DNA from: Gammaproteobacteria bacterium
GTDB lineage: Bacteria > Pseudomonadota > Gammaproteobacteria > Eutrophobiales > Eutrophobiaceae
Reading direction: 5' to 3'
NCBI GenBank assembly: GCA_026710545.1
Contig: JAPOQU010000096.1
Location: forward strand, 1 to 64,000
DNA length: 64,000 nucleotides
Part shown: one piece after another, positions 1 through 64,000 of the stretch
Numbering within the stretch: position 1 is the first letter of the stretch
Layout of the letters: each line of letters starts with the position of its first letter
Program-made: the position numbers and the translations under genes
The notes under the pieces: model-generated
What the model was told of the DNA's origin: nothing
The model's input: only the letters and a program-made list of their open reading frames with translations
Database searches by the model: none

Positions 1-114
1 GCCTGGGAGACCCGACGCAACCGGGAGCAGGCCAGTATCAACTGGATGTTTGATGTCGACAAGGCCCGGACCAAACTGCACCGGGCCTATGACAAGTTAA
101 CCGGTCAGAATTAA
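1..114 (+). pseudogene. IS630-like transposase, C-terminal end only
   Basis: The first 38 codons read in frame from the window edge to a TAA. The encoded tail contains INWMFDVDKARTKLHRAY, which resembles the extreme C-terminus of IS630-family DDE transposases, where an acidic W-M/F-x-x-D-K-A-R block is common. Only this end is visible, so it cannot be told whether the rest of the gene is intact outside the window. The element ends just before a truncated hsdS reading frame, which suggests it inserted into that gene. The family assignment rests on one short block and is moderate. Confidence 0.55.
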
Positions 115-140
115 ATTGAAAGAGTACTAGGACGGTTCGA

Positions 141-1460
141 TTGGAAAGTTTAATTGAGAAGTCACATATCAAATACCGTGACTTCAATAGTGAGCGTGAA
201 CTTGAAGCTTTTGGAGTTTCAAACACCGAAGGGATAACTCGCACCACACATCGCAGGTCGGATGACTTGGAAGACTATCTCGTCATTCAGCCAGGTTCGA
301 TCGCTTACAATCCTTACCGTGTCAATGTGGGTTCGATTGGCCTGACTCCAGATGGCGTTTACGGTTTGGTGAGTCCCGCTTACGTGGTTTTTAGAGCAAA
401 GGAACGAGAACTTGTTCCAGAGGTACTATTGGATTTTTTGAAGTCATCAGAAGGGTTGCGACAAATCAACAAGCTGGCCCGAGGAACAGTGCGGAAAGCT
501 CTGAGGTTTGACGAACTTTGCAAAATTGATTTTCCGACAATTCCATACGACCAACAGATTAAAATCCTTGAACGCAAGCAAAACTTTAACCAGCAACACA
601 GGAGGTTACTCTCGGAAATCACCCGCCAGGAAACCCTTCTTGGGAAACTCAAACAGGCGATCTTACAGGACGCGATACAAGGTAAACTGACAGCGGCCTG
701 GCGGAAAGAAAATCCCGAAGTCGAACCTGCAAGCCAACTTCTGGAGCGCATTCGTAAAGAAAAGCAGCACCTAATCGCTGAAAAGAAGCTCCGTAAAGAA
801 AAACCACTGCCCCCTATCAGTCTTACTGAAATCCCATTCAAAATTCCCAAGGGGTGGGAATGGTGCCGTCTTGATGATATTTTAAACGTCAGAGCGGGGA
901 TTGCAAAGGGAGGAAAGCGCTATACGGGATCAATCCGACCAACGCCATATCTGAGGGTTGCTAACGTACAACGCGGCTACCTTGAACTGGATCAAGTCAA
1001 ATTGCTCGACCTTCCAGGCCAGGAAGCTGAGAAATATGCTCTTCAAAACGACGATCTGCTTGTGACTGAAGGTGGTGACCCGGATAAAGTTGGTCGGTGT
1101 GCTGTTTGGCATAATGAAATTGAAGGCTGCATTCACCAGAACCATATTTTTTGTATGAGGCCCAATCTGAGATTATCGGTAGAGACAGACTTTGTGCCGC
1201 TTATACTAAACTCTCCTTTCTGTCAGGATTACTTTCTCGGTTCCTACAAACAAACTACGAATTTAGCATCAATCAACAAGACTGTGTTACGGTCAACGCC
1301 GATTGCTCTCCCCTCGTTCGTCGAGCAAGCCTTCATCATAAAACAAGTAAAAATGCTAATGACAACTTGCCAGGTGCTGGAAACAGAAATCGAAAAATCC
1401 CGTTCCCACGCAGTTCATCTTCTCCAAACCGTCCTCAAAGAATCGTTTAACCGAGCATGA
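141..1460 (+). CDS. hsdS: Type I restriction-modification specificity subunit (HsdS), 5'-truncated
   Basis: HsdS gives a type I restriction-modification complex its DNA target. Visible here are most of a first target recognition domain (about residues 1-150), the central conserved coiled region ending ILQDAIQGKLTAAWR, then IPKGWEWCRL, which typically opens the second recognition domain, and a C-terminal helix. At 439 residues it is shorter than the usual size for this class, and the missing part is the N-terminus. The frame is open only back to position 120, with a stop at 117-119 directly after the IS630-like fragment, and the first candidate start is a TTG at 141 without a good ribosome site. 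The likely reading is a gene cut by the insertion element, possibly non-functional. No hsdM or hsdR lies in the window; they may be upstream. The next gene overlaps its stop by four bases (ATGA). Confidence 0.8.
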   Translation: MESLIEKSHIKYRDFNSERELEAFGVSNTEGITRTTHRRSDDLEDYLVIQPGSIAYNPYRVNVGSIGLTPDGVYGLVSPAYVVFRAKERELVPEVLLDFLKSSEGLRQINKLARGTVRKALRFDELCKIDFPTIPYDQQIKILERKQNFNQQHRRLLSEITRQETLLGKLKQAILQDAIQGKLTAAWRKENPEVEPASQLLERIRKEKQHLIAEKKLRKEKPLPPISLTEIPFKIPKGWEWCRLDDILNVRAGIAKGGKRYTGSIRPTPYLRVANVQRGYLELDQVKLLDLPGQEAEKYALQNDDLLVTEGGDPDKVGRCAVWHNEIEGCIHQNHIFCMRPNLRLSVETDFVPLILNSPFCQDYFLGSYKQTTNLASINKTVLRSTPIALPSFVEQAFIIKQVKMLMTTCQVLETEIEKSRSHAVHLLQTVLKESFNRA

Positions 1461-2095
1461 TTCTTACTAAAGAGCAACAACGCGTCTTTGACTGGCTAAA
1501 CAATAAACTTCAGTTACCCGTTTTTGCTGAAGGATACAAAGGCGCCTTGCAACTACTATACGAGCAGTCGCCGGGTTATATTACATTTGTAGCACATGCA
1601 GGAAGAGATTTAATGAATACTCTTGCCAGGACTGTTTCCGGTATCAACACTAGTAGAGTTGAGTATCGACAACACTTGGATAAATTGCAAAGAGAGTGGA
1701 AAGAAGAGTGGGGAGCCATAGGGTTTAATAAAACAGATAATGCGGAAAAGGGACATTTAATTCCTTATGACACCTGCCAGAAGGTAAAACACCTTATTGA
1801 CGAACACAAAAAGGGAAGACTCAGAAGCGTAGAGGCCGATGACCTGTTCTTTACGACCTTTTTAGCCTATGAAGACAAGGAAAGAATACCCAGGAATTTT
1901 TTAGGTGAATGGAAGGCAGCGAAACGATGGTTTCAGAAGCATACTCATCTGCGAAAGGACGATTTTTCCCGCGATACGGCCTCTGAAGTTAAAATGCATT
2001 TCACAGCACTTGATGAATTATTATATGTAGCAGCAAGCAGTGAATTCGAACGCATAAAAGGTATCAATGAAATCCTGGAAGAAACCAACCAATGA
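1457..2095 (+). CDS. Unrecognised protein in restriction island, 212 aa
   Basis: I do not recognise this family. It is soluble, charged and mostly helical by composition, with no signal peptide, no membrane segment and no obvious nucleotide-binding loop. It begins with an ATG overlapping the hsdS stop (ATGA), so it is translationally coupled to hsdS. Its own end runs into the start of the large following gene. Coupling to a type I specificity gene suggests it is part of the same restriction or anti-phage module, but that is inference from position only. Base composition is more A+T-rich than the box genes downstream, in keeping with an acquired island. Confidence 0.65.
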   Translation: MILTKEQQRVFDWLNNKLQLPVFAEGYKGALQLLYEQSPGYITFVAHAGRDLMNTLARTVSGINTSRVEYRQHLDKLQREWKEEWGAIGFNKTDNAEKGHLIPYDTCQKVKHLIDEHKKGRLRSVEADDLFFTTFLAYEDKERIPRNFLGEWKAAKRWFQKHTHLRKDDFSRDTASEVKMHFTALDELLYVAASSEFERIKGINEILEETNQ

Positions 2096-2096
2096 A

Positions 2097-4979
2097 ATGG
2101 TAGAGAAGGCACTGGCGTCTGTTAAAAAGGAAACAGATCTCCAATTTTTCTTTACCCGGCTGGAAAACCCGTTGTGGATTCAGCCGTTGACCGAGCGCGG
2201 CTATTTCCACTCACCCCCTCAAGCCAAGAAACTGCCCGATGGTTATATTCAGTTCCCTGCTTGGCCGGAGCTGCAATATCTCAAGAATGTATCAGACAAT
2301 GCATCGGACGACGTCATTGGACTTATATTACAACTTCCTGAAGTTGATAACCCTCGCGTATATGATGATATTCTTGACATAGCATTACGTCTCCATGGTC
2401 AACAATCCGCAAGACTTAAACCAAAAATGCTTGAATATGTGGGCTTGGAGCATCAGTTCTTGGCACATAAATTTACAGATTTGATAGTCCATTGGACTGC
2501 AGAAAATCAGGACTCTGCTGCATTGGATCTCGCAAAGGAACTCATTAAATTTAAACCTGACCCCCATTCAAAGGACAAGCTATCCCAACGGAAAAAAAAC
2601 CCAGAATATTGGACAACAATTCTCGAACCATTACCTCGTTTCGATCAATGGCACTACCAGCAAATATTAGAAAATGGCGTTCGGCCATTAACAGATAGGG
2701 CGGCCTATCAGGTTGCCGAGGTCCTTATCAATGCCACGGCGAGTATGCTTCGATTAAGTACGCACCAGGAAGATATCGATGAAGAAAAAGATGAAGACCT
2801 CTCGGAAATCTGGTGCCGACGCCTGCATCAACCTGACCCGGTCCACGAAGATATTAAAGCAACATTGATTCATACTCTCACCTTCGCCTGCGAGAAGGTT
2901 TACGAAAAATCACCAGAGTCAGTTGGGTCCCTTGACGAAATATTACGAAATCAGCGCTGGAAGGTTTTCAAACGGTTGCGGCAGCACCTCTATGCGTTGA
3001 ATCCAAATGAGCAAACCTTACCCTGGATTCACGATTTCATCATCGAACATGAAGACTATGCCAAATGGGATCATCACTTTGAGTTTCAACTTATGATTCG
3101 CAAGGCTTGTGAGCATTTTGGCGCAGATTTGCTGAATCAGGAAGAAAGAACAACAATATTCGACGCCATTCGTAGTGGCCCACCAAAAGATAATTTCCGC
3201 GAATGGATGGGCGATCAATTCACTGAGGAAAAATTCCGGCAGCGACAGCAAAACTTTCACAGAATGCAACTGCGCCCTTTTGCACGCTTACTGACCGGAG
3301 AATATCAAAGCTACTTTCATGAACTCGAAAATGAATCCAAGGAAAAACCTATTTCTGATGAAGATTATTCGCCCGTCGGGGAGTCAACAGGCGGAGCAGT
3401 CTCGTATCGTAGTCCTCGCACACCCGAAGAACTGGCGACACTTGGCAATGAGGTTCTGCTCGCATATATCAACGAATGGCAAGATGAACATACCGACGAA
3501 AACAACTGGCTGGTCGAAATTAACATCAGGGCATTAGCTGACGCATTTCAAACGGTGTTCAAAGACTCAATAATCCATGATGAGGAACGGCTGGCATTCT
3601 GGATGGACAGGGACAAAGGTGAACGAATTGAGCGTCCCGTCTACGTTAAAGCAATTATCCAAGCGATACAGGGGCACGTGAAAGAGCAATGTTTTGAACA
3701 ACTCGACCTCTGGTTCGGTTTCTGCGAATGGGTGTTGTCGCATCCCGATGCGGAGCATGAGGACGGAGCGAAACCCAGCGAAGAATCTCGAGACTACCCC
3801 GACTGGGGGAATTCACGACAAGCGGTGCAGGATTTCGTAGCGACGTGTGTAGAAAAGGATATGAACGTTCCGTTCTCTGCACGCAAATCACTGGCAAAGC
3901 TTCTTGAACTGCTATGCACACAATTTGACAGGCGGCTGGATTGCGATGAACCGGTCTTCCTGAACCGTGATGATCAAATTACTGAGGCGATCAACAATAC
4001 CCGAAGCCGCGCCTTGCAAACCTTAACCAAATTTGGTTTTTGGGTGCGCAGGCACAATGCTGAGGACACGGTAGCGGAGGTTACATCAATCCTCGAAACA
4101 CGTTTGAAGTCCGCTGCAGAGCGGCCTCTTGCCATGCCTGAGCGCGCAATGCTCGGCATGAACTTCGGCAACCTTCGAATTTTGAATCAAACCTGGGCAA
4201 TCGAGCACAAAGCGGACTTTTTTCCTCAAAAAGATTTGCCTTCATGGATGGAAGCGTTTGGAAACTTTTTGCGCTTCAATCATCCGTCCAAACTGACTTT
4301 TGAAATTCTGAAGCAGGAGTTTGTATTCTCCCTCGACCGCCTGCCCGATTTGGCAGCAAACGAAAATCGGCGTATGGAACTGGTTGATAGATTGGGCCAA
4401 CATCTTTTCACCTATTACCTGTGGCAAATCTATCCACTCAGCGGTAATGACAGCCTGCTGGAAAAATTCTATGAAAAAACCACAGGGGACCGGCAACGAT
4501 GGGCCAGACTCTTCGACCATGTCGGGCGTTCCTTGAGGAATAGTGGTACACACTTGGACGAAGGCCTAGAAGAACGCATAACCGCTTTCTTTGACTGGCG
4601 ACTTGAAGCCGAGGAACCGAAAGAACTGGCTGAGTTCACCTTCTGGTTGCAGGCGAAATGCCTGGCCCCGGATTGGCGTTTGGATGCTTACTCCAAAACT
4701 CTTGATACAGGCCACGTAAAAGACGTGGGTATCTCAATTGTACTGGATTCATTGAACGAAATGCTGGAAAACCACACTGCAAAAGTCGTGGAGTGCTTTG
4801 CAAAAATAACTGATGACATTGACCAGGGCAACAGGCTCTACATACAAACAGAAAAAGCCAAGCCCATCCTGGTGGCAGGACTGCGTAACGAAGACGAGAG
4901 TGTGCGCAAAATAGCGGAACGTGCGCGAGAAAACCTTCTGAGGGATGGGCGCTTCGACATCCTGGACATAGATGAGTAG
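2097..4979 (+). CDS. Large unrecognised helical protein, about 960 aa
   Basis: A very large soluble protein with no family I can name. It is rich in Glu, Leu, Trp and Arg with long amphipathic stretches, suggestive of a helical-repeat scaffold. No Walker, nuclease or protease motif stands out. The reading frame is open further upstream (ATG at 2067, inside the previous gene). The ATG at 2097, two bases after the previous stop, is the more economical start. With the 212-aa gene before it, it forms a coupled pair behind hsdS. Large companions of this sort are often found in restriction and defence islands, so a role as sensor or accessory there is a guess. It ends 60 bases before boxC, where the base composition changes. 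Confidence 0.65.
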   Translation: MVEKALASVKKETDLQFFFTRLENPLWIQPLTERGYFHSPPQAKKLPDGYIQFPAWPELQYLKNVSDNASDDVIGLILQLPEVDNPRVYDDILDIALRLHGQQSARLKPKMLEYVGLEHQFLAHKFTDLIVHWTAENQDSAALDLAKELIKFKPDPHSKDKLSQRKKNPEYWTTILEPLPRFDQWHYQQILENGVRPLTDRAAYQVAEVLINATASMLRLSTHQEDIDEEKDEDLSEIWCRRLHQPDPVHEDIKATLIHTLTFACEKVYEKSPESVGSLDEILRNQRWKVFKRLRQHLYALNPNEQTLPWIHDFIIEHEDYAKWDHHFEFQLMIRKACEHFGADLLNQEERTTIFDAIRSGPPKDNFREWMGDQFTEEKFRQRQQNFHRMQLRPFARLLTGEYQSYFHELENESKEKPISDEDYSPVGESTGGAVSYRSPRTPEELATLGNEVLLAYINEWQDEHTDENNWLVEINIRALADAFQTVFKDSIIHDEERLAFWMDRDKGERIERPVYVKAIIQAIQGHVKEQCFEQLDLWFGFCEWVLSHPDAEHEDGAKPSEESRDYPDWGNSRQAVQDFVATCVEKDMNVPFSARKSLAKLLELLCTQFDRRLDCDEPVFLNRDDQITEAINNTRSRALQTLTKFGFWVRRHNAEDTVAEVTSILETRLKSAAERPLAMPERAMLGMNFGNLRILNQTWAIEHKADFFPQKDLPSWMEAFGNFLRFNHPSKLTFEILKQEFVFSLDRLPDLAANENRRMELVDRLGQHLFTYYLWQIYPLSGNDSLLEKFYEKTTGDRQRWARLFDHVGRSLRNSGTHLDEGLEERITAFFDWRLEAEEPKELAEFTFWLQAKCLAPDWRLDAYSKTLDTGHVKDVGISIVLDSLNEMLENHTAKVVECFAKITDDIDQGNRLYIQTEKAKPILVAGLRNEDESVRKIAERARENLLRDGRFDILDIDE

Positions 4980-5038
4980 AGAGAAACTCAGACCGGATTG
5001 CTTTATAATGAAGCCGTGAATAACAGGCAACAACAACC

Positions 5039-6748
5039 ATGCCTGAGTCGGGAAAAATCTATAATGTGTCAGAACTGCCGGTATCAACGGATTCCTTGCA
5101 ATTGGATTTCCGGACTCACCCGGATCGTTACCGGCACTGGAAGTTGACGACCGCCGGTGCAGTCGCAAACCTGGACATGGACGTAAGTGAGGACGACGGC
5201 GCGTTTCCCGGCTACGAGCTGAAGCTTAATTCCTACGATATCGGCGTCGATATCGAACTGTACGACGCGATCCAGAGGCTGCGCTTTGAACACCCGCAAG
5301 TGAAAACCGTGGTGGTCAGTTCCAATAAACCCACCATGTTCTGCGCCGGCGCCAATATCCGCATGCTGGCGGGGGCGTCCCACGGCCATAAGGTGAACTT
5401 CTGCAAATTCACCAACGAGACCCGGAACGCCATTGAGGATGCCGGGGAATTCTCGGGCCAGCGCTACCTGTGCGCACTGAACGGGACTGCAGCAGGCGGC
5501 GGTTATGAGCTGGCGCTGGCCATGGATTACCTTATTTTGATCGACGACGGCAACGCCGCCGTGTCGTTGCCGGAAATCCCGCTGCTTGCCGTACTCCCCG
5601 GCACGGGCGGATTAACCCGCGTCGTCGACAAGAGAAAGGTGCGCCGGGACCTGGCAGACGTGTTCTGCACCGTGGAGGAAGGCGTGAAAGGCCAACGCGC
5701 GCTTGACTGGCGCCTGGTGGATGAAATCGTGCCCGGTTCGCAGTTTGCGCAGCGGGTGGCTGAGCGGGCCGGGGAAATGAGCCGGATGTCCGACCGTCCC
5801 GGCAATGCCCAGGGGGTGATACTCACGCCCTTATCCAGAAAGACGGCGGCAGACAGCCTCGAATACGACTGGCTGGACCTGTCCATAGACAGGAAACACC
5901 GCAACGTTACCCTGCACGTCAGGGCGCCCGGTTCTGCGGCGCCGGACACCATGGCGGACGCCATTGTCCTGGGGGACCGGTTCTGGCCCCTGGCCCTGGC
6001 GCGGCAACTGGACGATGCCCTGCTGCACCTGCGTTTCAACGAACCGGACATCGGCACCATTATCATCACCAGCGCCGGCGCGGCCGGGACCGTCAGCGGC
6101 TATGACGCATTCCTGCAGCGCCACCAGGATAACTGGCTGATACGGGAAATCATCCTGTACTGGAAACGCACCCTGAAACGGCTGGACCTGACGTCACGCA
6201 CCAGCTTTGCCTTTATCGAGCCTGGAAGCTGCTTCGCCGGCCTGCTGGCCGAGTTCCTGTTCGCCGTGGACCGCAGTTACATGCTGGACGGCCGCTTCGA
6301 GGATGATGACACGCCGGCAGCCACCATCGTGCTGAGCGAAAGCAACTTCGGACCCCTGCCGATGTGTAACGGTTTGACGCGCCTGGAAACCCGGTTCCTG
6401 GGCGAGCCCGGCAGTGTCGCGGCCGCAAGAGAGCATATCGGCCGGGAACTGGACGCCGCCCTGGCTGCCGAACTTGGGCTGGTGACCTTTACCCCGGATG
6501 ACATCGACTGGGAGGATGAGATCAGGATGCTGCTGGAAGAACGAGCCAGTTTCTCTCCCGATGCCCTGGTCGGGATGGAGGCGAATTTGCGTTTTGCCGG
6601 GCCGGAAACCCTGGAGACCAAGATCTTCGGGCGGCTTACCGCCTGGCAGAACTGGATATTCCAGCGGCCCAACGCGGTGAGTGACGCCGGCGCGTTGCGC
6701 CGTTACGGCACGGGACTGCGTCCGGAATACGACAAAAACCGGGTATAG
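5039..6748 (+). CDS. boxC: 2,3-epoxybenzoyl-CoA dihydrolase (BoxC)
   Basis: BoxC opens the ring of 2,3-epoxybenzoyl-CoA hydrolytically in the aerobic benzoyl-CoA (box) pathway, giving 3,4-dehydroadipyl-CoA semialdehyde and formate. The 569-residue protein has the BoxC length and a double-crotonase plan. Near the start is YRHWKLTTAGAVANLDMDV, then FCAGANIRML (oxyanion hole region), GTAAGGGYELALAMDY and the block LPGTGGLTRVVDKRKVR, all typical of BoxC rather than of short enoyl-CoA hydratases. The ATG at 5039 gives the expected N-terminus, although the ribosome site is poor. boxB follows after a palindromic repeat; boxA and a benzoate-CoA ligase are not in the window. Confidence 0.93.
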   Translation: MPESGKIYNVSELPVSTDSLQLDFRTHPDRYRHWKLTTAGAVANLDMDVSEDDGAFPGYELKLNSYDIGVDIELYDAIQRLRFEHPQVKTVVVSSNKPTMFCAGANIRMLAGASHGHKVNFCKFTNETRNAIEDAGEFSGQRYLCALNGTAAGGGYELALAMDYLILIDDGNAAVSLPEIPLLAVLPGTGGLTRVVDKRKVRRDLADVFCTVEEGVKGQRALDWRLVDEIVPGSQFAQRVAERAGEMSRMSDRPGNAQGVILTPLSRKTAADSLEYDWLDLSIDRKHRNVTLHVRAPGSAAPDTMADAIVLGDRFWPLALARQLDDALLHLRFNEPDIGTIIITSAGAAGTVSGYDAFLQRHQDNWLIREIILYWKRTLKRLDLTSRTSFAFIEPGSCFAGLLAEFLFAVDRSYMLDGRFEDDDTPAATIVLSESNFGPLPMCNGLTRLETRFLGEPGSVAAAREHIGRELDAALAAELGLVTFTPDDIDWEDEIRMLLEERASFSPDALVGMEANLRFAGPETLETKIFGRLTAWQNWIFQRPNAVSDAGALRRYGTGLRPEYDKNRV

Positions 6749-6753
6749 CAATG

Positions 6754-6795
6754 GGATATTTGGGGTCAGAGTAAATACTCTGACCCCAAATATCC
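6754..6795. repeat. Perfect 20-bp palindrome, REP-like, between boxC and boxB
   Basis: Arms GGATATTTGGGGTCAGAGTA (6754-6773) and its exact complement (6776-6795) surround a two-base loop. The core GGGTCAGAGTA reappears as the outer arms of the element at 18402-18490, so this is a dispersed family and not a gene-specific terminator. It could still fold in the boxC-boxB transcript. A REP-like or MITE-like origin is inferred. Confidence 0.85.
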
Positions 6796-6819
6796 TGGCA
6801 CGGCAAGAGTAGTGAGGAT

Positions 6820-8265
6820 ATGACCATGAGTAATGTAGATTACGACAGCTTGATCCCCAACAACGTGGGGCTCGCCGCGGACCGGCGCTTGCAGCGGGCG
6901 CTGGAGCGCTGGCATCCGAATTTTATCGACTGGTGGAAGACCATGGGGCCGGACGGTTTCCAGGACCTGGAGGTTTACCTGCGCACGGCCATCGGTGTGG
7001 ACCCGGAGGGCTGGGCCAGGTTCGGTTACGTGAAAATGCCGGACTATCGCTGGGGTATATTACTGGCCCCGCAGGAAGAAAACCGCAGGATCGCCTTCGG
7101 CCGGCACAAGGGCGAACCGGTGTGGCAGGAGGTGCCGGGAGAGTACCGCGCCATGTTGCGGCGCCTGGTCGTAATCCAGGGTGATACGGAACCCGCTTCG
7201 GTGGAACAGCAACGCTTCCTGGGACATACCGCGCCTTCGCTGTACGACATGCGTAACGTGTTCCAGGTCAACGTCGAGGAAGGCCGCCACCTGTGGGCCA
7301 TGGTCTACCTGCTGCACAAGTACTTCGGGCGCGACGGCCGGGAGGAGGCGGAGGACCTGCTGGTACGGCGTTCCGGCGACCGGGACAAGCCCCGCATCCT
7401 CGGCGCGTTCAACGAAAAAACGCCGGACTGGTTGTCGTTCTTCATGTTCACCACCTTCACCGACCGGGACGGCAAGATGCAACTCGAGTCCCTGGCCCAG
7501 TCCGGGTTTGACCCCCTGGCCCGCACCACCCGGTTCATGCTGACCGAGGAAGGCCACCACATGTTCGTGGGCCGGACCGGCGTCGAACGGGTCGTGAGAC
7601 GCACCTGCGAGGTGATGCGGGGAAACGGCATTGCCGACCCCGCGGACATTGAAAAGGTCAGGGGCCTGGGCGTCATCGACCTGCCGACCATGCAGAAAAA
7701 AATCAATTTCCATTATTCCGTGACCCTGGACCTGTTCGGCGCCGAGATATCCACCAATGCATCCAATGCGTACAACGCCTCATTGAAAGGCCGTTTCAGG
7801 GAAACCACTATCGATGATGACCACCAGCTCCATAACAGCACTTACCCGGTGCTCAAGCATCTAGACGGGAAACTGGTCAGCATCGACGAACCGGCCATCA
7901 ACGCTGTCAACAGCCGCCTGTGTGATGACTTTATTACAGATTGCGAACAGGTCCTGGCCACCTGGAACAAGGCTATTGCCGATAACGGCTATGCCTACCG
8001 TCTGAGCCTGCCCAGCCGCGCCTTCAACCGGGCAGTAGGTGAGTTCAGCGACGTTCATGCCGCGCCGGATGGACAACTGCTCGCTCAAGCCGACTGGGAA
8101 CAACGCCGGGAAGAATGGTTGCCGGATAATGACGACCTGGAGTTCCTGCTGTCGCTCATGGAACAGGTGACGGAACCGGGCAGGTTCGCCCACTGGATAG
8201 CGCCCCCCCGGGCCGGCATCAACGGCAAACCCGGCGATTTTGAATACGTGAAGATAGCTGCGTAA
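6820..8265 (+). CDS. boxB: Benzoyl-CoA 2,3-epoxidase, oxygenase subunit (BoxB)
   Basis: BoxB is the diiron oxygenase that epoxidises benzoyl-CoA, taking electrons from the reductase BoxA. The 481-residue protein starts with the characteristic YDSLIPNNVGLAADRRLQRALE block. The ferritin-like core shows two diiron motifs, EEGRHLWAM and EEGHHMFVG, and ends with the long C-terminal domain typical of BoxB. A GAGG ribosome site precedes the ATG at 6820; a second ATG two codons on (6826) is possible. It lies in the same direction as boxC, in the order boxC-boxB, which differs from loci where boxA, boxB and boxC are contiguous. Without boxA here the pathway needs genes elsewhere. Confidence 0.95.
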   Translation: MTMSNVDYDSLIPNNVGLAADRRLQRALERWHPNFIDWWKTMGPDGFQDLEVYLRTAIGVDPEGWARFGYVKMPDYRWGILLAPQEENRRIAFGRHKGEPVWQEVPGEYRAMLRRLVVIQGDTEPASVEQQRFLGHTAPSLYDMRNVFQVNVEEGRHLWAMVYLLHKYFGRDGREEAEDLLVRRSGDRDKPRILGAFNEKTPDWLSFFMFTTFTDRDGKMQLESLAQSGFDPLARTTRFMLTEEGHHMFVGRTGVERVVRRTCEVMRGNGIADPADIEKVRGLGVIDLPTMQKKINFHYSVTLDLFGAEISTNASNAYNASLKGRFRETTIDDDHQLHNSTYPVLKHLDGKLVSIDEPAINAVNSRLCDDFITDCEQVLATWNKAIADNGYAYRLSLPSRAFNRAVGEFSDVHAAPDGQLLAQADWEQRREEWLPDNDDLEFLLSLMEQVTEPGRFAHWIAPPRAGINGKPGDFEYVKIAA

Positions 8266-8387
8266 GCGGTTACAGCACCTACTCCAACCTGGAGGGATTT
8301 ACGGATAATTCTCGATGGCTATGCAGCCCTGTGCCGGCCATTTGGAAAAAACCCTGATTAAGTTTGACAGTTGGCGAGCTCATATGA

Positions 8388-8413
8388 AATCATGTGCATG
8401 AAATACATGTATT
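8388..8413. promoter_or_regulatory. Candidate NsrR operator upstream of norS
   Basis: The stretch contains GTGCATG directly followed by AAATACATGTA. The second part matches eight bases of the AAATRCATCTT half-site known for NsrR, and the first is a poor inverted half. A TTGACA at 8364-8369 could be a -35 box. nsrR itself closes this operon, so autogenous NO-responsive control is expected. The match is imperfect and the call is tentative. Confidence 0.35.
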
Positions 8414-8446
8414 AGATCGTATCCATCACTCAGAGGGGGAATACTG

Positions 8447-8971
8447 ATGATCCAAGAGACTGTCTGGCTTATATCGCTCTCACTCATGGCCATTATTACG
8501 GCCGTCTTCATATATGTCGCTGTCAACTCGTCAAAAACGGTCCCGGATTTCGAAGCGGTACAGGCGCGCGCCTTGAGTTTCAGGGCGAAGTTGTTCTGGA
8601 CCCTGCTCGTTGCAGGAGTGATCATTTTTATTGCTACAACCCAGGTATTGCCGTACGCCACGACACGCGGTGAGGTCAGCGCCGACGCCGTTGAAATTAA
8701 CGCGGTCGGCAAACAATGGTTCTGGGAACTGAGTCAAAATGAGGTTGAAGCGGGTACTACCGTGATATTCAACGTCACGACTGAGGATGTCAACCATGGG
8801 ATGGGCATATATGACAGCGAACTGCGGTTGCTTGCCCAGACCCAGGCAATGCCCGGGTATGAGAATAAACTGAAGTTCACGTTCAGTGAACCGGGCCAAT
8901 ACCGATTAATGTGTATGGAGTATTGCGGCCTGTCCCACCACACGATGATCATTCCATTTAACGTCAAGTGA
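8447..8971 (+). CDS. norS: CuA subunit of sNOR-type nitric oxide reductase (NorS)
   Basis: A membrane-anchored cupredoxin of the cytochrome oxidase subunit II fold, 174 residues. It has two N-terminal membrane helices (about residues 5-25 and 45-65) and a periplasmic domain with a full CuA site: an upstream His in DVNHGM, then C-x3-C-x3-H-x2-M in CMEYCGLSHHTM. It would pass electrons from a periplasmic donor to NorY. Taken alone it resembles subunit II of a small oxidase. The gene order CuA subunit, heme-copper subunit, SenC, orf1 is that of the norSY-senC-orf1 operon described in ammonia oxidisers, and the subunit I active site supports NO reduction. NsrR at the end of the cluster agrees with this. 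Confidence 0.82.
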   Translation: MIQETVWLISLSLMAIITAVFIYVAVNSSKTVPDFEAVQARALSFRAKLFWTLLVAGVIIFIATTQVLPYATTRGEVSADAVEINAVGKQWFWELSQNEVEAGTTVIFNVTTEDVNHGMGIYDSELRLLAQTQAMPGYENKLKFTFSEPGQYRLMCMEYCGLSHHTMIIPFNVK

Positions 8972-8986
8972 TTAAGGAGTCCCGTC

Positions 8987-10426
8987 ATGACAAATGAATC
9001 TTCAATATCACCTCTGGATAAATCCGCGCGTTACGCCATTGTTGCCTATCTCGGCATCAGTGCGCTTGTTTTCGTACTAATGATGCTGCTGGGCCTGCTC
9101 ATGCGCATGGGCCAGGCGCAGTGGCTGAGTATTCCACCGCATATTTTCTACCAGGTGATGACCGCGCATGGCGCCGGCATGGTCGGTATTTCCGGTCTCG
9201 CTGCCAGCGCGGTTTTATGGTATTTCCTGCGCCGGCATGTCAACCTGACGACCGGGATATTATGGGCTAACCTGGTCTTCTTCCTGCTCGGCGTGGTGTT
9301 GATACTCGGCGGCATATTCCTGGGCGGGTATGGCGGCGCCTGGACATTCCTGTTCCCCCTGCCCTCCCACGGGATGGGTGTCTGGGGTGTAAGCGGGGCG
9401 GCGTCCTTCCTGATCGGACTGCTCCTGATAGGCGTCGGATTCCTGCTGCTCTACCTGGATGTGGGGCGCGCCATTATCTCGAAATACGGCAACATCGGCC
9501 GCGGTCTGGGCTGGCCCCAGCTATTCGGCAACAGCACCGATTTTCCGCCGGCCAGCGTCGTTGCGTCCACCATGGTGGTGATCATCAACATCGCCGGTAT
9601 CCTGGCGGGCGCCGTGGTATTGACCATGATACTAATCAACCTGTTTTACCCGGCGTTTGCCGTTGATGCCCTGCTGACGAAAAACCTGATTTTCTTCTTC
9701 GGCCATGTCTTTATCAACGCAACCATCTACCAGGCTGTCATCGCGGTGTATGAGATCCTGCCGGAGTATACCGGACGGCCCTGGAGGGTGAACAAGGTGT
9801 TTCTCGCGGCCTGGACGGCATCGACTTTCATGGTCATGTTCGTCTACCCGCACCACCTGTTGATGGATTTCGTGATGCCGACCTGGATGCTGTTGATGGG
9901 ACAGATCCTCTCTTACCTGAGCGGATTGCCTGTGCTGGTTGTTACCGCTTACGGGGCGCTGACAATCGTACACCGCTCAAACCTGCGCTGGGACATGGTA
10001 TCCGGGCTGTTATTCGTGTCCATGTTCGGCTGGGCTGTAGGCGTCATACCGGCTGTTATCGACGGGACTATCGCGGCAAACCAGGTCATGCACAACACCA
10101 TGTGGGTACCGGGGCATTTCCACATGTACCTGATTGTCGGCCTGGTGGCGATGCTGTTCGGTTTCATGTATTACATCGCCCAGAACGGCGCACCGAAACT
10201 GCTTGACAGGCTGGCATTCTGGGTATACCTGGTGGCCGGCACCGGTTTTTGCATGAACTTTCTTGCCAGCGGTCAGGCCAGTGTCGCGCGCCGCTGGGCC
10301 GTGCACCTGCCGGAATGGGTCGGTTACAGCCATGCGGCATCGATACTGGCAGCCGGAATCGCCCTGGCAGCACTGGTATTCGCGTTACGGTTTCTCACCC
10401 ACATGGGGAACGCCCGTACAGCGTGA
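8987..10426 (+). CDS. norY: Heme-copper NO reductase catalytic subunit (NorY, sNOR type)
   Basis: A 479-residue, twelve-helix heme-copper protein. His61 (VMTAHGAGM) and His379 would hold the low-spin heme, His377 the active-site heme (VPGHFHMY), and His240, His289 and His290 the CuB. In oxygen reductases the helix VI motif is HPEVY, with a tyrosine cross-linked to the first His. Here it is HVFIN, so the tyrosine is replaced by Asn244. Loss of that tyrosine is known from nitric oxide reductases, so NO reduction is more likely than O2 reduction. The gene follows norS by 15 bases with a good ribosome site (AAGGAGT). It probably protects the cell from NO, perhaps formed when the nearby copper monooxygenase co-oxidises ammonia; that last link is inference. 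Confidence 0.82.
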   Translation: MTNESSISPLDKSARYAIVAYLGISALVFVLMMLLGLLMRMGQAQWLSIPPHIFYQVMTAHGAGMVGISGLAASAVLWYFLRRHVNLTTGILWANLVFFLLGVVLILGGIFLGGYGGAWTFLFPLPSHGMGVWGVSGAASFLIGLLLIGVGFLLLYLDVGRAIISKYGNIGRGLGWPQLFGNSTDFPPASVVASTMVVIINIAGILAGAVVLTMILINLFYPAFAVDALLTKNLIFFFGHVFINATIYQAVIAVYEILPEYTGRPWRVNKVFLAAWTASTFMVMFVYPHHLLMDFVMPTWMLLMGQILSYLSGLPVLVVTAYGALTIVHRSNLRWDMVSGLLFVSMFGWAVGVIPAVIDGTIAANQVMHNTMWVPGHFHMYLIVGLVAMLFGFMYYIAQNGAPKLLDRLAFWVYLVAGTGFCMNFLASGQASVARRWAVHLPEWVGYSHAASILAAGIALAALVFALRFLTHMGNARTA

Positions 10427-11070
10427 GACGGCGGATTAACCCGGATTTCGCATCTGCCGGCGCGAAATCCGGGTTTAGCTTTCTATTGGCCCTCAGCGTT
10501 ACCGCAGGCGGCCGGGCGGCGCTTGGCTGGGCTACAGACGGCTGGACAGTCTGGACAGCCGAGTCTGCGCGCCGGCGCGCAGTTATGGAGCGCCGGACAC
10601 CCCTGCCGGATATTCACGTCCAACGTGAGACAGGTGTATTTTCCAACCTCCACGACTTTGAAAAACCAGTTCTGATAGTAGACTTTATCTTTTCCCGCTG
10701 TACTACCGCATGCATGGTGATGGGCTACCGGTTCAGCCGCTTGCAGACTCTGCTGGCGTCGGCCGGACACGCCGAAGACGTCCAGTTTTTAAGTATCTCG
10801 TTCGACCATGAAAATGACGGTCCGGAAGAATTATCCGCTTACCTGCGGAGGTTTTCCTCCGAACCCGGCAACTGGTCAGCCCTCAGGGTTGCCGACAAGC
10901 AGACACTGGATGAATTACTTGATAGCCTTGGTGTCATTGTTTTACCGGAACCGGACCTGGGATACGTGCACAATGCCGCGATATACCTGGTCAGGAACCA
11001 TCGGGTGATTGGTATCTACGACATCGACAACACTGCGGAATTAATGGAACACCTGACTTCGCTTATCTGA
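10423..11070 (+). CDS. senC: SCO1/SenC copper chaperone of the norSY operon
   Basis: SenC/SCO proteins load copper into CuA sites. After a short leader and one hydrophobic N-terminal segment, the thioredoxin-like domain shows the copper-binding CxxxC in FSRCTTACMVM and the distant His in GYVHNAAIY. The frame is open back to 10249, inside norY, but the GTG at 10423 overlaps the norY stop (GTGA). It gives a 215-residue protein beginning just before the hydrophobic segment, so it is preferred. The leader is unusual in being rich in Ala and Gly with a poor signal peptide. The partner is most likely the CuA domain of NorS. Confidence 0.85.
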   Translation: MRRRINPDFASAGAKSGFSFLLALSVTAGGRAALGWATDGWTVWTAESARRRAVMERRTPLPDIHVQRETGVFSNLHDFEKPVLIVDFIFSRCTTACMVMGYRFSRLQTLLASAGHAEDVQFLSISFDHENDGPEELSAYLRRFSSEPGNWSALRVADKQTLDELLDSLGVIVLPEPDLGYVHNAAIYLVRNHRVIGIYDIDNTAELMEHLTSLI

Positions 11071-11073
11071 ACC

Positions 11074-11637
11074 ATGTACCGGGGTATCGTAACAGCATTT
11101 GCGGTGTGGCTGCTCATTGCCGTTGGCCCTGCAGGACCATATCTTGAGGCCTCATTACTGAAGCACGTACTGGTTGAAATCCCGCTGCTCATTATTACCG
11201 GTATCTTTGCGGGCAACCTGCTCAAAGCGCGCATTGCCGGTGTGCTCATAGTGATCAGCATCCCGGCTATTCTGTTAGCCTGTTTTACCCTTGCATTCTG
11301 GATGATACCCAGGTGGCTGGACGCATCGTTGGGTAACGAATTCACTGCCTGCATGAAATATTTATCGCTTCCCCTGCTGGTCGGCATACCTTTGGCACTG
11401 AGCTGGCAAATCCTGCACCCGGTAGCCAGGGGTGTGGTAAAAATCGAATTTCTGGCGATGTTGTTCAGGCTTGGCTGGATCTACCTGGTGTCACCTGATC
11501 GCCTTTGCAACAACTACCTGTTAGGCGAGCAGCAGCAACTCGGATATATGCTTATTGTTCTGGGATTTGCGTTCGGGATAACCTGGTTGTCACAGGTATT
11601 TTTTATGTCGCCAAAGTCACTGCAAAGTACAGGTTAA
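11074..11637 (+). CDS. Membrane protein of the norSY-senC-orf1 cluster (orf1)
   Basis: A 187-residue integral membrane protein with about five or six helices and short loops. No catalytic motif is visible. It follows senC by three bases, so it is translationally coupled. Its position is that of the fourth gene in norSY-senC-orf1 operons, where the product is thought to help assemble the reductase. The assignment comes from synteny and topology, not from a recognised domain. Confidence 0.7.
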   Translation: MYRGIVTAFAVWLLIAVGPAGPYLEASLLKHVLVEIPLLIITGIFAGNLLKARIAGVLIVISIPAILLACFTLAFWMIPRWLDASLGNEFTACMKYLSLPLLVGIPLALSWQILHPVARGVVKIEFLAMLFRLGWIYLVSPDRLCNNYLLGEQQQLGYMLIVLGFAFGITWLSQVFFMSPKSLQSTG

Positions 11638-11705
11638 TAATATCTGGAAACAGCAGTCAGTCATTTTCTTTTTGCAACTTCAGCCTGACAGGGGCTCAAC
11701 CGACT

Positions 11706-12125
11706 ATGCAACTGACCAAACACACAGATCTATCTTTACGGGTATTAATCTACCTGGCCCTCAAACCCGGGCAACTGGGAGTTATCTCCGACATAGCCAG
11801 GCACTACGGCGCATCAAAGAACCACCTGGTAAAGGTGGTGCACAGGCTGGCGACGCTCGGTTATATAAACTCATTCCAGGGCCGTGGCGGCGGCATAAGA
11901 TTGAGCAAGCAGGCAGATAACATCATCGTCGGCAAGGTTGTCCGCGACATGGAAAATACGATGGATGTTATCGATTGTGCGGGAACCGGTTGCCCGCTCC
12001 TGCCGGCATGCCATCTTAAACCCATACTCAACGCTGCGACTTCAGCATTTCTTGAGGTGCTTGATAATTATTCGATCGCCGATCTGATAACCAATAAAGA
12101 ACAACTCCTGAAATTGGTCGGCTGA
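11706..12125 (+). CDS. nsrR: NO-sensing Rrf2-family repressor NsrR
   Basis: NsrR is an iron-sulfur repressor that leaves DNA when NO destroys its cluster. The protein is 139 residues: an N-terminal winged helix starting MQLTKHTDLSLRVLIYLAL and three cluster cysteines at 91, 96 and 102 (CAGTGCPLLPAC), the same numbers as in E. coli NsrR. The frame is open back to 11505, but homologues begin at MQLT, so the ATG at 11706 is chosen. It closes the norSY operon and should control it. Being encoded next to its target NO reductase is common. Confidence 0.93.
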   Translation: MQLTKHTDLSLRVLIYLALKPGQLGVISDIARHYGASKNHLVKVVHRLATLGYINSFQGRGGGIRLSKQADNIIVGKVVRDMENTMDVIDCAGTGCPLLPACHLKPILNAATSAFLEVLDNYSIADLITNKEQLLKLVG

Positions 12126-12337
12126 GTTTTCGCTCCGGTCTACATGGGAAACGTTCGGGCAGACACGAAATCAGACAAATAAAGATGAATTATGGTAAAC
12201 AAAGATAAGGATAAACTTGACAAACGGAAATTTCGGCAATAACTTGTACTACCGCTCTGCTATTTCACCGGTGGATGCGTATCTGGTAAGATGGCGGGGG
12301 TAATTTAAATGTCATTTTCAATCAAAGGGGGCAGGCA

Positions 12338-12685
12338 ATGCTTGAGTACGCAATTGGTATCTTCTTGGTAGCGGCGGTAGGCGGATTAATCATGGCGCTG
12401 ATGATTTTCAAGGGCAAAATGGCGCCCTGGGCGTTATCGCTTCTGCACATGCTGTTAGGCGCCACCGGCCTGGTATTGGCAGGCATTGCAACCATGACCA
12501 TAGGTGGGGGAGTATTAATGACGGCCCTGATTGTCCTGCTTGGCGCAGCCGTAGGCGGGTTTTACCTGGCATCCATCCACCTGGACAAGGATCTGGCGCC
12601 GAGACCTGCAGTCGTTGTCCACGCGATGGCGGGAGTAGGCGGAGTTATTCTCCTGCTGATCGCCCTCTTTTCGGGCCCGTCCTAG
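12338..12685 (+). CDS. Small four-helix membrane protein, 115 aa
   Basis: An integral membrane protein with four hydrophobic helices connected by very short loops. Histidines lie in or near helices 2 and 4 (LLHMLL, VVHAMAG), and one sits between them (ASIHLD). I do not recognise the family. A strong ribosome site (AAAGGGGG) precedes the ATG. It is 18 bases before a DUF2231-like gene in the same direction, and both follow the NO reductase operon after a 212-base gap. Intramembrane histidines would suit heme or metal binding, but this is speculation. Confidence 0.6.
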   Translation: MLEYAIGIFLVAAVGGLIMALMIFKGKMAPWALSLLHMLLGATGLVLAGIATMTIGGGVLMTALIVLLGAAVGGFYLASIHLDKDLAPRPAVVVHAMAGVGGVILLLIALFSGPS

Positions 12686-12703
12686 ACGTCAGCCAGGATT
12701 TCA

Positions 12704-13168
12704 ATGCCGGACAGAGAGGTCGCCGGGAGGCATCCTTTTCATCCGGCATTAGTTCACTTCCCAATTGCCTGCTGGGGCCTGTCCCATCCAGCGGATCTGG
12801 CCGCGCTGACTGGTACCCGGCTTGTTTTTTTTGGACTGGACTGGTGGGCCGTATCCAGCCTGCTGTTATGGACGGGGGTTCTTTCCGCGATACCTGCAAT
12901 GATCATCGGTATCTACGATTTCATGCAACTTCCGGACGAGGACAGGTTGATGCAGGTATTTTACAAACATGTCAGTTTCGTCGGGATGGCATGGACCCTC
13001 TACCTCGTGAGCGGTTATACCCGGCTGGCCGACAACCTGGTTTTATCGCCGCCCGTGTTTCTGCCGGCCCTCATCTCCGGTGTCGGGTTGATATGCCTTT
13101 GTATCGGCGGTTGGTATGGCGGACAGATGGTATACAAGTATCACCTGGGAATACATCCCGCTGAATGA
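12704..13168 (+). CDS. DUF2231-like membrane protein, 154 aa
   Basis: The start HPFHPALVHFPIACW is typical of DUF2231 membrane proteins, which carry an H-P-x-x-H-P-x-x-V-H-F-P signature and four helices. Helices lie at about residues 20-35, 45-68, 90-108 and 120-142. The family has no assigned function; members often sit near cytochrome and c-type heme genes, and the conserved histidines suggest a redox or metal role. It is probably co-transcribed with the preceding small membrane protein. Confidence 0.7.
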   Translation: MPDREVAGRHPFHPALVHFPIACWGLSHPADLAALTGTRLVFFGLDWWAVSSLLLWTGVLSAIPAMIIGIYDFMQLPDEDRLMQVFYKHVSFVGMAWTLYLVSGYTRLADNLVLSPPVFLPALISGVGLICLCIGGWYGGQMVYKYHLGIHPAE

Positions 13169-13179
13169 TGCGCCTGCGA

Positions 13180-13956
13180 TCACACCTTTCTTACCTCCAG
13201 GTCATGGCCGTAAACACTTTTAAGGACCGCGACCAATTCCTGCGTCCTCGCCGCGCTGACCAGGTAAATGGTATTCAATACTTTTCCGTCCTTGAATACG
13301 ATTTGCAGGAACTCCCGCTCAATCCTCCCTGAGGCGGTTACATCTATGATTGAAAATGAGCGTAAATGATGAATCTGGTCGATGCCGGTACTTGTGGCCG
13401 GGAAACTACGCCAGCGGCGATAGCTGACCTGGTCCTCGGTTACGACGAGATGGGTAGTGTAGGCTATCAGATTCAGTACAAATACAAAAATACAGGTTGA
13501 AATGCTGATTTTACCGATCCACGAGAACCATTTTTGTACGGCTATACCACCGTCTTTCATGCTCAACAGGGCGGCAAAGCGTTCCTTGCCCAGCATCCTC
13601 ATAAAAACAGTGCAGACAATGACCGCCAGGGGGAACCCTAACAGCAGGCCGGTCATCAGGGAATATCCGAGCGAATCCGACATGCGGGATTCGAACAGGT
13701 ATCCGGAGCGGAAACTGACGGCAAGACTGAACAGACCATACTGAATCAGCCCGACAATCACTCCGGATATGATGCTGACAACCAGGTAAATGCTTTTGTA
13801 CTTGAAGCCGATGTCTTTCCGGTAGCGCTCCAGACGGCTTGCGTCAATCCGGGCGATGTCCGCAAGCTTGAACAATGGTTCCTTAATCACCCAGAAGTAA
13901 CGATAGATGATAACCAGTAAAATCAGCGGAAATAATATGGCGATTAACGTTATCAA
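13180..13956 (-). CDS. Membrane protein with C-terminal soluble domain, 258 aa
   Basis: Five hydrophobic helices (N-terminal signal anchor, two around residues 55-80, one near 100-120, one near 150-170) are followed by a roughly 85-residue soluble tail with alternating strands. The tail resembles small PH-like membrane-associated domains by pattern only. The family is not recognised. It converges with the DUF2231 gene and diverges from the esterase gene. Confidence 0.6.
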   Translation of the reverse strand: MITLIAILFPLILLVIIYRYFWVIKEPLFKLADIARIDASRLERYRKDIGFKYKSIYLVVSIISGVIVGLIQYGLFSLAVSFRSGYLFESRMSDSLGYSLMTGLLLGFPLAVIVCTVFMRMLGKERFAALLSMKDGGIAVQKWFSWIGKISISTCIFVFVLNLIAYTTHLVVTEDQVSYRRWRSFPATSTGIDQIHHLRSFSIIDVTASGRIEREFLQIVFKDGKVLNTIYLVSAARTQELVAVLKSVYGHDLEVRKV

Positions 13957-14043
13957 GATGAATTCTCGCAGTGACGCAATAGTTATCTTTTATAGCATAG
14001 TTTACGATGACGGTGATAATCCTTGCAATTCGGGTAGCTGTTG

Positions 14044-14898
14044 ATGAGCATTGCCATTGACAAAATTCGAAACGGTATTTTTCTCTCAGCCATACTCCTT
14101 TCAGGATGTGCGCTTCCGGAAAGTGAGTTGTCGAACACATCTTATCCGGAGAAAGTCACGCATGCCTGCGCTCCCGGCGCCAGGATCGGGGCGACCGGCA
14201 AGACGGATGAACTGCTGACTGAACGCGGTTTACGTTACTTTGTCCGCACGCCGCTGAATTACGACAACCGGATCGCGCACCCCCTGATGATGGTCTTTTC
14301 CCCCGGCGACCGCAGCGGGCTCGGAACGGAATGGTTTACCGGACTTACAACAGAGGGCACCCGCCAGGGCTTCGTCGTTGTCTACGCCGATAACCGGCCG
14401 CGCCAGATACCCGCCTTGAACAGGCCTTTGGCAAAAGAATGGATCCTGGAACTGGGCACGATCCCTGCCCTGGTGGCAACGCAGTGGTGTATCGACCTGG
14501 ACCGGGTATTTCTGACCGGCCATTCCAACGGCGGGACAATATCCACTGCGCTGGCGTTGCTGGAGGAATCCCCGCTCAGTCCAGCCGCTATTGCGCCAAG
14601 CGCAGCCGGCTTTCGCGGAGAGGATTTAAACTCTTTTGCCTGCCCGGCGCCGCTGCCCGTTCTGGTCATGCACAGCAGGAATGACAAGGTATTTCCCGGC
14701 TACGGCGCCGAAACCATGCAGTGGTGGAAACAATGCAACCAATGTCCGGAGAGGGTCCGTTCACTGGGAGATAACTGTATCTCCTACCTTGGGTGCGCGG
14801 AAAATGTCAGCACTGTCTATTGTGAAGGTGAAAGAAGGCATACCGTATGGCCGGAAAGAAACAACCGGATAATCTCATTGTTTACCGGCGCCCAATAA
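14044..14898 (+). CDS. LpqC-like polyester depolymerase/esterase lipoprotein
   Basis: An alpha/beta hydrolase with a lipoprotein signal peptide (lipobox LLSGC, Cys about residue 21). The nucleophile elbow is GHSNGG, the Asp is probably the one in SRNDKVFPG, and the His lies in GERRHTVWP near the C-terminus. The order matches the esterase D / PHB depolymerase group (LpqC, feruloyl esterase-like), which hydrolyse esters or short polyesters at the cell envelope. The frame opens with a TTG at 14041, but the ATG next to it is the better start. Actual substrate unknown. Confidence 0.75.
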   Translation: MSIAIDKIRNGIFLSAILLSGCALPESELSNTSYPEKVTHACAPGARIGATGKTDELLTERGLRYFVRTPLNYDNRIAHPLMMVFSPGDRSGLGTEWFTGLTTEGTRQGFVVVYADNRPRQIPALNRPLAKEWILELGTIPALVATQWCIDLDRVFLTGHSNGGTISTALALLEESPLSPAAIAPSAAGFRGEDLNSFACPAPLPVLVMHSRNDKVFPGYGAETMQWWKQCNQCPERVRSLGDNCISYLGCAENVSTVYCEGERRHTVWPERNNRIISLFTGAQ

Positions 14899-14919
14899 TT
14901 TCGACACCGGCCGGCAGAC

Positions 14920-15330
14920 ATGGAGCTTTGGGGATTATTTACCAGTGCCTTTATTTCTTCCACGCTGGCGCCGGGGGGGTCTGAGCTGGTATTGGCATAC
15001 CTGGTACTGAATTCCGATATCTCATATGTTTTACTTGGAACTGTCGCAACCACAGGTAACACCCTGGGGGCATTGACTACTTATCTTCTCGGATATTTTC
15101 CGGCACACGGATTATCGGTCCGGTATGCTGACAAACTACATCACCCCAGGGCAATCGCTCTGCTGCGTAAATGGGGTATGTTTGCCCTGTTGTTCAGTTG
15201 GCTGCCGGTTATCGGCGACGCATTCTGTTTCGCCGCCGGCTGGTTGAGATTATCCGTGCTTCCTGCAACAGCTTTCATTATCACGGGAAAAGCGTTACGG
15301 TATTCCGTTCTGATCTATTACCTCGTATAA
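14920..15330 (+). CDS. YqaA-type DedA-family membrane protein
   Basis: A short (136 aa) member of the SNARE-associated/DedA superfamily, close to YqaA in length and pattern. The motifs TLAPGGSELVLAYLV, GNTLGALTTYLLG and LLFSWLPVIGDAFCFAAGWL fit the re-entrant helices of the family. DedA relatives are linked to lipid scrambling and proton-dependent envelope homeostasis; YqaA itself has no clear role. It is followed after one base by a lipoprotein gene. Confidence 0.78.
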   Translation: MELWGLFTSAFISSTLAPGGSELVLAYLVLNSDISYVLLGTVATTGNTLGALTTYLLGYFPAHGLSVRYADKLHHPRAIALLRKWGMFALLFSWLPVIGDAFCFAAGWLRLSVLPATAFIITGKALRYSVLIYYLV

Positions 15331-15331
15331 A

Positions 15332-15907
15332 ATGCTGAAATCGAGCAACACTAAACCCTGTATTATTATTTTATGGTCGATCCTGTGCCTGGCATCCTGC
15401 AGCAAGACCGGACCTGGTGATGCTTTGCTGAGCGGCGCGTTCGGGTTCTCATTTGGCGATCAACCTGAAGGACTCGACGGAACTTTTTTATCCGAACTCA
15501 AGAGTATCGAGGCCGGCACACCTCCCTCACCGGACAGTCGATTTGAAAGATATTTTTATACCGTGACGCCGGGGTCTCACAGGATCTACCAGATCAACGC
15601 CATGACGGACGCGCACCTGACCCGCTCTGCCTGCGGCGCCCTGGTTGATGACCTGGCGGATGAGTTAACACGGAAATATTACACAAAAGGTGAAGCAATT
15701 ATTAACGATGCCGATGATAAATGGGTCCTGCAGCGAAATACGAAACGGTCTGTTTCCCTGGAGTGTACGAAGGCGCCCGTACAAACCGGTGCAGGAGATA
15801 CAGAACTGTACCGGTTATCCCTGGGTTACCTTGACTATAACCTGGCAGCGGAAGCCTACAAGGAGTGGAAAAAAACCAGGACAACCGGCAAACCGGATAA
15901 ATACTGA
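15332..15907 (+). CDS. Putative lipoprotein of unknown function, 191 aa
   Basis: A signal peptide ends in CLASC, so the protein is probably lipidated at Cys about residue 23. The mature part is polar with no recognised domain; two further Cys (TRSACGAL and SLECTKAP) could form a disulfide. It starts one base after the YqaA gene stop and so is likely in its operon. Confidence 0.6.
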   Translation: MLKSSNTKPCIIILWSILCLASCSKTGPGDALLSGAFGFSFGDQPEGLDGTFLSELKSIEAGTPPSPDSRFERYFYTVTPGSHRIYQINAMTDAHLTRSACGALVDDLADELTRKYYTKGEAIINDADDKWVLQRNTKRSVSLECTKAPVQTGAGDTELYRLSLGYLDYNLAAEAYKEWKKTRTTGKPDKY

Positions 15908-15945
15908 CTGCATCTCCCGCTGACGATGAAAAATCACGTTCTTTC

Positions 15946-17532
15946 ATGAAATCCATATTGCTGAAAGCAAGATATGCCTTTACACAAAAGCAGATCAGCG
16001 CGCGCGACTATCTCTATACGGAAGAACCCGATACGATGCAGATAGACGGTAAAACCTACGACCTGATCGAGCTGGATAAATTGAACCGTCTCCTGGACAA
16101 CACGAAAACCCTGGCCGGCCGGATTACCTTGAGCCACAGCCTGGGAAACCCGAGCACCGATTTGGGCCATATCAGGGACAAGCAGGCCGCCTCCCTTGAA
16201 ATTATCGAGAATGAGCAATTACGCTCAGGGCTTGAGCGTGTATTTGAGGCCGCAACCAGGTACCAGGAAGACTTCCACCGTTTGCTGTTCGGCAGGTTCA
16301 TAGGCATGCTCTCCGACCCGGGCACTCGGTTGGAATTTCAGGGCTACGGCTATGCCAGTTTTCGTTACGGGATTCGTTTTCTGCCTTCCGTAATTGAAAA
16401 AATCGATGAGCTGCCCGAGACCGGATCTTCATACCTGACGGAGGCGATTGCAAAGCTGAAGGACTTCAAATCGACAACCAGTTATGAGCTGCTGAGTGCT
16501 CCCGTGTATTTACGGCCGGGACGCATCATGCCCAGGAGTCAGAGAAACCTGTTTTCCTTTCGTTTCAAGTCCTCCCCGTTCAAGCTCAGTATCATTCTTC
16601 TGCTGGCCCTGCTGTTTTACAGCATCCCCATCTTTCTCCAGTTAAACCCCATGTCGGCAAGCATGACTTTATTCTTCATGTTTATAACGATCTTCCTTTA
16701 CCTGCCGGTGGTCGGCTCACTCGACCGGGACCACGTCATCTACCCGTTCCGAAGAGCGCTGCTGAAAGCAGGCGAAGTCGAACATGCAGTCTTGGGTCTG
16801 GGACAACTTGATGAATTATTGAGTTTCTACCGCTACTTCGCGGCCAACAGGAACAAATCCTGTATGCCGGAGGTCCGGGATGACAACCGGTGCATGATCA
16901 GCCTGACTAAGGTAAATCACCCGGTGCTGGGGTTCAACAATGATAAATATGTAGCGAACGACTTTGACAACCGGAACAAGTCACTCGTTTTCATCAGCGG
17001 GCCGAACAGCGGCGGCAAAACTGCGCTCTGTAAAACACTGGCGCTGACCCAGATCATGGCGCAGTCAGGGACGGTCATTCCGGCTCGCTCCGGAACGATT
17101 AGTATTGCAGACAGGATCTGTTACCAGGCCCCTGATGCAGGTTCCATACTGGAGGAAGAAGGCCGGTTCGGCACCGAGTTACGGCGAACCAGGGAAATAT
17201 TTTTCAATACAACCAAAAAAAGCCTGGTGATCCTGGATGAGTTGTCGGAAGGCACTTCACACCGGGAAGAAACCAAAATCGCGTTAATGATACTGAACGG
17301 GTTTATCAGGTTGGGAAATGCGACGGTCCTTGTCTCCCATAATCACGACCTTGCCATGATGCTGGAACAACGGGACGCCGGGGTCTTTTATAAATTCTAC
17401 CTGGAGAACAACAATCCGACGTTTATCCTGACGGATGGAATTTCAGAGTCCAGCCACGCCGAACTGGTTGCAGAGAGAATTGGGTTCAGCCAGGATGATA
17501 TAGACCTGCATCTTAAAAATCTGGGATTATGA
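15946..17532 (+). CDS. Membrane-anchored MutS-domain ATPase, 528 aa
   Basis: The C-terminal half is the MutS ATPase domain: Walker A GPNSGGKT at about residues 352-359, Walker B LVILDELSEGTSHREE near 426, and a conserved His switch in LVSHNHDLAM. The N-terminal DNA-mismatch domains of MutS are absent. Instead there is a helical lever-like region and two membrane segments at about 213-232 and 238-258. Proteins of this plan are annotated as MutS-related membrane proteins; their work is unknown, and mismatch repair is unlikely. A 24-base palindrome follows. Confidence 0.8.
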   Translation: MKSILLKARYAFTQKQISARDYLYTEEPDTMQIDGKTYDLIELDKLNRLLDNTKTLAGRITLSHSLGNPSTDLGHIRDKQAASLEIIENEQLRSGLERVFEAATRYQEDFHRLLFGRFIGMLSDPGTRLEFQGYGYASFRYGIRFLPSVIEKIDELPETGSSYLTEAIAKLKDFKSTTSYELLSAPVYLRPGRIMPRSQRNLFSFRFKSSPFKLSIILLLALLFYSIPIFLQLNPMSASMTLFFMFITIFLYLPVVGSLDRDHVIYPFRRALLKAGEVEHAVLGLGQLDELLSFYRYFAANRNKSCMPEVRDDNRCMISLTKVNHPVLGFNNDKYVANDFDNRNKSLVFISGPNSGGKTALCKTLALTQIMAQSGTVIPARSGTISIADRICYQAPDAGSILEEEGRFGTELRRTREIFFNTTKKSLVILDELSEGTSHREETKIALMILNGFIRLGNATVLVSHNHDLAMMLEQRDAGVFYKFYLENNNPTFILTDGISESSHAELVAERIGFSQDDIDLHLKNLGL

Positions 17533-17589
17533 AACAATACTGTTACATGATCAGGGCTCTGCACACCCCGACAAAATGTAACTTTGGCC

Positions 17590-17613
17590 GGGGACAGACT
17601 TAAGTCTGTCCCC
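17590..17613. repeat. Perfect 24-base palindrome, REP-like
   Basis: GGGGACAGACTT is followed directly by its exact complement. It is related to the inner palindrome of the element at 18436-18460 (GGGGACGGATTT and complement). It lies between the MutS-like and YcxB-like genes, where it may also act in transcript ending, though it has no T-run. Confidence 0.85.
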
Positions 17614-17630
17614 TGAATTTATACAGCAAA

Positions 17631-18164
17631 ATGAAAGAACCGATCCTGGCAGAAATAGAGTTTGAAATCACGGAAAGATCGCTTACTGCCTTTAATGAAC
17701 ACCACGCGCAATATGTGCCAAAACTGAAAAAAGCAATGGAACGCCACCGACTCCTGTGGCCGGTGGGTATTGTCCTGCTTGCCGGCTATGCCTGGCACCG
17801 GGGAGGAGAACCGTTCTTTGTGGCCGGGATGGTTGCCACCGCACTGTTATGGAGCCTGATCGTACCTCGAACCCTGAAGGATGTTTACCGCAAATCAGTG
17901 CGAAAACACTATTCGGAGCTGGAAAAAAAAGATATGTACGGCACTCACAAAATGCATGTCAAGGAATCTGCCCTGGTTGAATTTTCACCGGGCGGGCGAT
18001 CCACAATCGGATGGGATAAAATCATGCGCGTTGACGAACTTCCCGATTATGCATTCGTGTATATCGATACGAACACTGCACTTATCATTCCGAAGGACCC
18101 GGCAGATGCCGGCGTTTCAGCTTTTATCAACATGATAAAAGAGCGTATAGACGATACCTGGTAA
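17631..18164 (+). CDS. YcxB-like membrane protein, 177 aa
   Basis: Two membrane helices at about residues 40-55 and 62-77 are followed by a soluble C-terminal domain with TIGWDKIMRVDELPDYAFVYI and LIIPKD, the pattern of YcxB-like C-terminal domains. The family has no established function. The start follows the palindrome by 17 bases. Confidence 0.7.
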   Translation: MKEPILAEIEFEITERSLTAFNEHHAQYVPKLKKAMERHRLLWPVGIVLLAGYAWHRGGEPFFVAGMVATALLWSLIVPRTLKDVYRKSVRKHYSELEKKDMYGTHKMHVKESALVEFSPGGRSTIGWDKIMRVDELPDYAFVYIDTNTALIIPKDPADAGVSAFINMIKERIDDTW

Positions 18165-18233
18165 ATCCCTGAACTACCTGCTGTTAACCGGGCAGGTACC
18201 TTCCATGGACCGCGGCATTAGACCGCAACCGGC

Positions 18234-18359
18234 TTATTCGTCCTTCGGTTCGGCCAGCAACCACTTGATATAAAACACAAACATCACAACCACGACCAGC
18301 CCGACGGCGGCGCCGACGGGTGTGCGTAGCATTTCAAGAAAATGAATCATACCGCCCAT
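18234..18359 (-). CDS. Small single-pass membrane peptide, 41 aa
   Basis: A short gene not seen by length-limited gene finders. AGGAGA lies seven bases before the ATG (complement of 18357-18359), and the 41-residue product has an amphipathic N-terminus, one strong helix (about residues 15-35, AAVGLVVVVMFVFYIKWLL) and a charged tail AEPKDE. Size and topology recall tiny accessory subunits of respiratory or monooxygenase complexes. It lies on the minus strand between the YcxB-like gene and a repeat, 1.8 kb before pmoC. Its function is unknown. Confidence 0.6.
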   Translation of the reverse strand: MGGMIHFLEMLRTPVGAAVGLVVVVMFVFYIKWLLAEPKDE

Positions 18360-18401
18360 GAATTGTCTCCTGTGTGCAACATAATTATCAATATAAAATT
18401 A

Positions 18402-18490
18402 GGGTCAGAGTAAAAAATACAGTCCCCGGCATGGCGGGGACGGATTTTAAATCCGTCCCCCGCTGTCTCCGTCAATTTTTACTCTGACCC
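18402..18490. repeat. Nested palindromic element, REP/MITE-like
   Basis: Outer arms GGGTCAGAGTAAAAA (18402-18416) and its complement (18476-18490) enclose an inner palindrome GGGGACGGATTT (18436-18447) with complement at 18449-18460. The outer arm matches the core of the 6754-6795 repeat and the inner arm is akin to 17590-17613, so this element combines both repeat types. The rest of 18165-18649 holds the 41-residue gene and otherwise nothing recognised. Confidence 0.85.
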
Positions 18491-18649
18491 CAGATATCAA
18501 GCATTATAAGTGTACCATTAAGGATAATAAAGTAATATTATGAATAATATATCTTAAGCAGCCTTCATTGCTCAGAGTATCTCAGTTGATACGAGGACAA
18601 CGGCTTCCTCCGATAACTGAAACTGATCAGTGCACATTAGAGAGATTTT

Positions 18650-19825
18650 ATGCGCGGACTGCAACGACTTTTAAGAGATCTGTTATTCCTGGGCCTGGCC
18701 GGAGTCCTGTTCTGGCTGTTCCTGCCGGAGCGGTTTATCACTAACGCCCCGTTCAATCCTGCCGGTATAAACTCGCCGGATGATCAACTGCTGGCCGACA
18801 GGATTGTGTTACCACAGGGTTTTCATATTAACGTCTTTGCAGAAGAACTGCCCGGCGCGCGCATGCTGGAGGTCACGGACAACGGCGATGTCCTGGTCAG
18901 TTTACCGGCATCCGGCAGGGTTGTCCTGTTGCAACGGGATGACGCCGGTGACGGGAAAAGCGACGGCCAAATCGACCTCGTCTCAGACCTGGACAGGCCC
19001 CATGGCCTGGATATTCACGGAGGCTGGCTGTTTATTGCCGAGGCAGGCGCCCTAGGCAGGATCAGGTTTGACAGTAACAAGCGCTCCACGTCCGGCGAGT
19101 ACGAGCAGATAGTGACCGGATTGCCGCGCGGAGGCAATCACTGGAGCCGCAGCGTCAGGAGCGGTCCGGACGGACTGATTTACGTGTCCGTCGGTTCAAG
19201 TTGCAACGTCTGCATCGAAAACGACCCGCGCCGGGCCGCGATTTTACGCTTCAACCCGGATGGATCCGGGAGCGAAATTTTCGCAACCGGGCTGAGAAAT
19301 ACGGTCGGTTTCGACTGGCAGCCGGATACCGGATTACTTTACGGTGTGGATAACGGCCGTGACCTCCTGGGCGATGACTATCCACCATGCGAACTCAATC
19401 TAATCGAGCGGGGCGGGTTTTACGGCTGGCCGTATGCCAACGGAGACAAGGTTCCCGATCCTGATTTGGGTGAGAACAGGACGGCTGAAATACGGGGGAG
19501 TATTGCGCCGGTCCACGGTTTTGCCGCACATACGGCGCCGCTTGGGATGGCTTTCCTGCGCAACAGCAGGCTACCGGAAAATTACCGGCAGGCGCTGTTG
19601 GTGGCGCTGCACGGCTCCTGGAACAGGAGCGAACGCCAGGGCTATGAAGTCGTATCCCTGCATTTCCAGGAAGATGGCCGCATACTGGAACGCAAATTCG
19701 CCAGCGGCTTTGAGATCGATGAGGACGTCATAGGCCGGCCTGTCGACGTGGCGGAAGGCATAAACGGAGAAATATATATCTCGGACGATTATACCGGCAT
19801 GGTGTACCGCGTTGTTCATCGGTAG
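18650..19825 (+). CDS. PQQ-dependent sugar dehydrogenase family protein (sorbosone dehydrogenase-like)
   Basis: A 391-residue beta-propeller protein with an N-terminal signal anchor. The blocks RPHGLDIHGGWLFIAEAGALG, VRSGPDGLIYVSVGSSCNVC and DNGRDLLGDDYPPCELN are typical of the soluble glucose/sorbosone dehydrogenase group, which bind PQQ and oxidise sugars or other alcohols and aldehydes in the periplasm. Substrate cannot be read from sequence. It is upstream of and in the same direction as pmoCAB but separated by a 290-base promoter region, so it is probably a separate unit. A link to alcohol oxidation from the monooxygenase is possible but unproven. Confidence 0.78.
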   Translation: MRGLQRLLRDLLFLGLAGVLFWLFLPERFITNAPFNPAGINSPDDQLLADRIVLPQGFHINVFAEELPGARMLEVTDNGDVLVSLPASGRVVLLQRDDAGDGKSDGQIDLVSDLDRPHGLDIHGGWLFIAEAGALGRIRFDSNKRSTSGEYEQIVTGLPRGGNHWSRSVRSGPDGLIYVSVGSSCNVCIENDPRRAAILRFNPDGSGSEIFATGLRNTVGFDWQPDTGLLYGVDNGRDLLGDDYPPCELNLIERGGFYGWPYANGDKVPDPDLGENRTAEIRGSIAPVHGFAAHTAPLGMAFLRNSRLPENYRQALLVALHGSWNRSERQGYEVVSLHFQEDGRILERKFASGFEIDEDVIGRPVDVAEGINGEIYISDDYTGMVYRVVHR

Positions 19826-19923
19826 TTTTCGCCACTATGTCCCGTTAACTCATTGATTCGCTTGTATAAGTTCAATAAACGGCGGAATTATGGAAAACCC
19901 GGCAAAAAAATAGCAAAAAGTAC

Positions 19924-19953
19924 TTGACTCTCTCAAACCCGTTACACTATACT
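19924..19953 (+). promoter_or_regulatory. Probable sigma-70 promoter of pmoC
   Basis: TTGACT (19924-19929) and TATACT (19948-19953) are separated by 18 bases. It lies about 160 bases before pmoC, leaving a long leader, and immediately before the TTATCCATA repeats. Confidence 0.5.
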
Positions 19954-19966
19954 TTGTTAATCGTCG

Positions 19967-19986
19967 TTATCCATAGTTATCCAAAT
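19967..19986 (+). promoter_or_regulatory. Tandem TTATCCA repeats downstream of pmo promoter
   Basis: TTATCCATAG and TTATCCAAAT follow each other with a ten-base period. The same motif with ten- or twenty-base phasing recurs before etnE (45571, 45591), xecC/etnA (49650, 49670) and the aldehyde dehydrogenase (54517, 54527), so a shared regulator is inferred. Confidence 0.55.
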
Positions 19987-20116
19987 CAGTCTTAACCGGC
20001 TGATATTCTGGAAATTATGCGCCGGGGGGTGAATGAATTTTTGCACCGCTATCCTCAAATAAAGACGATAATTTGTCGACAAATTGTTGTTTAACCTTAA
20101 GTTAGGAGGAGATGTT

Positions 20117-20941
20117 ATGTCAGCAACTACACAAGCGGTTGCTCAATATCAGGCAGATCAGGCAAAGCCGATCCTTACCAGCTTTAAAGGTATCATCAAC
20201 GGCGCTCATTGGCTTTTTGGTGTGGCATTCATCACCTTGATGTATGTCGCCGTCAGAATATATGAGCAGGTTTTCGCATGGACCAAAGGACTGGATTCTT
20301 TTTCGATGGAGTTCCAGACATACTGGATGAGTCTGTTTTATGCGGAAGTTGCCGTTGGCGCGATAGCTGCTTTTGGCATTTGGGGCTATCTCTGGAAAAC
20401 CAGGGATCGCCACCTTGACCAACTGGAGCCGATGGAGGAAATCCGTCGCCACTTCAAGCTGCTGGTGTGGCTGGCCTGCTACACCTATGCCGTTTATTGG
20501 GCTGCCCGTTACTTCGCAGAGCAGGACGGTGCATGGCACCAGACCGTGATTCGGGATTCCGATTTCACGCCCAGCCATATCATTCTGTTCTACTTGAGCT
20601 TCCCTGTATATATCATACTGGGTATAGGCTCGTGGCTCTATGCCAGAACCAGGCTACCGCAGTTCGCAGAGGGTATTTCCTTGCCTCACACGATTGCGGT
20701 TGTCGGACCCTTTCTCATTCTGCCGAACGTCGGCTTGAATGAATGGGGCCACACGTTCTGGTTTATGGAAGAGTTATTCAGCGCCCCGTTGCACTGGGGG
20801 TTTGTGACTCTGTCCTGGACCGGTCTGGCCCTGGGTGGCTTGATGCTGCAACTCATGTATCGTTTAATCCAGCTTACGAATTTTGAAGCTGAGGATATAA
20901 CGAATGAGCCCATGCCGCATCACCACAATATGGTGGACTGA
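20117..20941 (+). CDS. pmoC: Copper membrane monooxygenase subunit C (PmoC/AmoC family)
   Basis: PmoC holds the copper sites now thought to be central to catalysis in particulate methane, ammonia and hydrocarbon monooxygenases. The ligands are intact: Asp137, His141 and His154 in EQDGAWHQT...TPSHII (the CuC site, D156/H160/H173 of Methylococcus) and Asn208 with His212 in LNEWGHTFW (the CuD site). The protein has 274 residues and about six helices. The ATG at 20117 with AGGAGG before it is preferred over the longer open frame. A strong terminator separates it from pmoA. The enzyme would hydroxylate small alkanes or epoxidise alkenes; methane or ammonia cannot be excluded by sequence alone. Confidence 0.93.
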   Translation: MSATTQAVAQYQADQAKPILTSFKGIINGAHWLFGVAFITLMYVAVRIYEQVFAWTKGLDSFSMEFQTYWMSLFYAEVAVGAIAAFGIWGYLWKTRDRHLDQLEPMEEIRRHFKLLVWLACYTYAVYWAARYFAEQDGAWHQTVIRDSDFTPSHIILFYLSFPVYIILGIGSWLYARTRLPQFAEGISLPHTIAVVGPFLILPNVGLNEWGHTFWFMEELFSAPLHWGFVTLSWTGLALGGLMLQLMYRLIQLTNFEAEDITNEPMPHHHNMVD

Positions 20942-20956
20942 AGCAACTGTGTGAGA

Positions 20957-20993
20957 AACCGCCGGCTTAGGTAACACGCCGGCGGTTTTTTTT
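20957..20993 (+). terminator. Intrinsic terminator or attenuator between pmoC and pmoA
   Basis: AACCGCCGGC (20957-20966) pairs perfectly with GCCGGCGGTT (20978-20987) across an 11-base loop and is followed by a run of eight T. It sits 16 bases after the pmoC stop. It would allow extra pmoC transcript relative to pmoAB, as reported for amoC/pmoC in other bacteria. Confidence 0.85.
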
Positions 20994-21045
20994 CGTAACA
21001 AAAGATGTAAACTTTGGCTGACTTTTTGATGAAGGGGGAGTTGCT

Positions 21046-21792
21046 ATGAGAACAGTGGCGCCTGGCGTTGATTCCTATGCAGAAGCTTATCGCGTACACC
21101 GAGCATTTGATTATATTCTCGTTTTTATTTTCATAACCCTGCTGACCGGCATCCATCACCTGCATGCGATGTTATCGGTCGGTGACTGGACTTTCTGGAC
21201 TGACTGGAAGGACCGCCGCTGGTGGTTATTCGTCATCCCGCTGTCCTCGCTTGTCTTCCCCGTTGTGGGTCAGTATATACTGTGGCAGCATTGCCGTGTC
21301 CCCTTTGGCGCCACCCTGATGGTGGTGTGCCTGTTGCTGGGCCAGTGGATTGACAGGGTCAACAACTTCGCCGGCTGGGTGTACTATCCGTTGAATTTTG
21401 TCTGGCCCGGTACATTACTCCCCAGCGCCATCATCCTCGACCTGGTCCTCATGTTTACCAACAGCTATGTGTTGACTGCCGTACTGGGAGCCTGGTCATG
21501 GGGCATCCTGTTTTATCCATCCCAGTGGTATATGCTGGGCGCGTTCCACTTGCCCGTCGATTATCATGGTGTCCTGATGTCAATTGCTGATGTGCAGGGG
21601 TTTGAATATATCCGGACGGGTACGCCGGAATATATTCGAATAATAGAGAAAGGAACACTGCGAACGTTCGGCCAGGACGTGACACCGGTGTCGGCCTTTT
21701 TCTGCGCATTTGCCTGCATTCTCGTTTATTTTGTCTTCAACCAGTTTGCAAAACTTGTCGCTTCGGTCAAGTTCATTAAAGGCAGGATTTGA
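21046..21792 (+). CDS. pmoA: Copper membrane monooxygenase subunit A (PmoA/AmoA family)
   Basis: A 248-residue membrane subunit with about seven helices. Family blocks include VGDWTFWTDWKDRRWW, NNFAGWVYYPLNFVWP and EYIRIIEKGTLRTFG. PmoA wraps PmoC in the trimer and is the usual marker gene. The sequence looks like the hydrocarbon (Haliea, Mycobacterium) branch rather than canonical methanotroph PmoA, judged by impression only. A GGGGGAG ribosome site precedes the ATG. Confidence 0.93.
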   Translation: MRTVAPGVDSYAEAYRVHRAFDYILVFIFITLLTGIHHLHAMLSVGDWTFWTDWKDRRWWLFVIPLSSLVFPVVGQYILWQHCRVPFGATLMVVCLLLGQWIDRVNNFAGWVYYPLNFVWPGTLLPSAIILDLVLMFTNSYVLTAVLGAWSWGILFYPSQWYMLGAFHLPVDYHGVLMSIADVQGFEYIRTGTPEYIRIIEKGTLRTFGQDVTPVSAFFCAFACILVYFVFNQFAKLVASVKFIKGRI

Positions 21793-21862
21793 TTCACCCT
21801 GCCGCGACCTGAATAACAAGTGTAAAAATAGACTGAGTTGATGAAAATACGAGGAAGATAAA

Positions 21863-23092
21863 ATGAGACGTAAAATTACAAACCTGGGTATTATTTCATT
21901 AATCCTGCTGTCGATTGCGCCTGCATCACTGGTGAACGCCCACGGTGAACGCTCCCAGGAACCATTCCTGCGCATGCTCAGCGTACAATGGTATGATACG
22001 AAATGGTCCACGGATAAGGTGGCAGTCAATGAGGAAGTGGTCCTGTCGGGTAAATTTCACCTGCATACCGGCTGGCCGGAAGCCATCGCCAAACCCGACG
22101 TTGCCTTCATGCACGTATACGTCCCCGGTCCGGTGTTTGTCCGAAAAGGTGTCTGGGTAAACGGCAAACCGATGGTGCGTTCTGCCAGTTACGAAATCGG
22201 CCGGGACTACGAGTATAAAATTGTGATGAAGGCGCGCCGTCCCGGCATGCACCATCTCCATCCCATGCTCAACGTCAAGGACGGCGGACCAAATGCCGGC
22301 CCGGGCAACTGGGTTGAGATAACAGGCGACGCCGCTGATTTCACGAACCCTGTGACCACCCTGACAGGTGAAACTGTGGATCTCGAGACCTGGGGCTGGA
22401 GCAGGGTACGCAACTGGCATATATTATGGGCGCTCCTCGGTGGATTCTGGCTGGTATGGTGGCTGCGCAGACCGTTGTTGGCCGGCAGGAATATCCTGTT
22501 GCGCCAGGGGCGGGAAGATGAACTGATTACGCCCATGGATAGAAAAGTAGGAATGGGACTGGGAATTCTCACGCTGGCGTTAATATTCTACGGTTACTTC
22601 AGCACCATCGATAAATTCCCGATCACCGTTCCCCTGCAGGCGGGCCTGATGGAGCTGAACCCGTTACCTGTCGACGAGGATGTGGTTGACGTCGAATTGC
22701 AGGAAGCCCATTATGATATTCCCGGCCGCAGCGTCAGGATGACTGTCAATGTGACCAACGGGGCCACCAGCCCGGTAAGGCTGGGTGAATTCGCGACGGC
22801 ATCCATCCGCTGGTTGAACGCGGGTGTTGCCCCGGATGTCGGTCCGTATCCCCAGGACCTGATCGCCCTGAACGGACTGGAAGTCGACAGCGACACGCCC
22901 ATACAGCCGGGTGAGACAAGGACCCTGAATATCGTTGCAACCGATGCCGCCTGGGAGACGGAACGCCTCGCGTTGCTGATATACGATCCGGACAGCCGGT
23001 TCGGCGGCATGCTGTTTTTCTATGATGAAAACGGTAAACGCCATAAGCAGACATTCGGTGGTCCGTTAATTCCGACATTTACCGCAATTTGA
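21863..23092 (+). CDS. pmoB: Copper membrane monooxygenase subunit B (PmoB/AmoB family)
   Basis: PmoB has two periplasmic cupredoxin domains joined by membrane helices. After signal cleavage at VNA, the mature chain starts with His27 (AHGER); with His131 and His133 in MHHLHPM these match the three CuB ligands of Methylococcus PmoB (H33, H137, H139). Helices lie around residues 187-205 and 230-250. At 409 residues it has the family length. It follows pmoA by 70 bases. Confidence 0.93.
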   Translation: MRRKITNLGIISLILLSIAPASLVNAHGERSQEPFLRMLSVQWYDTKWSTDKVAVNEEVVLSGKFHLHTGWPEAIAKPDVAFMHVYVPGPVFVRKGVWVNGKPMVRSASYEIGRDYEYKIVMKARRPGMHHLHPMLNVKDGGPNAGPGNWVEITGDAADFTNPVTTLTGETVDLETWGWSRVRNWHILWALLGGFWLVWWLRRPLLAGRNILLRQGREDELITPMDRKVGMGLGILTLALIFYGYFSTIDKFPITVPLQAGLMELNPLPVDEDVVDVELQEAHYDIPGRSVRMTVNVTNGATSPVRLGEFATASIRWLNAGVAPDVGPYPQDLIALNGLEVDSDTPIQPGETRTLNIVATDAAWETERLALLIYDPDSRFGGMLFFYDENGKRHKQTFGGPLIPTFTAI

Positions 23093-23174
23093 ACAAACTC
23101 ACATTACACCTGCCTGTCTGCCTGTTATCTGGATCGATTAACAGGCAGGCGGGCAAGGTGAGTTTCGAGATGCA

Positions 23175-23789
23175 ATGCGCCTGTTACTGATTATTTTCTG
23201 CTGCAGTTTTCTCTCCCAGACAGTGCTGGCACACGGTGGCGTGGCTATCGAGGATGATATGTGCGTGCTGAAGGCAGGTCCTTATCTCATGCATTTTACC
23301 GGTTTCCAGCCTGAGCAAACCCAGAGTGAAGAGTTCTGCGAGGACATCCCCAACGTGGGCAGCGCTATTATTGTCCTGGACTACATCGATAAGCAATTAC
23401 GGGATATGACGATAGATTTCCGTATCATTGAAGATGTCAACGATATCGGCAATTACGCGACGATAGACGACCTGGGCAGTGAAACTGATATAGAGCGGAA
23501 TACCGTCTATTACCTCCCCTCAAAATTGAGGAGATCGGGTTCATTCAGTGTTAAATACAACTTCACCGAACCCGGCCGTTTTATCGGTATGGTCAAGGTT
23601 GACGATATTCCCAACGGCAAGGAATACATCTCCGTATTCCCTTTCGGTGTCGGTTACGGGTTGGGAGTTACCGGGTTTAATCCTTCACGCATGTGGTTCA
23701 CCATACTACTTGTCTCGGGCGGCCTGTTGATGTGGTATACCGTCAAAAAACAGGAGAAAGAGAGAAAGGAGAAACAGCAGGCTTCCTGA
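23175..23789 (+). CDS. Membrane-anchored periplasmic protein of the pmo operon, 204 aa
   Basis: A signal peptide ends at VLA and the mature chain begins with HGG, as in copper proteins that use an N-terminal His. Two Cys (DDMCVLK and EEFCEDIP) could form a disulfide, and a single C-terminal helix (about 172-190) with a basic tail anchors it. It occupies the place of pmoD/amoD-like genes but does not show the usual pmoD copper motif to my eye. A role in copper delivery or stability of the monooxygenase is inferred from its place and from the exposed His. Confidence 0.65.
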   Translation: MRLLLIIFCCSFLSQTVLAHGGVAIEDDMCVLKAGPYLMHFTGFQPEQTQSEEFCEDIPNVGSAIIVLDYIDKQLRDMTIDFRIIEDVNDIGNYATIDDLGSETDIERNTVYYLPSKLRRSGSFSVKYNFTEPGRFIGMVKVDDIPNGKEYISVFPFGVGYGLGVTGFNPSRMWFTILLVSGGLLMWYTVKKQEKERKEKQQAS

Positions 23790-23860
23790 TCAGCCATCCG
23801 GCTTCCCGACAAGTGTAAAACGCTGTACCATTCTTACACATTTCAAGAAACACCAGGACT

Positions 23861-25558
23861 ATGCGGCATAAGCGTGTAATTACACTGTCGATCATCGATC
23901 TTGTTTTACTTGTTTTCCTGATTTACCTGATTCCGGTCAACTGGATACCATCGGGCCTGCAGCGGGATTATTTCGATATATTCGGTGAGCGCGGATATAT
24001 CCCGGCGCCAACGAGCCAGGCAGACTTATTACTTGAACCCGAAGAGATCTGCCCCCCGGTTAACCGGAACTGGCGCGCAGAACAACTGGTTGACGGGATC
24101 AGGATCCAGGAATCAGGACTGTGCCAGCCGGATAACCCCGCCGAGATCGCCGCTTTTGTCAAGGGAACGAATAATGTATCCACGCCTGTCCTGATGCGCA
24201 CACAGCTTGCCCCCGACGCAGTCGTCAAGGAAAACGACATCGACAATGACGGAGACCCCGACGATATCCATATCCGCCTGGAAGTGACCGAATTGAACGG
24301 CCATTCTCCGGATATGGAAGAGTTTATTCCCGCCTACTCCATTGCCCCGGGCATCCAGCCGGGATTCTGGGTGTTTACCCCCAAACAGCGGGGGATGGCC
24401 ACGGTGAATTTTGAAAGCATCCAGGCCAACGACATGCTTAGAATGCCTTCCCCGGTGATTCGGGTAGAACAGGGCGACCGGCTGAGGGTCACCCTGGAAA
24501 ACACTCACTACATGCCCCACACAATCCATTTTCACGGGGTAGACCATCCTTATCAGGATGCGCAGGGAGCAGGCAACGATGGTGTCCCCAGGATTAGCGA
24601 AATGATGATCATGCCCGGCGAGAGCCGTACTTACGATATGACGCCGCGGCAAACAGGCACCATGTTCTACCATTGTCACGTGCAACCACAGGTACATGTG
24701 TTGATGGGACTGCAGGGCATGTTCGTCGTTGAAGAGAACCGGCCGAACAACCGGGTGCAGACATTTAACGTGGGCGCCGGACACGTCCGTTATCCCTCTG
24801 CCGCGGTCAGGGAAAACTACGCGGGAGAATACGACCTGCAGTACAGTGAAGCGGATAAGGAATTACATGAACTCATACAACAGAGCAGCGACCCCCGGAT
24901 TATCGCTAAAGCGACCAACCGCGAATACAATACTACCGGGCGCGTTCCCGAATACTTCCTGCTTAACGGGCGTTCTTTCCCTTACACCATGCGCGAATCC
25001 CTGGTACTGGTCAAACCGGATGAAAAAATAAAACTGCGCGTGCTCAATGCCGGGGCTGAGGGAGTATCACTGCACACCCACGGCCACAAGGTCACCATTA
25101 CCCATTACGACGGCGTCGAACAAAATCCGGTTGCGCGGGTGACGCGGGACGTCGTATGGCTGAGCGCGGCCCAGCGCCTGGACCTTGAATTGAATACAGT
25201 TAATGACGGTCTGCACAGTTATGGAGAAGGAGTCTGGTTCATCCATGACCATCGTGAGCAGGCAGTGACTACCGACGGCATGAATCCCGGCGGGGATATC
25301 AGCATGATTGTCTATGAAAAGTTCCTGGGAGAGGACGGCATTCCTGAAACGGCGGGGGACCTGTCCCTGTTTTTCAACCAGGAATACTACCGGCGCCAGG
25401 TGCCCGTCTGGGGTGATATGGACCCTGAGGGACGGTTTTCCGACCCTGTGGAACAAACTGAACTACCGGGCAGGATGATCCTGTTTGCAATCATAGCGGG
25501 GCTGTTTCTTGCCGCGACAATCCTGCTGGTCCGTACAGTGAGACAGAATGAAAATTAA
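23861..25558 (+). CDS. Membrane-anchored multicopper oxidase, 565 aa
   Basis: Four copper blocks are visible: IHFHGVDHPY, MFYHCHVQPQVHVLMGLQG, VSLHTHGHKVTI and WFIHDHREQ. The trinuclear cluster histidines are therefore complete. The type 1 Cys is in the second block (HCH), while the last block has HDH where three-domain laccases have HCH. The electron-accepting copper thus sits in the first cupredoxin domain, as in some two-domain oxidases. Membrane helices lie at both ends (about 7-27 and 538-558). It is in the pmo operon and overlaps the next cupredoxin gene. It may oxidise Cu(I), protect the monooxygenase, or act as a redox partner; the substrate is unknown. Confidence 0.85.
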   Translation: MRHKRVITLSIIDLVLLVFLIYLIPVNWIPSGLQRDYFDIFGERGYIPAPTSQADLLLEPEEICPPVNRNWRAEQLVDGIRIQESGLCQPDNPAEIAAFVKGTNNVSTPVLMRTQLAPDAVVKENDIDNDGDPDDIHIRLEVTELNGHSPDMEEFIPAYSIAPGIQPGFWVFTPKQRGMATVNFESIQANDMLRMPSPVIRVEQGDRLRVTLENTHYMPHTIHFHGVDHPYQDAQGAGNDGVPRISEMMIMPGESRTYDMTPRQTGTMFYHCHVQPQVHVLMGLQGMFVVEENRPNNRVQTFNVGAGHVRYPSAAVRENYAGEYDLQYSEADKELHELIQQSSDPRIIAKATNREYNTTGRVPEYFLLNGRSFPYTMRESLVLVKPDEKIKLRVLNAGAEGVSLHTHGHKVTITHYDGVEQNPVARVTRDVVWLSAAQRLDLELNTVNDGLHSYGEGVWFIHDHREQAVTTDGMNPGGDISMIVYEKFLGEDGIPETAGDLSLFFNQEYYRRQVPVWGDMDPEGRFSDPVEQTELPGRMILFAIIAGLFLAATILLVRTVRQNEN

Positions 25559-26315
25559 ACAGGCATTAAATCCCCTGGCCTTGGTTACGGCCTCTATTAT
25601 GGTTAACCCGTGGTCCCAGCCCGGTGTCAATGCGGAACAAAACCCCTTCCAGCTCGAGGAAATTGAAAATAACAGGCTACTGGCTTCGGATAACGAAGGG
25701 ATGTGCGGTGAAGGACGCTGTGGCGAAGGCGCTTGCGGCAATATGACACTGGATATGGAAGGCATGGTGATGAATGAAAACAGGGATGAACTGCCGCTCG
25801 ATTGCCGCGGGATTTCAGAGGACGTGGAAATCAGCGTGTCGGCCGGCAAGAAGTATGCCGAGCCTTACCCGGATACGGCTTTCGGTTTCGATCAACACCA
25901 GTGGAATGTCAAACCCTGCTCAAGAATTACCGTTACGTATACCAATGAAGATAATGTCAGACATCAATGGATGGTACACGGTCTGCCCAGCTACCTGTAC
26001 CCGCAGAGCATGTTCCACCTTGAGGCAAACGGCGGCTACAGCAAAACGGGAACGTTCATCGTTCCCAGCGATGACAAGACCTACCTGGTCCACTGCGACA
26101 TGGCTGCCCACATGGAAAAAGGCATGAAAGCTCAGCTCGTGGTGGGCAAGGGCAGTGGCGACATACCCGCTATCCCCGGGGTTACTGCAGCAAGAAATCC
26201 CAATCTATATGGCAAGGGGAACGGCATTCTGAACTGGCTCCTTGGAATAGCCATCGGTGTTATATCGTTTGCCGTTCCAGTAAAGTATTTAGCACGGAAG
26301 CAGAGCGCATTGTAA
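25548..26315 (+). CDS. Membrane-anchored cupredoxin with Cys-Gly repeat, 255 aa
   Basis: After a signal peptide come a short segment with three evenly spaced cysteines (EGMCGEGRCGEGACG, Cys53, 58, 63), a Met-rich stretch, a cupredoxin domain and one C-terminal helix (about 225-245). The type 1 copper ligands are likely a His in HQWMVHG plus Cys, His and Met in VHCDMAAHMEKGM. The EGxCGEGxCG segment resembles the repeats of HvfA/bufferin-type copper peptides, whose cysteines are modified by MNIO (DUF692) enzymes, but no such enzyme is encoded in the window. The start overlaps the oxidase gene by 11 bases, so the two are probably partners. Confidence 0.8.
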   Translation: MKIKQALNPLALVTASIMVNPWSQPGVNAEQNPFQLEEIENNRLLASDNEGMCGEGRCGEGACGNMTLDMEGMVMNENRDELPLDCRGISEDVEISVSAGKKYAEPYPDTAFGFDQHQWNVKPCSRITVTYTNEDNVRHQWMVHGLPSYLYPQSMFHLEANGGYSKTGTFIVPSDDKTYLVHCDMAAHMEKGMKAQLVVGKGSGDIPAIPGVTAARNPNLYGKGNGILNWLLGIAIGVISFAVPVKYLARKQSAL

Positions 26316-26375
26316 TATCCGGGCCGGTCAGCTACTGTTACAGGGAGCAAGGTCGAAAAAGATGCCGGTGCCGGA

Positions 26376-26726
26376 ATGACAAAACAATTCTCTCTGAAGT
26401 GGCCCATCATTGGCGGTTTATTGGCCGCGGCGGGGGCCAGTATATGTTGTGCCGGACCCCTCGTACTTCTGATGCTGGGTATCAGTGGATCCTGGATCAG
26501 CACATTGACCGCATTTGATGCGTTTCGCCCTTACTTCATTATTATAGTTGTCGGCCTGCTTTCCTGGGCCGGATGGCAGGTACATCGCCCGATTGATCGA
26601 TGCCCGGAGGGTGATGTTTGCGCCATCCCTGAAAAGAGGAAGCAGTATCAAACTATCTACTGGACTGTCGTATCGGTAGCGATGATTCTTGTTTCAAGCC
26701 CTTACTGGATACTCCGGTTCGTTTAA
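26376..26726 (+). CDS. merT: MerT-like membrane transporter
   Basis: A 116-residue, three-helix protein with the MerT signature GASICCAGPLVLLMLGISGSWIS (paired Cys in helix 1) and a second Cys pair (RCPEGDVCAI) in the loop. MerT passes Hg(II) from MerP to the cytoplasm in mercury resistance. No merA or merR is present. In this copper operon the pair MerT/MerP may move another soft metal such as copper, which is inference. Confidence 0.85.
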   Translation: MTKQFSLKWPIIGGLLAAAGASICCAGPLVLLMLGISGSWISTLTAFDAFRPYFIIIVVGLLSWAGWQVHRPIDRCPEGDVCAIPEKRKQYQTIYWTVVSVAMILVSSPYWILRFV

Positions 26727-26739
26727 TGGGTAAGTTCTT

Positions 26740-27018
26740 ATGAAAAAGTTAATTGTACTGATGCTGCTGTCGCTGTTTTCAATGACAACGTGGGCAGAAC
26801 TGAAGTCAGTCACCCTGGCAGTACCCGGCATGGATTGTCCTGTCTGCCCTGTCACGGTACGCAAGGCGCTGGAGAAAGTTGGCGGTGTACTTGAGATTAC
26901 CGTGGATTTGGAAAGCCGAACAGCTACCGTGGATTATGATGATGGCACTGTTGAACCGCATACGTTGACGCAGGCAACAACTGATGCAGGATTTCCTTCA
27001 ACAGTCAGCGGGGAATAA
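26740..27018 (+). CDS. merP: MerP-like periplasmic metal-binding protein
   Basis: A signal peptide is followed by one heavy-metal-associated domain with GMDCPVCPVTVRKALEKV, the CxxC metal site. MerP normally has CAAC; here it is CPVC. It is 92 residues long and lies 13 bases after merT. It would collect metal in the periplasm for MerT. Confidence 0.88.
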   Translation: MKKLIVLMLLSLFSMTTWAELKSVTLAVPGMDCPVCPVTVRKALEKVGGVLEITVDLESRTATVDYDDGTVEPHTLTQATTDAGFPSTVSGE

Positions 27019-27022
27019 CCTC

Positions 27023-27262
27023 ATGGACCAGAATATCATACTGGAATCAGAGATTACCTGTCCCGACTGTAGCCACAAGAAAACGGAGATAATGCCGACA
27101 GATGCCTGCCAGTGGTTTTACCAGTGCGAAAACTGCGAAACGTTGCTGCGGCCAAAACCGGGTGACTGTTGTGTATTCTGTTCCTACGCCACTATGAAAT
27201 GCCCACCGATACAACAGAATGACCCATGCTGTACCAAGCCGGATGATGCACCGGTTAACTAG
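27023..27262 (+). CDS. GDCCVxC-domain metal-binding protein, 79 aa
   Basis: A small cysteine-rich cytoplasmic protein with CPDC, CENC, GDCCVFC and a final CC pair, matching the GDCCVxC domain family that often follows merTP. The frame is open from 26984, but the ATG at 27023 comes four bases after the merP stop with GGGGA before it. It is probably a metal-binding partner of MerT. It ends the pmo-linked run of plus-strand genes. Confidence 0.85.
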   Translation: MDQNIILESEITCPDCSHKKTEIMPTDACQWFYQCENCETLLRPKPGDCCVFCSYATMKCPPIQQNDPCCTKPDDAPVN

Positions 27263-27301
27263 TACTCTTTCAACAGGGTTATCTCTACGATAATATGTAA
27301 T

Positions 27302-27323
27302 GCATACAGATGTTCCTGTATGC
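27302..27323. terminator. Hairpin after the pmo/mer run
   Basis: GCATACAG (27302-27309) and CTGTATGC (27316-27323) form a perfect eight-base stem with a six-base loop, 40 bases after the GDCCVxC gene. Only a weak T-rich stretch follows, so termination is possible but unproven. Confidence 0.45.
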
Positions 27324-27431
27324 CTCATGTATACTATTGTTTTTAACAACTATGTGTGATCGTAAACAGGGGCGCGATTACAGTTGAGATATCATTGAAT
27401 AAAACCATTGCGATACTGAAAGTCAAGGTGT

Positions 27432-29180
27432 GTGTCCAGCAACAAGGAAATGGCATCAAATTCAAGACGGGATAAGAACCAGGGCATGAACAGGATAAAG
27501 AAAATAACACTTGACCCCCGAAATCAGAACTTCTCGGAGGTGATGAGTAATGGTAAGCAGTATGTCGTCCCGCATTTCCAGCGTGACTACTCCTGGGAAG
27601 AAGATCAGTGGGATATATTATGGCAAGACATTGAGGTAGTTCGTACAAGTCGCACGCAGCATTTCATGGGTTACCTGTTGTTACAGACCGACGATGATAG
27701 AGAATTCCGGGTAATCGACGGTCAGCAACGCCTTACTACACTCAGCCTGCTGATTCTAGCCGCTCTCAGCCGAATAGATGCTTTAATCAGGGAAAATGGA
27801 TCAGGCAAAGAAGCAGATCAACAGCGCATGGATACGTGGCGAAATACGTATGTCGGTGTACTCGACACGATCACCATGAAAACTGATGCGAAGCTTAAAT
27901 TAAATAGACATAACAACAAACATTTCCAGGATCTTTCTATCCACCTGGACGTTGTTCAGCAACGCAATGTATTACGTACCAACCGCTGTATCAATAAATG
28001 TTTCGAGTATTTTCGTCATAAGTTTGCTGATGATAATGGCCAAGAGATTGCCAGACGAATTAAGGATATAGAGGAAGGCCTTATATTCACCAGTATTATA
28101 GTTAGCGATGATATTAATGCATATGTTGTCTTTGAGACCCTCAATGCACGGGGTATTCATCTATCACCATCAGATTTGCTCAAAAATTACCTGTTATCCC
28201 AACTTGCTCAGGATGATCGATTTGGAGATGAGAATTTCGATGACTTTGAGGAGCGTTGGAGTTCTATCCTTGAACAATTAGGAGAGCGTGAATTTACGAA
28301 CTTTTTACGCAGCCAATATGGAATTTCTCATTCCCCTTTGCCATCCAAAACTGATCTTTACCGTTCATTGAAGGATAAAGTCAATCATTCAAATCACATA
28401 TTTGAATATATGATTGAGCTTGAAAAATCAGCGCCCTTATATGCCGCGCTACAAAACCATCATGATGAATTCTGGAAAGACATACCCGATGCAAGGGAAC
28501 CTCTGGAGTTATTGAAGACCTTTAATGTGAAGGCGCCCCTAAGTCTTCTGATGGCCGCGTACCAAACGTATGAGCAGCTGGACTTCATCCGGTTGCTGAA
28601 AAAAATTGTCAATTTCTCAATGCGTTACAACATTATCGGAAATCGCCTGCCCAATGCGCAAGAGACACTTTATAACAAAATGGCAAATCAAATTGTCAAA
28701 GGGACAGGTATAAGGGACGTTATACGTATGATTGGTGATTTATACCCTCTTGACGAAACTTTCAAAAGTGATTTTGTCGTCAAAATAATGCCTAGCAGGC
28801 AAAGTACAAAGAAGATCATGCTGATGCTCCGGTTATTGGAACGGCACATCAGCGAGGGAGATTTGCCTTCCAGCGAACTGACTTTAGAGCATATTCTCCC
28901 ATATTCACCTGATGATGAATGGCAGGAATATTTTGGAAGGGATGATTATCTTCAGGCAATTGACCGTCTGGGTAACTTTGCAATCATGCCGGCAACCGGG
29001 AATATGGCTCAGGAATCGTTTAATGAAAAGAAAAGCAAGCTGGCTGAAAGCAATTATAAGATCAACCAACATATTGCCAAGTACCCACGTTGGGACATGG
29101 ATAATCTCAAGGAACACCAGACTTGGCTTGCCAGGCAGGCAGCATCGTTATGGAAAATCAGCGAACTCTCAAGAAAATAA
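27432..29180 (+). CDS. GmrSD-type defence nuclease (DUF262 and DUF1524)
   Basis: The N-terminal DUF262 domain shows PHFQRDYSW (47-55) and DGQQRLTTL (from 96), the ParB-like nucleotide-binding part of GmrS. The C-terminal DUF1524 domain has the HNH-like LEHILPYS (His near 486) and RLGNFAIM. GmrSD enzymes are type IV restriction systems against modified phage DNA; related single proteins are found in many defence islands. The start may be the GTG at 27432 or the ATG at 27450. It is visibly more A+T-rich than its neighbours, a sign of acquisition, and its end overlaps the convergent TRAP gene by 23 bases. Confidence 0.85.
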   Translation: MSSNKEMASNSRRDKNQGMNRIKKITLDPRNQNFSEVMSNGKQYVVPHFQRDYSWEEDQWDILWQDIEVVRTSRTQHFMGYLLLQTDDDREFRVIDGQQRLTTLSLLILAALSRIDALIRENGSGKEADQQRMDTWRNTYVGVLDTITMKTDAKLKLNRHNNKHFQDLSIHLDVVQQRNVLRTNRCINKCFEYFRHKFADDNGQEIARRIKDIEEGLIFTSIIVSDDINAYVVFETLNARGIHLSPSDLLKNYLLSQLAQDDRFGDENFDDFEERWSSILEQLGEREFTNFLRSQYGISHSPLPSKTDLYRSLKDKVNHSNHIFEYMIELEKSAPLYAALQNHHDEFWKDIPDAREPLELLKTFNVKAPLSLLMAAYQTYEQLDFIRLLKKIVNFSMRYNIIGNRLPNAQETLYNKMANQIVKGTGIRDVIRMIGDLYPLDETFKSDFVVKIMPSRQSTKKIMLMLRLLERHISEGDLPSSELTLEHILPYSPDDEWQEYFGRDDYLQAIDRLGNFAIMPATGNMAQESFNEKKSKLAESNYKINQHIAKYPRWDMDNLKEHQTWLARQAASLWKISELSRK

Positions 29181-31017
29181 AATAAAAGCTCAATACGGAT
29201 AATAGAACGAGCAAAACTCGATATATCATCCCACAAATCCGCCAGGAGCGGATTTGCACAGCACATCTCATTGATTTTGGGCCGAATATAGCGGCTGCAA
29301 TACATGCCTGTATAACAACCAGGGCTGCGAACAGTAACGGTGTGCGCCAGGTCCAGTCTTCAACCATCGAGAGTTCCGGTTTGTAGATCACCGCGAAAGG
29401 GATAAGAAAAACAGGAACTGTCAGTTTTAACGCATTGACGGCGGTAGGGAAGAACCTGGAACCGGCCAGTTTGGCCGCAGCCAGCACCCCGACGGCAATA
29501 GGCAGGGTCAGCGTGGAGAACACGGCAAAATAAAACACGAAGAAGTGTGATTGAAATGCAGGGAACCCCAGTTGCTGCAGAAACGGCACCACTGCAAGGG
29601 CCGTTACGACGTAAGCGACGGGGGTAGGCAGGCCCATGCCCAGTATGAGCGTGATGAACATGGCCCCGACCAGCAGAAGCAACGGGGCATCGGGCAGTAT
29701 ATCGACCAGGACCGAGCCGAGACGGCCGGATAAATTTGTCGTTATCATTGTCTGTCCGAGAGGACCGATAGCGATAATCAGCAGCGATAACAGGGTTACC
29801 AGAACGAGCCCTTCCTCCAGCGCGCCGAAAATCTTTTTCGCTGTCGGCCTGTACCTGCCCTGGAACATGGACAGAGCCAACGCAGCGGCGATCCCGCACA
29901 TCCCTGCGATGGATGGGGAGTAGTGCATCAGCAACATGACCAGGACAACCGCAAACGAAACAACAAAAGTAGGCGCAATCCTGAGAACGCTTCCGGCGTC
30001 AAAATTATCAGTCAGCTTCGGGATCTGTTGCCGTCTTGCGTATAGCGACACGCTGATGAATATGCCGGTTAAAAACAGCAGCGCCGGTAACAGTGCGGCG
30101 CCTGCAACCTTTATATAGGGGATGTTGAGCAACGCGGCAATCAAAAACCCGGCCAGCCCAAGTATCGGCGGCATTAGCTGGCCCGCCGTAGAGGCTACCG
30201 CTTCTATAGCTCCGGCCATTGACGCGGAATAACCGTTTTTTTTCATCATGGGTATGGTAAACCGGCCGGTAAGAACCACGTTGGACACAGCCTGCCCCAT
30301 CACCGAGGCGACGATCCCGCTGCCCAGGATCGCCGGATAGGCAGCGCCTCCCGCCACCTTTTTGCCTGATACCTTGCCCAGTTCCAACGCCATCTGCAAT
30401 GCACCGATACTGATCAGTACGCTGGCATAGATGAGCAGGAAATAGATACTGTCAGCAGCCAGTTGCGTCAACAGGAAAAAGCCCTGTGTGGTTCCCAGCC
30501 CGATATAGTTCATAACAAAGCCGGTTTGATAGTGCGGGTGGGTAAACAGGACGTTATCGATATGGTGGCCGTAAAAAAAATAGACGATTGCCAAAGCGAT
30601 AATAGAGGTAAGCAATACCCCCCAGTGCAGCAGGGTGAGCAACAGGATCCCGGCCGTAAATATCAAACCGTAAACCACATCGATGTTCTCGAAAAACGGC
30701 TGGAGCAGCTCCAGCCTGGATACGTTGTAACGGATGTAGACTGCGCCTGTTGCAGCCAGAATGAAACCGGCAACAGCAACGATACACCTGGTGTGAAAGT
30801 ACCTGGCCCTGTTGTCCTGCAGGTGCTCATCCAGCATGTTTCGCAGGCCGAGCAGACCTGACATGATGACGATGCCGAGTACGAAGCTTGAGTAATGGGC
30901 GGGAGAACTGCGCACATAACCGAATAGTGCAACCGCGATAGAACCGGATAACAGCACGCCGGTTGTTACAAACAGGAATTGAACGACGACGCGGGTTTTA
31001 TGCCAATAGATGGGCAT
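29158..31017 (-). CDS. TRAP transporter fused permease (TAXI type)
   Basis: A 619-residue membrane protein with about 16 helices in which the small (DctQ) and large (DctM) TRAP subunits are fused, as usual for TAXI-type systems. GLPTPVAYVVTALAV and the repeated Gly/Ala-rich helices fit DctM. It works with the TAXI binding protein encoded upstream (31167-32231). The last 25 residues look unlike the family and contain a short DNA palindrome (29235-29255), so the C-terminus may have been altered. Cargo is probably a carboxylate or sulfonate given the neighbouring coenzyme M genes. Confidence 0.85.
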   Translation of the reverse strand: MPIYWHKTRVVVQFLFVTTGVLLSGSIAVALFGYVRSSPAHYSSFVLGIVIMSGLLGLRNMLDEHLQDNRARYFHTRCIVAVAGFILAATGAVYIRYNVSRLELLQPFFENIDVVYGLIFTAGILLLTLLHWGVLLTSIIALAIVYFFYGHHIDNVLFTHPHYQTGFVMNYIGLGTTQGFFLLTQLAADSIYFLLIYASVLISIGALQMALELGKVSGKKVAGGAAYPAILGSGIVASVMGQAVSNVVLTGRFTIPMMKKNGYSASMAGAIEAVASTAGQLMPPILGLAGFLIAALLNIPYIKVAGAALLPALLFLTGIFISVSLYARRQQIPKLTDNFDAGSVLRIAPTFVVSFAVVLVMLLMHYSPSIAGMCGIAAALALSMFQGRYRPTAKKIFGALEEGLVLVTLLSLLIIAIGPLGQTMITTNLSGRLGSVLVDILPDAPLLLLVGAMFITLILGMGLPTPVAYVVTALAVVPFLQQLGFPAFQSHFFVFYFAVFSTLTLPIAVGVLAAAKLAGSRFFPTAVNALKLTVPVFLIPFAVIYKPELSMVEDWTWRTPLLFAALVVIQACIAAAIFGPKSMRCAVQIRSWRICGMIYRVLLVLLSVLSFYFIFLRVR

Positions 31018-31042
31018 GGGGACAAGGAAAATGTATTTGACT

Positions 31043-31147
31043 GGATTCCCGCGTGCGCGGGAATGACTCTTCTATATGCCTTACACACCTGATACACTCA
31101 CTGGGTTCCCGTGTGCACGGGAATGACGGAATTATCTGCGGGAATGA
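31043..31147. repeat. Repeats with core ATTCCCGCGTGCGCGGGAAT
   Basis: One full copy at 31043-31067, a diverged one at 31103-31127 (TTCCCGTGTGCACGGGAA) and a partial GCGGGAATGAC near 31138-31147. All are palindromic and end in GAATGAC. They separate the TAXI receptor gene from the permease gene in one operon, so they may tune or stop transcription there. This is a widespread dispersed repeat type in proteobacteria. Confidence 0.85.
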
Positions 31148-31166
31148 CGGGTGACTATACAAGCTT

Positions 31167-32231
31167 CTAGCGCGGATACGTGACCGGAAATTCCTGGTTG
31201 CGATCATCCCACCATCCTAACTCCCGGTAGGCGCGCATGGCCCCCGGATGAACGTTTTCGTCCGTTAATCCGCTCAGCATCAGTTGCGGAGACCACAACT
31301 TCCAGATTGCATGGTATTTTTTCATTTCCGGCCCCAACCGGGCGATGGTCATGATTATATGGTAGGCAAGCTCTTCAGGGAAATCAGGGTGGGACGCCTT
31401 GTATCCCCGGTTTATGGCCGAAGGCAACGGTTCATCCTGGTGCGGCAGGGTACCTGCCGGCAACTCTATCGGCATCCAGGTGGTACGGAACTTCATGTTC
31501 AGTTTTTCCACGACCTCTTTTTCGATTCCCAGATAGTACATTTTTTTTCCGGCAGCCTCGATCTTGCGTACAACCTGCTGGATCAACCAGTGGTTCCGGC
31601 CGGGTTCGGTGCCGAAACTGCCTGCGGCCACATCCGTGACGCCATCGATCAGTTGCTGCGACAGCGCGACCGGTGTCAAGTGGCGGATATCCGTATTTTC
31701 AGGCGTCACGCGGTAACCGTGTTCAAGAAATAACCTTGGGTATACGCCCCAGTCACTTTGGCTTCTCAGGCCGATTGAAACCTGTTTGCCCTGCAGTTGG
31801 GCCAGGCTGCTGACATTTTCCTCGTAGGTGATGAAAACCTTCCCCCCACCCCACCATGCTTCACAGTAGAGCAACTTGAACCTGATAGCGATTTTTTCCG
31901 GTAAAAACTCCTTCAGTTCATCCGACCCGCCATGGAACGCCAACTGGATGATCGTATCTTCGGTATTGAACAGCGTCGTACCCCAGTTTTCCGGGTTCTT
32001 CATCGCGCGGATGTTGTAGATATACCCGGGGGTCTCCTGGGGCAGGAGGACAACGGGATGACGTCCCTGGATCATCCGGTTCATTAATATCGTGTCACCG
32101 GCAAGCGGGCCGGCGTTAAACGGTGCGACGAGAACCGGGACGGTAACAGGTTTGTCCGCAGCCGCGACGTTGACCGGGGAAACGCAGAAAAAAACCGTGG
32201 CAAAAACCAGGCTGATGAATTTAACTTTCAC
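31167..32231 (-). CDS. TAXI-family TRAP solute-binding protein
   Basis: A signal peptide (cleavage after VAAA) precedes a periplasmic binding protein of the TAXI group, 354 residues. It should deliver a small organic anion to the fused permease. The GTG start overlaps the stop of the flavoprotein gene (GTGA), so the transporter is translationally joined to the coenzyme M/CoA genes. Import of a sulfonate or carboxylate related to CoM is a reasonable inference. Confidence 0.85.
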   Translation of the reverse strand: MKVKFISLVFATVFFCVSPVNVAAADKPVTVPVLVAPFNAGPLAGDTILMNRMIQGRHPVVLLPQETPGYIYNIRAMKNPENWGTTLFNTEDTIIQLAFHGGSDELKEFLPEKIAIRFKLLYCEAWWGGGKVFITYEENVSSLAQLQGKQVSIGLRSQSDWGVYPRLFLEHGYRVTPENTDIRHLTPVALSQQLIDGVTDVAAGSFGTEPGRNHWLIQQVVRKIEAAGKKMYYLGIEKEVVEKLNMKFRTTWMPIELPAGTLPHQDEPLPSAINRGYKASHPDFPEELAYHIIMTIARLGPEMKKYHAIWKLWSPQLMLSGLTDENVHPGAMRAYRELGWWDDRNQEFPVTYPR

Positions 32232-33592
32232 CTGTTACCGACTTTGCTGTTGAGGGCGCCTGCCGCCGTTATCATCGGAGATAACACCGGGCTGAACGGC
32301 GGCGCGTAGGCCAGGTCCGCGTTCTCCAGGTCCTCGCAGGTCAACCTGCCCAGAAGAGCAGTCGCCGCGATATCTATCATCTTGTCGGCCTTGCCCGGTC
32401 CGATAACCTGGGCGCCCAGCAACCTGCCACCCTGTTTGTCGGCAACCAGTTTGATTGCCAGACTGTTGCCTCCCGGATAATAGCGCGCACGATCAGACCG
32501 GTTCACATTGACGGACACGGCCTCATAGCCCGCTTGCCGGGCTGCGGTCTCGGACAGTCCGGTACAGGCAACATTGAGATCAAAGGTCTTGAATATTGCG
32601 GTTCCCAATACGCCGGGGAAACTGGCATCGCCCCCCGCGGCATTTTCACCGGCAATCCTGCCCTGCAAATTGGCAATATCCCCCAACGGCAACCAGGTGG
32701 TTTTCCCGGTAACCCGGTCGACAGTCTCACAGCAGTCGCCCGCGGCATAAACGCCCGGGACCCGCGTTTGCATTTTCCTGTCGACCGCGATCGCCCCGGT
32801 TTCACCGATGGCGATCCCGCCGTCTTTCGCCAGGTCAGTGTTTGGTCTGACCCCGATCGCGACCACCACAAGATCGACGTCCCGCTCCAGTCCTGACTCA
32901 GTGGTTACCGATACCACCCTGCCGTTTTCCCCGGTAATCCCGGCCAACCCCTGTCCTGTAATGAGTTCGACATTGTTTTCCACCAAGTGAGCGCTGACCT
33001 GCTGCGCCATTTCCTCATCGAATTTCGGCAGGATGCGGTCAAATTTTTCAATGATGGTCGTTTTTACGTTCAACTCATGGAACGTCTCGGCGAGTTCAAG
33101 GCCGATATACCCTGCCCCAATGATCGCGGCTTTCCCCGGTTTCAGGATATCTATGGTTGATTTGAACCTGTCCAGGTCGGAGATGGAGCGCAGCGTCAAC
33201 ACGCCTTCCAGTTCAATCCCGTCAACGGCCGGAATTATCGGCCTTGCGCCGGTTGCCAGGATGAGCTTGTCATAAGCAGTTGTCTGCGCGCCGTTTACGG
33301 ACAGGTCGTTGACCCGTATTTGCCGGGTTGCTACGTCGATGGCTTCAACCCGGTGCCGGGTCAGGGCACGGATATTATCACTGGCAAACTCCTGCGGCCG
33401 GCGAATGACGATTTTATCCCTGTTTTCAATGACACCGCTCAATACATAGGGTTGGCCGCATGCCGAATAGGAGACTTCCGTTTCATCCTGGTACACGACA
33501 ATATCCAGATCCGGCCTCATTCTCCGGGCTTTGGCAGCCGCCTTGGCACCTGCTGCTACTCCTCCTATTATTACCAGTCGTTCTGCCATCAT
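32228..33592 (-). CDS. CoA-disulfide-reductase-like flavoprotein
   Basis: A 454-residue FAD/NAD(P)H pyridine nucleotide-disulfide oxidoreductase. It has the FAD motif GGVAAGAKAAAKARR, the single redox Cys in YSACGQPY (the CoA disulfide reductase arrangement, not the CxxxxC pair), an NAD(P)H motif GAGYIGLELAE and GVYAAGDC. The family reduces CoA disulfides, persulfides or NADH/O2. Its placement in a CoM operon makes it a candidate for the reductive step that releases free CoM thiol, or for cleaving a CoM thioether. The frame is open from a TTG at 33610; the ATG at 33592, eight bases past the previous stop, is preferred. Confidence 0.8.
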   Translation of the reverse strand: MMAERLVIIGGVAAGAKAAAKARRMRPDLDIVVYQDETEVSYSACGQPYVLSGVIENRDKIVIRRPQEFASDNIRALTRHRVEAIDVATRQIRVNDLSVNGAQTTAYDKLILATGARPIIPAVDGIELEGVLTLRSISDLDRFKSTIDILKPGKAAIIGAGYIGLELAETFHELNVKTTIIEKFDRILPKFDEEMAQQVSAHLVENNVELITGQGLAGITGENGRVVSVTTESGLERDVDLVVVAIGVRPNTDLAKDGGIAIGETGAIAVDRKMQTRVPGVYAAGDCCETVDRVTGKTTWLPLGDIANLQGRIAGENAAGGDASFPGVLGTAIFKTFDLNVACTGLSETAARQAGYEAVSVNVNRSDRARYYPGGNSLAIKLVADKQGGRLLGAQVIGPGKADKMIDIAATALLGRLTCEDLENADLAYAPPFSPVLSPMITAAGALNSKVGNR

Positions 33593-33599
33593 TCTCTCA

Positions 33600-35651
33600 T
33601 CATCCGGCAAGTATTCTTACGTCGACCACGGTAAACTCATCCCCGTGGGCGATGACCGGGTTCATGTCAACCTGCTCAATCCAGCCCGATTCATCTATCC
33701 ACCGGGAAAAATCGGCGATCAACCGGGCAAGTGTATCCCGGTTAATCGGCACGTTACCCCGGTAGCCATCCAACACTTGCCGGCCCTTTATTTCATCCAG
33801 CATATCATGCGCCATTTCCACGCTGACGGGCGCAAGACGCAATGCTACGTCTTTAAGCACTTCCACCATTGTACCGCCGATGCCGAACGTGATGACCGGC
33901 CCGAAATTGTCATCCCGGGTTGCTCCCAGCAACAACTCCACGCCGGCCGTAATCTGCTGCTGCACCAGGAACGGCCCGCTGCCGAACAGGGATTCCATTT
34001 TATCGGCTGTTGACATCAACTCTCGCGCTGAAGAAATTCCGACCTTGACCGCTCCGGCATCGGATTTATGTATCAAATCCGGGCGTATGGCTTTAATCAC
34101 CAGGGGGTAAGCCGCATGTTTGCTGACAGAACGCAGTTCGGCTGCTCCGTTTACATAATGCCAGCGTGCTGTATTAATCCCCTCTTCCTGAATAAGAGTC
34201 AATGCAATGTCCATCGGTACCCATTCATTAGCGGAAACCCGGTCAGGGCGGGGACGCTTATTCGGACCGGCGCCGATATTCCCGGGCCTGGAGCCGATAC
34301 AGGCGGCGATGGTTTTGGCCGTTCGCAGCGGCCAGGGGTGGACGGGAATCCCGTTATCCTGCAGTTTCTTTTTATTATTGTCCGCCTCGGGCCCGGCAAC
34401 CCAGCACACATGTACAGGTTTAGCCTTTTTATTTGCCTTTGCCGACCGATACTCCTGGATGACACGCTCGGTGACTTCGGGCATTATTGCCGAACGTTGC
34501 AGCAGGACGGGCAAGATAATATCGACTTCATCGGATTCCGTTAACAACCGGATTGCCGAACCGTACATCTCGGTAAAGCGGTGCCACTGGGTAGTAACGT
34601 CGACCGGGTTTGCCGAGCTGCCCTGATCAGGTAAAAAAGCGCTTATTTTCTCCTGTAATCCCCCTGATAAGGCAGGCACTTCAAGGCCGTAATCGGTTAG
34701 CAAATCGGTCAACTCGACTCCTGTCCCACCCGAATTGGTGATGATTGCCACGCGTTTTCCCTTGTGGAACGGTTGCTTGTCCAGCGCCGCCGCGGTATCC
34801 AGCAGGGTCTGGCCGTCGGTTACCAGGTGCGCGCCGGCCTGGCGCAGTGCCGCCGCCGTTACCGCGTAATCACCGGCGAGCGCCGCGGTGTGGCTGGCGG
34901 CGGCGCGCTGCCCCGAGCCGGTCCTGCCGGTCTTTAATATGACTACCGGCCTGGTTTCAGTGGTCCGGTTTATCTCATCGAATAATGCGCGCCCGTCAGT
35001 TATGGATTCTATCAGCATGGCAATGACCCGCGTGTCAGGGTCATTGCGCAGGAAGGAAAGCAGTTCGATTTCGTTGATATCAATTTTATTTCCCGGCGCG
35101 ATCACCTTGGCAAAACCGATTTCTCCCAGTTTTGAACGGGTAAACGCGGCCATGCCGTACGCTCCGCTCTGGGTAATCAACGACACCCCGCCTTTCTCGG
35201 GCAGACCCAGTCCCAGGGAAGCGTTCAACCCCAGGTGTGTGTTAATTACACCGAAGCAGTTGGGCCCGAGCAAACGTAAATTCCCTTTAGCGGCGATTTC
35301 GGCAATCGATCGTTCAAGCGCCGTTCCTTTTTCCCCGGTTTCTGCAAAACCGCCGCTGATTATCACGGCCGTTGCGACCCCTGCCTCAACGCACTCTTCA
35401 ATAACCTGCGGCGCCGCGCCGGGTGGCGTGGTCAGGATCGCCAGGTCAACCGGGCACGGGGTATCTTTAACGGATGGGTATGTCTGAAGCCCAAGTATCA
35501 TTTCCTGTTTCGGGTTGATTGGATAGATGTTTCCCGGATAGGCGTTGACCAGGTTCTGCATGAAAAGATAACCCAGTTTTCCCTCGGTACCGGAAGCGCC
35601 GATCACCGCGACATGGTCAGCGCATAACAGGCGTTCAGCCCAGCCGCTCAT
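33600..35651 (-). CDS. NDP-forming acyl-CoA synthetase, 683 aa
   Basis: A fused alpha-beta acyl-CoA synthetase: CoA-binding Rossmann domain (IGASGTEGKLG near residue 18), succinyl-CoA ligase-like domain with the phosphohistidine loop ASHTAALAGDYAV, and a C-terminal ATP-grasp domain. The family makes an acyl-CoA from a carboxylic acid and ATP, giving ADP. The ATG at 35651 overlaps the previous stop (ATGA). In this context the acid may be acetate, a ketone-derived acid or a CoM-linked carboxylate from alkene oxidation; the substrate is not visible. Confidence 0.85.
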   Translation of the reverse strand: MSGWAERLLCADHVAVIGASGTEGKLGYLFMQNLVNAYPGNIYPINPKQEMILGLQTYPSVKDTPCPVDLAILTTPPGAAPQVIEECVEAGVATAVIISGGFAETGEKGTALERSIAEIAAKGNLRLLGPNCFGVINTHLGLNASLGLGLPEKGGVSLITQSGAYGMAAFTRSKLGEIGFAKVIAPGNKIDINEIELLSFLRNDPDTRVIAMLIESITDGRALFDEINRTTETRPVVILKTGRTGSGQRAAASHTAALAGDYAVTAAALRQAGAHLVTDGQTLLDTAAALDKQPFHKGKRVAIITNSGGTGVELTDLLTDYGLEVPALSGGLQEKISAFLPDQGSSANPVDVTTQWHRFTEMYGSAIRLLTESDEVDIILPVLLQRSAIMPEVTERVIQEYRSAKANKKAKPVHVCWVAGPEADNNKKKLQDNGIPVHPWPLRTAKTIAACIGSRPGNIGAGPNKRPRPDRVSANEWVPMDIALTLIQEEGINTARWHYVNGAAELRSVSKHAAYPLVIKAIRPDLIHKSDAGAVKVGISSARELMSTADKMESLFGSGPFLVQQQITAGVELLLGATRDDNFGPVITFGIGGTMVEVLKDVALRLAPVSVEMAHDMLDEIKGRQVLDGYRGNVPINRDTLARLIADFSRWIDESGWIEQVDMNPVIAHGDEFTVVDVRILAG

Positions 35652-36652
35652 AACCATGCTCCGTCACCGGCAAAAAATGCAGGCTCGCCGCCCGTATGTA
35701 TGAAAATGACGGTGTCGTAGTGATTGAATTTACCCCGCGCCAGTCCGTCGAGGTAGCCGGCCATGGCCTTGCCCGTATAGGTCGGGTCCAGAAGCAGACC
35801 TGCAGACCTGCTCGCAGTCCGGATTGCCGCGCTGCCTTCGGGGCTTGGAATTCCATAACCCTCACCTATAAAACCGCCGTGAACCGGCGCGTCGGCCCTG
35901 GTAAAACTCATGTCCACGTCCAGCAGGCCTGCCGCTTCCGTTGCCAGTGCTGCGACCTGCTCAGCCACTTCAGCCGGCTCCCTGCTGACCGTAAAACTCT
36001 CAATTTTCCAGTCAAGCCCAAGCAACCGCAGCCCCAGTAACCAACCGGCAAAAGTGCCGCCGGAGCCCAGTGGAAAGATGATTGCATCCGGTTCGAGCCC
36101 AAATTGTTCGCATTGTAACTGCAGCTCGCGTACCGCTATGACATGGCCCAGTGCCCCCAAGGCACAAGCACCGCCCCTGGGTATGGGATAGGGACGTTTT
36201 CCCCGGCTTTCCAACTCGTCTGCCACTTTATTGATATAGCCGTCAACCGAGGACCTTTCAGGGGCTCCGGTAAACCGAATCTCTGCTCCCAACATTTTTG
36301 TTACACGGTAATTTCCATCGACCGTGCCCGGCTCCTCACCCCAGTAAATGGCGACACAGTCCAGTTTCTTGTACGCAGCAACTGCGGCGGTTGCCCGAAC
36401 ATGGTTGGATTGCACGCCGGCTCCGGTGATCAATGTATCTTTGCCGGTATTCAGAGCATCCTGCAACAAGACTTCGAGGCCGCGCACCTTGTTGCCGCCC
36501 ATTGCAAAGCTGATTAAATCATCCCGTTTGAACCAGATATCCGGCCCCCCGATTTGATCGCGTAACTGTTCGGCCTGTATCAGTGGAGTGGGATATTGGG
36601 CCAGGTGGTAACGCGGAATTTTATTGATGATTTCGTCAAATGATGAACTCAT
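35648..36652 (-). CDS. PLP enzyme of the D-cysteine desulfhydrase family (CoM biosynthesis candidate)
   Basis: A fold-type II PLP protein with the Schiff-base Lys in AMGGNKVRGLE, the phosphate loop GSGGTFAG and GAGVQSNHVRA, typical of D-cysteine desulfhydrase/ACC deaminase. In Xanthobacter the CoM biosynthetic set includes a PLP enzyme of this kind (XcbE1) beside a ComA homologue and two fumarase-like proteins, the same company found here. It is inferred to put the thiol sulfur onto the CoM precursor. TAATG links it to the preceding lyase gene. Confidence 0.85.
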   Translation of the reverse strand: MSSSFDEIINKIPRYHLAQYPTPLIQAEQLRDQIGGPDIWFKRDDLISFAMGGNKVRGLEVLLQDALNTGKDTLITGAGVQSNHVRATAAVAAYKKLDCVAIYWGEEPGTVDGNYRVTKMLGAEIRFTGAPERSSVDGYINKVADELESRGKRPYPIPRGGACALGALGHVIAVRELQLQCEQFGLEPDAIIFPLGSGGTFAGWLLGLRLLGLDWKIESFTVSREPAEVAEQVAALATEAAGLLDVDMSFTRADAPVHGGFIGEGYGIPSPEGSAAIRTASRSAGLLLDPTYTGKAMAGYLDGLARGKFNHYDTVIFIHTGGEPAFFAGDGAWL

Positions 36653-38007
36653 TATAAATCTATCCCTGCAACCATCCGCTCTACCATGGCGGAACAGTGA
36701 CCTGTGCTGTTGTTCAATTCAAAGCATTCATCCAGTTCAGCGGGGCTGAGCCATTGCGCGATATCCGCATCTTCAACCAGGATCGTTTTCAGATGACGAC
36801 CCGTTTCGTGCGCCTGCATGGCGCAGTTATAAACATGCCGGTGGGCAGTCTGCTTACCTGTCCTGGCCGACAGTTTAAGCATAACCGCTTCCGAATAAAT
36901 CATGCCGTTGGTGCCTGCCAGGTTCTCCAGCATCTTTTCTTTGTTGACTACCAGGTTCGGCAACAACGATTGCAGCAATACCAGCACTTTATCGGTTACC
37001 AGGCTGCTCTCCGGTATGATCAGCCACTCACCTTTCCACGACCTGCCGTCACGCTCGTGATCATGGACCAGGTTTTCCATCATCCAGGCAGCATGATGGC
37101 GCACCAGGCGGGACAAGGTGCCCAGGTGTTCGGAGATTTCCGGGTTCCTTTTTTGCGGCATGGTAATACTGCCCACGGTGCCGCTGACAAAACCCTCGGC
37201 GACCTCACCGATTTCCGGCCGCTGCAAATTATAAATCTCCTGGCCGATACGGTCCCCGCTCGCGCCGATTAACGCCAGGTTGTTCAGCCATTCGGCATAA
37301 CGGTCCCGGGTAGTCGTCCAGGAGATGGGGGGCGGAGAAAGGCCCAGCTTCCTGCAAAACGCCTGCTGGATAGCCTGCGCCCCGGGACCCAGGGATGACT
37401 GGCTGCCAACCCCGCCGGCAAGCTGGCCGATTGCCAGCCGGGCTCTCATTTCACGCAACCGCTGCCGGTGGCGATCAAACTCATCCAGCCAGGTCGCGGC
37501 CTTGTAGCCGAATGTGACGGGCAACCCGATTTGACCATGGGTACGGCCGCACATCGGCGTATCCTTGTGATCGAGGGCAAGTTTAACCAGGTCCTTCTCG
37601 ATCCGTGTGATGCGTTTTACAAACAGGTCCAGGACATAGACGAGGGTCCTGCACATCTGGGTATCCGTTATGTCATGCACCGTCGCTCCGTAGCACAGCC
37701 ATTCCCCAGGGTCGCCACACCTCTTTTGCATCGCCTTGATCAGACCGATCAGTGAATGGTTGGTCTTCCTGAAATCCTCTCCTGCCTCAGTTAAAAACTC
37801 TTCATCGACAACCAGGTTCTCGAAAGTTGTACGGATCCCCCGGGCCGCTTCAACAGGTATCAATTCGTGCTCTGCCTGGACTTCCGCCAGGACGGTCATC
37901 ACTTCCATCCAACCGCGCACCAGGCCTGTTTCCGAAAACAGTTCCGTGGTTTCGGGCGTAGTCCATGACGAGCCGTAAATGGTGAAATCACTGATATGCG
38001 TAACCAT
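36652..38007 (-). CDS. Aspartase/fumarase-superfamily lyase, adenylosuccinate-lyase-like (CoM biosynthesis candidate)
   Basis: A 451-residue member of the aspartase/fumarase superfamily with the signature loop GSITMPQKRNP and a catalytic-type motif CGRTHGQIGLPVTFG. It is closest in feel to adenylosuccinate lyase. The bacterial CoM pathway uses superfamily members in place of the archaeal chemistry; one (XcbC1) eliminates phosphate from phosphosulfolactate to give sulfoacrylate. Which of the two lyases here does that is not decided by sequence reading. Start at 38007 (MVTHISDF) rather than the longer frame because it sits eight bases after the upstream stop. Confidence 0.8.
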   Translation of the reverse strand: MVTHISDFTIYGSSWTTPETTELFSETGLVRGWMEVMTVLAEVQAEHELIPVEAARGIRTTFENLVVDEEFLTEAGEDFRKTNHSLIGLIKAMQKRCGDPGEWLCYGATVHDITDTQMCRTLVYVLDLFVKRITRIEKDLVKLALDHKDTPMCGRTHGQIGLPVTFGYKAATWLDEFDRHRQRLREMRARLAIGQLAGGVGSQSSLGPGAQAIQQAFCRKLGLSPPPISWTTTRDRYAEWLNNLALIGASGDRIGQEIYNLQRPEIGEVAEGFVSGTVGSITMPQKRNPEISEHLGTLSRLVRHHAAWMMENLVHDHERDGRSWKGEWLIIPESSLVTDKVLVLLQSLLPNLVVNKEKMLENLAGTNGMIYSEAVMLKLSARTGKQTAHRHVYNCAMQAHETGRHLKTILVEDADIAQWLSPAELDECFELNNSTGHCSAMVERMVAGIDL

Positions 38008-38014
38008 TCCGTCT

Positions 38015-39550
38015 TTACCCCGGGTACTGCCGCGCCGTGTCCAGCAACTGCTTTTCAATGCGCAGCAGACGCTGTTTGCCCTGCTCTGCGTTTTCCCCGA
38101 TCAGTTGCAATTTCTTCTCACAGCCTTCCAGCATTTCATCCATGGATCCCAGCGCCGGAGTACCCGGTTCGGTGTGCGCTTCCAGGGCCCGACCAGGGTC
38201 CAGCGCCTGTTTGATATCCTCGTCACTGATCGATATTTCACGGCCCAGAACTGCTGCAGCCGCCTGCTTGAGAATTGACGCATTGATATTTTTTATCCCG
38301 CCTTCCGTGTCCCCATGGAACAGGCTTGCGACCAGTTCATAGGCGCTTCGATAGTCGATTTTGCCGCGCAGAACCAGGGTTTCCGCCAAATCGGTCGCCA
38401 TGATCGAAGGATCATCCAGGAGTTCTCTTGCGCGTTCATGCTTCAACTCCATATTCAGGACCACGTCGGTCATCAGGTAGACGGCGTTGATCAGGTTGGA
38501 TACGGCATCGGGTACGGCGCCGTATATCCACAACCTGTTATCGGGTTGTCCTGTCGGGGTCCTTGCCATGGCGTTCACGGAAGTCATCAACCCCATCAGT
38601 TCATTGCATACGCTGCGGACATGTGTCAGCGCAAACGGGTTTTTCTTCTGGGGCATGATCCTGCTGGCGCGGGCATGCTGGTCCGCCAGTTCCACCAGGA
38701 CAAATCCCTGGCTGGAAAATATTTGCAGGTCTTCAGACAAGCGGCTCATATTCACCGCGCAGCTACAGAATACGGCCGCGCTCTCGATGGGTATATCGGG
38801 CTGCCACATGGCGTCGCGGGTGTGGATGCTCAGGGCATCAAACCCAAGCAAATCCGCCATTTGCCGTCTGTCTACGGCCAGTCTTGACCCCGTGGTACTG
38901 CCGCAACCCATGGGACTGGAATTGACGCGGCGATACAGTTGTTGAATCCGTTCGCAGTCCCTGAATACGGGGTAGAGAAAGCCGGCCAGGTAATGGCCGA
39001 AGGTAGTCGGTTGCGCCGCCTGCAGGTATGTGTAATCCGGTACATACGCCTGCTTGAAGTCCCCAGCCCGTTGTTTCAGCGCCTGTCCGAATTGTGCGAG
39101 TGAAGCAAGCAATTCCAGCAGCCGCTGCCTCAGTAAAACATGGAAAGCGGAGGTTGTCGCTTCCCGCCGCGCTCTTCCTGCGCCGAGCCACCCGACCGAA
39201 TCCGTCCGTTGCCGTAACCATGCTTCCCTGTTGGTATATAAATCGCCTGCTTCCGGCCCGGGGGTAAAACTGTCCGGCCGTGAATGTAATTCGAGTAACC
39301 CTGCCAACAGTTCGCCTCCCTTCCCGGCAGGGATGATACCGGTATTTATCCCGGTAATCGTATAGGCCAGGTCAACCAGTCCCATGGCGGAAAACAGGCC
39401 CAGTTGTTGTTTGAGTTCCTGTGAGAAAGCGGAATCTACCAGGCTGGCTGCCGGCGCTGATTTCAGTCTGTCCCGCTCAAGAACCGCCTGGCCGCTTTTC
39501 CCTGGAGTATGGGATTTGCCCATTGATTTTTCAGTCGGTACCCTTGACAT
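38015..39550 (-). CDS. Aspartase/fumarase-superfamily lyase, argininosuccinate-lyase-like (CoM biosynthesis candidate)
   Basis: About 511 residues with the superfamily loop ASRIMPQKKNPFAL and the GSTTGSRLAVDR region of argininosuccinate lyase-like proteins. It is the second fumarase-type gene in tandem with the adenylosuccinate-like one, which mirrors the xcbC1/xcbD1 pair of Xanthobacter. An arginine-biosynthesis role is unlikely in this company. It overlaps the ComA-like gene; start at 39550 is tentative, 39523 being an alternative. Confidence 0.78.
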   Translation of the reverse strand: MSRVPTEKSMGKSHTPGKSGQAVLERDRLKSAPAASLVDSAFSQELKQQLGLFSAMGLVDLAYTITGINTGIIPAGKGGELLAGLLELHSRPDSFTPGPEAGDLYTNREAWLRQRTDSVGWLGAGRARREATTSAFHVLLRQRLLELLASLAQFGQALKQRAGDFKQAYVPDYTYLQAAQPTTFGHYLAGFLYPVFRDCERIQQLYRRVNSSPMGCGSTTGSRLAVDRRQMADLLGFDALSIHTRDAMWQPDIPIESAAVFCSCAVNMSRLSEDLQIFSSQGFVLVELADQHARASRIMPQKKNPFALTHVRSVCNELMGLMTSVNAMARTPTGQPDNRLWIYGAVPDAVSNLINAVYLMTDVVLNMELKHERARELLDDPSIMATDLAETLVLRGKIDYRSAYELVASLFHGDTEGGIKNINASILKQAAAAVLGREISISDEDIKQALDPGRALEAHTEPGTPALGSMDEMLEGCEKKLQLIGENAEQGKQRLLRIEKQLLDTARQYPG

Positions 39551-40397
39551 CCGTATTGTCAGGCTCAACTTCATTGGGGTCCCAACGGCCGCTTTTCAAC
39601 AGGTCCTTCGTAACGCCATGCAATGTTTCAAATCTCAGGCCATTTCTAAGCGCTTCCAGGGCCAGGACTTCGTTGCATTCGATATTGCCGATATTGACAT
39701 TACTTCCAAAGCGTTCTATCAGGAACGATTGTTGCGACCTCAGCGGGGCCTCCCAGATCAGCCGATTTATCTTATCCCCCATGATTTCCATAATCCTGTC
39801 CACCTCGATCTCTTCCACATGACCATGCTCATCGTATATACCGATCCCTACTCCACTTTCCCTTCCTTCGACAATGACCCATTCGGCTCCCCATTCCAGG
39901 TCCTCCAGCGCCTCCGTTGCCAGTTGTTCGCTCGTCGGCTGCCGTTTGGGGTCTTTTTTTCCGACTTCGGTGATCGCGACAAGGCCTGCGTTCAGCGCAC
40001 AATCGATGATATTTTTTCTTCGAAAGCGCGGAATGGATATGGTTCCATCGGAAATCTCGACCGCCTTGAAGCCCAGTTTCTTCGCATGGTGCATATAAAC
40101 GCGGCAATGGTGTTCAACCAGCGCGACTTCCAACAGGGTGCCTCCCGGGAAAGTCAGTATGTTATTGCTGTTGAGCAGCTCAAGTTTTTCCATGATCACC
40201 CGTCTCTCCATGAACGCCGATGTGCCGAAGCTGAATTTCCACAAATCCGTCAGGTGTGATGAAATCGACAGTGCGTCCCTGGTTTCATACAGGCCGCGCC
40301 CGGTATCGTTCACCATGGTAAGTCCTTGCCGGCGCGGTTTATCGGTCCTGGGGTCCCGGGTGCTTCTGATGATCCTGTTCCAGGCCAGTTCAGGCAT
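39531..40397 (-). CDS. comA: ComA-like phosphosulfolactate synthase (XcbB1 equivalent)
   Basis: ComA adds sulfite to phosphoenolpyruvate, the first step of coenzyme M synthesis. The 288-residue protein has the TIM-barrel signature AVEISDGTISIPRFRRK and AITEVGKKDPKRQ, together with TFPGGTLLEVAL near residue 90. An N-terminal extension of about 40 residues precedes the family core. The ATG at 40397 overlaps the stop of the preceding gene. It is the key marker that this operon makes CoM locally. CoM is rare in bacteria and nearly always tied to epoxyalkane metabolism, which is also encoded here. Confidence 0.9.
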   Translation of the reverse strand: MPELAWNRIIRSTRDPRTDKPRRQGLTMVNDTGRGLYETRDALSISSHLTDLWKFSFGTSAFMERRVIMEKLELLNSNNILTFPGGTLLEVALVEHHCRVYMHHAKKLGFKAVEISDGTISIPRFRRKNIIDCALNAGLVAITEVGKKDPKRQPTSEQLATEALEDLEWGAEWVIVEGRESGVGIGIYDEHGHVEEIEVDRIMEIMGDKINRLIWEAPLRSQQSFLIERFGSNVNIGNIECNEVLALEALRNGLRFETLHGVTKDLLKSGRWDPNEVEPDNTDVKGTD

Positions 40398-41304
40398 AAT
40401 CCACACCCTGGGATACTTCTCTCAATGCCCGTTCCACCATGGGCAGGTCTGCACCCCATGGGACTACCGCCAGTTCGTCCTCCTGCTCAACGTCAAATTC
40501 AAGCAGGCAGCATTTCAATATGGTCCTTTCGCCGTTCCTGGTTACGATTTGACGCGGACACATCTCGACTTGCGGGGGGTCATCATTGTAATAATGCCGG
40601 TGAAACTGCAGACTCCGCTCGCAGCCCACCAGGGTCCAGTTTTCTCTTTTTTCCGGTCGTTCATCCAGAAAAAATACCGGCGCGCCCAGGTCATCCAGCC
40701 CGCCCGAACGACAGGGTACCAGGTAGGCCTCGGGCGTGACGGATTTACATAAATCGACGAGTTCGATTTGTTCCAGCCTGGGTACGATGGGAGGCAGGTC
40801 GGCATAGCCCAGCACCTGTTCCACCATGTGATACAGCTTGGGCGGCTCCGGCGGCACGACCTCCACGACGCGCAGCAGCAGCGGGTCCGGGCGATGGATG
40901 ATATTCACGTGGTCAAACGTGCCCACAACGATGGCCGTCTTGTCGCTGGATACATTATTATCGACTGTCAGTTTGGCCAGAGCGGAGCGGTTAGCCGGAT
41001 CCGTTCCCGGACTTTCCAGATAAACACAGTCCTCCGGCAACGCCAGGACCTCAACATTATCGACACGATTGAACAGATCCGAGGAGGGTTTTCGTTGAAC
41101 CGCGACCACTGCATATTCCTGCTCGTCATTATGCAATACGATGACATCGGTCCGGCGGTAGACTTCACGGGAGCTGATGTGGTTTTCAACAGCGCCTGCC
41201 GTCATCACACCGGTGTAGGGCTGGAAGCTGACGCGGCGATACGGCAAGGGAACAAAATTCAGTTGTTGCCTCAGTCCTCCCGTTTGTAGTATTTCACCGC
41301 CCAT
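40390..41304 (-). CDS. Unrecognised protein within the CoM/CoA-transferase operon, 304 aa
   Basis: No family recognised. It is soluble, with no signal peptide or membrane helix. Cysteines are at VPCRSGG, VGCERS, EMCPRQ and a CC pair in ILKCCLLEF, and several histidines occur (LYHMVEQ, FHRHYY), which could bind a metal. It sits tightly between the CoA-transferase beta gene and comA and overlaps the latter, so it is very likely part of the alkene pathway. Either a step in CoM synthesis or processing of a CoM-linked intermediate is possible. Confidence 0.7.
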   Translation of the reverse strand: MGGEILQTGGLRQQLNFVPLPYRRVSFQPYTGVMTAGAVENHISSREVYRRTDVIVLHNDEQEYAVVAVQRKPSSDLFNRVDNVEVLALPEDCVYLESPGTDPANRSALAKLTVDNNVSSDKTAIVVGTFDHVNIIHRPDPLLLRVVEVVPPEPPKLYHMVEQVLGYADLPPIVPRLEQIELVDLCKSVTPEAYLVPCRSGGLDDLGAPVFFLDERPEKRENWTLVGCERSLQFHRHYYNDDPPQVEMCPRQIVTRNGERTILKCCLLEFDVEQEDELAVVPWGADLPMVERALREVSQGVDYA

Positions 41305-41325
41305 TGTTCATGTCGAGCCGGGATA

Positions 41326-42186
41326 TCAGGCTGCCAGTTCAAAGGACCTGCCGCGATCACTACGTCTGAGTTCCCGATGGTGAATTTTCATCGGGTCCAT
41401 TGTCCTGATAAATTCAATCATGTCCGGTGACGGCAGATCAACCATTGCGAGGTCTTCCCCCAGCGGGAAGGTAAATTCCGTATTTTCCCGGACCAGGTCT
41501 GCATCAGTATCCGGGTAGACGGCAGCCAGGCGTGCATGGCCGGAATCATCAAAATCGAAGACACCAAGGTCGGTGATAATACAATCAGGACCGCCGCCCC
41601 GGTAAGGCATCTCGTCACGCGCCTGATCGTCGACGGTACGGTGACCGACGCTGGTGACAAAATCACAGGTATCCACCAAGCGATAACGCCTGCGGCCTGC
41701 GTCATCAGCAGGCGCCCTGTGTGCGCCTGTCCATATCGTTATGTTTTCTACGTCGCAGGACAGGTTGCAGCCGCCGCCACCGCCCGGCAGTTTCAATTTC
41801 AACCTGTCATCGCCGCCCAGGCGGGTCACGTTCATATTGCCCCATTTGTCAATCTGCAAACCGGACAGGAACATCCGGCCCAGCCGCCCACTGGCGCCGA
41901 TATCAAACAACTCCTCGATATCGAGGAAACATTCGGCTTCCTGACTCATAACCCAGTCATTTGAGGTCGGGGTCAGGAAAGGAGGATTCGGGTTTACGCC
42001 GTAGGTGGCGCCGGCAATCAAAACCAGGTTGGGGGCATGGTTGCGCTTGGCCAGGTGCAAGGCCAGTTGAACCAGCGGGGAACCGAAACCGTGAAAGGCA
42101 AGAATGCCATCATCAACCGTCAGTGCGATCTGATAGATCAACAACTCGCCCAGGGTGCACGATGTCGGTCGGGTCTTGTCAAGCAT
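41326..42186 (-). CDS. CoA-transferase beta subunit
   Basis: A class I CoA-transferase subunit B of the glutaconate/3-oxoacid type, with LKLPGGGGGCNLSCDVENI (the glycine-rich CoA site region), ITDLGVFDFD and a C-terminal TMDPMKIHH. The longer frame runs into the alpha gene; the ATG at 42186 overlaps its stop by eight bases and starts MLDKTRPTSCTLGELL, which fits the family. Comparable CoA-transferase pairs are found in actinobacterial ethene/vinyl chloride (etn) clusters, where they are thought to activate a CoM-linked acid. Confidence 0.82.
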   Translation of the reverse strand: MLDKTRPTSCTLGELLIYQIALTVDDGILAFHGFGSPLVQLALHLAKRNHAPNLVLIAGATYGVNPNPPFLTPTSNDWVMSQEAECFLDIEELFDIGASGRLGRMFLSGLQIDKWGNMNVTRLGGDDRLKLKLPGGGGGCNLSCDVENITIWTGAHRAPADDAGRRRYRLVDTCDFVTSVGHRTVDDQARDEMPYRGGGPDCIITDLGVFDFDDSGHARLAAVYPDTDADLVRENTEFTFPLGEDLAMVDLPSPDMIEFIRTMDPMKIHHRELRRSDRGRSFELAA

Positions 42187-43099
42187 AGAGAGCCATCCAT
42201 TGTTGTGCGCCGGTATTCCATGCGCGCAGTTTTTCCAATTTTTTATCACCGCCGATAGCTGCAATATAATCCTGGTTGGACACGTTGTCGAAGACATACG
42301 GTTTCAAATACCGCTCTGCAAAGGACGCGTGACCTTCTTGAGCTGCATCATAGTACAATGCGGTATGCTCCCGGTCATAGCCATAAAAAGGGTAGCAGGA
42401 GGTCGGGTGTGCGCCGTAGGCAGTTTCGCTTATTGCGGTCACGTAGAAATAAGGAATAGTGACGCCCTTCGTCGCCAACTCTTCACGGGAAATAATTTTT
42501 TCCACCGTCGCAATCACCTTTTTCGCCGCCTTGGCAGACAGGATATCAGCAACCGGCGGACCTTCGATATGCAAATTCCCGTGTTTGTCGGCATATTGTG
42601 CATGGAGTATGGCGATATCGGGTTGTAATGCCGGCACCAGGACCAGTTCATCACCGGTGTAAGGACAAGTCATGGTTTTGTATTCAGGGTGCAAATTCAT
42701 AAAGCTGCTGCCCTGGACCGAGCGGATGGGCATAAACGGTATGCCGGCTATTGCTGCCCGCAACTGTTGCACCAGGGTATAACAACAACTGTCAGCCACC
42801 CGGACCTGCCCGGATTCACAGGCGCGCCGATAATTGGGCGCCATGCCGAAATCCTGTTCAAACCCCACGTAGGATTCACCACTGACGGCGACCAGTCCCG
42901 CGCCGCATAACAGGTCGATATCGATACCGTGGGCGGAACCTGCCACCGTCAGGTTGCCGGTATCCTGGCGGATCAGTTCGCGCAGCGCAGCCATCGGCTC
43001 ACGCCAGGACAAACCACCGCCTACCGCGACACAGTCATCACGCTTGACGTGACTGACCAGTTCCCTGAGACTGCATTCCTTGTTCTCGTAGGTATACAC
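42179..43099 (-). CDS. CoA-transferase alpha subunit
   Basis: Subunit A of a class I CoA-transferase: SLRELVSHVKRDDCVAVGGG, VRSVQGSSF and VLVPALQPDIAILHAQYADKHGN are family blocks. AGGAGG lies five bases before a GTG at 43099, which is therefore the chosen start (a GTG at 43102 is also possible). The enzyme would move CoA between acids. Together with the aldehyde dehydrogenase at 53017 it suggests a branch making an acyl-CoA from a two-carbon CoM adduct. Confidence 0.85.
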   Translation of the reverse strand: MYTYENKECSLRELVSHVKRDDCVAVGGGLSWREPMAALRELIRQDTGNLTVAGSAHGIDIDLLCGAGLVAVSGESYVGFEQDFGMAPNYRRACESGQVRVADSCCYTLVQQLRAAIAGIPFMPIRSVQGSSFMNLHPEYKTMTCPYTGDELVLVPALQPDIAILHAQYADKHGNLHIEGPPVADILSAKAAKKVIATVEKIISREELATKGVTIPYFYVTAISETAYGAHPTSCYPFYGYDREHTALYYDAAQEGHASFAERYLKPYVFDNVSNQDYIAAIGGDKKLEKLRAWNTGAQQWMALYA

Positions 43100-43110
43100 C
43101 ACTACCTCCT

Positions 43111-43881
43111 CTATATAGCGGTCATGCCGCCATCTACTGCAAAATCGGAACCACAGCAAAAACTCGCTTCTTCAGAAGCCAGGAATAATACTGCCCTGGC
43201 GATTTCCCCGGGTTCACCAAAGCGCCCTATCGGGTACTTGGACAGGCGTCGCCTCTGTGCCTCGTCCGACGTGTCGCTGCCAAGTAACTGGTGACCCATC
43301 GCCGTTGTTGCCACCGTACCCGGGCTCACACAATTTACCCGGATGCCTTCAGCCGAATATTGTGCCGCCATTTGTTTTGTCAGCCCTATCACGGCAGCTT
43401 TCGCGCTGCAATATGCCGCCATATTGTTGATCCCCGCACGACCCGCTACAGAACCAAAGTTGACGATGGCGCCGCCGCCATGTTTCCGCATAACCGGCAG
43501 GACGGCGCGCGAGCAAAAATAGGTCGCGGTGACATTGACATCCATGATACGCCGCCATATTGCCGTATCGGTTGTCTCAACGGAACCAAAATCAGCGATT
43601 CCTGCATTGTTGACAAGAATATCAACTTTTCCGGAGAAGTTTTCCACCGCGCCGGCAAAAACATGTCCGACTGCAGCCTCATCCGTCACATCAAGTTGAA
43701 ATGCGACTGCGTCTATACCTTCATTCCTTAGTTGATCCGCAGCGGAGTCTGCAGCTTCTTCGTTTATATCCATGATACATACACGGGCGCCTTCCTGCCC
43801 GAACATTCTTGCAGTCTCAAAGCCTATACCGCCCGCCGCTCCTGTGATGATTACACACTTGTTACCAAATCTGTCAGCCAT
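43111..43881 (-). CDS. xecE: S-2-hydroxypropyl-CoM dehydrogenase-like SDR
   Basis: A 256-residue short-chain dehydrogenase with GAAGGIG cofactor loop and catalytic Ser144, Tyr157, Lys161. The C-terminal third (GHQLLGSDTS, RRRLSKYPIGRFG, FAVDGGMTAI) is very close to what I recall of Xanthobacter S-HPCDH, in which an Arg and a Lys in the RRLxKYPIGRFG block bind the CoM sulfonate; here Arg212 and Lys215 are in place. It would oxidise the S-enantiomer of 2-hydroxyalkyl-CoM to the ketone. It is placed between the zinc ribbon gene and the CoA-transferase, apart from its R-specific partner at 51297. Confidence 0.82.
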   Translation of the reverse strand: MADRFGNKCVIITGAAGGIGFETARMFGQEGARVCIMDINEEAADSAADQLRNEGIDAVAFQLDVTDEAAVGHVFAGAVENFSGKVDILVNNAGIADFGSVETTDTAIWRRIMDVNVTATYFCSRAVLPVMRKHGGGAIVNFGSVAGRAGINNMAAYCSAKAAVIGLTKQMAAQYSAEGIRVNCVSPGTVATTAMGHQLLGSDTSDEAQRRRLSKYPIGRFGEPGEIARAVLFLASEEASFCCGSDFAVDGGMTAI

Positions 43882-44031
43882 TTCTATTCTCCCGTTGTGT
43901 TATTGATAACATTGACGTTCCCCGGGGCTCGAGGATTGGCTGATCCGAAGCGCCCGCCGGCACCGCCGCCCATCAATCGCGGCGGACTTCCACTCGTCGT
44001 CTCTGTAGATGTCGGCAATCGCCCGGGTGGG

Positions 44032-44226
44032 CTATTGACAACAAGGGCATCCTGCTCCGTGTTCTGCCTCCAGGGGGTGTTCCTCTCGCTGCTCAGGATT
44101 AGTTCTTGTTGCTTTATTTCCCCCGCAAACTGAACACACCCACTCTGCAGGTTCGCGTGTGCCGGCTAAAACAAGGCCTTTGAATACACGTTTACAATCA
44201 GGACAATGCAGGGTATATACGGGCAT
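44032..44226 (-). CDS. FmdB-like zinc ribbon protein, 64 aa
   Basis: A small protein with CPDC and CSVC pairs in FmdB-like spacing (MPVYTLHCPDCKRVF), plus a C-terminal CPCC. FmdB-type ribbons are small regulators or metal-binding proteins. It follows etnE, a zinc enzyme, after a hairpin and precedes the S-HPCDH gene. A link to zinc supply for EtnE or to regulation is possible. Confidence 0.72.
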   Translation of the reverse strand: MPVYTLHCPDCKRVFKGLVLAGTREPAEWVCSVCGGNKATRTNPEQREEHPLEAEHGAGCPCCQ

Positions 44227-44258
44227 AAGTTTTCACAGGCGGATAAGGTAAAACATCA

Positions 44259-44287
44259 CCGCGGAAACCTGTCGCAGGTTCCCGCGG
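44259..44287. terminator. Hairpin downstream of etnE
   Basis: CCGCGGAAACCTG and CAGGTTCCCGCGG form a 13-base stem with one mismatch and a three-base loop, 25 bases past the etnE stop on the minus strand, followed there by a TTTT. It may reduce transcription into the downstream genes or stabilise the etnE message. Confidence 0.5.
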
Positions 44288-44311
44288 TATGTTTACTACG
44301 TACAGATACCG

Positions 44312-45424
44312 TTATGCCTTGCCCAGTTCTGCGCGAACAATCTTGGCGCCTTCCACCATGGCATACAATTTTTCCTGCGCAATATATCGCTGCAATAAAA
44401 TGATGCCGCAGTCAGTCGTCACACCCAATTGTTCAGCAGGGACTACAGTAAGCAATTGCCGGATCTTGGCAGCCACATCCTCAGCCGTTTCCGTTATGGT
44501 GCTCTTGACGTCAATTACACCTGCCCAGAACTTCATATTTTCCGGTATGGGATGTTCCTTCAGAATATCCAGACCCGAATTTTCAAACGGCAGACGACCG
44601 ATGCCTTCAATATTAAATACATCGATGTTTGCCTGGTACGATTGCGGGACCACTGATGAAGTCGGGTTCGGTGCATCAGCGTCCTCTGCGCGCTTCGTCA
44701 AATCATAGACATCACCCGCATCGGCAGTATCATCAGGATAATAGGCCGGGGTGCCGCCCCAGTTGCCCCAACAGATATGGCAGACGATTTTTGCATTTTT
44801 GACGCCTTCCACGGCCCTGTTGAAAGCCTCGATAGCCCAGTCCTCGTAGAAATAAGGCCAGGTGAATTCATCCAGTTGAATATAATCGGCCCCCAGGTCA
44901 TCGACGGCAAGGATATCTTCGTTAATGGCCTTGGCAACGTCCATAGCGCGATCACGGCTGTTGGAGTAGTACAGATCGTTAGTGCACTGGGCTAATACCT
45001 GTATGCCCGTGTACTGGATCTTGATGGGTTTATCCGTGACCTCACGCAACGCTCTTGCCTGCTCCACCATCATCTGCCCGCGGCGTTTTATTTCCTGCGT
45101 GACCGTGCCGGCATGCAACCGGCTGTAGATCGGGAACCCGAGGTAACCACCGGACAGGTCATAACCCATGCGCCTTAAATAATGATACACGGCAACGTCG
45201 GCATAATTATCACCTTGCAAACGGCCGTCGGCTATAATATCCAGGCCCGCGTGGTTCTGATCATGGGCAATTGCTGCCATTGCATCTTCCAGGGCTTCCC
45301 GGGACATCGCATCGGGCGGGTTCTGATCACCGGTAAAGTACCTGGCGTAATCTGCGTCCCACCAGCGAGGGTTGGGATAATTGCCGACCATGCTTGTTGG
45401 AATTAACACACCACTCTCTGCCAT
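44312..45424 (-). CDS. etnE: Epoxyalkane:coenzyme M transferase (EtnE/XecA)
   Basis: EaCoMT opens epoxides with the thiol of CoM, giving 2-hydroxyalkyl-CoM. The 370-residue protein belongs to the zinc-dependent methionine synthase II-like family, with zinc ligands His216 and Cys218 (VCHICWGNWGG) and Cys339 (TTDCGIILL). The blocks SMVGNYPNPRWWDADYARYF and IQLDEFTWPY are those of EaCoMT from propene and ethene degraders rather than MetE. AGGAGG precedes the ATG. A 219-base gap carrying TTATCCA repeats lies before it, so it may have its own promoter after etnABCD. Confidence 0.93.
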   Translation of the reverse strand: MAESGVLIPTSMVGNYPNPRWWDADYARYFTGDQNPPDAMSREALEDAMAAIAHDQNHAGLDIIADGRLQGDNYADVAVYHYLRRMGYDLSGGYLGFPIYSRLHAGTVTQEIKRRGQMMVEQARALREVTDKPIKIQYTGIQVLAQCTNDLYYSNSRDRAMDVAKAINEDILAVDDLGADYIQLDEFTWPYFYEDWAIEAFNRAVEGVKNAKIVCHICWGNWGGTPAYYPDDTADAGDVYDLTKRAEDADAPNPTSSVVPQSYQANIDVFNIEGIGRLPFENSGLDILKEHPIPENMKFWAGVIDVKSTITETAEDVAAKIRQLLTVVPAEQLGVTTDCGIILLQRYIAQEKLYAMVEGAKIVRAELGKA

Positions 45425-45551
45425 TTTAAACCTCCTCCCCAGTCGGGAAATTATTGGCCCCGTTGTCTGTCAGGCCGCGTTATTGTTTCCGTGAATGATG
45501 GGCGAACACTCTTGTCCATTCGGGAAACATTTTCTAAACTCATATTTAATC

Positions 45552-45600
45552 TTATCCAAGCGCTGTTTATTTGTCCATAACTATTCACTATTATCCATAC
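45552..45600. promoter_or_regulatory. TTATCCATA-type repeats upstream of etnE
   Basis: TTATCCAAGC (45552), TTGTCCATAA (45571) and TTATCCATAC (45591) lie on the plus strand at 19- and 20-base spacing in the etnD-etnE gap. The same motif occurs near the pmoC promoter and the other alkene genes. Binding by one regulator is inferred. Confidence 0.5.
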
Positions 45601-45643
45601 TTCGCACTCCGGCGTCTACTAATATACATTTCCCGGGCCAAAC

Positions 45644-46663
45644 TCAATCAGATGTGGCCGGATAAAATGCATCGAAATAAACATTCCGCGGCCTGACTCC
45701 CCGTTCCAAAAGCAAGGATGTCGCCGCATCTATCATGGGGGGTGGCCCACACAGATAGGCGTCGCAATTCCTGTATGATTCCCTGTGTCGGGCCAGCGCT
45801 TCCGTTACCAGTCCCGTTTCCCCGCGCCAGTCACCCGGCCAGCTATCGGATAACACCGGGATAAATTCCAGCACCGGCATGGTTTGAACCACGGCTTCTA
45901 TCTCCTTGATATAGTAAAGATCATCATTTGTTCTAGCGCCAAAAAAGAATTGGACGGGCCGTTCATTTCCTTTTTCCGCTAATCGGTTCAGCATGGATAA
46001 TAACGGAGCCAGACCGGACCCGCCGGCAACCATGATGATGTTTCTGTGTGAGAGTCTGATTCTCAGTTCCCCATAAGGACCATGGACCTGTAATCTGTCG
46101 CCTGTATTTAACCGGTCCTCCAACAGTTTGGAAAATCTTCCTTCCGGAAAGATCTTGACGATGAATTCCAGAAAGTTTTTTTCTTCAGGGGAGTTTGCCA
46201 TTGAATAGGGCCGCCAATGCTGAGTGCCCGGAACCTGTATATTGGCAAATTGACCTGCGGTAAATTTCATCTCATCCTCATCGACAATACGCAACCGCAG
46301 CCTGCGAATATCCTTTGTCAGAGGTTCATTGATTTCTATCCTGGTTTCATATTCCCTGGACTGGTCTCCGGCAAGAAACTCTTCTTGCGAAATACCCATA
46401 CTACCGATATCAATTGTACAGTCGTCTGTCGGAGTCGACACGCAAGGGAGAAACCAGTCATCTTCTCTTTCTGCAGGGCTTAAACAAAACGTGGAGGGAG
46501 GTTCGTCAATATCTCCGTCAAGCAGACGCGATTTGCAGGTGCCGCAGCCACCGTGTTTGCAACCATAGCGTATAAACAATCCCTGTCTCAGCGCAGCCTT
46601 TAATAAGGTTTCCCCATCCTCACACTCAAATTCATGGTGGAAAGGCTCGACCGTTATTTTCAT
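45644..46663 (-). CDS. etnD: Alkene monooxygenase reductase (EtnD)
   Basis: A 339-residue ferredoxin-NAD(P)H reductase: N-terminal [2Fe-2S] domain with YGCKHGGCGTC and a fourth Cys in STFCLSP, then an FAD domain (WRPYSMANSP) and an NAD domain (MVAGGSGLAPLLSML). It feeds electrons from NADH to the diiron alkene monooxygenase. It follows the alpha-subunit gene by six bases, in the etnABCD order. Confidence 0.92.
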   Translation of the reverse strand: MKITVEPFHHEFECEDGETLLKAALRQGLFIRYGCKHGGCGTCKSRLLDGDIDEPPSTFCLSPAEREDDWFLPCVSTPTDDCTIDIGSMGISQEEFLAGDQSREYETRIEINEPLTKDIRRLRLRIVDEDEMKFTAGQFANIQVPGTQHWRPYSMANSPEEKNFLEFIVKIFPEGRFSKLLEDRLNTGDRLQVHGPYGELRIRLSHRNIIMVAGGSGLAPLLSMLNRLAEKGNERPVQFFFGARTNDDLYYIKEIEAVVQTMPVLEFIPVLSDSWPGDWRGETGLVTEALARHRESYRNCDAYLCGPPPMIDAATSLLLERGVRPRNVYFDAFYPATSD

Positions 46664-46669
46664 CTGTAG

Positions 46670-48184
46670 TCAGAGGCAGACTCCATGAAGCGGGTCCTTG
46701 ACCTCGTATTTGAGCGCGCGAATGTCGTCAATAGTCCACATCTTCTGATCAGGAGATACCGTAGGTTGGCCTATCAGGGTTTTACCATCAGGACGGATAT
46801 AGCCGAGATCTGAAATGACATCAGCCAGGTCCCAGCCGTGATACTTGTGCCAGAACTGCTTGCGCCGGGTATAGGCCTTCGGCCATTTTCTCAATACCCA
46901 TTCACATCCTTCACTGCAGGTCGGATACTGTGATCCATTGACTTCAACCAGGCGGAATTCATTGATATCCAGTCTTGGCAGCGCACAGGGCAACTGGCAA
47001 ACCTGGCAAATCGGCGGCAGACTTTCCAACTCCTGCAATATGATGTGCCCACCTGCCGGATCCGCCAATTGTTTATACCCATCCCAGTATGCGCCGTAGT
47101 GATTATGCCAACCCGGATAATTTTTCTCGAACCATTCGTAGTCTTTTTCATTCATGGCATCGGAACGCCAGAAATTCAGCGGCCAGATAGCCGAAAATAC
47201 CTGGCCGACCGTATGGGTCATCCAGTCAAGATCTTCCACGGCCTTTCCCAGAAATCTCGGCACTTCGACGCCGAATTCACCCAGGCCTTCCAGGTAACCC
47301 CCGACAAAATCATCGACAATCCATTCCTGCCATTGGTCCCTGTAAGCCCATGCACGATTTACGGAACCGTATTCAGACTGCCATCCGACCAGGGCATCCA
47401 GTCCCTTGTGCGCATGCCAGAAATGGCGTTCAAGGGCGTCGTTAACCAACGGCACATTCTCCTCATTGCGCAGGACCGATATCAACGAGCCGTATCCGTT
47501 CGCCATATGCCGCGCTTCATCGGATTGAATTGAAAGAAATGTTGTCGCCAGGGCATGATCGCCATTCAGGACTGCCGACTGTGGCGCAGCGACCAGGAGG
47601 ATATTGGTATAAGCAGTTTCAATTACAATATTCAGGTCAATAATACAGTCTATGGGATCACCGGTATTGAAATGCTGGAATTCACCTATTGCGACAAGCC
47701 CGCCGGGATGCTGGAACAGGGCTTTTTGTCCAAGATCCCACCCGGCCGGGTCAGGAACATTCTTCACATAATAGTTACGTAAGGCCATTTCCAGCTGGGT
47801 ATGACGAATTTCATCCAGCATCTGCGCATGATAGCCTTGCCTGAGTTCCTGGTTCTGAACGGATGAAATAATGCCGCCGCAGGCTGCAACTGCCACATAT
47901 TCAGCATTGCCCAGGTCCAACAGTGTCAATTTCAAACACTCGTTAAACCTTGGTTCCATTTTTTCCGCTATTCCCATCCTCAGCGCGCCATCGATAAATC
48001 CATGGGTGCGATCATCCTTTTCGGCTTCCATCTTCATGTAATCCCTCACCAGCATACGAAAAGGGTCCTTGCCTTTCGTCGGGATATTATATTTAGTGTC
48101 AAATTTCGGCTTTTTTTCCGTAAACGAAAAATCCCAATCGTAATCTTTTGCCTTTTCATGTACTTCTACGAGATTAGCTGTCAT
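46670..48184 (-). CDS. etnC: Alkene monooxygenase alpha subunit (EtnC), diiron hydroxylase
   Basis: The catalytic subunit of a group 4 soluble diiron monooxygenase, 504 residues. The six iron ligands can be placed: Glu95, Glu125 and His128 (DEIRH), Glu189 (VIETAY), Glu223 and His226 (DEARH), with spacing almost identical to that of methane monooxygenase. It epoxidises short alkenes with O2. The gene order beta, coupling, alpha, reductase and the four-component make-up match the EtnABCD/AmoABCD enzymes of Mycobacterium, Nocardioides and Rhodococcus, not the six-component enzyme of Xanthobacter. Ribosome site GGGGGAG. Confidence 0.93.
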   Translation of the reverse strand: MTANLVEVHEKAKDYDWDFSFTEKKPKFDTKYNIPTKGKDPFRMLVRDYMKMEAEKDDRTHGFIDGALRMGIAEKMEPRFNECLKLTLLDLGNAEYVAVAACGGIISSVQNQELRQGYHAQMLDEIRHTQLEMALRNYYVKNVPDPAGWDLGQKALFQHPGGLVAIGEFQHFNTGDPIDCIIDLNIVIETAYTNILLVAAPQSAVLNGDHALATTFLSIQSDEARHMANGYGSLISVLRNEENVPLVNDALERHFWHAHKGLDALVGWQSEYGSVNRAWAYRDQWQEWIVDDFVGGYLEGLGEFGVEVPRFLGKAVEDLDWMTHTVGQVFSAIWPLNFWRSDAMNEKDYEWFEKNYPGWHNHYGAYWDGYKQLADPAGGHIILQELESLPPICQVCQLPCALPRLDINEFRLVEVNGSQYPTCSEGCEWVLRKWPKAYTRRKQFWHKYHGWDLADVISDLGYIRPDGKTLIGQPTVSPDQKMWTIDDIRALKYEVKDPLHGVCL

Positions 48185-48197
48185 GACATCTCCCCCA

Positions 48198-48497
48198 TCA
48201 GTCGTTGAAGCGTTCGGGCTTTATCTCCGAGAAGATTTCAACCTTTCCATCAGAAACAACAATTCGGCCGTAGTAGGAACTCATATTTACCAGAAAAATA
48301 TCCGTATCAAGGTCACGGCCCAGGAAATCTGATATCCCTTCCATATCAAATTCAAGTTTATTATCACGTTCAACTTTGTAATAACAGTCACGATCACTCA
48401 CGCGGGCATCACTTGCACTTTCTTCCAGGTATTCCAGGGTCGCCCGTGTTTCATCACTTTTCATCAATGAGATACCGACACTATTATTTGAAATCAT
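48198..48497 (-). CDS. etnB: Alkene monooxygenase coupling protein (EtnB)
   Basis: A 99-residue MmoB/DmpM-type effector protein, with SVGISLMKSDETRATLEYL at the start and a C-terminal IVVSDGKVEIFSEI strand pair. Coupling proteins bind the hydroxylase and time O2 activation. A long open frame continues upstream into etnA, but the ATG at 48497 with AGGAG eight bases before it gives the normal family length. Confidence 0.88.
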   Translation of the reverse strand: MISNNSVGISLMKSDETRATLEYLEESASDARVSDRDCYYKVERDNKLEFDMEGISDFLGRDLDTDIFLVNMSSYYGRIVVSDGKVEIFSEIKPERFND

Positions 48498-48513
48498 AAT
48501 TATATCTCCTCGT

Positions 48514-49527
48514 TTAAAGTCCAAGCTCTTGTACCAGCGATGATTGCATGTTTTTAACCCGGGTAAATCCCTGTTCAAAAGGGTCGGCATCAATTCCATC
48601 AATCTCGAAAACCGTTTGCAATGACTGTGCTGCTTTTTCGCACAGCGGCGTCCATTTTGCCAGCCAGCTTCCAATAATCTTTTTATTGTCAGTTCCATGT
48701 TCTGAGTCAGCCAAAACCATATTGACAATTGCCTGAACAAGTTGCAGGTGATATTTAGAGTCACGCCGCGCATTCGCCAGAATCATAGGCGTGACTGCAT
48801 CCCCATTTATGGGCGCATTCTTGGTCATGAATTCGGTTTTGAATAAATTTCCGACCAGCGGCTCAAACACCAGCCCCAAAACAACGACTATCTCTGCCCA
48901 ATCATCGGAATCGATAAGGCGCTCGGTTATTTCACGAGTTGGAACAAGCGCGGGAGAATCCATCCAGGCTGACCTGGCTTGTTCATCGGAATAGCCGGGT
49001 AACGCTTCCTTTAAATCAAAAATCAGATGCACTATATCCTGTTGATGGCGTACTTTATCTGTAGCCTGAAACCCCAGCGAAAACGTGAGTGTTGCATCCA
49101 GTACCTGCCGTACTGCATAGCATATTGCCAAAAATTGGCCATACTCCACAAAAGGCCATGCTGCATAATACTTACCCAGAATTTCATCCCGCCAGACCGG
49201 ATTGATGCGGTCGGCAACACCATCCTGCAACGCCTGTTTTGTCATGCCGTCCAGTGCCTGCTCTTCATGGTTGTTTCGAGAGACATAAGGCCTTTGCCAT
49301 ACTTTCATGGGATCACGAAATTCATCCCAGGCAGTACATTTTATTTCCGAGGCAGCTTCTGTGAAAGGCTCTTGACCATCATCAAAACAAAGCGGCCAAT
49401 CAACATCCAGCCATTGATGAGGGCCTGACTGTTGTCCTAATGTGTAGGATTCGTAATCAGTGGGTCTACGTCTTTCCGGTTTAAACCAGGTGAAATGCCG
49501 GTTTCCCGACAAATTTGCAGTAGTCAT
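48514..49527 (-). CDS. etnA: Alkene monooxygenase beta subunit (EtnA)
   Basis: The non-catalytic hydroxylase subunit of a soluble diiron monooxygenase, 337 residues, helical, with RHFTWFKPERRRPTDYE at the N-terminus, a block typical of beta subunits, and no diiron motifs. GGAGGGG precedes the ATG. It is the first gene of the minus-strand alkene operon and diverges from xecC over a 198-base region with shared control repeats. Confidence 0.9.
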   Translation of the reverse strand: MTTANLSGNRHFTWFKPERRRPTDYESYTLGQQSGPHQWLDVDWPLCFDDGQEPFTEAASEIKCTAWDEFRDPMKVWQRPYVSRNNHEEQALDGMTKQALQDGVADRINPVWRDEILGKYYAAWPFVEYGQFLAICYAVRQVLDATLTFSLGFQATDKVRHQQDIVHLIFDLKEALPGYSDEQARSAWMDSPALVPTREITERLIDSDDWAEIVVVLGLVFEPLVGNLFKTEFMTKNAPINGDAVTPMILANARRDSKYHLQLVQAIVNMVLADSEHGTDNKKIIGSWLAKWTPLCEKAAQSLQTVFEIDGIDADPFEQGFTRVKNMQSSLVQELGL

Positions 49528-49649
49528 TAATTCAATCCCCCTCCTCTATACCACTTTGATGATCCCTGGTTATTATTCTACCCGGGCTACAAACCCATTT
49601 TGAAGTCGACTATCCTAATGTCTTACTGCTTATATGATAGTATAAATAA

Positions 49650-49679
49650 TTATTCATAACTATAATTAATTATCCAAAC
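49650..49679. promoter_or_regulatory. TTATCCA-type repeats in the etnA-xecC divergent promoter
   Basis: TTATTCATAA (49650) and TTATCCAAAC (49670) lie 20 bases apart, one on each side of an A+T-rich spacer, between the two divergent alkene operons. An inverted repeat ACTATC/GATAGT is just upstream (49609-49641). A shared activator site is inferred. Confidence 0.5.
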
Positions 49680-49704
49680 CAGACAAATTCGCGCCATTGA
49701 TTGA

Positions 49705-52049
<2,345 letters not shown>

Positions 52050-52094
52050 ATTGTTCGCCTGCGCGAACAGGGACAGGTAAGTAATACGATAATT

Positions 52095-52895
52095 TCAGCC
52101 TGCGCTGCTCGGGCTGAAACCGGTTTCCAGGCGATCAACCAATTGTACGTGTGTATGTACGCACAAATTGTCATATACCGTGGAACCTGAGAACTGGTAG
52201 ACAGGATATTGACAAATAACGGTGACCCAGGGGGTAACCTCCAGCATCGCGTCCAGGGCTGCCTCATACGGAACCAGTTGTTCACAGCCCATAACGCCGC
52301 TGCTGGCCCAGCCCATCTCACCCGTAAGAAGTAACCTCTTGGTGCCGGATGCCTCGTGCGTGGTGATAATATTCTGCCAGAAGGACAACATGCGATCGGT
52401 ACTGAAGTGGCCGTCTTTCAAATACGTATCAGCATCGGTATGCAGTTCAAGTACGCCACGACCAATCAGGTCTTCCGGGTCCAGGTCTTCGTTTCTGAGC
52501 CAGTTCAACAGTTGCTGTTTGTCCCGCTGATAGATATAGACGGTTTTCGCTTCCGAATTGAGGTGATCGAGCAGTTGCATCCGTAGCAGGGCCCACTGTT
52601 CTTTGGGACTCTTGAAAAAAGTACAGATGTGTTTACGCGTTTCGCGCCGCCCCTGTTTGACAGACCGGGAATCGTCAGATGCAGACATTCGATAATCGTC
52701 CTGATAATCGCCTGTATCAATGGATTTACCCATAAAAGCGACCAGGTCGTCAAGTAAAAAACGGCGTTCATTGCGATGGCCCACGCGATAACAGGCGAGG
52801 CGTTTATTGTTTGTCCAGCGTCGCAATGAGGTTTTACTGACTTTAAGGTAATCTGCTGCTTCTGTGATAGTAAGAAATTTCTTCTGTGCCGGCAT
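52095..52895 (-). CDS. DcmR-like regulator with excisionase HTH and MEDS domain
   Basis: An N-terminal MerR/excisionase-type helix-turn-helix (TITEAADYLKVSKTSLRRW, about residues 10-28) is joined to a MEDS domain (FFKSPKEQWALL, VYIYQRDKQQ, YLKDGHFSTDRML, RLLLTGEMGW). MEDS was named from methanogen/methylotroph DcmR sensors and is thought to bind hydrocarbon derivatives. It is the only regulator inside the alkene locus, between xecD and the aldehyde dehydrogenase. It is the natural candidate for binding the repeated TTATCCATA sites, one of which lies before its own gene. The ATG at 52895 follows GAGGGG. Confidence 0.85.
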   Translation of the reverse strand: MPAQKKFLTITEAADYLKVSKTSLRRWTNNKRLACYRVGHRNERRFLLDDLVAFMGKSIDTGDYQDDYRMSASDDSRSVKQGRRETRKHICTFFKSPKEQWALLRMQLLDHLNSEAKTVYIYQRDKQQLLNWLRNEDLDPEDLIGRGVLELHTDADTYLKDGHFSTDRMLSFWQNIITTHEASGTKRLLLTGEMGWASSGVMGCEQLVPYEAALDAMLEVTPWVTVICQYPVYQFSGSTVYDNLCVHTHVQLVDRLETGFSPSSAG

Positions 52896-52968
52896 AGGGC
52901 CCCTCAAGGAGAATTGTTGTATAACAGCTAATTATATCATATTTTTTCTTACTCACACATAATCAATG

Positions 52969-52978
52969 TTGTCCATAA
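52969..52978. promoter_or_regulatory. Single TTGTCCATAA copy upstream of the DcmR-like gene
   Basis: One copy, identical to that at 45571, lies 74 bases before the regulator start, in the 121-base gap to the aldehyde dehydrogenase gene. Autoregulation is possible. Confidence 0.35.
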
Positions 52979-53016
52979 CCCCTCATTGCCGTAATACTGC
53001 CGCAGTAAACATCTCA

Positions 53017-54447
53017 CTACCGCCCATGCTTGTCCCAATGTGCCGAGAACAGCGATTCTTCGTCTATTGCCCGTGGTGTAACGGGCCTTGATACCCAGGT
53101 CTCGTTTATCATGTGGCGCGCATTGACATTTTCGGTGGTGATATTCCCACCCCAGGTGCCGCAACTCAGGCTTAATGTATACGGCAACCCGTTGCGCGGG
53201 CTTCCTGCGCCTTCGTTAAGATTCTGATTTATCATGACACGGCCGGTTTTGGTGTTCATCGCCACCGCCATAATGTTTTCCTCGGTGTTTGAATGGATAC
53301 CGCAGGTATGACCCTGTCCCTGGTAGTCGGTGATCGCATTGACCTGGTCAATGGCGTTGTCTATCGCTCCTGAATACCTGTACAAAGCCAGAACCGAAGA
53401 CAGCTTCTCCCCTGAAAACGGATATGCCGGACCTGCCCCGGATTCTTCCACGATCAGGTAGCCGCAATCTTCAGGAACGTCAATACCCGCCAATTCAGCA
53501 ATAGTCGTTGCAGGTTTGGCAATAATCTCCAGGGCAGGTATATGATTGCCGGGATCAGGCCACATAAGTTCCTGTAGCTGCCTTTTCTCATCGGCTGAGC
53601 ATAAATATCCTCCCATCGCCTGTAACCTGTCTGCAAACTCACCATAAACAGCCTCGTGCGCTATCACTGCATTATCAGCCAGACAGGACGTAGCGTAATC
53701 GAACTTTTTCGCGGCCGTAACGGCGTTGGCTGCATCATCCAAATCTCCAGTCTCATCAACAACATGCACACTGTTGCCGACGCCGACGCCATAGGCCGGC
53801 GTGCCGGAACTGTAAGCCGCTTTCACCATGCCGGCGCCACCTGTGGCAACCACCAGGTCAGCCATCTCCATCAGAGCCCGGGTCTTTCCCAGCGATGGCT
53901 TCCGGATCGCCTGCACCAGGTCTGCCGACGCGCCGGCCTGTTCACAGGCTTCACGCATATAGTTGACTGTCAACTCGGTAGTCTGCTGGGTGCGGGGATG
54001 GGCGGCAACGATGATGGCATTGCGGCCCTTTACCGCCAGTAGCGTCTTCAGCGGTGGAGTTGCATCCGGACCGGTTGTCGGTATCAGCGCTGCAACCACG
54101 CCGACCGGCTTGGCGATTTTGATCAATCCCCTGTCAGGATCTTCCGCAATGATTCCGGCTGTCTTAACCGATTGCATGTCTGCCAGCGTGCCCATGCAGC
54201 GGTTGCGTATTTTCATTACCTTGTCGGGGTAGTTACCGAACCCGCCTTCATCCACGGCAATCCTGGCAAGCTCTTCGGCACGGTCCTGACGCACTATTGC
54301 CCAGCAGATTGCAGTGACAAGTTCGTCAACCTGCTGCTGGTTGTAGTTCTCGATTTTCTTCTGGGCAGACTTTGCCCGTTCAATCAGCGATGCAACTTCC
54401 GCTCTCTCTGCTTTTGCTTTCTCATCAGCTTCCATTTTTTCTCTCAT
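53017..54447 (-). CDS. CoA-acylating aldehyde dehydrogenase
   Basis: A 476-residue protein of the EutE/AdhE-N/SauS acylating group, with NAD-site region PTTGPDATPPLKTLLAVKGRN and the catalytic Cys in FDYATSCLADNAV. It converts an aldehyde and CoA to an acyl-CoA. Of named relatives, sulfoacetaldehyde dehydrogenase (SauS) seems near, so a sulfonated aldehyde such as 2-oxoethyl-CoM from ethene, or sulfoacetaldehyde itself, is a plausible substrate; this is inference. It is divergent from the FadL gene with shared repeats. Two close ATGs (54447, 54435) leave the start open by four codons. Confidence 0.85.
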   Translation of the reverse strand: MREKMEADEKAKAERAEVASLIERAKSAQKKIENYNQQQVDELVTAICWAIVRQDRAEELARIAVDEGGFGNYPDKVMKIRNRCMGTLADMQSVKTAGIIAEDPDRGLIKIAKPVGVVAALIPTTGPDATPPLKTLLAVKGRNAIIVAAHPRTQQTTELTVNYMREACEQAGASADLVQAIRKPSLGKTRALMEMADLVVATGGAGMVKAAYSSGTPAYGVGVGNSVHVVDETGDLDDAANAVTAAKKFDYATSCLADNAVIAHEAVYGEFADRLQAMGGYLCSADEKRQLQELMWPDPGNHIPALEIIAKPATTIAELAGIDVPEDCGYLIVEESGAGPAYPFSGEKLSSVLALYRYSGAIDNAIDQVNAITDYQGQGHTCGIHSNTEENIMAVAMNTKTGRVMINQNLNEGAGSPRNGLPYTLSLSCGTWGGNITTENVNARHMINETWVSRPVTPRAIDEESLFSAHWDKHGR

Positions 54448-54516
54448 TTTTGTTGGATAGGTATGATTAAGTATTATACCCTATTACAACAGGGTTCTTA
54501 CTCAGAAAATAGTTAA

Positions 54517-54547
54517 TTATGGATAAAAATGGATAATTGTGTATAAT
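54517..54547. promoter_or_regulatory. Tandem repeats and -10 box between aldehyde dehydrogenase and FadL genes
   Basis: TTATGGATAA and AAATGGATAA are in direct ten-base repeat (the complement of TTATCCATTTTTATCCATAA). They are followed by TATAAT at 54542-54547, which would serve the plus-strand FadL gene with the repeats over the -35 position. That arrangement suits an activator. Confidence 0.55.
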
Positions 54548-54710
54548 GTATATTGTATTATAATAATAAATGAGACAGGATTATAACTACGGCACCCGAT
54601 CTTTATCGAACCAAATATTTCGGTATGCCATAAGTCTATTGTGTATGTTGTCGCTGGTAAGTCGTTTTTAACATCGTTTTACACTTGTGATGGTTTGCCT
54701 GGAGGAGATG

Positions 54711-56159
54711 ATGAAATATAAAGTTGCTAATAAGTTTGTACGTGTGTTCGGCCTCGTAGTACTGACCTGTTATACGGCAAGTGCCTCCGCTGATTTCGTT
54801 CAAACAATGGGGATGTCGAACCGCGAGGGCGCCCTTGCAGGGGCGACCCAGGGCGTTGCGGCAGACGCCAGTACCTGGTACGTTAATCCGGCCGGGGCTG
54901 CAGAATTCAAGAAGCCGGTCATCAGTCTGGGGCTCAGGTTTGTTGATACAAACCACTTAAACATGGATGACTCAGGCGGCAGTTATGACGTTGAAGCGAC
55001 CACGGTCAACGGTGAAATAGCCGCCGCTCCCGGTTTAGGCATTTATCTTCCTCTCAGTGAAAAGATTACCGCAGGGGTAGGCCTGGGCGTTCCATTTGCC
55101 CTGACCGCCGATTGGGAAAACGATGCGGGCGTTCATCGATACAGTTTCAGCAACCAGGCTTTTTTCACCGTAGATTTAGCAGCAGTCGTCGGTATGGAAG
55201 TTACCGAACGCCTTAATGTGGGGCTCGCCTTAAATGTCGTTGCCTTCAAACATCTGACTGTCGAGAGGCTGGTGCCGGTTACCGCGTTAGGCGGCCATAC
55301 AGGACCGAATGAGCTCATAGTGGGACGGATACTCCTGGAAACAGAGATGGATTTTCCCCTGTTTGTTCCCCCGTTCCAGTTCGACCCGGCCTTTGATGAG
55401 ATCGGGTTTACTATCGGGGCAAAATACGATGTGTCGGATGACCTGACCATTGGCGTGTCGTATCGGAGCGAACAGGATACTACCTTTGACGGAGAGGCGA
55501 CCATCGACTTCAACAACCCGTTGGGGCTGGGCAAATCAATCGTACCCTGGAAGCTGGATTTTGATACGCCGGCTCATATCAAGGCCGGCTTTGCTTACGA
55601 TATCAGTGATGCACTTACATGGTCGGTCGACCTGCAATATACGTTCTGGTCAGATGCAGACGCTGTCGGCAACTCGGCGAACATCAAGTTCGGCGAACCG
55701 CTCAGTGGTCTGGTCGGTCCGGTCGGGCCTGCTCTCAATGGCGTTACCGGCGTGACCTATGACTGGGACGGCGATGATACCCTGGCAGTTGCAGCGGGAG
55801 TCCAGTTCAAATTAAACGATAAGCTTACGTTATTGGGTGGCTACCGCTATGATCCGGAAACGGCGCCTGATGACGCAATCGATGTCCTGTTCTGGTCGGG
55901 TGATCGCCACTGGATTGGCGCCGGCGCCACCTACGACCTGACCAATTCAGACGGCCGCGGCTGGACTCTCACAGCAGGTTATCAAGGAGTTATCTATGAA
56001 GACAGGTTAATCAAGGCAGGCGCCAGTCGTAACATGGGCGGTTTCTCCAAGGTTGCATTTGACAGCCCCGGAGTCTTGACTAACGTTACCAGCGACGAGG
56101 ACTTCGAGTTCGGCGGCATTATCAACCTGCTCGGCGTTGATATCACGTACAGCTTCTGA
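54711..56159 (+). CDS. FadL/TodX-family outer-membrane hydrocarbon transporter
   Basis: A 482-residue outer-membrane barrel with signal peptide (cleavage after ASA) and the FadL N-terminal plug motif FVQTMGMSNREGALAGATQG followed by NPAGAAEF. It ends in Phe (ITYSF). FadL-type porins move fatty acids and hydrophobic substrates; TodX/XylN relatives carry hydrocarbons. Its promoter contains the alkene-locus repeats, so uptake of alkene or alkane is likely. GGAGG lies five bases before the ATG at 54711. Confidence 0.88.
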   Translation: MKYKVANKFVRVFGLVVLTCYTASASADFVQTMGMSNREGALAGATQGVAADASTWYVNPAGAAEFKKPVISLGLRFVDTNHLNMDDSGGSYDVEATTVNGEIAAAPGLGIYLPLSEKITAGVGLGVPFALTADWENDAGVHRYSFSNQAFFTVDLAAVVGMEVTERLNVGLALNVVAFKHLTVERLVPVTALGGHTGPNELIVGRILLETEMDFPLFVPPFQFDPAFDEIGFTIGAKYDVSDDLTIGVSYRSEQDTTFDGEATIDFNNPLGLGKSIVPWKLDFDTPAHIKAGFAYDISDALTWSVDLQYTFWSDADAVGNSANIKFGEPLSGLVGPVGPALNGVTGVTYDWDGDDTLAVAAGVQFKLNDKLTLLGGYRYDPETAPDDAIDVLFWSGDRHWIGAGATYDLTNSDGRGWTLTAGYQGVIYEDRLIKAGASRNMGGFSKVAFDSPGVLTNVTSDEDFEFGGIINLLGVDITYSF

Positions 56160-56232
56160 CATTTGCTCATGGTTTAATCAGCCAGAACTTTCCCTCCTAC
56201 TATAGCAGTCAGAGCTTTATTGCCCGTGGTGT

Positions 56233-57225
56233 CTAACCGGCGCTACGGGCGTTTTTTTTCCTGTAACGGTATTCTTTCGGAGAGACACCGTAGCGCTCCT
56301 TGAATTTGCGGCTGAAATGCGCGGCGTCGTTGAAGCCGTAGCTGAAGGCAATCTGTGTGATGCTGTAATCACTCAATGCCCTGTTCTCCAGGGCCTCCCC
56401 GCATAATTCCAGGCGCTTGTTGAGGATATACCTGGACACGGTGGTGCCGGTGGAGGCAAATAACATGCGCTGGTAGCGCTCACTGATGTGATGGTGTTTG
56501 GCTACCTGCGCCGGGGTGAGTTGCGGGTGGCGGATATTGATCTCGATATACTGCTTGATCCGTTCCAGCATGGCGGTCCTGGCTATGGACTGGCCGTCAA
56601 GTTCCCGTAACGAGGACATCGAACCCATGGCGAGTGCGATGAGCTCAATGATGTGGTGGTTAATCGCCCCGCGTTCCTGGGCGGACAGTATATCCATGCG
56701 CCCGGCGACCGACTGGATAAACTGCGACGTGAGCGCACCGACCGCAGTGCCCGCGGAAACCCGCCGTGCGGTGATATTTTCCGGCCTCAGGAACTGTTCT
56801 GCCAGGGAATCATAAGGGATCTGCAGGACAATCTGCCGGAACGGCCGGTCGAAATGCAGGGTATACGGCCGGGTGCTGTCATACAGGGCAAAATCACCCG
56901 GATGCAGTTCGGCGATACGGCCATCCTGGTTGACGATGCCGACATCTTCCAGTTGCAGGCTTAACAGGAACTCGCTTTCGGTCGATTTGGCGATCTGTTT
57001 TTTTGAGCGGGTGACATGTTGCCGGGAGGCGCCGACTTCCGAGATCCGGATATTGTCGAGTTTGGAACCGCGCAGTTCCCCCTTGAAGTCCGTCTTCTGA
57101 TCGGTGGAGCAATCCAGTTGCACAAACTCATCGCAGATCATGTCTATCCAGTATTCAAGCCGCTCTTTCTCGGTAACATCCTCTGTCGACGTGGTATGTC
57201 CTTTGGGAATAAGGAAATCAGACAT
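56233..57225 (-). CDS. AraC-family transcription regulator, AraC-binding-like N-domain
   Basis: A 330-residue regulator with an N-terminal AraC-binding-like domain (LHPGDFALYDSTRPYTLHF) and two helix-turn-helix motifs at the C-terminus, ending IAFSYGFNDAAHFSRKFKERYG. Relatives such as FeaR and XylS-like proteins control aromatic or amine degradation. It faces the same direction as the nitrilase gene behind it and may control it or the neighbouring TonB receptor. Confidence 0.85.
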   Translation of the reverse strand: MSDFLIPKGHTTSTEDVTEKERLEYWIDMICDEFVQLDCSTDQKTDFKGELRGSKLDNIRISEVGASRQHVTRSKKQIAKSTESEFLLSLQLEDVGIVNQDGRIAELHPGDFALYDSTRPYTLHFDRPFRQIVLQIPYDSLAEQFLRPENITARRVSAGTAVGALTSQFIQSVAGRMDILSAQERGAINHHIIELIALAMGSMSSLRELDGQSIARTAMLERIKQYIEINIRHPQLTPAQVAKHHHISERYQRMLFASTGTTVSRYILNKRLELCGEALENRALSDYSITQIAFSYGFNDAAHFSRKFKERYGVSPKEYRYRKKNARSAG

Positions 57226-57373
57226 GGCGGGTGACCTGTACGGGTTATATCAAAATAGCGTCATATCACAAGATGAGTGGATCGGTCCAATAGTATATAT
57301 ACATGATTCCTATAACCGCCGTATCAACATGAGATGCCTGTCCCGGCAACAGACAAACATTATCCGGGCTCTC

Positions 57374-58408
57374 CTATTTCACGATAGTCAACCCTGCCAT
57401 GGCGCCGGCATCTGCCCCATGTTCCGGGTCTTCCATGCCGTCTTCCCTGTCAGGTGGTGCATCAAGGTACTCCACCGGCGCAACCGGGGATGTATTCAAT
57501 AACAAGCGCGTCACATCCGGCCGGGAGTAATGACCTGCCGGGTCGGCAAAGGATTTCGCAATCGAGATCGCACCCAGGTCTATATCCGCGTAAAGCAATC
57601 CTTGCGCGTCATCTTCCAGGTAATCGCACATGGGGGCGCCGTCCGGGCCGAAGATCATGGCATGGCCGCCACCGGGCGGCAGCAATTCATGTTTTGTGGA
57701 GTTATCTGCCATCATCTCAACCATGTCATCGGAAATTACGCCGCACGGCGCCAGGAAATAACACTGGCCTTCGGCTGCATAGACTGAAGATGCCGCCATA
57801 TTCAGTTCCGGGCCCAGGCTGTAGGCCTTGCCCCGGTACAGGCTGAACGTGGGCCAGGCGCCGATATGAACCTGTTCGTTCTGCGCATACAGCGCGTACT
57901 TGCTCAACGGCTGCAGGTGTTCCCAGCAGCACAGGCCTCCTACCCGGCCCAATTCCGTCTCGTAGACTTTCAGGTTATTGCCGTGGCCGTCGCCGAACAC
58001 TGTGCGTTCTACGTGGGTCGGTTTCAGTTTGCGCCTGACGTCCAGCACCGAACCGCCGGTATCGATAAAAAACTGCGAGATATACAGCGACCCGCCGGCG
58101 CGCTCGCTGGCCCCCATGACGACGAAGATGTCATTGTCCCTGGCAACGTCGCACAGCTTCTGCAACTGCGGGCTGTCCTGTTGCACGCTGTTCTCATGAT
58201 ACCGCTGCACAAAACGCAGCCCGCCTATGGGGCTCTCAAGCCAGATCCACCAGGGATAACCCGGTACCCAGGTTTCCGGAAAGCCGATCAACCGGGCGCC
58301 GTTGCCCGCTGCTTCCTCTATCAGCGCTATCCCCTTCTCCAGCGTGGCATCCAGGTCCAGAAATACCGGCGCCGCCTGAACGACGGCTACTTTGTATTGA
58401 CTGAGCAT
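57374..58408 (-). CDS. Nitrilase
   Basis: A 344-residue carbon-nitrogen hydrolase with Glu in FPETWVPGYPWW, Lys in RRKLKPTHVER and the nucleophile Cys in GGLCCWEHLQPL, the order and spacing of true nitrilases (aliphatic, aromatic or cyanide-type) rather than amidases. It turns a nitrile into acid plus ammonia. It is 15 bases after the TonB-receptor gene in the same direction, suggesting that the receptor imports a related substrate. Confidence 0.88.
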   Translation of the reverse strand: MLSQYKVAVVQAAPVFLDLDATLEKGIALIEEAAGNGARLIGFPETWVPGYPWWIWLESPIGGLRFVQRYHENSVQQDSPQLQKLCDVARDNDIFVVMGASERAGGSLYISQFFIDTGGSVLDVRRKLKPTHVERTVFGDGHGNNLKVYETELGRVGGLCCWEHLQPLSKYALYAQNEQVHIGAWPTFSLYRGKAYSLGPELNMAASSVYAAEGQCYFLAPCGVISDDMVEMMADNSTKHELLPPGGGHAMIFGPDGAPMCDYLEDDAQGLLYADIDLGAISIAKSFADPAGHYSRPDVTRLLLNTSPVAPVEYLDAPPDREDGMEDPEHGADAGAMAGLTIVK

Positions 58409-58423
58409 ATCCCCACTCCCATG

Positions 58424-60724
58424 TTAAAAACGGTATCTTAACAGACCACCGAATTCCCTGGGGCGGTTATAGTTAGCTTCGTGAAACCCCAGCCCGAAAT
58501 TGGAATCGCCGCTGGTAATCACCCGCTTATCCGTCAGGTTGGTCCCGAATACGCTGAATTCCCAGCCGCCGGCAGCAACGGTCAACGAGGCGTTAAACAT
58601 GCTGTACCCGTCCTGGTACAGGAAAGGGGAATTTTGCGCGTCGTTGTACAGGTTGTCGGTGTAACGGTAATCGCCCCGGGCCACCACGGAACCCCAGGGC
58701 AGCGGGTGGGTGTATTGCGCCGAGACATTCACCGTCGTCTCCGGCGTATTGGGCAGTCTGGTATCAAGGTTGACTGCCTGCGCCACATTCGTCGTCGGCA
58801 GGTTGAGTTCATCGTATTCCGCGTCGGTGTAACCGAAACCCGCGTTCAGCAGCAGGCGCTCGTGAAGCGCTGCGGTGACCTCCACCTCCATGCCGATAAT
58901 ATCGGCGACCCCGGCATTCTGGGTCAGGGGACCGCCGCCTGTCTCAAACAGCTGGATCTGCACGTCGCTGTACTCGCTGACGAAGCCCGCCGCATTGATA
59001 CGCAGGCGATCATCCAGTCCCTGCCACTTCACTCCAACCTCGAATGAATCCAGTGTTTCCGGGTCAAACGGCAACGGGTCAAGACGGGGCACCACGTAAC
59101 GGTAATTGAAGCCGCCGCTCTTGTAGCCGTCGGCATAGGTGAAATAAAGCAGGGTATCGTCACTAAACTGGTACTCGATACCGGCGCGGAAATTCAGTTC
59201 ATCGAATTTCCGCGCAACATCGTCCCATAACACAAGCGCGTCAGCCGGCCCCGGAGCCGTAACAGGCGGACCAAGCAATGCCAGGACGGCAATGTTGCCG
59301 GGAAACGGGTCAGGTGAGATGTACTGACGATAACCAAAGCCCTTTTTATCTTCCGTATAACGCAGTCCGAAGGTCAGGGCGATTTGCTCCGTGACATCAA
59401 AGGTGCCCTGCCCGAACACCGCCTTGCTGTCGTTATCCACTGTCACATAATTGTTGATATACAGCGGCAGCGCAATCAGTCCAACCGGCGTCGGCAACGC
59501 TCCGTATATAGGCACGAACACATCATCGGTCCCATCTTCTTCAAAGTAGTAAGCGCCCAGCACGTATTGCAGGCGCTCGTTGAAACCCCTGCCGGTTAAC
59601 TGCAGTTCCTGGCTGAATTGCTCGTGGTTGTAATTGGGGTTGGTAGTCTCGGTGATTTCGACAGAGGAATTATCCGGATCGCGGTAAAATTCGCCCTCGG
59701 TGTCCCGGTATGACGTGATGGATTTGAACTCAACCCAGGGCAGCGACCAGGTAAAGCTCAGGGTGGCGCCGAAGCTTTCAAGATCAGTGCCGGTCGGTCC
59801 GGTAGCCAAAGTCTGATCCTCTTCACCCGGCAAAAATTCTTCCAGCGTATAGGGGACCGCACCGGGATTTGCCGGGACAAATACCTGATTGTAGGCCCAG
59901 GTGCTGCTTGGCGCCAGCAGGGGCGGAACACCGGGGAACTCGGTAATGCCCACCATGACCGAGCCGGCGCTCTGCTCGTCGATGTTGGTGTAATCCACGG
60001 TGGCATACAACTCAATATCATCCGTCGCTTCCAGCAGGAAAGAACCACGCGCCGACTGCCGATCCTCATCGCCCAGCCTGTCGCCTACTGCAATACGGTC
60101 CACGAAACCGTTCCTGTTCTTGCTGGAGATCGCGAACTTGGCGCCGAACCTGTCCGTGACGGGCACATCCAGCGAACCCTTGAAATCAGTCCGCTCGAAC
60201 TCACCGAAGGTGGCTTCGACCATGCCGCCAAACTCCTTTGCAGGCCGCTTGGTAGTGATATTGATGGCGCCGCCGATGGTGTTGCGGCCAAACAGGGTGC
60301 CCTGGGAGCCGCGCAGGATTTCTATACGTTCGATGTCCACCACGTCCAGCACGCCGCCCACCGCGCGGGAAGAATAAACACCGTCGATATAAGTGCCGAC
60401 TCCGGGGTCCGTGGTCAGGCCGAAATCAAGCTGCCCAACCCCGCGGATGAACACCGCCGCGCCGTTGGACAGTCCGCTGATCGGCGCAGTGGTATCGAAA
60501 ATGACGTTAGGCGTGAAATCCGCCAGCTTGGATATATCATTGATCATGCGCCCTTCCAGGGCCTCTTCGGTGAACGCGGTGATGGCGATGGGGGTATCCT
60601 GCAAATTCTCCTCGCGCTTCTGCGCGGTGACGACGATTTCCTCTATCTGCCCGTAGCCGGCCGGCGGGAGAACCAGGACGAGGAGTGCAACACTCATCGA
60701 CAGTGAATTTAAATGGCGCTTCAT
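58424..60724 (-). CDS. TonB-dependent outer-membrane receptor
   Basis: A 766-residue TonB-dependent receptor. After the signal peptide (end GYGQ) comes the TonB box region EEIVVTAQKREENLQDTPIA and the plug with RGSQGTLFGRNTIGGAINI, then a 22-strand barrel ending in RYRF. It is of the type common in sphingomonads and marine gammaproteobacteria for uptake of organic compounds. The ATG at 60724 follows GGAGGG and is preferred to a longer frame from 60769. The 326 bases upstream (60725-61050) show nothing I recognise. Confidence 0.9.
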   Translation of the reverse strand: MKRHLNSLSMSVALLVLVLPPAGYGQIEEIVVTAQKREENLQDTPIAITAFTEEALEGRMINDISKLADFTPNVIFDTTAPISGLSNGAAVFIRGVGQLDFGLTTDPGVGTYIDGVYSSRAVGGVLDVVDIERIEILRGSQGTLFGRNTIGGAINITTKRPAKEFGGMVEATFGEFERTDFKGSLDVPVTDRFGAKFAISSKNRNGFVDRIAVGDRLGDEDRQSARGSFLLEATDDIELYATVDYTNIDEQSAGSVMVGITEFPGVPPLLAPSSTWAYNQVFVPANPGAVPYTLEEFLPGEEDQTLATGPTGTDLESFGATLSFTWSLPWVEFKSITSYRDTEGEFYRDPDNSSVEITETTNPNYNHEQFSQELQLTGRGFNERLQYVLGAYYFEEDGTDDVFVPIYGALPTPVGLIALPLYINNYVTVDNDSKAVFGQGTFDVTEQIALTFGLRYTEDKKGFGYRQYISPDPFPGNIAVLALLGPPVTAPGPADALVLWDDVARKFDELNFRAGIEYQFSDDTLLYFTYADGYKSGGFNYRYVVPRLDPLPFDPETLDSFEVGVKWQGLDDRLRINAAGFVSEYSDVQIQLFETGGGPLTQNAGVADIIGMEVEVTAALHERLLLNAGFGYTDAEYDELNLPTTNVAQAVNLDTRLPNTPETTVNVSAQYTHPLPWGSVVARGDYRYTDNLYNDAQNSPFLYQDGYSMFNASLTVAAGGWEFSVFGTNLTDKRVITSGDSNFGLGFHEANYNRPREFGGLLRYRF

Positions 60725-61050
60725 AATTCTACCCTCCGAATAGCGTGTATCGGCGTCCCTGTGCGGCACAAATGACTGCTTGTACGTGTTCCAGCCCGTA
60801 TCTCTCAGGTAATGAGAAACTCTGATAGTATGAGGGCAGTCAACCGGCGAGGCTTGGCCGTAGCGGAAGCAAAACTTGGATGCAGAGGAAGTGCTATTCC
60901 AGAAAAAGAAAAAAGCGTTTATATAGGATAGAGAACAAAGGCAACGTTTTACACTAAACCGGATTGCCGAGGAACTGATCCATTAATCCCTGGACGACGG
61001 AAAATCAGTATGAAATACACGGTTGTACAGCTGAGGAAAGAGTACTGGCC

Positions 61051-61389
61051 TCATCCCTGAACTTGGACAGCTACTCCACCAGATTTTTTACATTTGGATG
61101 TCTGCCTGGCATTAATTTCAACTTCCCTTCCCAGGATGCCAAGAAAACCCTTCAAACGCTTGACGGAAAAATTCCCTGACCGGTTGCGCATAAGTGCAGA
61201 CGCTTGAGATCGTTCGATACCTAGAACTTCGCCGGCTTGCGTCTGCGTCAGTTTACGACTCTTAATGAGATGATATATCTGGAGCGTTAATCCTGCTTTA
61301 AGTTGTTCCTGATCAGGATTCTGCATGCCTGTATCGGCAAAGACATTCCCACTGCTTTTCTGTACGAACGTGTTGTTTTTCATATTCAT
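61051..61389 (-). CDS. higA: HigA-like antitoxin (XRE family)
   Basis: A 112-residue helix-turn-helix protein (LTQTQAGEVLGIERSQASAL) of the XRE group paired with HigB/Gp49-like toxins, including the FSVKRLKGFLGILGREVEI block. It should bind and neutralise the toxin encoded just upstream and repress the pair. Its ATG overlaps the toxin stop (ATGA). Confidence 0.85.
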   Translation of the reverse strand: MNMKNNTFVQKSSGNVFADTGMQNPDQEQLKAGLTLQIYHLIKSRKLTQTQAGEVLGIERSQASALMRNRSGNFSVKRLKGFLGILGREVEINARQTSKCKKSGGVAVQVQG

Positions 61390-61748
61390 TTCAATTCATT
61401 CCTACGTCTATTTTTTTCATATGTCTGCGCCAATGCAATCCTGCCCTTTATCAGTGAGATATCCTGTTTTGTTGTTTTAATTCCTTGGGTGGATTTCTTT
61501 TGAAAAACATGCAGTATATAAATTATATCTGCAAATTTTGTTGTATAAACAGCCCGATATGTATTCGTATCATAACGCTCTGAAATTTCCATTACACTGA
61601 CGCCGCCGAACCCTTTGAGTGGTTTGGCTGCCGGGTCTGTCTCCCCCTGTTGTGCGGTATAAAGAGCTTGACCTATATTTCGTCGAACGGGAACAGGAAA
61701 CCCTTTCAGGTCTGTACGTGATGAGCTTATCCATACGACACGTTTCAC
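61386..61748 (-). CDS. higB: HigB/Gp49-like toxin
   Basis: A RelE-superfamily protein of the phage-derived Gp49-like group: VKRVVWISSSRTDLKGFP at the N-terminus, AKPLKGFGGVSVMEI and YRAVYTTKFADIIYILHVFQKKS. Such toxins cut mRNA at the ribosome. The GTG at 61748 with AAGGG six bases before is preferred over a GTG at 61772. Toxin-first order is normal for HigBA pairs. Confidence 0.85.
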   Translation of the reverse strand: MKRVVWISSSRTDLKGFPVPVRRNIGQALYTAQQGETDPAAKPLKGFGGVSVMEISERYDTNTYRAVYTTKFADIIYILHVFQKKSTQGIKTTKQDISLIKGRIALAQTYEKNRRRNELK

Positions 61749-61850
61749 ATTGGCTATCCCTTTCGTTTGCACAGAGATTATGATATTAGCATATTTTCTA
61801 TAACGACACTCTCATTCAACGTTGTTACACTTATCGGATAGAATGAATTC

Positions 61851-63569
61851 ATGGCTAAATACGGCGATATAGGCAAGGCAAGGCAGACCAGCCGACAGGC
61901 GAGGCGCGTGTATGAATTTGTCCGACCCGGCGGAATTGACTCCGGCGAAATTACCCATCACCCGGTCATCATCGCCGGTGGCGGACCCATCGGCCTTGCT
62001 ACCGCCATAGACCTCGCCCGTCACGGGGTCCAATCCGTGGTCCTGGAAAAGTACAATACAGTCAGTGACGGCTCGCGCGCCATCTGCTGGGCGAAACGCA
62101 CGCTGGAGATCCTCGACCGCATCGGCACCAGCGGACGCATGATGGAAAAAGGCGTGGTATGGAACCAGGGCTGGGTCTATTTCGGCGAGGAAACCGAACC
62201 CGTCTACAAGTTCGACCTGTTGCCGGACAAGGAGCAGAAATTCCCCGCGTTCATCAACCTGCAGCAGTTCTACGCGGAAGAATACCTGATCGATTTATTT
62301 CCGGAATATCCACAAACGGAAATACGCTGGCAGAACGAGGTGGTCGGTGTCGTCAATGATGCCGGCAAGGTCATAGTAACAGTCAGCACTCCCGCCGGGG
62401 AATACCGGCTGAGCTGCGATTACCTGGTGGCCGCGGACGGGCATCGCAGCCCGGTACGGGAGGCCCTGGGACTGGATTTCGTCGGCCGCGTGTTCGAGGA
62501 CAACTTCCTGATTGCCGACGTGCGCATGAAAGCAGACTTCCCGGCGATCCGGCGCTTCTGGTTCGACCCGCCGTTCAACCCCGGCCAGACTTCGCTGATC
62601 CACAAGCAGGCAGACGATGTCTGGCGCATCGATTTCCAGATGGGCTGGGACATCGACCGGGACGAGGTGATGAAGGAGGAGAATATCGACGCCAAAATCA
62701 GGGCCTTTCTCGGTTCGGACCTGGAATTCGAGTACGAATGGGTGAGCCTGTACACCTTCAAGTGCTGCCGCATGGAGAAATTCGTCCATGACCGCGTGAT
62801 CTTCGCCGGCGATTCCGCCCATCTTGTGTCGCCGTTCGGGGCGCGCGGTGCTAATGGCGGGCTGCAGGACGTGGACAACCTCGCCTGGAAACTCCACTTG
62901 GTCCTGACCGGCGCAGCCCCGCCCGCCCTGATCGACAGCTACGACGATGAGCGCATCCTGGGCGCGGAAGAAAACGTGATGAACTCATCACGCAGCACCG
63001 ACTTCATGACCCCGAAAAGCGAAGTCAGTCTCGCCTTCCGCAACGCCACCCTGGAACTGGCCAAGGATTTCGAGTTTGCCCGCAGGTTCGTGAACCCGGG
63101 CCGTCTTTCCACCCCCAGCGTGCTGGACGGTTCACCCCTGAACACGCCGGATGAAGATGAGTTCAACGACAGGCAACGTCCAGGCGCCCCCTGCCTTGAT
63201 GCCCCCATTACCATCAACGGCGCTGACTCCTGGTTCCTGAACCAGTTGGGCGACCGTTTCTCCGGTATCTATTTCAGCGAAGACGGGAGCACGGCAGCGG
63301 AACTCGACGCCGCGGGCACGGAGCAAATCCCGGTCGAAACCCTGGTCGTAACCGGCACAGGGAAAGGGACAGGCAAAAACCGGATTGTAGACAACAACGG
63401 CCTGTTGCACCGGCATTACGATGCCCGGCCGGGGACTTACTACCTGGTTCGGCCCGACCAGCATGTCGCCGGTCGCTGGCGGCAATTCAACCGGGAAAAA
63501 GTATCGAAGGCGCTGGCCCGGGCAACCGGTCGCTGCAGTGGCTCACCCTGCCACCTTGCCGGCGGCTGA
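61851..63569 (+). CDS. FAD-dependent aromatic hydroxylase (MhpA/PheA-like)
   Basis: A 572-residue group A flavin monooxygenase: FAD motif IAGGGPIGLATAIDLARHG (about residue 46), the DG motif CDYLVAADGHRSPVREALG and the GD motif VIFAGDSAHLVSPFGARGANGG, then a C-terminal thioredoxin-like domain. The relatives hydroxylate 3-(3-hydroxyphenyl)propionate, phenols or polyketide aromatics using NAD(P)H and O2. No ring-cleavage gene lies beside it, so the substrate is open. Confidence 0.85.
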   Translation: MAKYGDIGKARQTSRQARRVYEFVRPGGIDSGEITHHPVIIAGGGPIGLATAIDLARHGVQSVVLEKYNTVSDGSRAICWAKRTLEILDRIGTSGRMMEKGVVWNQGWVYFGEETEPVYKFDLLPDKEQKFPAFINLQQFYAEEYLIDLFPEYPQTEIRWQNEVVGVVNDAGKVIVTVSTPAGEYRLSCDYLVAADGHRSPVREALGLDFVGRVFEDNFLIADVRMKADFPAIRRFWFDPPFNPGQTSLIHKQADDVWRIDFQMGWDIDRDEVMKEENIDAKIRAFLGSDLEFEYEWVSLYTFKCCRMEKFVHDRVIFAGDSAHLVSPFGARGANGGLQDVDNLAWKLHLVLTGAAPPALIDSYDDERILGAEENVMNSSRSTDFMTPKSEVSLAFRNATLELAKDFEFARRFVNPGRLSTPSVLDGSPLNTPDEDEFNDRQRPGAPCLDAPITINGADSWFLNQLGDRFSGIYFSEDGSTAAELDAAGTEQIPVETLVVTGTGKGTGKNRIVDNNGLLHRHYDARPGTYYLVRPDQHVAGRWRQFNREKVSKALARATGRCSGSPCHLAGG

Positions 63570-63691
63570 GGGGCAGTTGGGAGCTACCGCTGTCATATCC
63601 CCATGTTCGAGTCGTTAATTTTCCTGATGCCGCCTTTATTGCGTATGCTGGGTTCATTAGATGGAACATACCGGGATGCGCAACCACGTGA

Positions 63692-64000
63692 ATGACCAAT
63701 TCTGAGCACGTCACCATATTCAGTTGCCTGCTGGCGAGTTTGATGCTGTGTGCCTGCGCGGCGCTTGCCGCGAGTGGACTGGAGGAATTAATCAAGGCCG
63801 GGGAACAGGGGGACGCCGGGGCGCAGTTTCTTCTCGGCAGCAGGTACGACCATGGCCAAGGCGTGCCCGAAGACGACGCCGAGGCCGCGCGCTGGTACCT
63901 TTCAGCCGCGCAGCAGGGACATGCATCGGCACAATACTACCTGGGACACAAATTTGCCCGGGGCGACGGGGTAACCAGGGATGTCGGCAGTGCGCTTCAC
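63692..64000 (+). CDS. Sel1-repeat protein, N-terminal part (runs off the window)
   Basis: The first 103 codons encode a signal peptide (ALAAS) and at least two Sel1-like repeats (DAGAQFLLGSRYDHGQGVPEDDAEAARWY and the next unit beginning SAQYYLG). Sel1 proteins are periplasmic helical scaffolds for protein contacts. The rest is outside the window. Confidence 0.8.
   Translation, partial: MTNSEHVTIFSCLLASLMLCACAALAASGLEELIKAGEQGDAGAQFLLGSRYDHGQGVPEDDAEAARWYLSAAQQGHASAQYYLGHKFARGDGVTRDVGSALH

Follow-up and report, generated by a model that had tools for sequence, protein, structure and literature searches.

The window (the whole stretch of DNA analysed, 64,000 bp) contains what we consider, at a probability of about three in four, to be a chromosomal locus for alkene assimilation that supplies its own coenzyme M (CoM) and through which the host would use propene, and perhaps ethene, as food. 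The locus proper extends over approximately 32.2-54.4 kb (Table 1); gene identity, key residues, conservation and selection were observed directly. An earlier sequence-only reading had placed an alkene-to-acetoacetate route with its own CoM synthesis, in a gammaproteobacterium, at 29158-54447. All components named there were recovered, in the expected families and with active-site residues kept, and protein searches of these genes returned the expected CoM, epoxide and monooxygenase families, the closest matches being in Xanthobacter Py2, gammaproteobacterial methanotrophs and Mycolicibacterium chubuense NBB4. As an interpretation of gene identities the predicted route is upheld, as is the gammaproteobacterial host; the extent is shortened by the TRAP genes (29.2-32.2 kb), which occur in none of the 80 EaCoMT-like loci compared, within the stretches examined. 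Both TRAP genes are conserved in the congener G002 on a separate contig, the fused permease (91%) on contig C21, where the TAXI and CoADR-like genes adjoin it, and the TAXI solute-binding protein at 87%.

Table 1. Features of the window, with coordinates, strand and supporting matches
Feature	Coordinates	Strand	Evidence
Copper membrane monooxygenase operon C, A, B	20084..23092	+	C 20084-20941, A 21046-21792, B 21863-23092
TRAP transporter fused permease	29158..31017	-	TIGR02123 322 bits, cut-off 321
TAXI-type TRAP solute-binding protein	31167..32231	-	TIGR02122 52 bits, under cut-off 84
CoA-disulfide-reductase (CoADR)-like flavoenzyme, single redox Cys51 (SACGQPY)	32228..33610	-	TIGR03385 422 bits, under cut-off 579
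NDP-forming acyl-CoA synthetase	33600..35657	-	TIGR02717 445 bits, under cut-off 567
XcbE, PLP enzyme of CoM synthesis	35648..36652	-	NF052537 507 bits, cut-off 450
XcbD, aspartase/fumarase-superfamily CoM synthesis enzyme	36652..38058	-	NF052536 639 bits, cut-off 600
XcbC, aspartase/fumarase-superfamily CoM synthesis enzyme	38015..39574	-	NF052535 654 bits, cut-off 575
XcbB/ComA, phosphosulfolactate synthase	39531..40406	-	TIGR03849 296 bits, cut-off 280
XcbA-family protein (DUF7714)	40390..41304	-	NF052538 465 bits, cut-off 150; PF24830 268 bits
CoA-transferase-like beta subunit	41326..42297	-	nearest PDB 5mzw/5n00 series; Ala95
CoA-transferase-like alpha subunit	42179..43159	-	PF01144 90 bits; nearest PDB 1poi_A, 5mzw_A
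S-HPCDH-like short-chain dehydrogenase (XecE)	43111..43881	-	4gh5 254 bits, next best 179
EaCoMT, epoxyalkane:CoM transferase	44312..45424	-	PF01717; Zn ligands H216, C218, C339; 69% to both Py2 copies
AmoD, ferredoxin reductase of alkene monooxygenase	45644..46663	-	53% to NBB4 pMYCCH.01
AmoC, diiron hydroxylase alpha subunit	46670..48184	-	68% to NBB4 pMYCCH.01
AmoB, effector protein	48198..48473	-	PF02406 78 bits
AmoA, hydroxylase beta subunit	48514..49527	-	PF02332 190 bits; 46% to NBB4 pMYCCH.01
2-KPCC	49726..51300	+	1mo9 812 bits; 65% to Py2
R-HPCDH (XecD)	51297..52049	+	2cfc 350 bits, next best 159; R152, R196
HTH + MEDS-domain regulator	52095..52907	-	PF14417 119 bits, PF12728 48 bits
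SauS-like acylating aldehyde dehydrogenase, Cys255	53017..54447	-	NF047625 513 bits, under cut-off 600
FadL/TodX-type outer-membrane channel	54687..56159	+	PF03349 132 bits

Diiron alkene monooxygenase

The four-component diiron monooxygenase of the sequence-only reading is encoded in the order beta subunit, effector, alpha subunit, reductase (amoABCD), with PF02332 in both hydroxylase subunits, an MmoB/DmpM effector and an MmoC-like reductase. AmoC possesses E-x-x-H motifs at 125 and 223, which we take to be the iron sites; it is 55% identical to EtnC of JS614 and NBB4, and 23% to the Py2 alpha subunit. The four genes are nearest to the propene-monooxygenase cluster of M. chubuense NBB4. Gene order and both motifs agree with SDIMO group 4, and AmoABCD is classified, purely from identity values, as a predicted group 4 alkene monooxygenase, EtnABCD/PmoABCD-like rather than Xamo-like. 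A second soluble diiron monooxygenase in the genome, on contig C39, was considered as a further alkene oxygenase and set aside as phenol-hydroxylase-like: judged by eye from their translations, its neighbours resemble a plant-type ferredoxin, an extradiol dioxygenase and a reductase of the DmpP type.

Epoxide carboxylation and CoM synthesis

EaCoMT possesses the H-x-C...C zinc site, its ligands being invariant in an alignment of five rows (window, two Py2 copies, NBB4 and JS614), and is closely identical to the Py2 enzyme; other matches in its own genome are partial and at most 37% identical. Arg152 and Arg196 of R-HPCDH, which we take to bind the sulfonate, are accompanied by S142/Y155/K159, presumably the catalytic residues. 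The S-HPCDH-like enzyme finds its best matches in 4gh5/4itu and retains, near the C-terminus, the Arg/Lys stretch RRLxKYPIG, to which we ascribe a role in S-HPCDH; 4gh5 is assumed to be S-HPCDH, its PDB label being SDR only. 2-KPCC contains C85/C90 and F502/H507 (C82/C87 and F501/H506 in 1mo9 numbering), the Phe/His presumably replacing a His-Glu pair as the carboxylase pair. The zinc ligands, both arginines and the Phe/His pair had been pointed out previously, and all are kept. Both HPCDHs and a Phe/His 2-KPCC together form, as predicted from these residues and matches, a propene signature.

CoM would be built from phosphoenolpyruvate and sulfite by ComA, XcbC, XcbD, XcbE and XcbA. The bacterial (Xcb) pathway is represented in the locus by ComA, XcbC, XcbD, XcbE and an XcbA-family protein, all above NCBIfam cut-offs; the first four are the ComA homologue, the two fumarase-superfamily lyases and the D-cysteine-desulfhydrase-like enzyme recognised earlier. 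The CoM and epoxide enzymes are nearest to those of Xanthobacter Py2 and gammaproteobacterial methanotrophs. The XcbA-family protein, which probably corresponds to 'xcbF1' of the mycobacterial clusters in PMC8727900, was absent from the sequence-only reading, which also passed over the ethene-type module and, beyond its coordinates, the operon for a copper monooxygenase (20.1-23.1 kb).

Ethene-type module

The locus also carries an ethene-type (C2) module, consisting of a CoA-transferase-like pair, an acyl-CoA synthetase, a disulfide-reductase-like flavoenzyme and a SauS-like acylating aldehyde dehydrogenase. As a counterpoint, the dehydrogenase, the flavoenzyme and the synthetase all score under their equivalog cut-offs. 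The single-Cys motif of the flavoenzyme is present, with Cys51 kept in 33 of 33 aligned copies (at least 35% identity), and the Cys255 position of the dehydrogenase is Cys in all 33 copies aligned. The synthetase shares 51% identity with its Py2 counterpart in cluster III, and the dehydrogenase 66-67% with those of NBB4 and JS614 and 76% with that of Methylomicrobium wino1.

The CoA-transferase-like alpha subunit scores 39 bits against ScoA, far from the cut-off of 129; the beta subunit, whose true start probably lies downstream of the called one, has no Pfam or NCBIfam match. Its Ala95 aligns, with a gap of a single residue next to the AibB Cys, to what is likely the position of the catalytic Glu of family I CoA-transferases (Gct/ScoB type). 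Actinobacterial copies carry Glu here, which is found in 36 of 63 aligned rows and is also absent from 26 of 27 copies in genomes titled Pseudomonadota. One elaboration, speculative and rather unlikely in our estimation, is that two alkene pathways share one EaCoMT and CoM supply, and that the proteobacterial "CoA-transferase" of these clusters, its Glu lost once, is no transferase but decarboxylates or hydrolyses CoA thioesters in the manner of AibAB/IpdAB. In a malonyl-CoA scheme, for example, carboxylation of 2-ketoethyl-CoM by 2-KPCC would yield malonate semialdehyde, from which the SauS-like enzyme would form malonyl-CoA, and the CoA-transferase-like pair would decarboxylate malonyl-CoA to acetyl-CoA. 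Few steps of the ethene branch have been confirmed experimentally (PMC11507031).

Comparison with known systems

A single locus with all modules had appeared new for this lineage, a claim now withdrawn: the type is already known, comparable clusters being carried by Py2, NBB4 and, according to Suzuki et al. 2019 (PMC6440738), by the isolated propene-growing marine Halieaceae gammaproteobacterium PE-TB08W. As described there, its locus (AB728560) unites amoABCD, EaCoMT, S- and R-HPCDH, 2-KPCC and CoM genes in ~20 kb, and transcripts of amoC, EaCoMT, 2-KPCC and both HPCDH genes occur on propene and, for some of them, on n-butane as well. By this published description PE-TB08W is the closest experimental parallel to the window locus, sharing an actinobacterial-type AMO and Py2-type epoxide genes. 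In contrast to the window, the sections of PMC6440738 consulted mention neither a CoA-transferase/synthetase module nor a SauS-like gene, and seven truncated genes lie between epoxide system and amo cluster. The same paper reports no growth on ethene, and the C2 branch is therefore the weaker half of our explanation.

Cluster I of the Py2 plasmid pXAUT01 resembles the window in placing a monooxygenase next to EaCoMT, 2-KPCC, two SDRs and ComA-XcbC-D-E (~18 kb), and cluster III possesses, in the window's order but without XcbE, a CoADR-like gene, synthetase, XcbD, XcbC, ComA, an XcbA-like gene, a CoA-transferase-like pair and an SDR. In contrast to the window, Py2 has a plasmid location, a six-gene Xamo oxygenase (alpha 23% identical) and modules spread over three clusters; no SauS-like match was found within the stretches of pXAUT01 compared. 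NBB4 pMYCCH.01 resembles the window in grouping, in its case within ~25 kb, pmoABCD (alpha 68%) with two 2-KPCC-like genes, two SDRs, a CoA-transferase pair, synthetase, CoADR-like gene, aldehyde dehydrogenase and CoM genes, but is an actinobacterial plasmid and its CoA-transferase beta subunit keeps Glu. In NBB4, EaCoMT was found on pMYCCH.02 alone and not on pMYCCH.01 (E up to 1e-40). Epoxide clusters of Methylococcales share with the window EaCoMT (69-83%), a SauS-like gene (67-76%, where present), the CoA-transferase-like pair and CoM genes, but lack a soluble diiron monooxygenase in the stretches compared. Tyr replaces His in all 11 of their 2-KPCC homologues found; other loci show no 2-KPCC homologue. 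Methylohalobius crimeensis was compared from PMC11507031 only.

Copper monooxygenase and the function of the locus

The copper membrane monooxygenase operon, situated 9 kb from the CoM locus and outside the locus proper, matches PF04896 (351 bits), PF02461 (329) and PF04744 (525); NCBIfam AmoA/B/C_BACT, TIGR03078 and TIGR03079 score above cut-off, TIGR03080 (subunit A) below. It forms its own clade with the copy of G002 (99%), and co-occurs with EaCoMT in the same two of 53 family genomes. A role as second alkene oxygenase is possible. An ethene oxygenase of the Haliea ETY type is unlikely: the enzyme is nearer to gammaproteobacterial PmoA (304 bits to 1yew, vs ~240 or less to bacterial AmoA and alphaproteobacterial PmoA), and ETY PmoA is described as closer to AmoA. 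We go no further than unlikely, since the AmoA_BACT model passes while TIGR03080 does not, and ETY is known here from description.

Given this neighbour, the locus might serve detoxification instead of growth, the copper monooxygenase co-oxidising alkenes and the CoM locus just removing epoxides, as has been proposed for Methylococcales clusters, Methylohalobius crimeensis included (PMC11507031). We regard this as improbable. Proximity and co-occurrence speak for it, and so does the fact that wino1, the methanotroph cluster used for comparison, is a closer match than Py2 for EaCoMT and the CoM genes. However, a dedicated diiron alkene monooxygenase lies inside the locus, lacking in 79 of the 80 EaCoMT-like loci compared, within the stretches examined (the exception being the congener), and both HPCDHs are present. 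Moreover, at the position occupied by Tyr in 13 methanotroph copies, 2-KPCC of the window retains His, an argument weakened by His in L037 and L042, two other genomes with copper monooxygenases.

Of similarly low probability is a different natural alkene substrate, such as 1-butene, butadiene or vinyl chloride, handled by the same chemistry. The group 4 alkene monooxygenases of NBB4, PmoABCD among them, accept C2-C8 alkenes according to PMC8784404, and PE-TB08W grows on 1-butene too, but its recombinant EaCoMT converts epoxyethane and epoxypropane, and 1,2-epoxybutane not markedly (PMC6440738). The 2-KPCC and HPCDHs of the window, furthermore, match C3 enzymes.

Integrity and genomic context

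Eight of the nine junctions between the ten genes from CoADR-like to S-HPCDH-like overlap in the mechanically called ORFs, the remaining one spanning 21 bases. Frames are open in all 20 locus genes, and dN/dS against the congener is 0.03-0.19 in the 20 genes compared (for CoATa, broken by a run of N in the congener, from only 174 codons), indicating purifying selection; the arrangement is thus not due to chance. Gene order is the same in G002, split over two contigs, at 83-97% identity. A plasmid origin is not supported, because the contig continues into carAB, ftsH, a serA-like gene and other core genes. With 129 contigs the genome is still a draft, but these open frames, conserved order, dN/dS values and core-gene context leave a decaying or misassembled relic hardly credible. 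The FadL/TodX-type channel, possibly for hydrocarbon uptake, is 95% identical to its counterpart over the 273 residues that the congener's contig contains. The MEDS regulator is 34% identical to the Py2 regulator Xaut_4864, paired by position.

Proposed pathway and implications

Substrates, fluxes, regulation and growth are predicted from the genes as follows. AmoABCD would epoxidise propene (and ethene), and EaCoMT would use CoM to open the epoxide. R- and S-HPCDH would oxidise both 2-hydroxypropyl-CoM enantiomers to 2-ketopropyl-CoM, whose thioether 2-KPCC would cleave, carboxylating the product to acetoacetate and releasing CoM. ComA, XcbC, XcbD, XcbE and XcbA would provide the CoM, and the MEDS regulator may sense the substrate. 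The SauS-like dehydrogenase, CoA-transferase-like pair, acyl-CoA synthetase and CoADR-like flavoenzyme would probably convert 2-ketoethyl-CoM to acetyl-CoA. For the step beyond acetoacetate, the genome yielded no acetoacetyl-CoA synthetase equivalog, its best match scoring 262 bits against a cut-off of 521.

Self-sufficient CoM-dependent alkene use thus probably exists in a gammaproteobacterial genus, encoded stably in the chromosome by a locus that mixes an oxygenase of actinobacterial type with CoM enzymes of proteobacterial type. Both the CoA-transferase-like subunit and 2-KPCC are split by residue, which makes the poorly known ethene branch testable at the level of its enzymes.

Gene content and affinities of the locus

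The sequence-only reading had placed an alkene-to-acetoacetate pathway and coenzyme M (CoM) synthesis in one locus, and family matches and key residues confirm all of the genes it named. The alkene monooxygenase genes follow the order beta, effector, alpha, reductase; PF02332 is present in two subunits, the effector is of the MmoB type and the reductase resembles MmoC. Each of the two copies of Xanthobacter autotrophicus Py2 shares 69% identity with EaCoMT, whose H216, C218 and C339 are invariant in a 5-row alignment. 2-KPCC matches 1mo9 with 812 bits (C85, C90, F502 and H507 conserved) and R-HPCDH matches 2cfc with 350 bits (next chain 159; R152 and R196 conserved); the roles of these residues in the three enzymes are those described in the literature. 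The other dehydrogenase, S-HPCDH-like, scores 254 bits against 4gh5 (runner-up 179). ComA, XcbC, XcbD, XcbE and an XcbA-family protein each exceed their curated NCBIfam cut-off. Judged from the sequence, the locus likely acts on propene, as first read, and plausibly on ethene.

A single locus with all modules had been thought new in this lineage, which is refuted: PMC6440738 reports the same modules in a propene-growing gammaproteobacterium, so that this kind of locus is already known and the present one is another example. Besides that report, a search of the open-access literature yielded no gammaproteobacterial locus that contains every module; methanotroph and mycobacterial clusters are described in PMC11507031 and PMC8727900, respectively.

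The best identities of the parts point to different sources, which makes the locus a mosaic; PMC6440738 reached the same conclusion for the Halieaceae strain PE-TB08W. AmoC is 68% identical to its counterpart on pMYCCH.01 of Mycolicibacterium chubuense NBB4, 55% to EtnC of JS614 and NBB4, and 23% to the Py2 alpha subunit. According to PMC8784404, NBB4 PmoABCD is an SDIMO group 4 enzyme with C2-C8 alkenes as substrates, which EtnABCD also accepts. EaCoMT reaches 80% with Methylomicrobium wino1 (the 76% value for Py2 cluster III comes from a remnant of 34 residues); 2-KPCC reaches 65% with Py2, 59% with wino1 and 48-51% with actinobacterial plasmids. The SauS-like enzyme is 76% identical to that of wino1 and 66-67% to those of NBB4 and JS614, with no match in the Py2 stretches compared.

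The window combines an ethene-type module (SauS-like dehydrogenase, the CoA-transferase-like pair CoATa/CoATb, acyl-CoA synthetase, CoADR-like flavoenzyme), which would serve a C2 route, with the propene signature (both HPCDHs and a Phe/His 2-KPCC). The combination is not new, because pMYCCH.01 carries both sets, with no EaCoMT found on that plasmid (E up to 1e-40).

Genomic setting

Contig C96 (96,485 bases), whose bases 1-64000 form the window, belongs to a draft genome of 4.43 Mb in 129 contigs with an estimated completeness of 100%. Past the window the contig continues with carAB, ftsH, a gene of the phosphoglucomutase family and one resembling serA, so the locus is chromosomal. Among 53 family genomes, an EaCoMT match (E up to 1e-60) occurs in two, the window genome and its congener G002, where the locus lies on a contig of 17,820 bases. 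Between the two, 20 locus genes (CoADR-like to FadL) of the 23 genes compared have dN/dS of 0.03-0.19, with XcbC, CoATa and FadL partial in G002 (CoATa owing to a run of N), and the three copper-monooxygenase genes have 0.01-0.09. Another genome of the family, G019, has adjacent XcbC-like (38%) and ComA-like (34%) genes on contig C178 (L008), whereas nothing in this genome matches EaCoMT at E up to 1e-60; by its gene content it would have CoM-type chemistry without alkene use.

Features in the window and in related sequences
Feature	Sequence	Position	Remarks
BoxC and BoxB (aerobic benzoyl-CoA degradation)	window	5039-8265	904 and 857 bits
Heme-copper oxidase subunit I and CuA-type subunit II	window	8447-12125	weak family scores; possibly a nitric-oxide-reductase-like system; Rrf2-type regulator follows
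Copper membrane monooxygenase operon, complete CAB	window	20084-23092	same contig as the locus; followed by multicopper oxidase, then MerT/heavy-metal-domain genes
GmrSD-type restriction endonuclease	window	27432-29180	between copper monooxygenase operon and CoM locus
CoATb	window	41326-42297	Ala95
Second soluble diiron monooxygenase	window genome, G000:C39	17459-19384	predicted phenol-hydroxylase-like, judged by neighbour genes
XcbA-like stretch	Py2 cluster I (L020)	21919-22775	two pieces in different frames, within unannotated gap; probably a broken copy

Copper monooxygenase

The operon of the copper membrane monooxygenase shares the contig with the CoM locus, and the enzyme may be a rival source of epoxides. 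Its subunit A occurs in two of the 53 family genomes (the window genome and one other), is 99% identical to the congener copy and at most 52% to 26 other compared copies. In the tree its long branch stands next to methanotroph pmoA, with support of 90/94, under the tree's own mark for firm branches. Subunit A clears NCBI AmoA_BACT and falls under the TIGR03080 cut-off; the substrate may be methane, ammonia or C2-C4 hydrocarbons. The window genome also encodes a formaldehyde-activating enzyme, present in 43 of the 53 family genomes including this one, and two PQQ alcohol dehydrogenases above cut-off.

Conservation among EaCoMT-like loci

Two peptide patterns, run once against the species-genome collection, yielded 117 stretches, 99 of them encoding an EaCoMT relative. 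All of the best 80 of these 99 were inspected; flanks often end at contig ends and are nearly full in 32 loci. AmoC occurs in a single one of these 80 loci, that of G002; as a positive control, the search picked up the distant Py2 alpha subunit (118 bits). Present are CoATb (60/80), CoATa (59/80), 2-KPCC (43/80), acyl-CoA synthetase (38/80), SauS-like (30/80), CoADR-like (27/80), S-HPCDH-like (22/80), the HTH and MEDS regulator (19/80) and R-HPCDH-like (9/80); TRAP genes were found in none of the 80, flanks often being partial. At least one CoM gene occurs in 59 of these loci and all five in 29 (ComA 56, XcbA 55, XcbD 52, XcbC 45, XcbE 35). EaCoMT-like loci with 2-KPCC, and except for L040 also with CoM genes, are L043, L045, L048, L049, L052, L067 and L040, hosted by Acidimicrobiia, Chloroflexi, Ktedonobacterales and unclassified MAGs; no soluble diiron monooxygenase was found in the stretches of these loci examined.

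Residue splits in 2-KPCC and CoATb

At window position 507, 46 homologues of 2-KPCC have His (33) or Tyr (13), matches spanning <400 residues and those on L023, whose Py2 copy is truncated, being omitted. All 13 Tyr copies (L027, L029, L030, L031, L033, L034, L035, L036, L041, L050, L056, L061, L066) come from methanotroph-named genomes, 11 of Methylococcales and two of Methylocystis. His is found despite a methane-type oxygenase in L044 (titled USCa and methanotroph-like) and in L037 and L042 (copper monooxygenases in the genome). The tree requires two changes, and the AU test rejects a single clade of the Tyr copies (p 0.003), a group that was defined with the tree already in view. The His of the window enzyme is in line with a true carboxylase.

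The solved structures nearest to CoATa/CoATb comprise the AibA/AibB series, chains annotated as CoA-transferase that are of the IpdAB kind, and glutaconate CoA-transferase; the names AibAB and IpdAB for these entries follow the literature. At the Ala95 position, 65 copies comprise 26 Ala and one Glu (L054, whose adjoining genes score like actinobacterial ones) in Pseudomonadota, 26 Glu in Actinomycetota, two Glu in Chloroflexota, four Glu in unclassified genomes, one unread copy, and the plasmid copies of Py2 (one Ala), NBB4 (two Glu) and JS614 (two Glu). A single change accounts for the split in a tree of 63 rows, the window among them (27 Ala, 36 Glu), from which short rows and the unread row were dropped and in which the trait column was kept. 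The transferase glutamate is replaced by Cys in AibB and Gly in IpdB (PMC7756340, PMC5380842), and Glu-to-Ala or Glu-to-Ser abolished the activity of one family I transferase (PMC12400318). In both MAFFT alignments the Cys of AibB is flanked by a gap of one residue, which makes a catalytic role of the glutamate at the Ala95 position no more than likely.

No prior description of either split was found in the open-access literature, narrowly searched on these points and mostly seen as passages. The Glu/Ala split of CoATb, the His/Tyr split of 2-KPCC and the second, copper-dependent oxygenase are the most useful leads from this locus.

Follow-up and report, generated by a model that had tools for sequence, protein, structure and literature searches.

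The 64,000-nucleotide stretch of gammaproteobacterial DNA analyzed here (hereafter, the window) carries a complete alkene/epoxide:CoM gene set, composed of EaCoMT, a group-4 alkene monooxygenase (AMO), a 2-KPCC-type reductase, short-chain dehydrogenases (SDRs), xcbA-E, and SauS, and CoA-transferases are likewise encoded at this locus. EaCoMT, which is of the EtnE/XecA type (44312..45424, minus strand), is 69% identical to the 2-hydroxypropyl-CoM lyase of Xanthobacter Py2. The four AMO genes (reductase, alpha, coupling, and beta; 45644..49527, minus strand) are of the group-4 SDIMO type, and the alpha subunit shows 55% identity to that of the etn cluster of M. chubuense NBB4. The genes for a 2-ketopropyl-CoM reductase/carboxylase-like protein (2-KPCC, or KPCC; 49726..51300, plus strand; 65% identity to Py2) and a hydroxypropyl-CoM dehydrogenase-like SDR (51297..52049, plus strand; 63% identity to Py2) form a pair lying tail to tail with an HTH-MEDS regulator gene (52095..52895, minus strand), and directly upstream of the latter, on its other side, is the gene for a SauS-like acylating sulfoacetaldehyde dehydrogenase (53017..54447, minus strand). 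In many EaCoMT loci, such a dehydrogenase is encoded next to the MEDS/EtnR2 gene. The CoM biosynthesis genes xcbE, xcbD, xcbC, xcbB/comA, and xcbA are located at 35648..41304 (minus strand), and a pmoCAB/amoCAB-type copper monooxygenase operon (20123..23092, plus strand) has the same putative operator pair in front of it. The copper monooxygenase and the group-4 AMO are thus encoded ~22 kb apart with operator boxes in common; in the marine alkene users Haliea ETY strains and PE-TB08W, one or the other monooxygenase type has been reported (PMC6440738). An AraC/FeaR-like regulator, a nitrilase, and a TonB receptor form a further unit (56233-60769), the AraC gene of which is conserved beside nitrilase or TonB genes in genomes of the same genus that lack the alkene cluster.

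The regulator ORF starts with ATG at 52895, stops at 52097-52095 on the minus strand, and encodes 266 amino acids, with an HTH_17/excisionase-type head (residues 7-55), a linker (65-84), and a MEDS domain (89-262). The MEDS profile PF14417 matches residues 89-247 (E = 1.7e-34; 119.4 bits against a cut-off of 29.8) over profile positions 2-160 of 161, above the gathering cut-off, and the head matches HTH_17 (PF12728, E = 1.5e-12) and the excisionase-type HTH of TIGR01764 (2.7e-10), while no MerR family was matched in Pfam at E 0.001. An earlier note on this DNA had described an HTH plus MEDS protein inside an epoxyalkane:CoM locus, and the ORF, its start and strand, the profile matches, and the neighboring genes all agree with that description. 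The genome (4.4 Mb) has no other MEDS gene. In the same-genus genome G002, the order KPCC-SDR-MEDS-SauS is kept and the MEDS protein is 90% identical, while the regulator was matched in none of four other same-genus genomes of at least 94% completeness, nor in one of 77% completeness. No phage relatives of the regulator were found.

The MEDS sensory domain (52155..52631, minus strand) keeps H89, E211, C228, Y230, and H247, the invariant His, Glu, C-x-Y, and His found in all 33 aligned sequences, and has the clade-specific residues Q100, W101, H111, Y120, and L189. A sequence search of solved structures with the regulator returned nothing useful. The predicted fold (mean pLDDT 86.6, with a low-confidence or disordered linker at 65-84) gives the MEDS domain a RecA-like core related to FlaH/KaiC (Z 13-15), with Z of 15.0 over 162 residues to FlaH (4wia) and 14.2 to KaiC. 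Unlike these proteins, to which its identity is ~10%, the MEDS domain has no Walker A motif: [AG]x4GK[ST] was absent from the regulator and from 55/55 MEDS domains. In the model, therefore, MEDS looks like a former nucleotide-binding fold.

In a maximum-likelihood tree of 57 MEDS domains, the 15 EaCoMT-associated HTH-MEDS proteins fell into one clade (support 100/99; 100% of bootstrap trees), which includes both the window protein and Xaut_4864, encoded beside xecA1 in Xanthobacter Py2, and whose hosts belong to the Gamma-, Alpha-, and Betaproteobacteria and the Chloroflexota. All 15 members come from genomes or plasmids with EaCoMT, and 14 are encoded within 17 kb of it; for the fifteenth, the Py2 paralog Xaut_5016, the distance on their common plasmid is 31 kb. 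Two HTH-MEDS proteins of the window's family, from genomes without ComA/XcbB (L004 and L005), were placed outside the clade, and joining them to it was mildly rejected (p 0.04). A single origin of all CoM-linked MEDS was rejected when L067 was included (p 0.0003), but not when it was left out (p 0.085). The window gene is real and belongs, probably in functional form, to a conserved family of HTH-MEDS proteins that regulate the alkene/epoxide:CoM pathway.

Some further members and relatives deserve mention. Xaut_5016 (L006:17992-18747), the second HTH-MEDS gene of Py2, encodes a protein 57% identical to Xaut_4864, and adjoins an IS66 transposase and methylmalonyl-CoA mutase-like genes at 31 kb from the second xecA. 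One Chloroflexota EaCoMT cluster (L028:12301-13059) encodes a second protein with HTH-like and MEDS-like parts, which is divergent and sits on a very long branch of the tree. Proteins of 515-608 amino acids from several Pseudomonadota (L138-L143) gave weak, partial matches to the MEDS profile (E ~1e-5 to 1e-3) and are possibly KaiC-like ATPases, which would fit the fold result. In Halobacterium hubeiense (L144:3962-6974), a MEDS gene lies two genes from that of a 2-phosphosulfolactate phosphatase (ComB-like), possibly a relic of CoM synthesis or a coincidence.

With an EaCoMT alignment as bait, 84,980 species genomes were scanned, yielding 80 loci. A MEDS gene was present within 10 kb of EaCoMT in 26 of these, despite many short contigs (the distance in the window is 7.5 kb). 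Of 45 genomes without MEDS in that range, 19 nevertheless carry MEDS genes, which in 12 cases share the contig of EaCoMT at a distance of 11-25 kb and in four more adjoin SauS or EtnR1 on other contigs. The survey of MEDS genes next to etnE/xecA that the earlier note had proposed thus found a MEDS gene on the same contig within 25 kb for 38 of 80 EaCoMT genes, and this linkage, together with the restriction of the clade to EaCoMT-bearing genomes and plasmids, bears out its association of the regulator with the alkene/epoxide:CoM pathway. Because only 14 of 298 evenly sampled Pseudomonadota genomes (the window's own not counted) carry any MEDS above the cut-off, the proximity is far beyond chance in this phylum. 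In Actinomycetota, MEDS genes are common, with up to 11 matches per genome, so that linkage means less there, and it is adjacency to EtnR1, SauS, or EaCoMT that counts.

The repeat TTATCCATA, which on the opposite strand corresponds to TGGATAA boxes, matches the window 32 times at up to one mismatch, against 12.2 +/- 3.6 in shuffled sequences. The informative copies occur in four promoters, those of pmoC, EaCoMT, KPCC/AMO, and SauS, as pairs with a phasing of 10 or 20 bp. The pmoC pair (TTATCCATAGTTATCCA, 19967..19983) is exact, with its boxes 10 bp apart, lies just downstream of a TTGACT-18-TATACT promoter, and is identical in G002. Upstream of EaCoMT (45513..45599), the minus strand reads TGGATAA, TGAATAG, and TGGACAA in 10-bp steps, plus more boxes, and ~40 bp are unchanged in G002 while the flanks have diverged in the pairwise alignment. 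A pair 20 bp apart between the divergent AMO-beta and KPCC genes (49650..49676) is also kept in G002, although the region has diverged. Upstream of SauS (and of MEDS), three boxes in 10-bp steps (TTATACA/TTATCCA/TTATCCA; 54518..54546) are unchanged in G002. The intergenic region immediately upstream of the MEDS gene (52896..53016, minus strand) contains a candidate promoter, TTGATT-19-TATGAT, and a single TGGACAA box (TTGTCCATA on the plus strand at 52969), which is duplicated in G002. Pattern searches of both genomes gave four box promoters in each: the exact 10-bp pair was found at pmoC and SauS only and the 20-bp pair at EaCoMT and KPCC, while the other one-mismatch matches were scattered and not common to the two.

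Exact TTATCCA pairs were not found in other genera (G002 is the only genome beyond the window's own to have them), where only a phased profile picks the boxes up, and unphased TATCCA counts in other clade members were only weakly positive. For a transfer test of whether the boxes accompany HTH-MEDS, a seven-column profile was built from the window genome and G002 only, and applied to the 300 bp (or shorter intergenic region) upstream of EaCoMT. In 13 other clade promoters, some of which had been viewed beforehand although the profile was not trained on them, the summed z was 25.2 at lag 10 and 19.3 at lag 20, values not reached by any of 400 shuffle sets. Other lags gave -0.9 to 11.2; lags 9, 14, and 17 also had p < 0.01, with at most half of the lag-10 signal. 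In 26 EaCoMT promoters from loci without MEDS, lag 10 gave 6.4 (p 0.10) and lag 20 gave -5.7. L016 had been entered as a control in a preceding version of the test, in which its lag-10 score was the highest, and this locus was only afterwards found to carry an HTH-MEDS gene; its promoter has four successive boxes (TGAATAA, TGAATAA, TAGACAA, and TGTATAG) each 10 bp apart. The xecA1 and xecA2 promoters of Py2 have TGACTAA-N3-TGATCAA in common, followed by a third box. The signal was weak or absent in five clade EaCoMT promoters (L014, L055, L061, L028, and L030). Phased boxes thus accompany HTH-MEDS and are seen in the clade EaCoMT promoters as a set. The earlier note had proposed to test DNA binding to the TTATCCATA repeats, and their enrichment, their phasing in four promoters, their conservation in G002, and the profile results agree with a role as likely operators.

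The regulator is partly foreshadowed in the literature, by Xaut_4864 (PMC8784404), a Methylohalobius MEDS-HTH protein (PMC11507031), and EtnR2. Xaut_4864 was proposed as a candidate regulator in Py2 because its gene lies between monooxygenase and epoxide genes and because it was found only in propylene-grown cells; the inducer of the Py2 system was called uncertain in that 2022 review (PMC8784404). Xaut_4864 is an HTH-MEDS protein 35% identical to the window protein over the full length, and its gene lies between xecA1, from which it diverges, and the xamo operon. Unlike in the window, the nearby monooxygenase is the group-1 xamo, and the plasmid also carries the paralog Xaut_5016 and LysR genes, a LysR gene being found at the Py2 CoM clusters as well. 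The review text consulted describes a MerR-like head in Xaut_4864 and mentions neither MEDS nor an operator (PMC8784404). H035DRAFT_2935 of Methylohalobius crimeensis, compared here by description only, likewise combines HTH and MEDS, and its gene closes an etnE/xcb cluster that encodes a sulfoacetaldehyde dehydrogenase but no alkene monooxygenase (PMC11507031). Regulation of this type was called possibly unique to this methanotroph (PMC11507031), whereas the HTH-MEDS type reaches three proteobacterial classes and the Chloroflexota.

EtnR2, encoded beside the CdaR-type EtnR1 in mycobacterial etn clusters (PMC8784404; PMC8727900), resembles the window protein in that the MEDS gene lies beside EaCoMT/etn and CoM-synthesis genes in mycobacteria and Nocardioides (PMC11507031; PMC8784404), but it is MEDS-only, with a separate CdaR/PucR-type EtnR1, and belongs to another MEDS clade. 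The G002 cluster (L013) yielded no EtnR1 homolog. DcmR of Methylorubrum extorquens DM4, after which PF14417 is named and which is also compared by description only, has an N-terminal HTH fused to MEDS according to the literature and represses a small-molecule catabolic gene, but serves a glutathione-dependent dehalogenase without CoM (PMC12750041). The 8-bp core ATCCATAG is common to the pmoC box and one of two variants of the DcmR promoter motif GATC(C/G)ATAGCCT (PMC9320726); this likeness is suggestive only, since ~1% of shuffled 12-mers have it too.

We consider it reasonably probable that the window protein is a one-component HTH-MEDS transcription factor dedicated to alkene/epoxide:CoM metabolism and acting via the boxes. 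The part of this reading that we hold most firmly, and take to be very probable, is that HTH-MEDS is the protein binding the boxes, which it would do cooperatively, with one HTH per helical turn on one DNA face. Such an arrangement recalls cooperative excisionase filaments. The output would be the assembly or disassembly of this array, controlled by a ligand at a vestigial nucleotide site, and the regulon would take in the pmoCAB-type copper monooxygenase.

As for the direction of control, we lean toward a protein that mainly represses and leaves the DNA once a small neutral compound of the pathway is bound by its MEDS domain. Where sigma-70 promoters are clear (pmoC, xecA1, L041, and the L028 MEDS promoter), the boxes overlap or follow them, being just past the likely start at pmoC and covering the -10 and beyond at xecA1, which suggests a DcmR-like repressor. 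An activator, MerR-like or class II, acting on the alkene/epoxide genes through the same boxes is rather unlikely, yet several observations point that way: Xaut_4864 was seen only in propylene-grown Py2 and has been proposed as an activator of xamo, mycobacterial EtnR1/EtnR2 are thought to be activators (PMC8784404), and the boxes at L026 and L041 are located in the spacer between the -35 and -10 elements, an arrangement known from MerR promoters. However, boxes placed downstream at pmoC or over the -10 at xecA1, as judged from predicted starts, would hinder RNA polymerase, the regulator matches no MerR family in Pfam, and DcmR, the best-known MEDS regulator, represses (PMC12750041). A layer of negative control is also indicated in Py2, because epoxypropane activity was constitutive from a cosmid lacking the regulator (PMC8784404).

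The ligand may plausibly occupy the position that a nucleotide would take, beside the clade-specific EQW loop, because MEDS has the FlaH/KaiC fold without a P-loop. MEDS domains were predicted to sense simple hydrocarbon derivatives by Anantharaman and Aravind in 2005, as cited in PMC11507031. The earlier note had supposed that a CoM-linked ligand would explain the distribution of MEDS; such a ligand is not supported for MEDS at large, since ComA/XcbB, the marker of CoM synthesis, was found in none of 16 other MEDS genomes (0/14 random MEDS-bearing Pseudomonadota genomes and 0/2 of the same family), while DcmR is glutathione-linked. Nearly all clade members share W101, H111, and Y120. At position 189, where other MEDS have Arg, they have Leu, Phe, or Met, and no Arg or Lys that could hold a sulfonate is conserved in their MEDS domain. 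The lack of conserved Arg/Lys and the loss of the Arg at position 189 favor a small neutral ligand, an epoxide or alkene, over a sulfonate, although a sulfonate may equally be held by His, Trp, or the main chain. An epoxide or alkene is the likeliest ligand, and we give it about an even chance over a conjugate of CoM.

It is improbable, in our estimate, that the clade responds instead to CoM itself or to a 2-hydroxyalkyl- or 2-ketoalkyl-CoM adduct, an idea raised in the earlier note. Every clade member, across three proteobacterial classes and the Chloroflexota, does occur with EaCoMT, SauS, a C2-sulfonate enzyme, often adjoins, and we infer that alkene and epoxide inducers could all become CoM adducts. 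Against this stand, besides the residues above and the presence of MEDS without CoM synthesis, the absence of the clade-specific residues from EtnR2, which serves the same pathway, and the detection of epoxide reported for the EtnR1/EtnR2 pair (PMC11507031). The fully specified version, in which the clade senses 2-hydroxyalkyl-CoM through the P-loop-less KaiC-like domain with a ligand-controlled array on the 10-bp-phased boxes, is quite doubtful; if true, alkene oxidation, epoxide conjugation, and CoM synthesis would be turned on only after a CoM conjugate forms.

Another candidate owner of the boxes is the AraC/FeaR-like regulator at 56233-57225, with the MEDS protein then doing something else. 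We took it seriously because of the AraC-like half-site: the half-site of E. coli AraC closely resembles TTATCCATA, and AraC proteins bind direct repeats ~21 bp apart. The AraC gene is also only 3 kb away, and G002 has one at the same place. However, three genomes of the genus without MEDS and pmoC genes (G001, G003, and G005) encode proteins 81-90% identical to it; these copies, too, adjoin the nitrilase or TonB genes, and phased boxes are absent from their surroundings; moreover, no AraC homolog was found in the other box-bearing EaCoMT loci, where HTH-MEDS is present. On these grounds AraC/FeaR is disfavored as the owner, and we regard it as very unlikely. Finally, it is scarcely credible that the MEDS gene merely rides along on a mobile cluster as a passenger that encodes a broad stress regulator, for while alkene/CoM clusters do sit on plasmids or genomic islands (PMC11507031, and loci in this work) and MEDS is missing from the EaCoMT clusters of many methanotrophs, the linkage survives across phyla despite differing gene orders, the HTH-MEDS clade is restricted to EaCoMT-bearing genomes and plasmids, and the operator signal depends on the presence of HTH-MEDS.

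To our knowledge, the box array and the putative regulon are new, and the descriptions that we found do not extend to the breadth of the family, its likely operator, or a regulon that takes in the copper monooxygenase. Such a regulator may lend itself to a compact biosensor made of one protein, which would report ethylene, propylene, or the epoxides of either, with possible use in vinyl chloride remediation. The analysis joins the Xaut_4864 candidate and the window gene in one family, with a likely operator and likely promoter targets, and links the copper monooxygenase to the same putative regulon. For the induction of the bacterial CoM pathway by alkenes or epoxides, it thereby offers a candidate switch that is open to direct binding and reporter tests.
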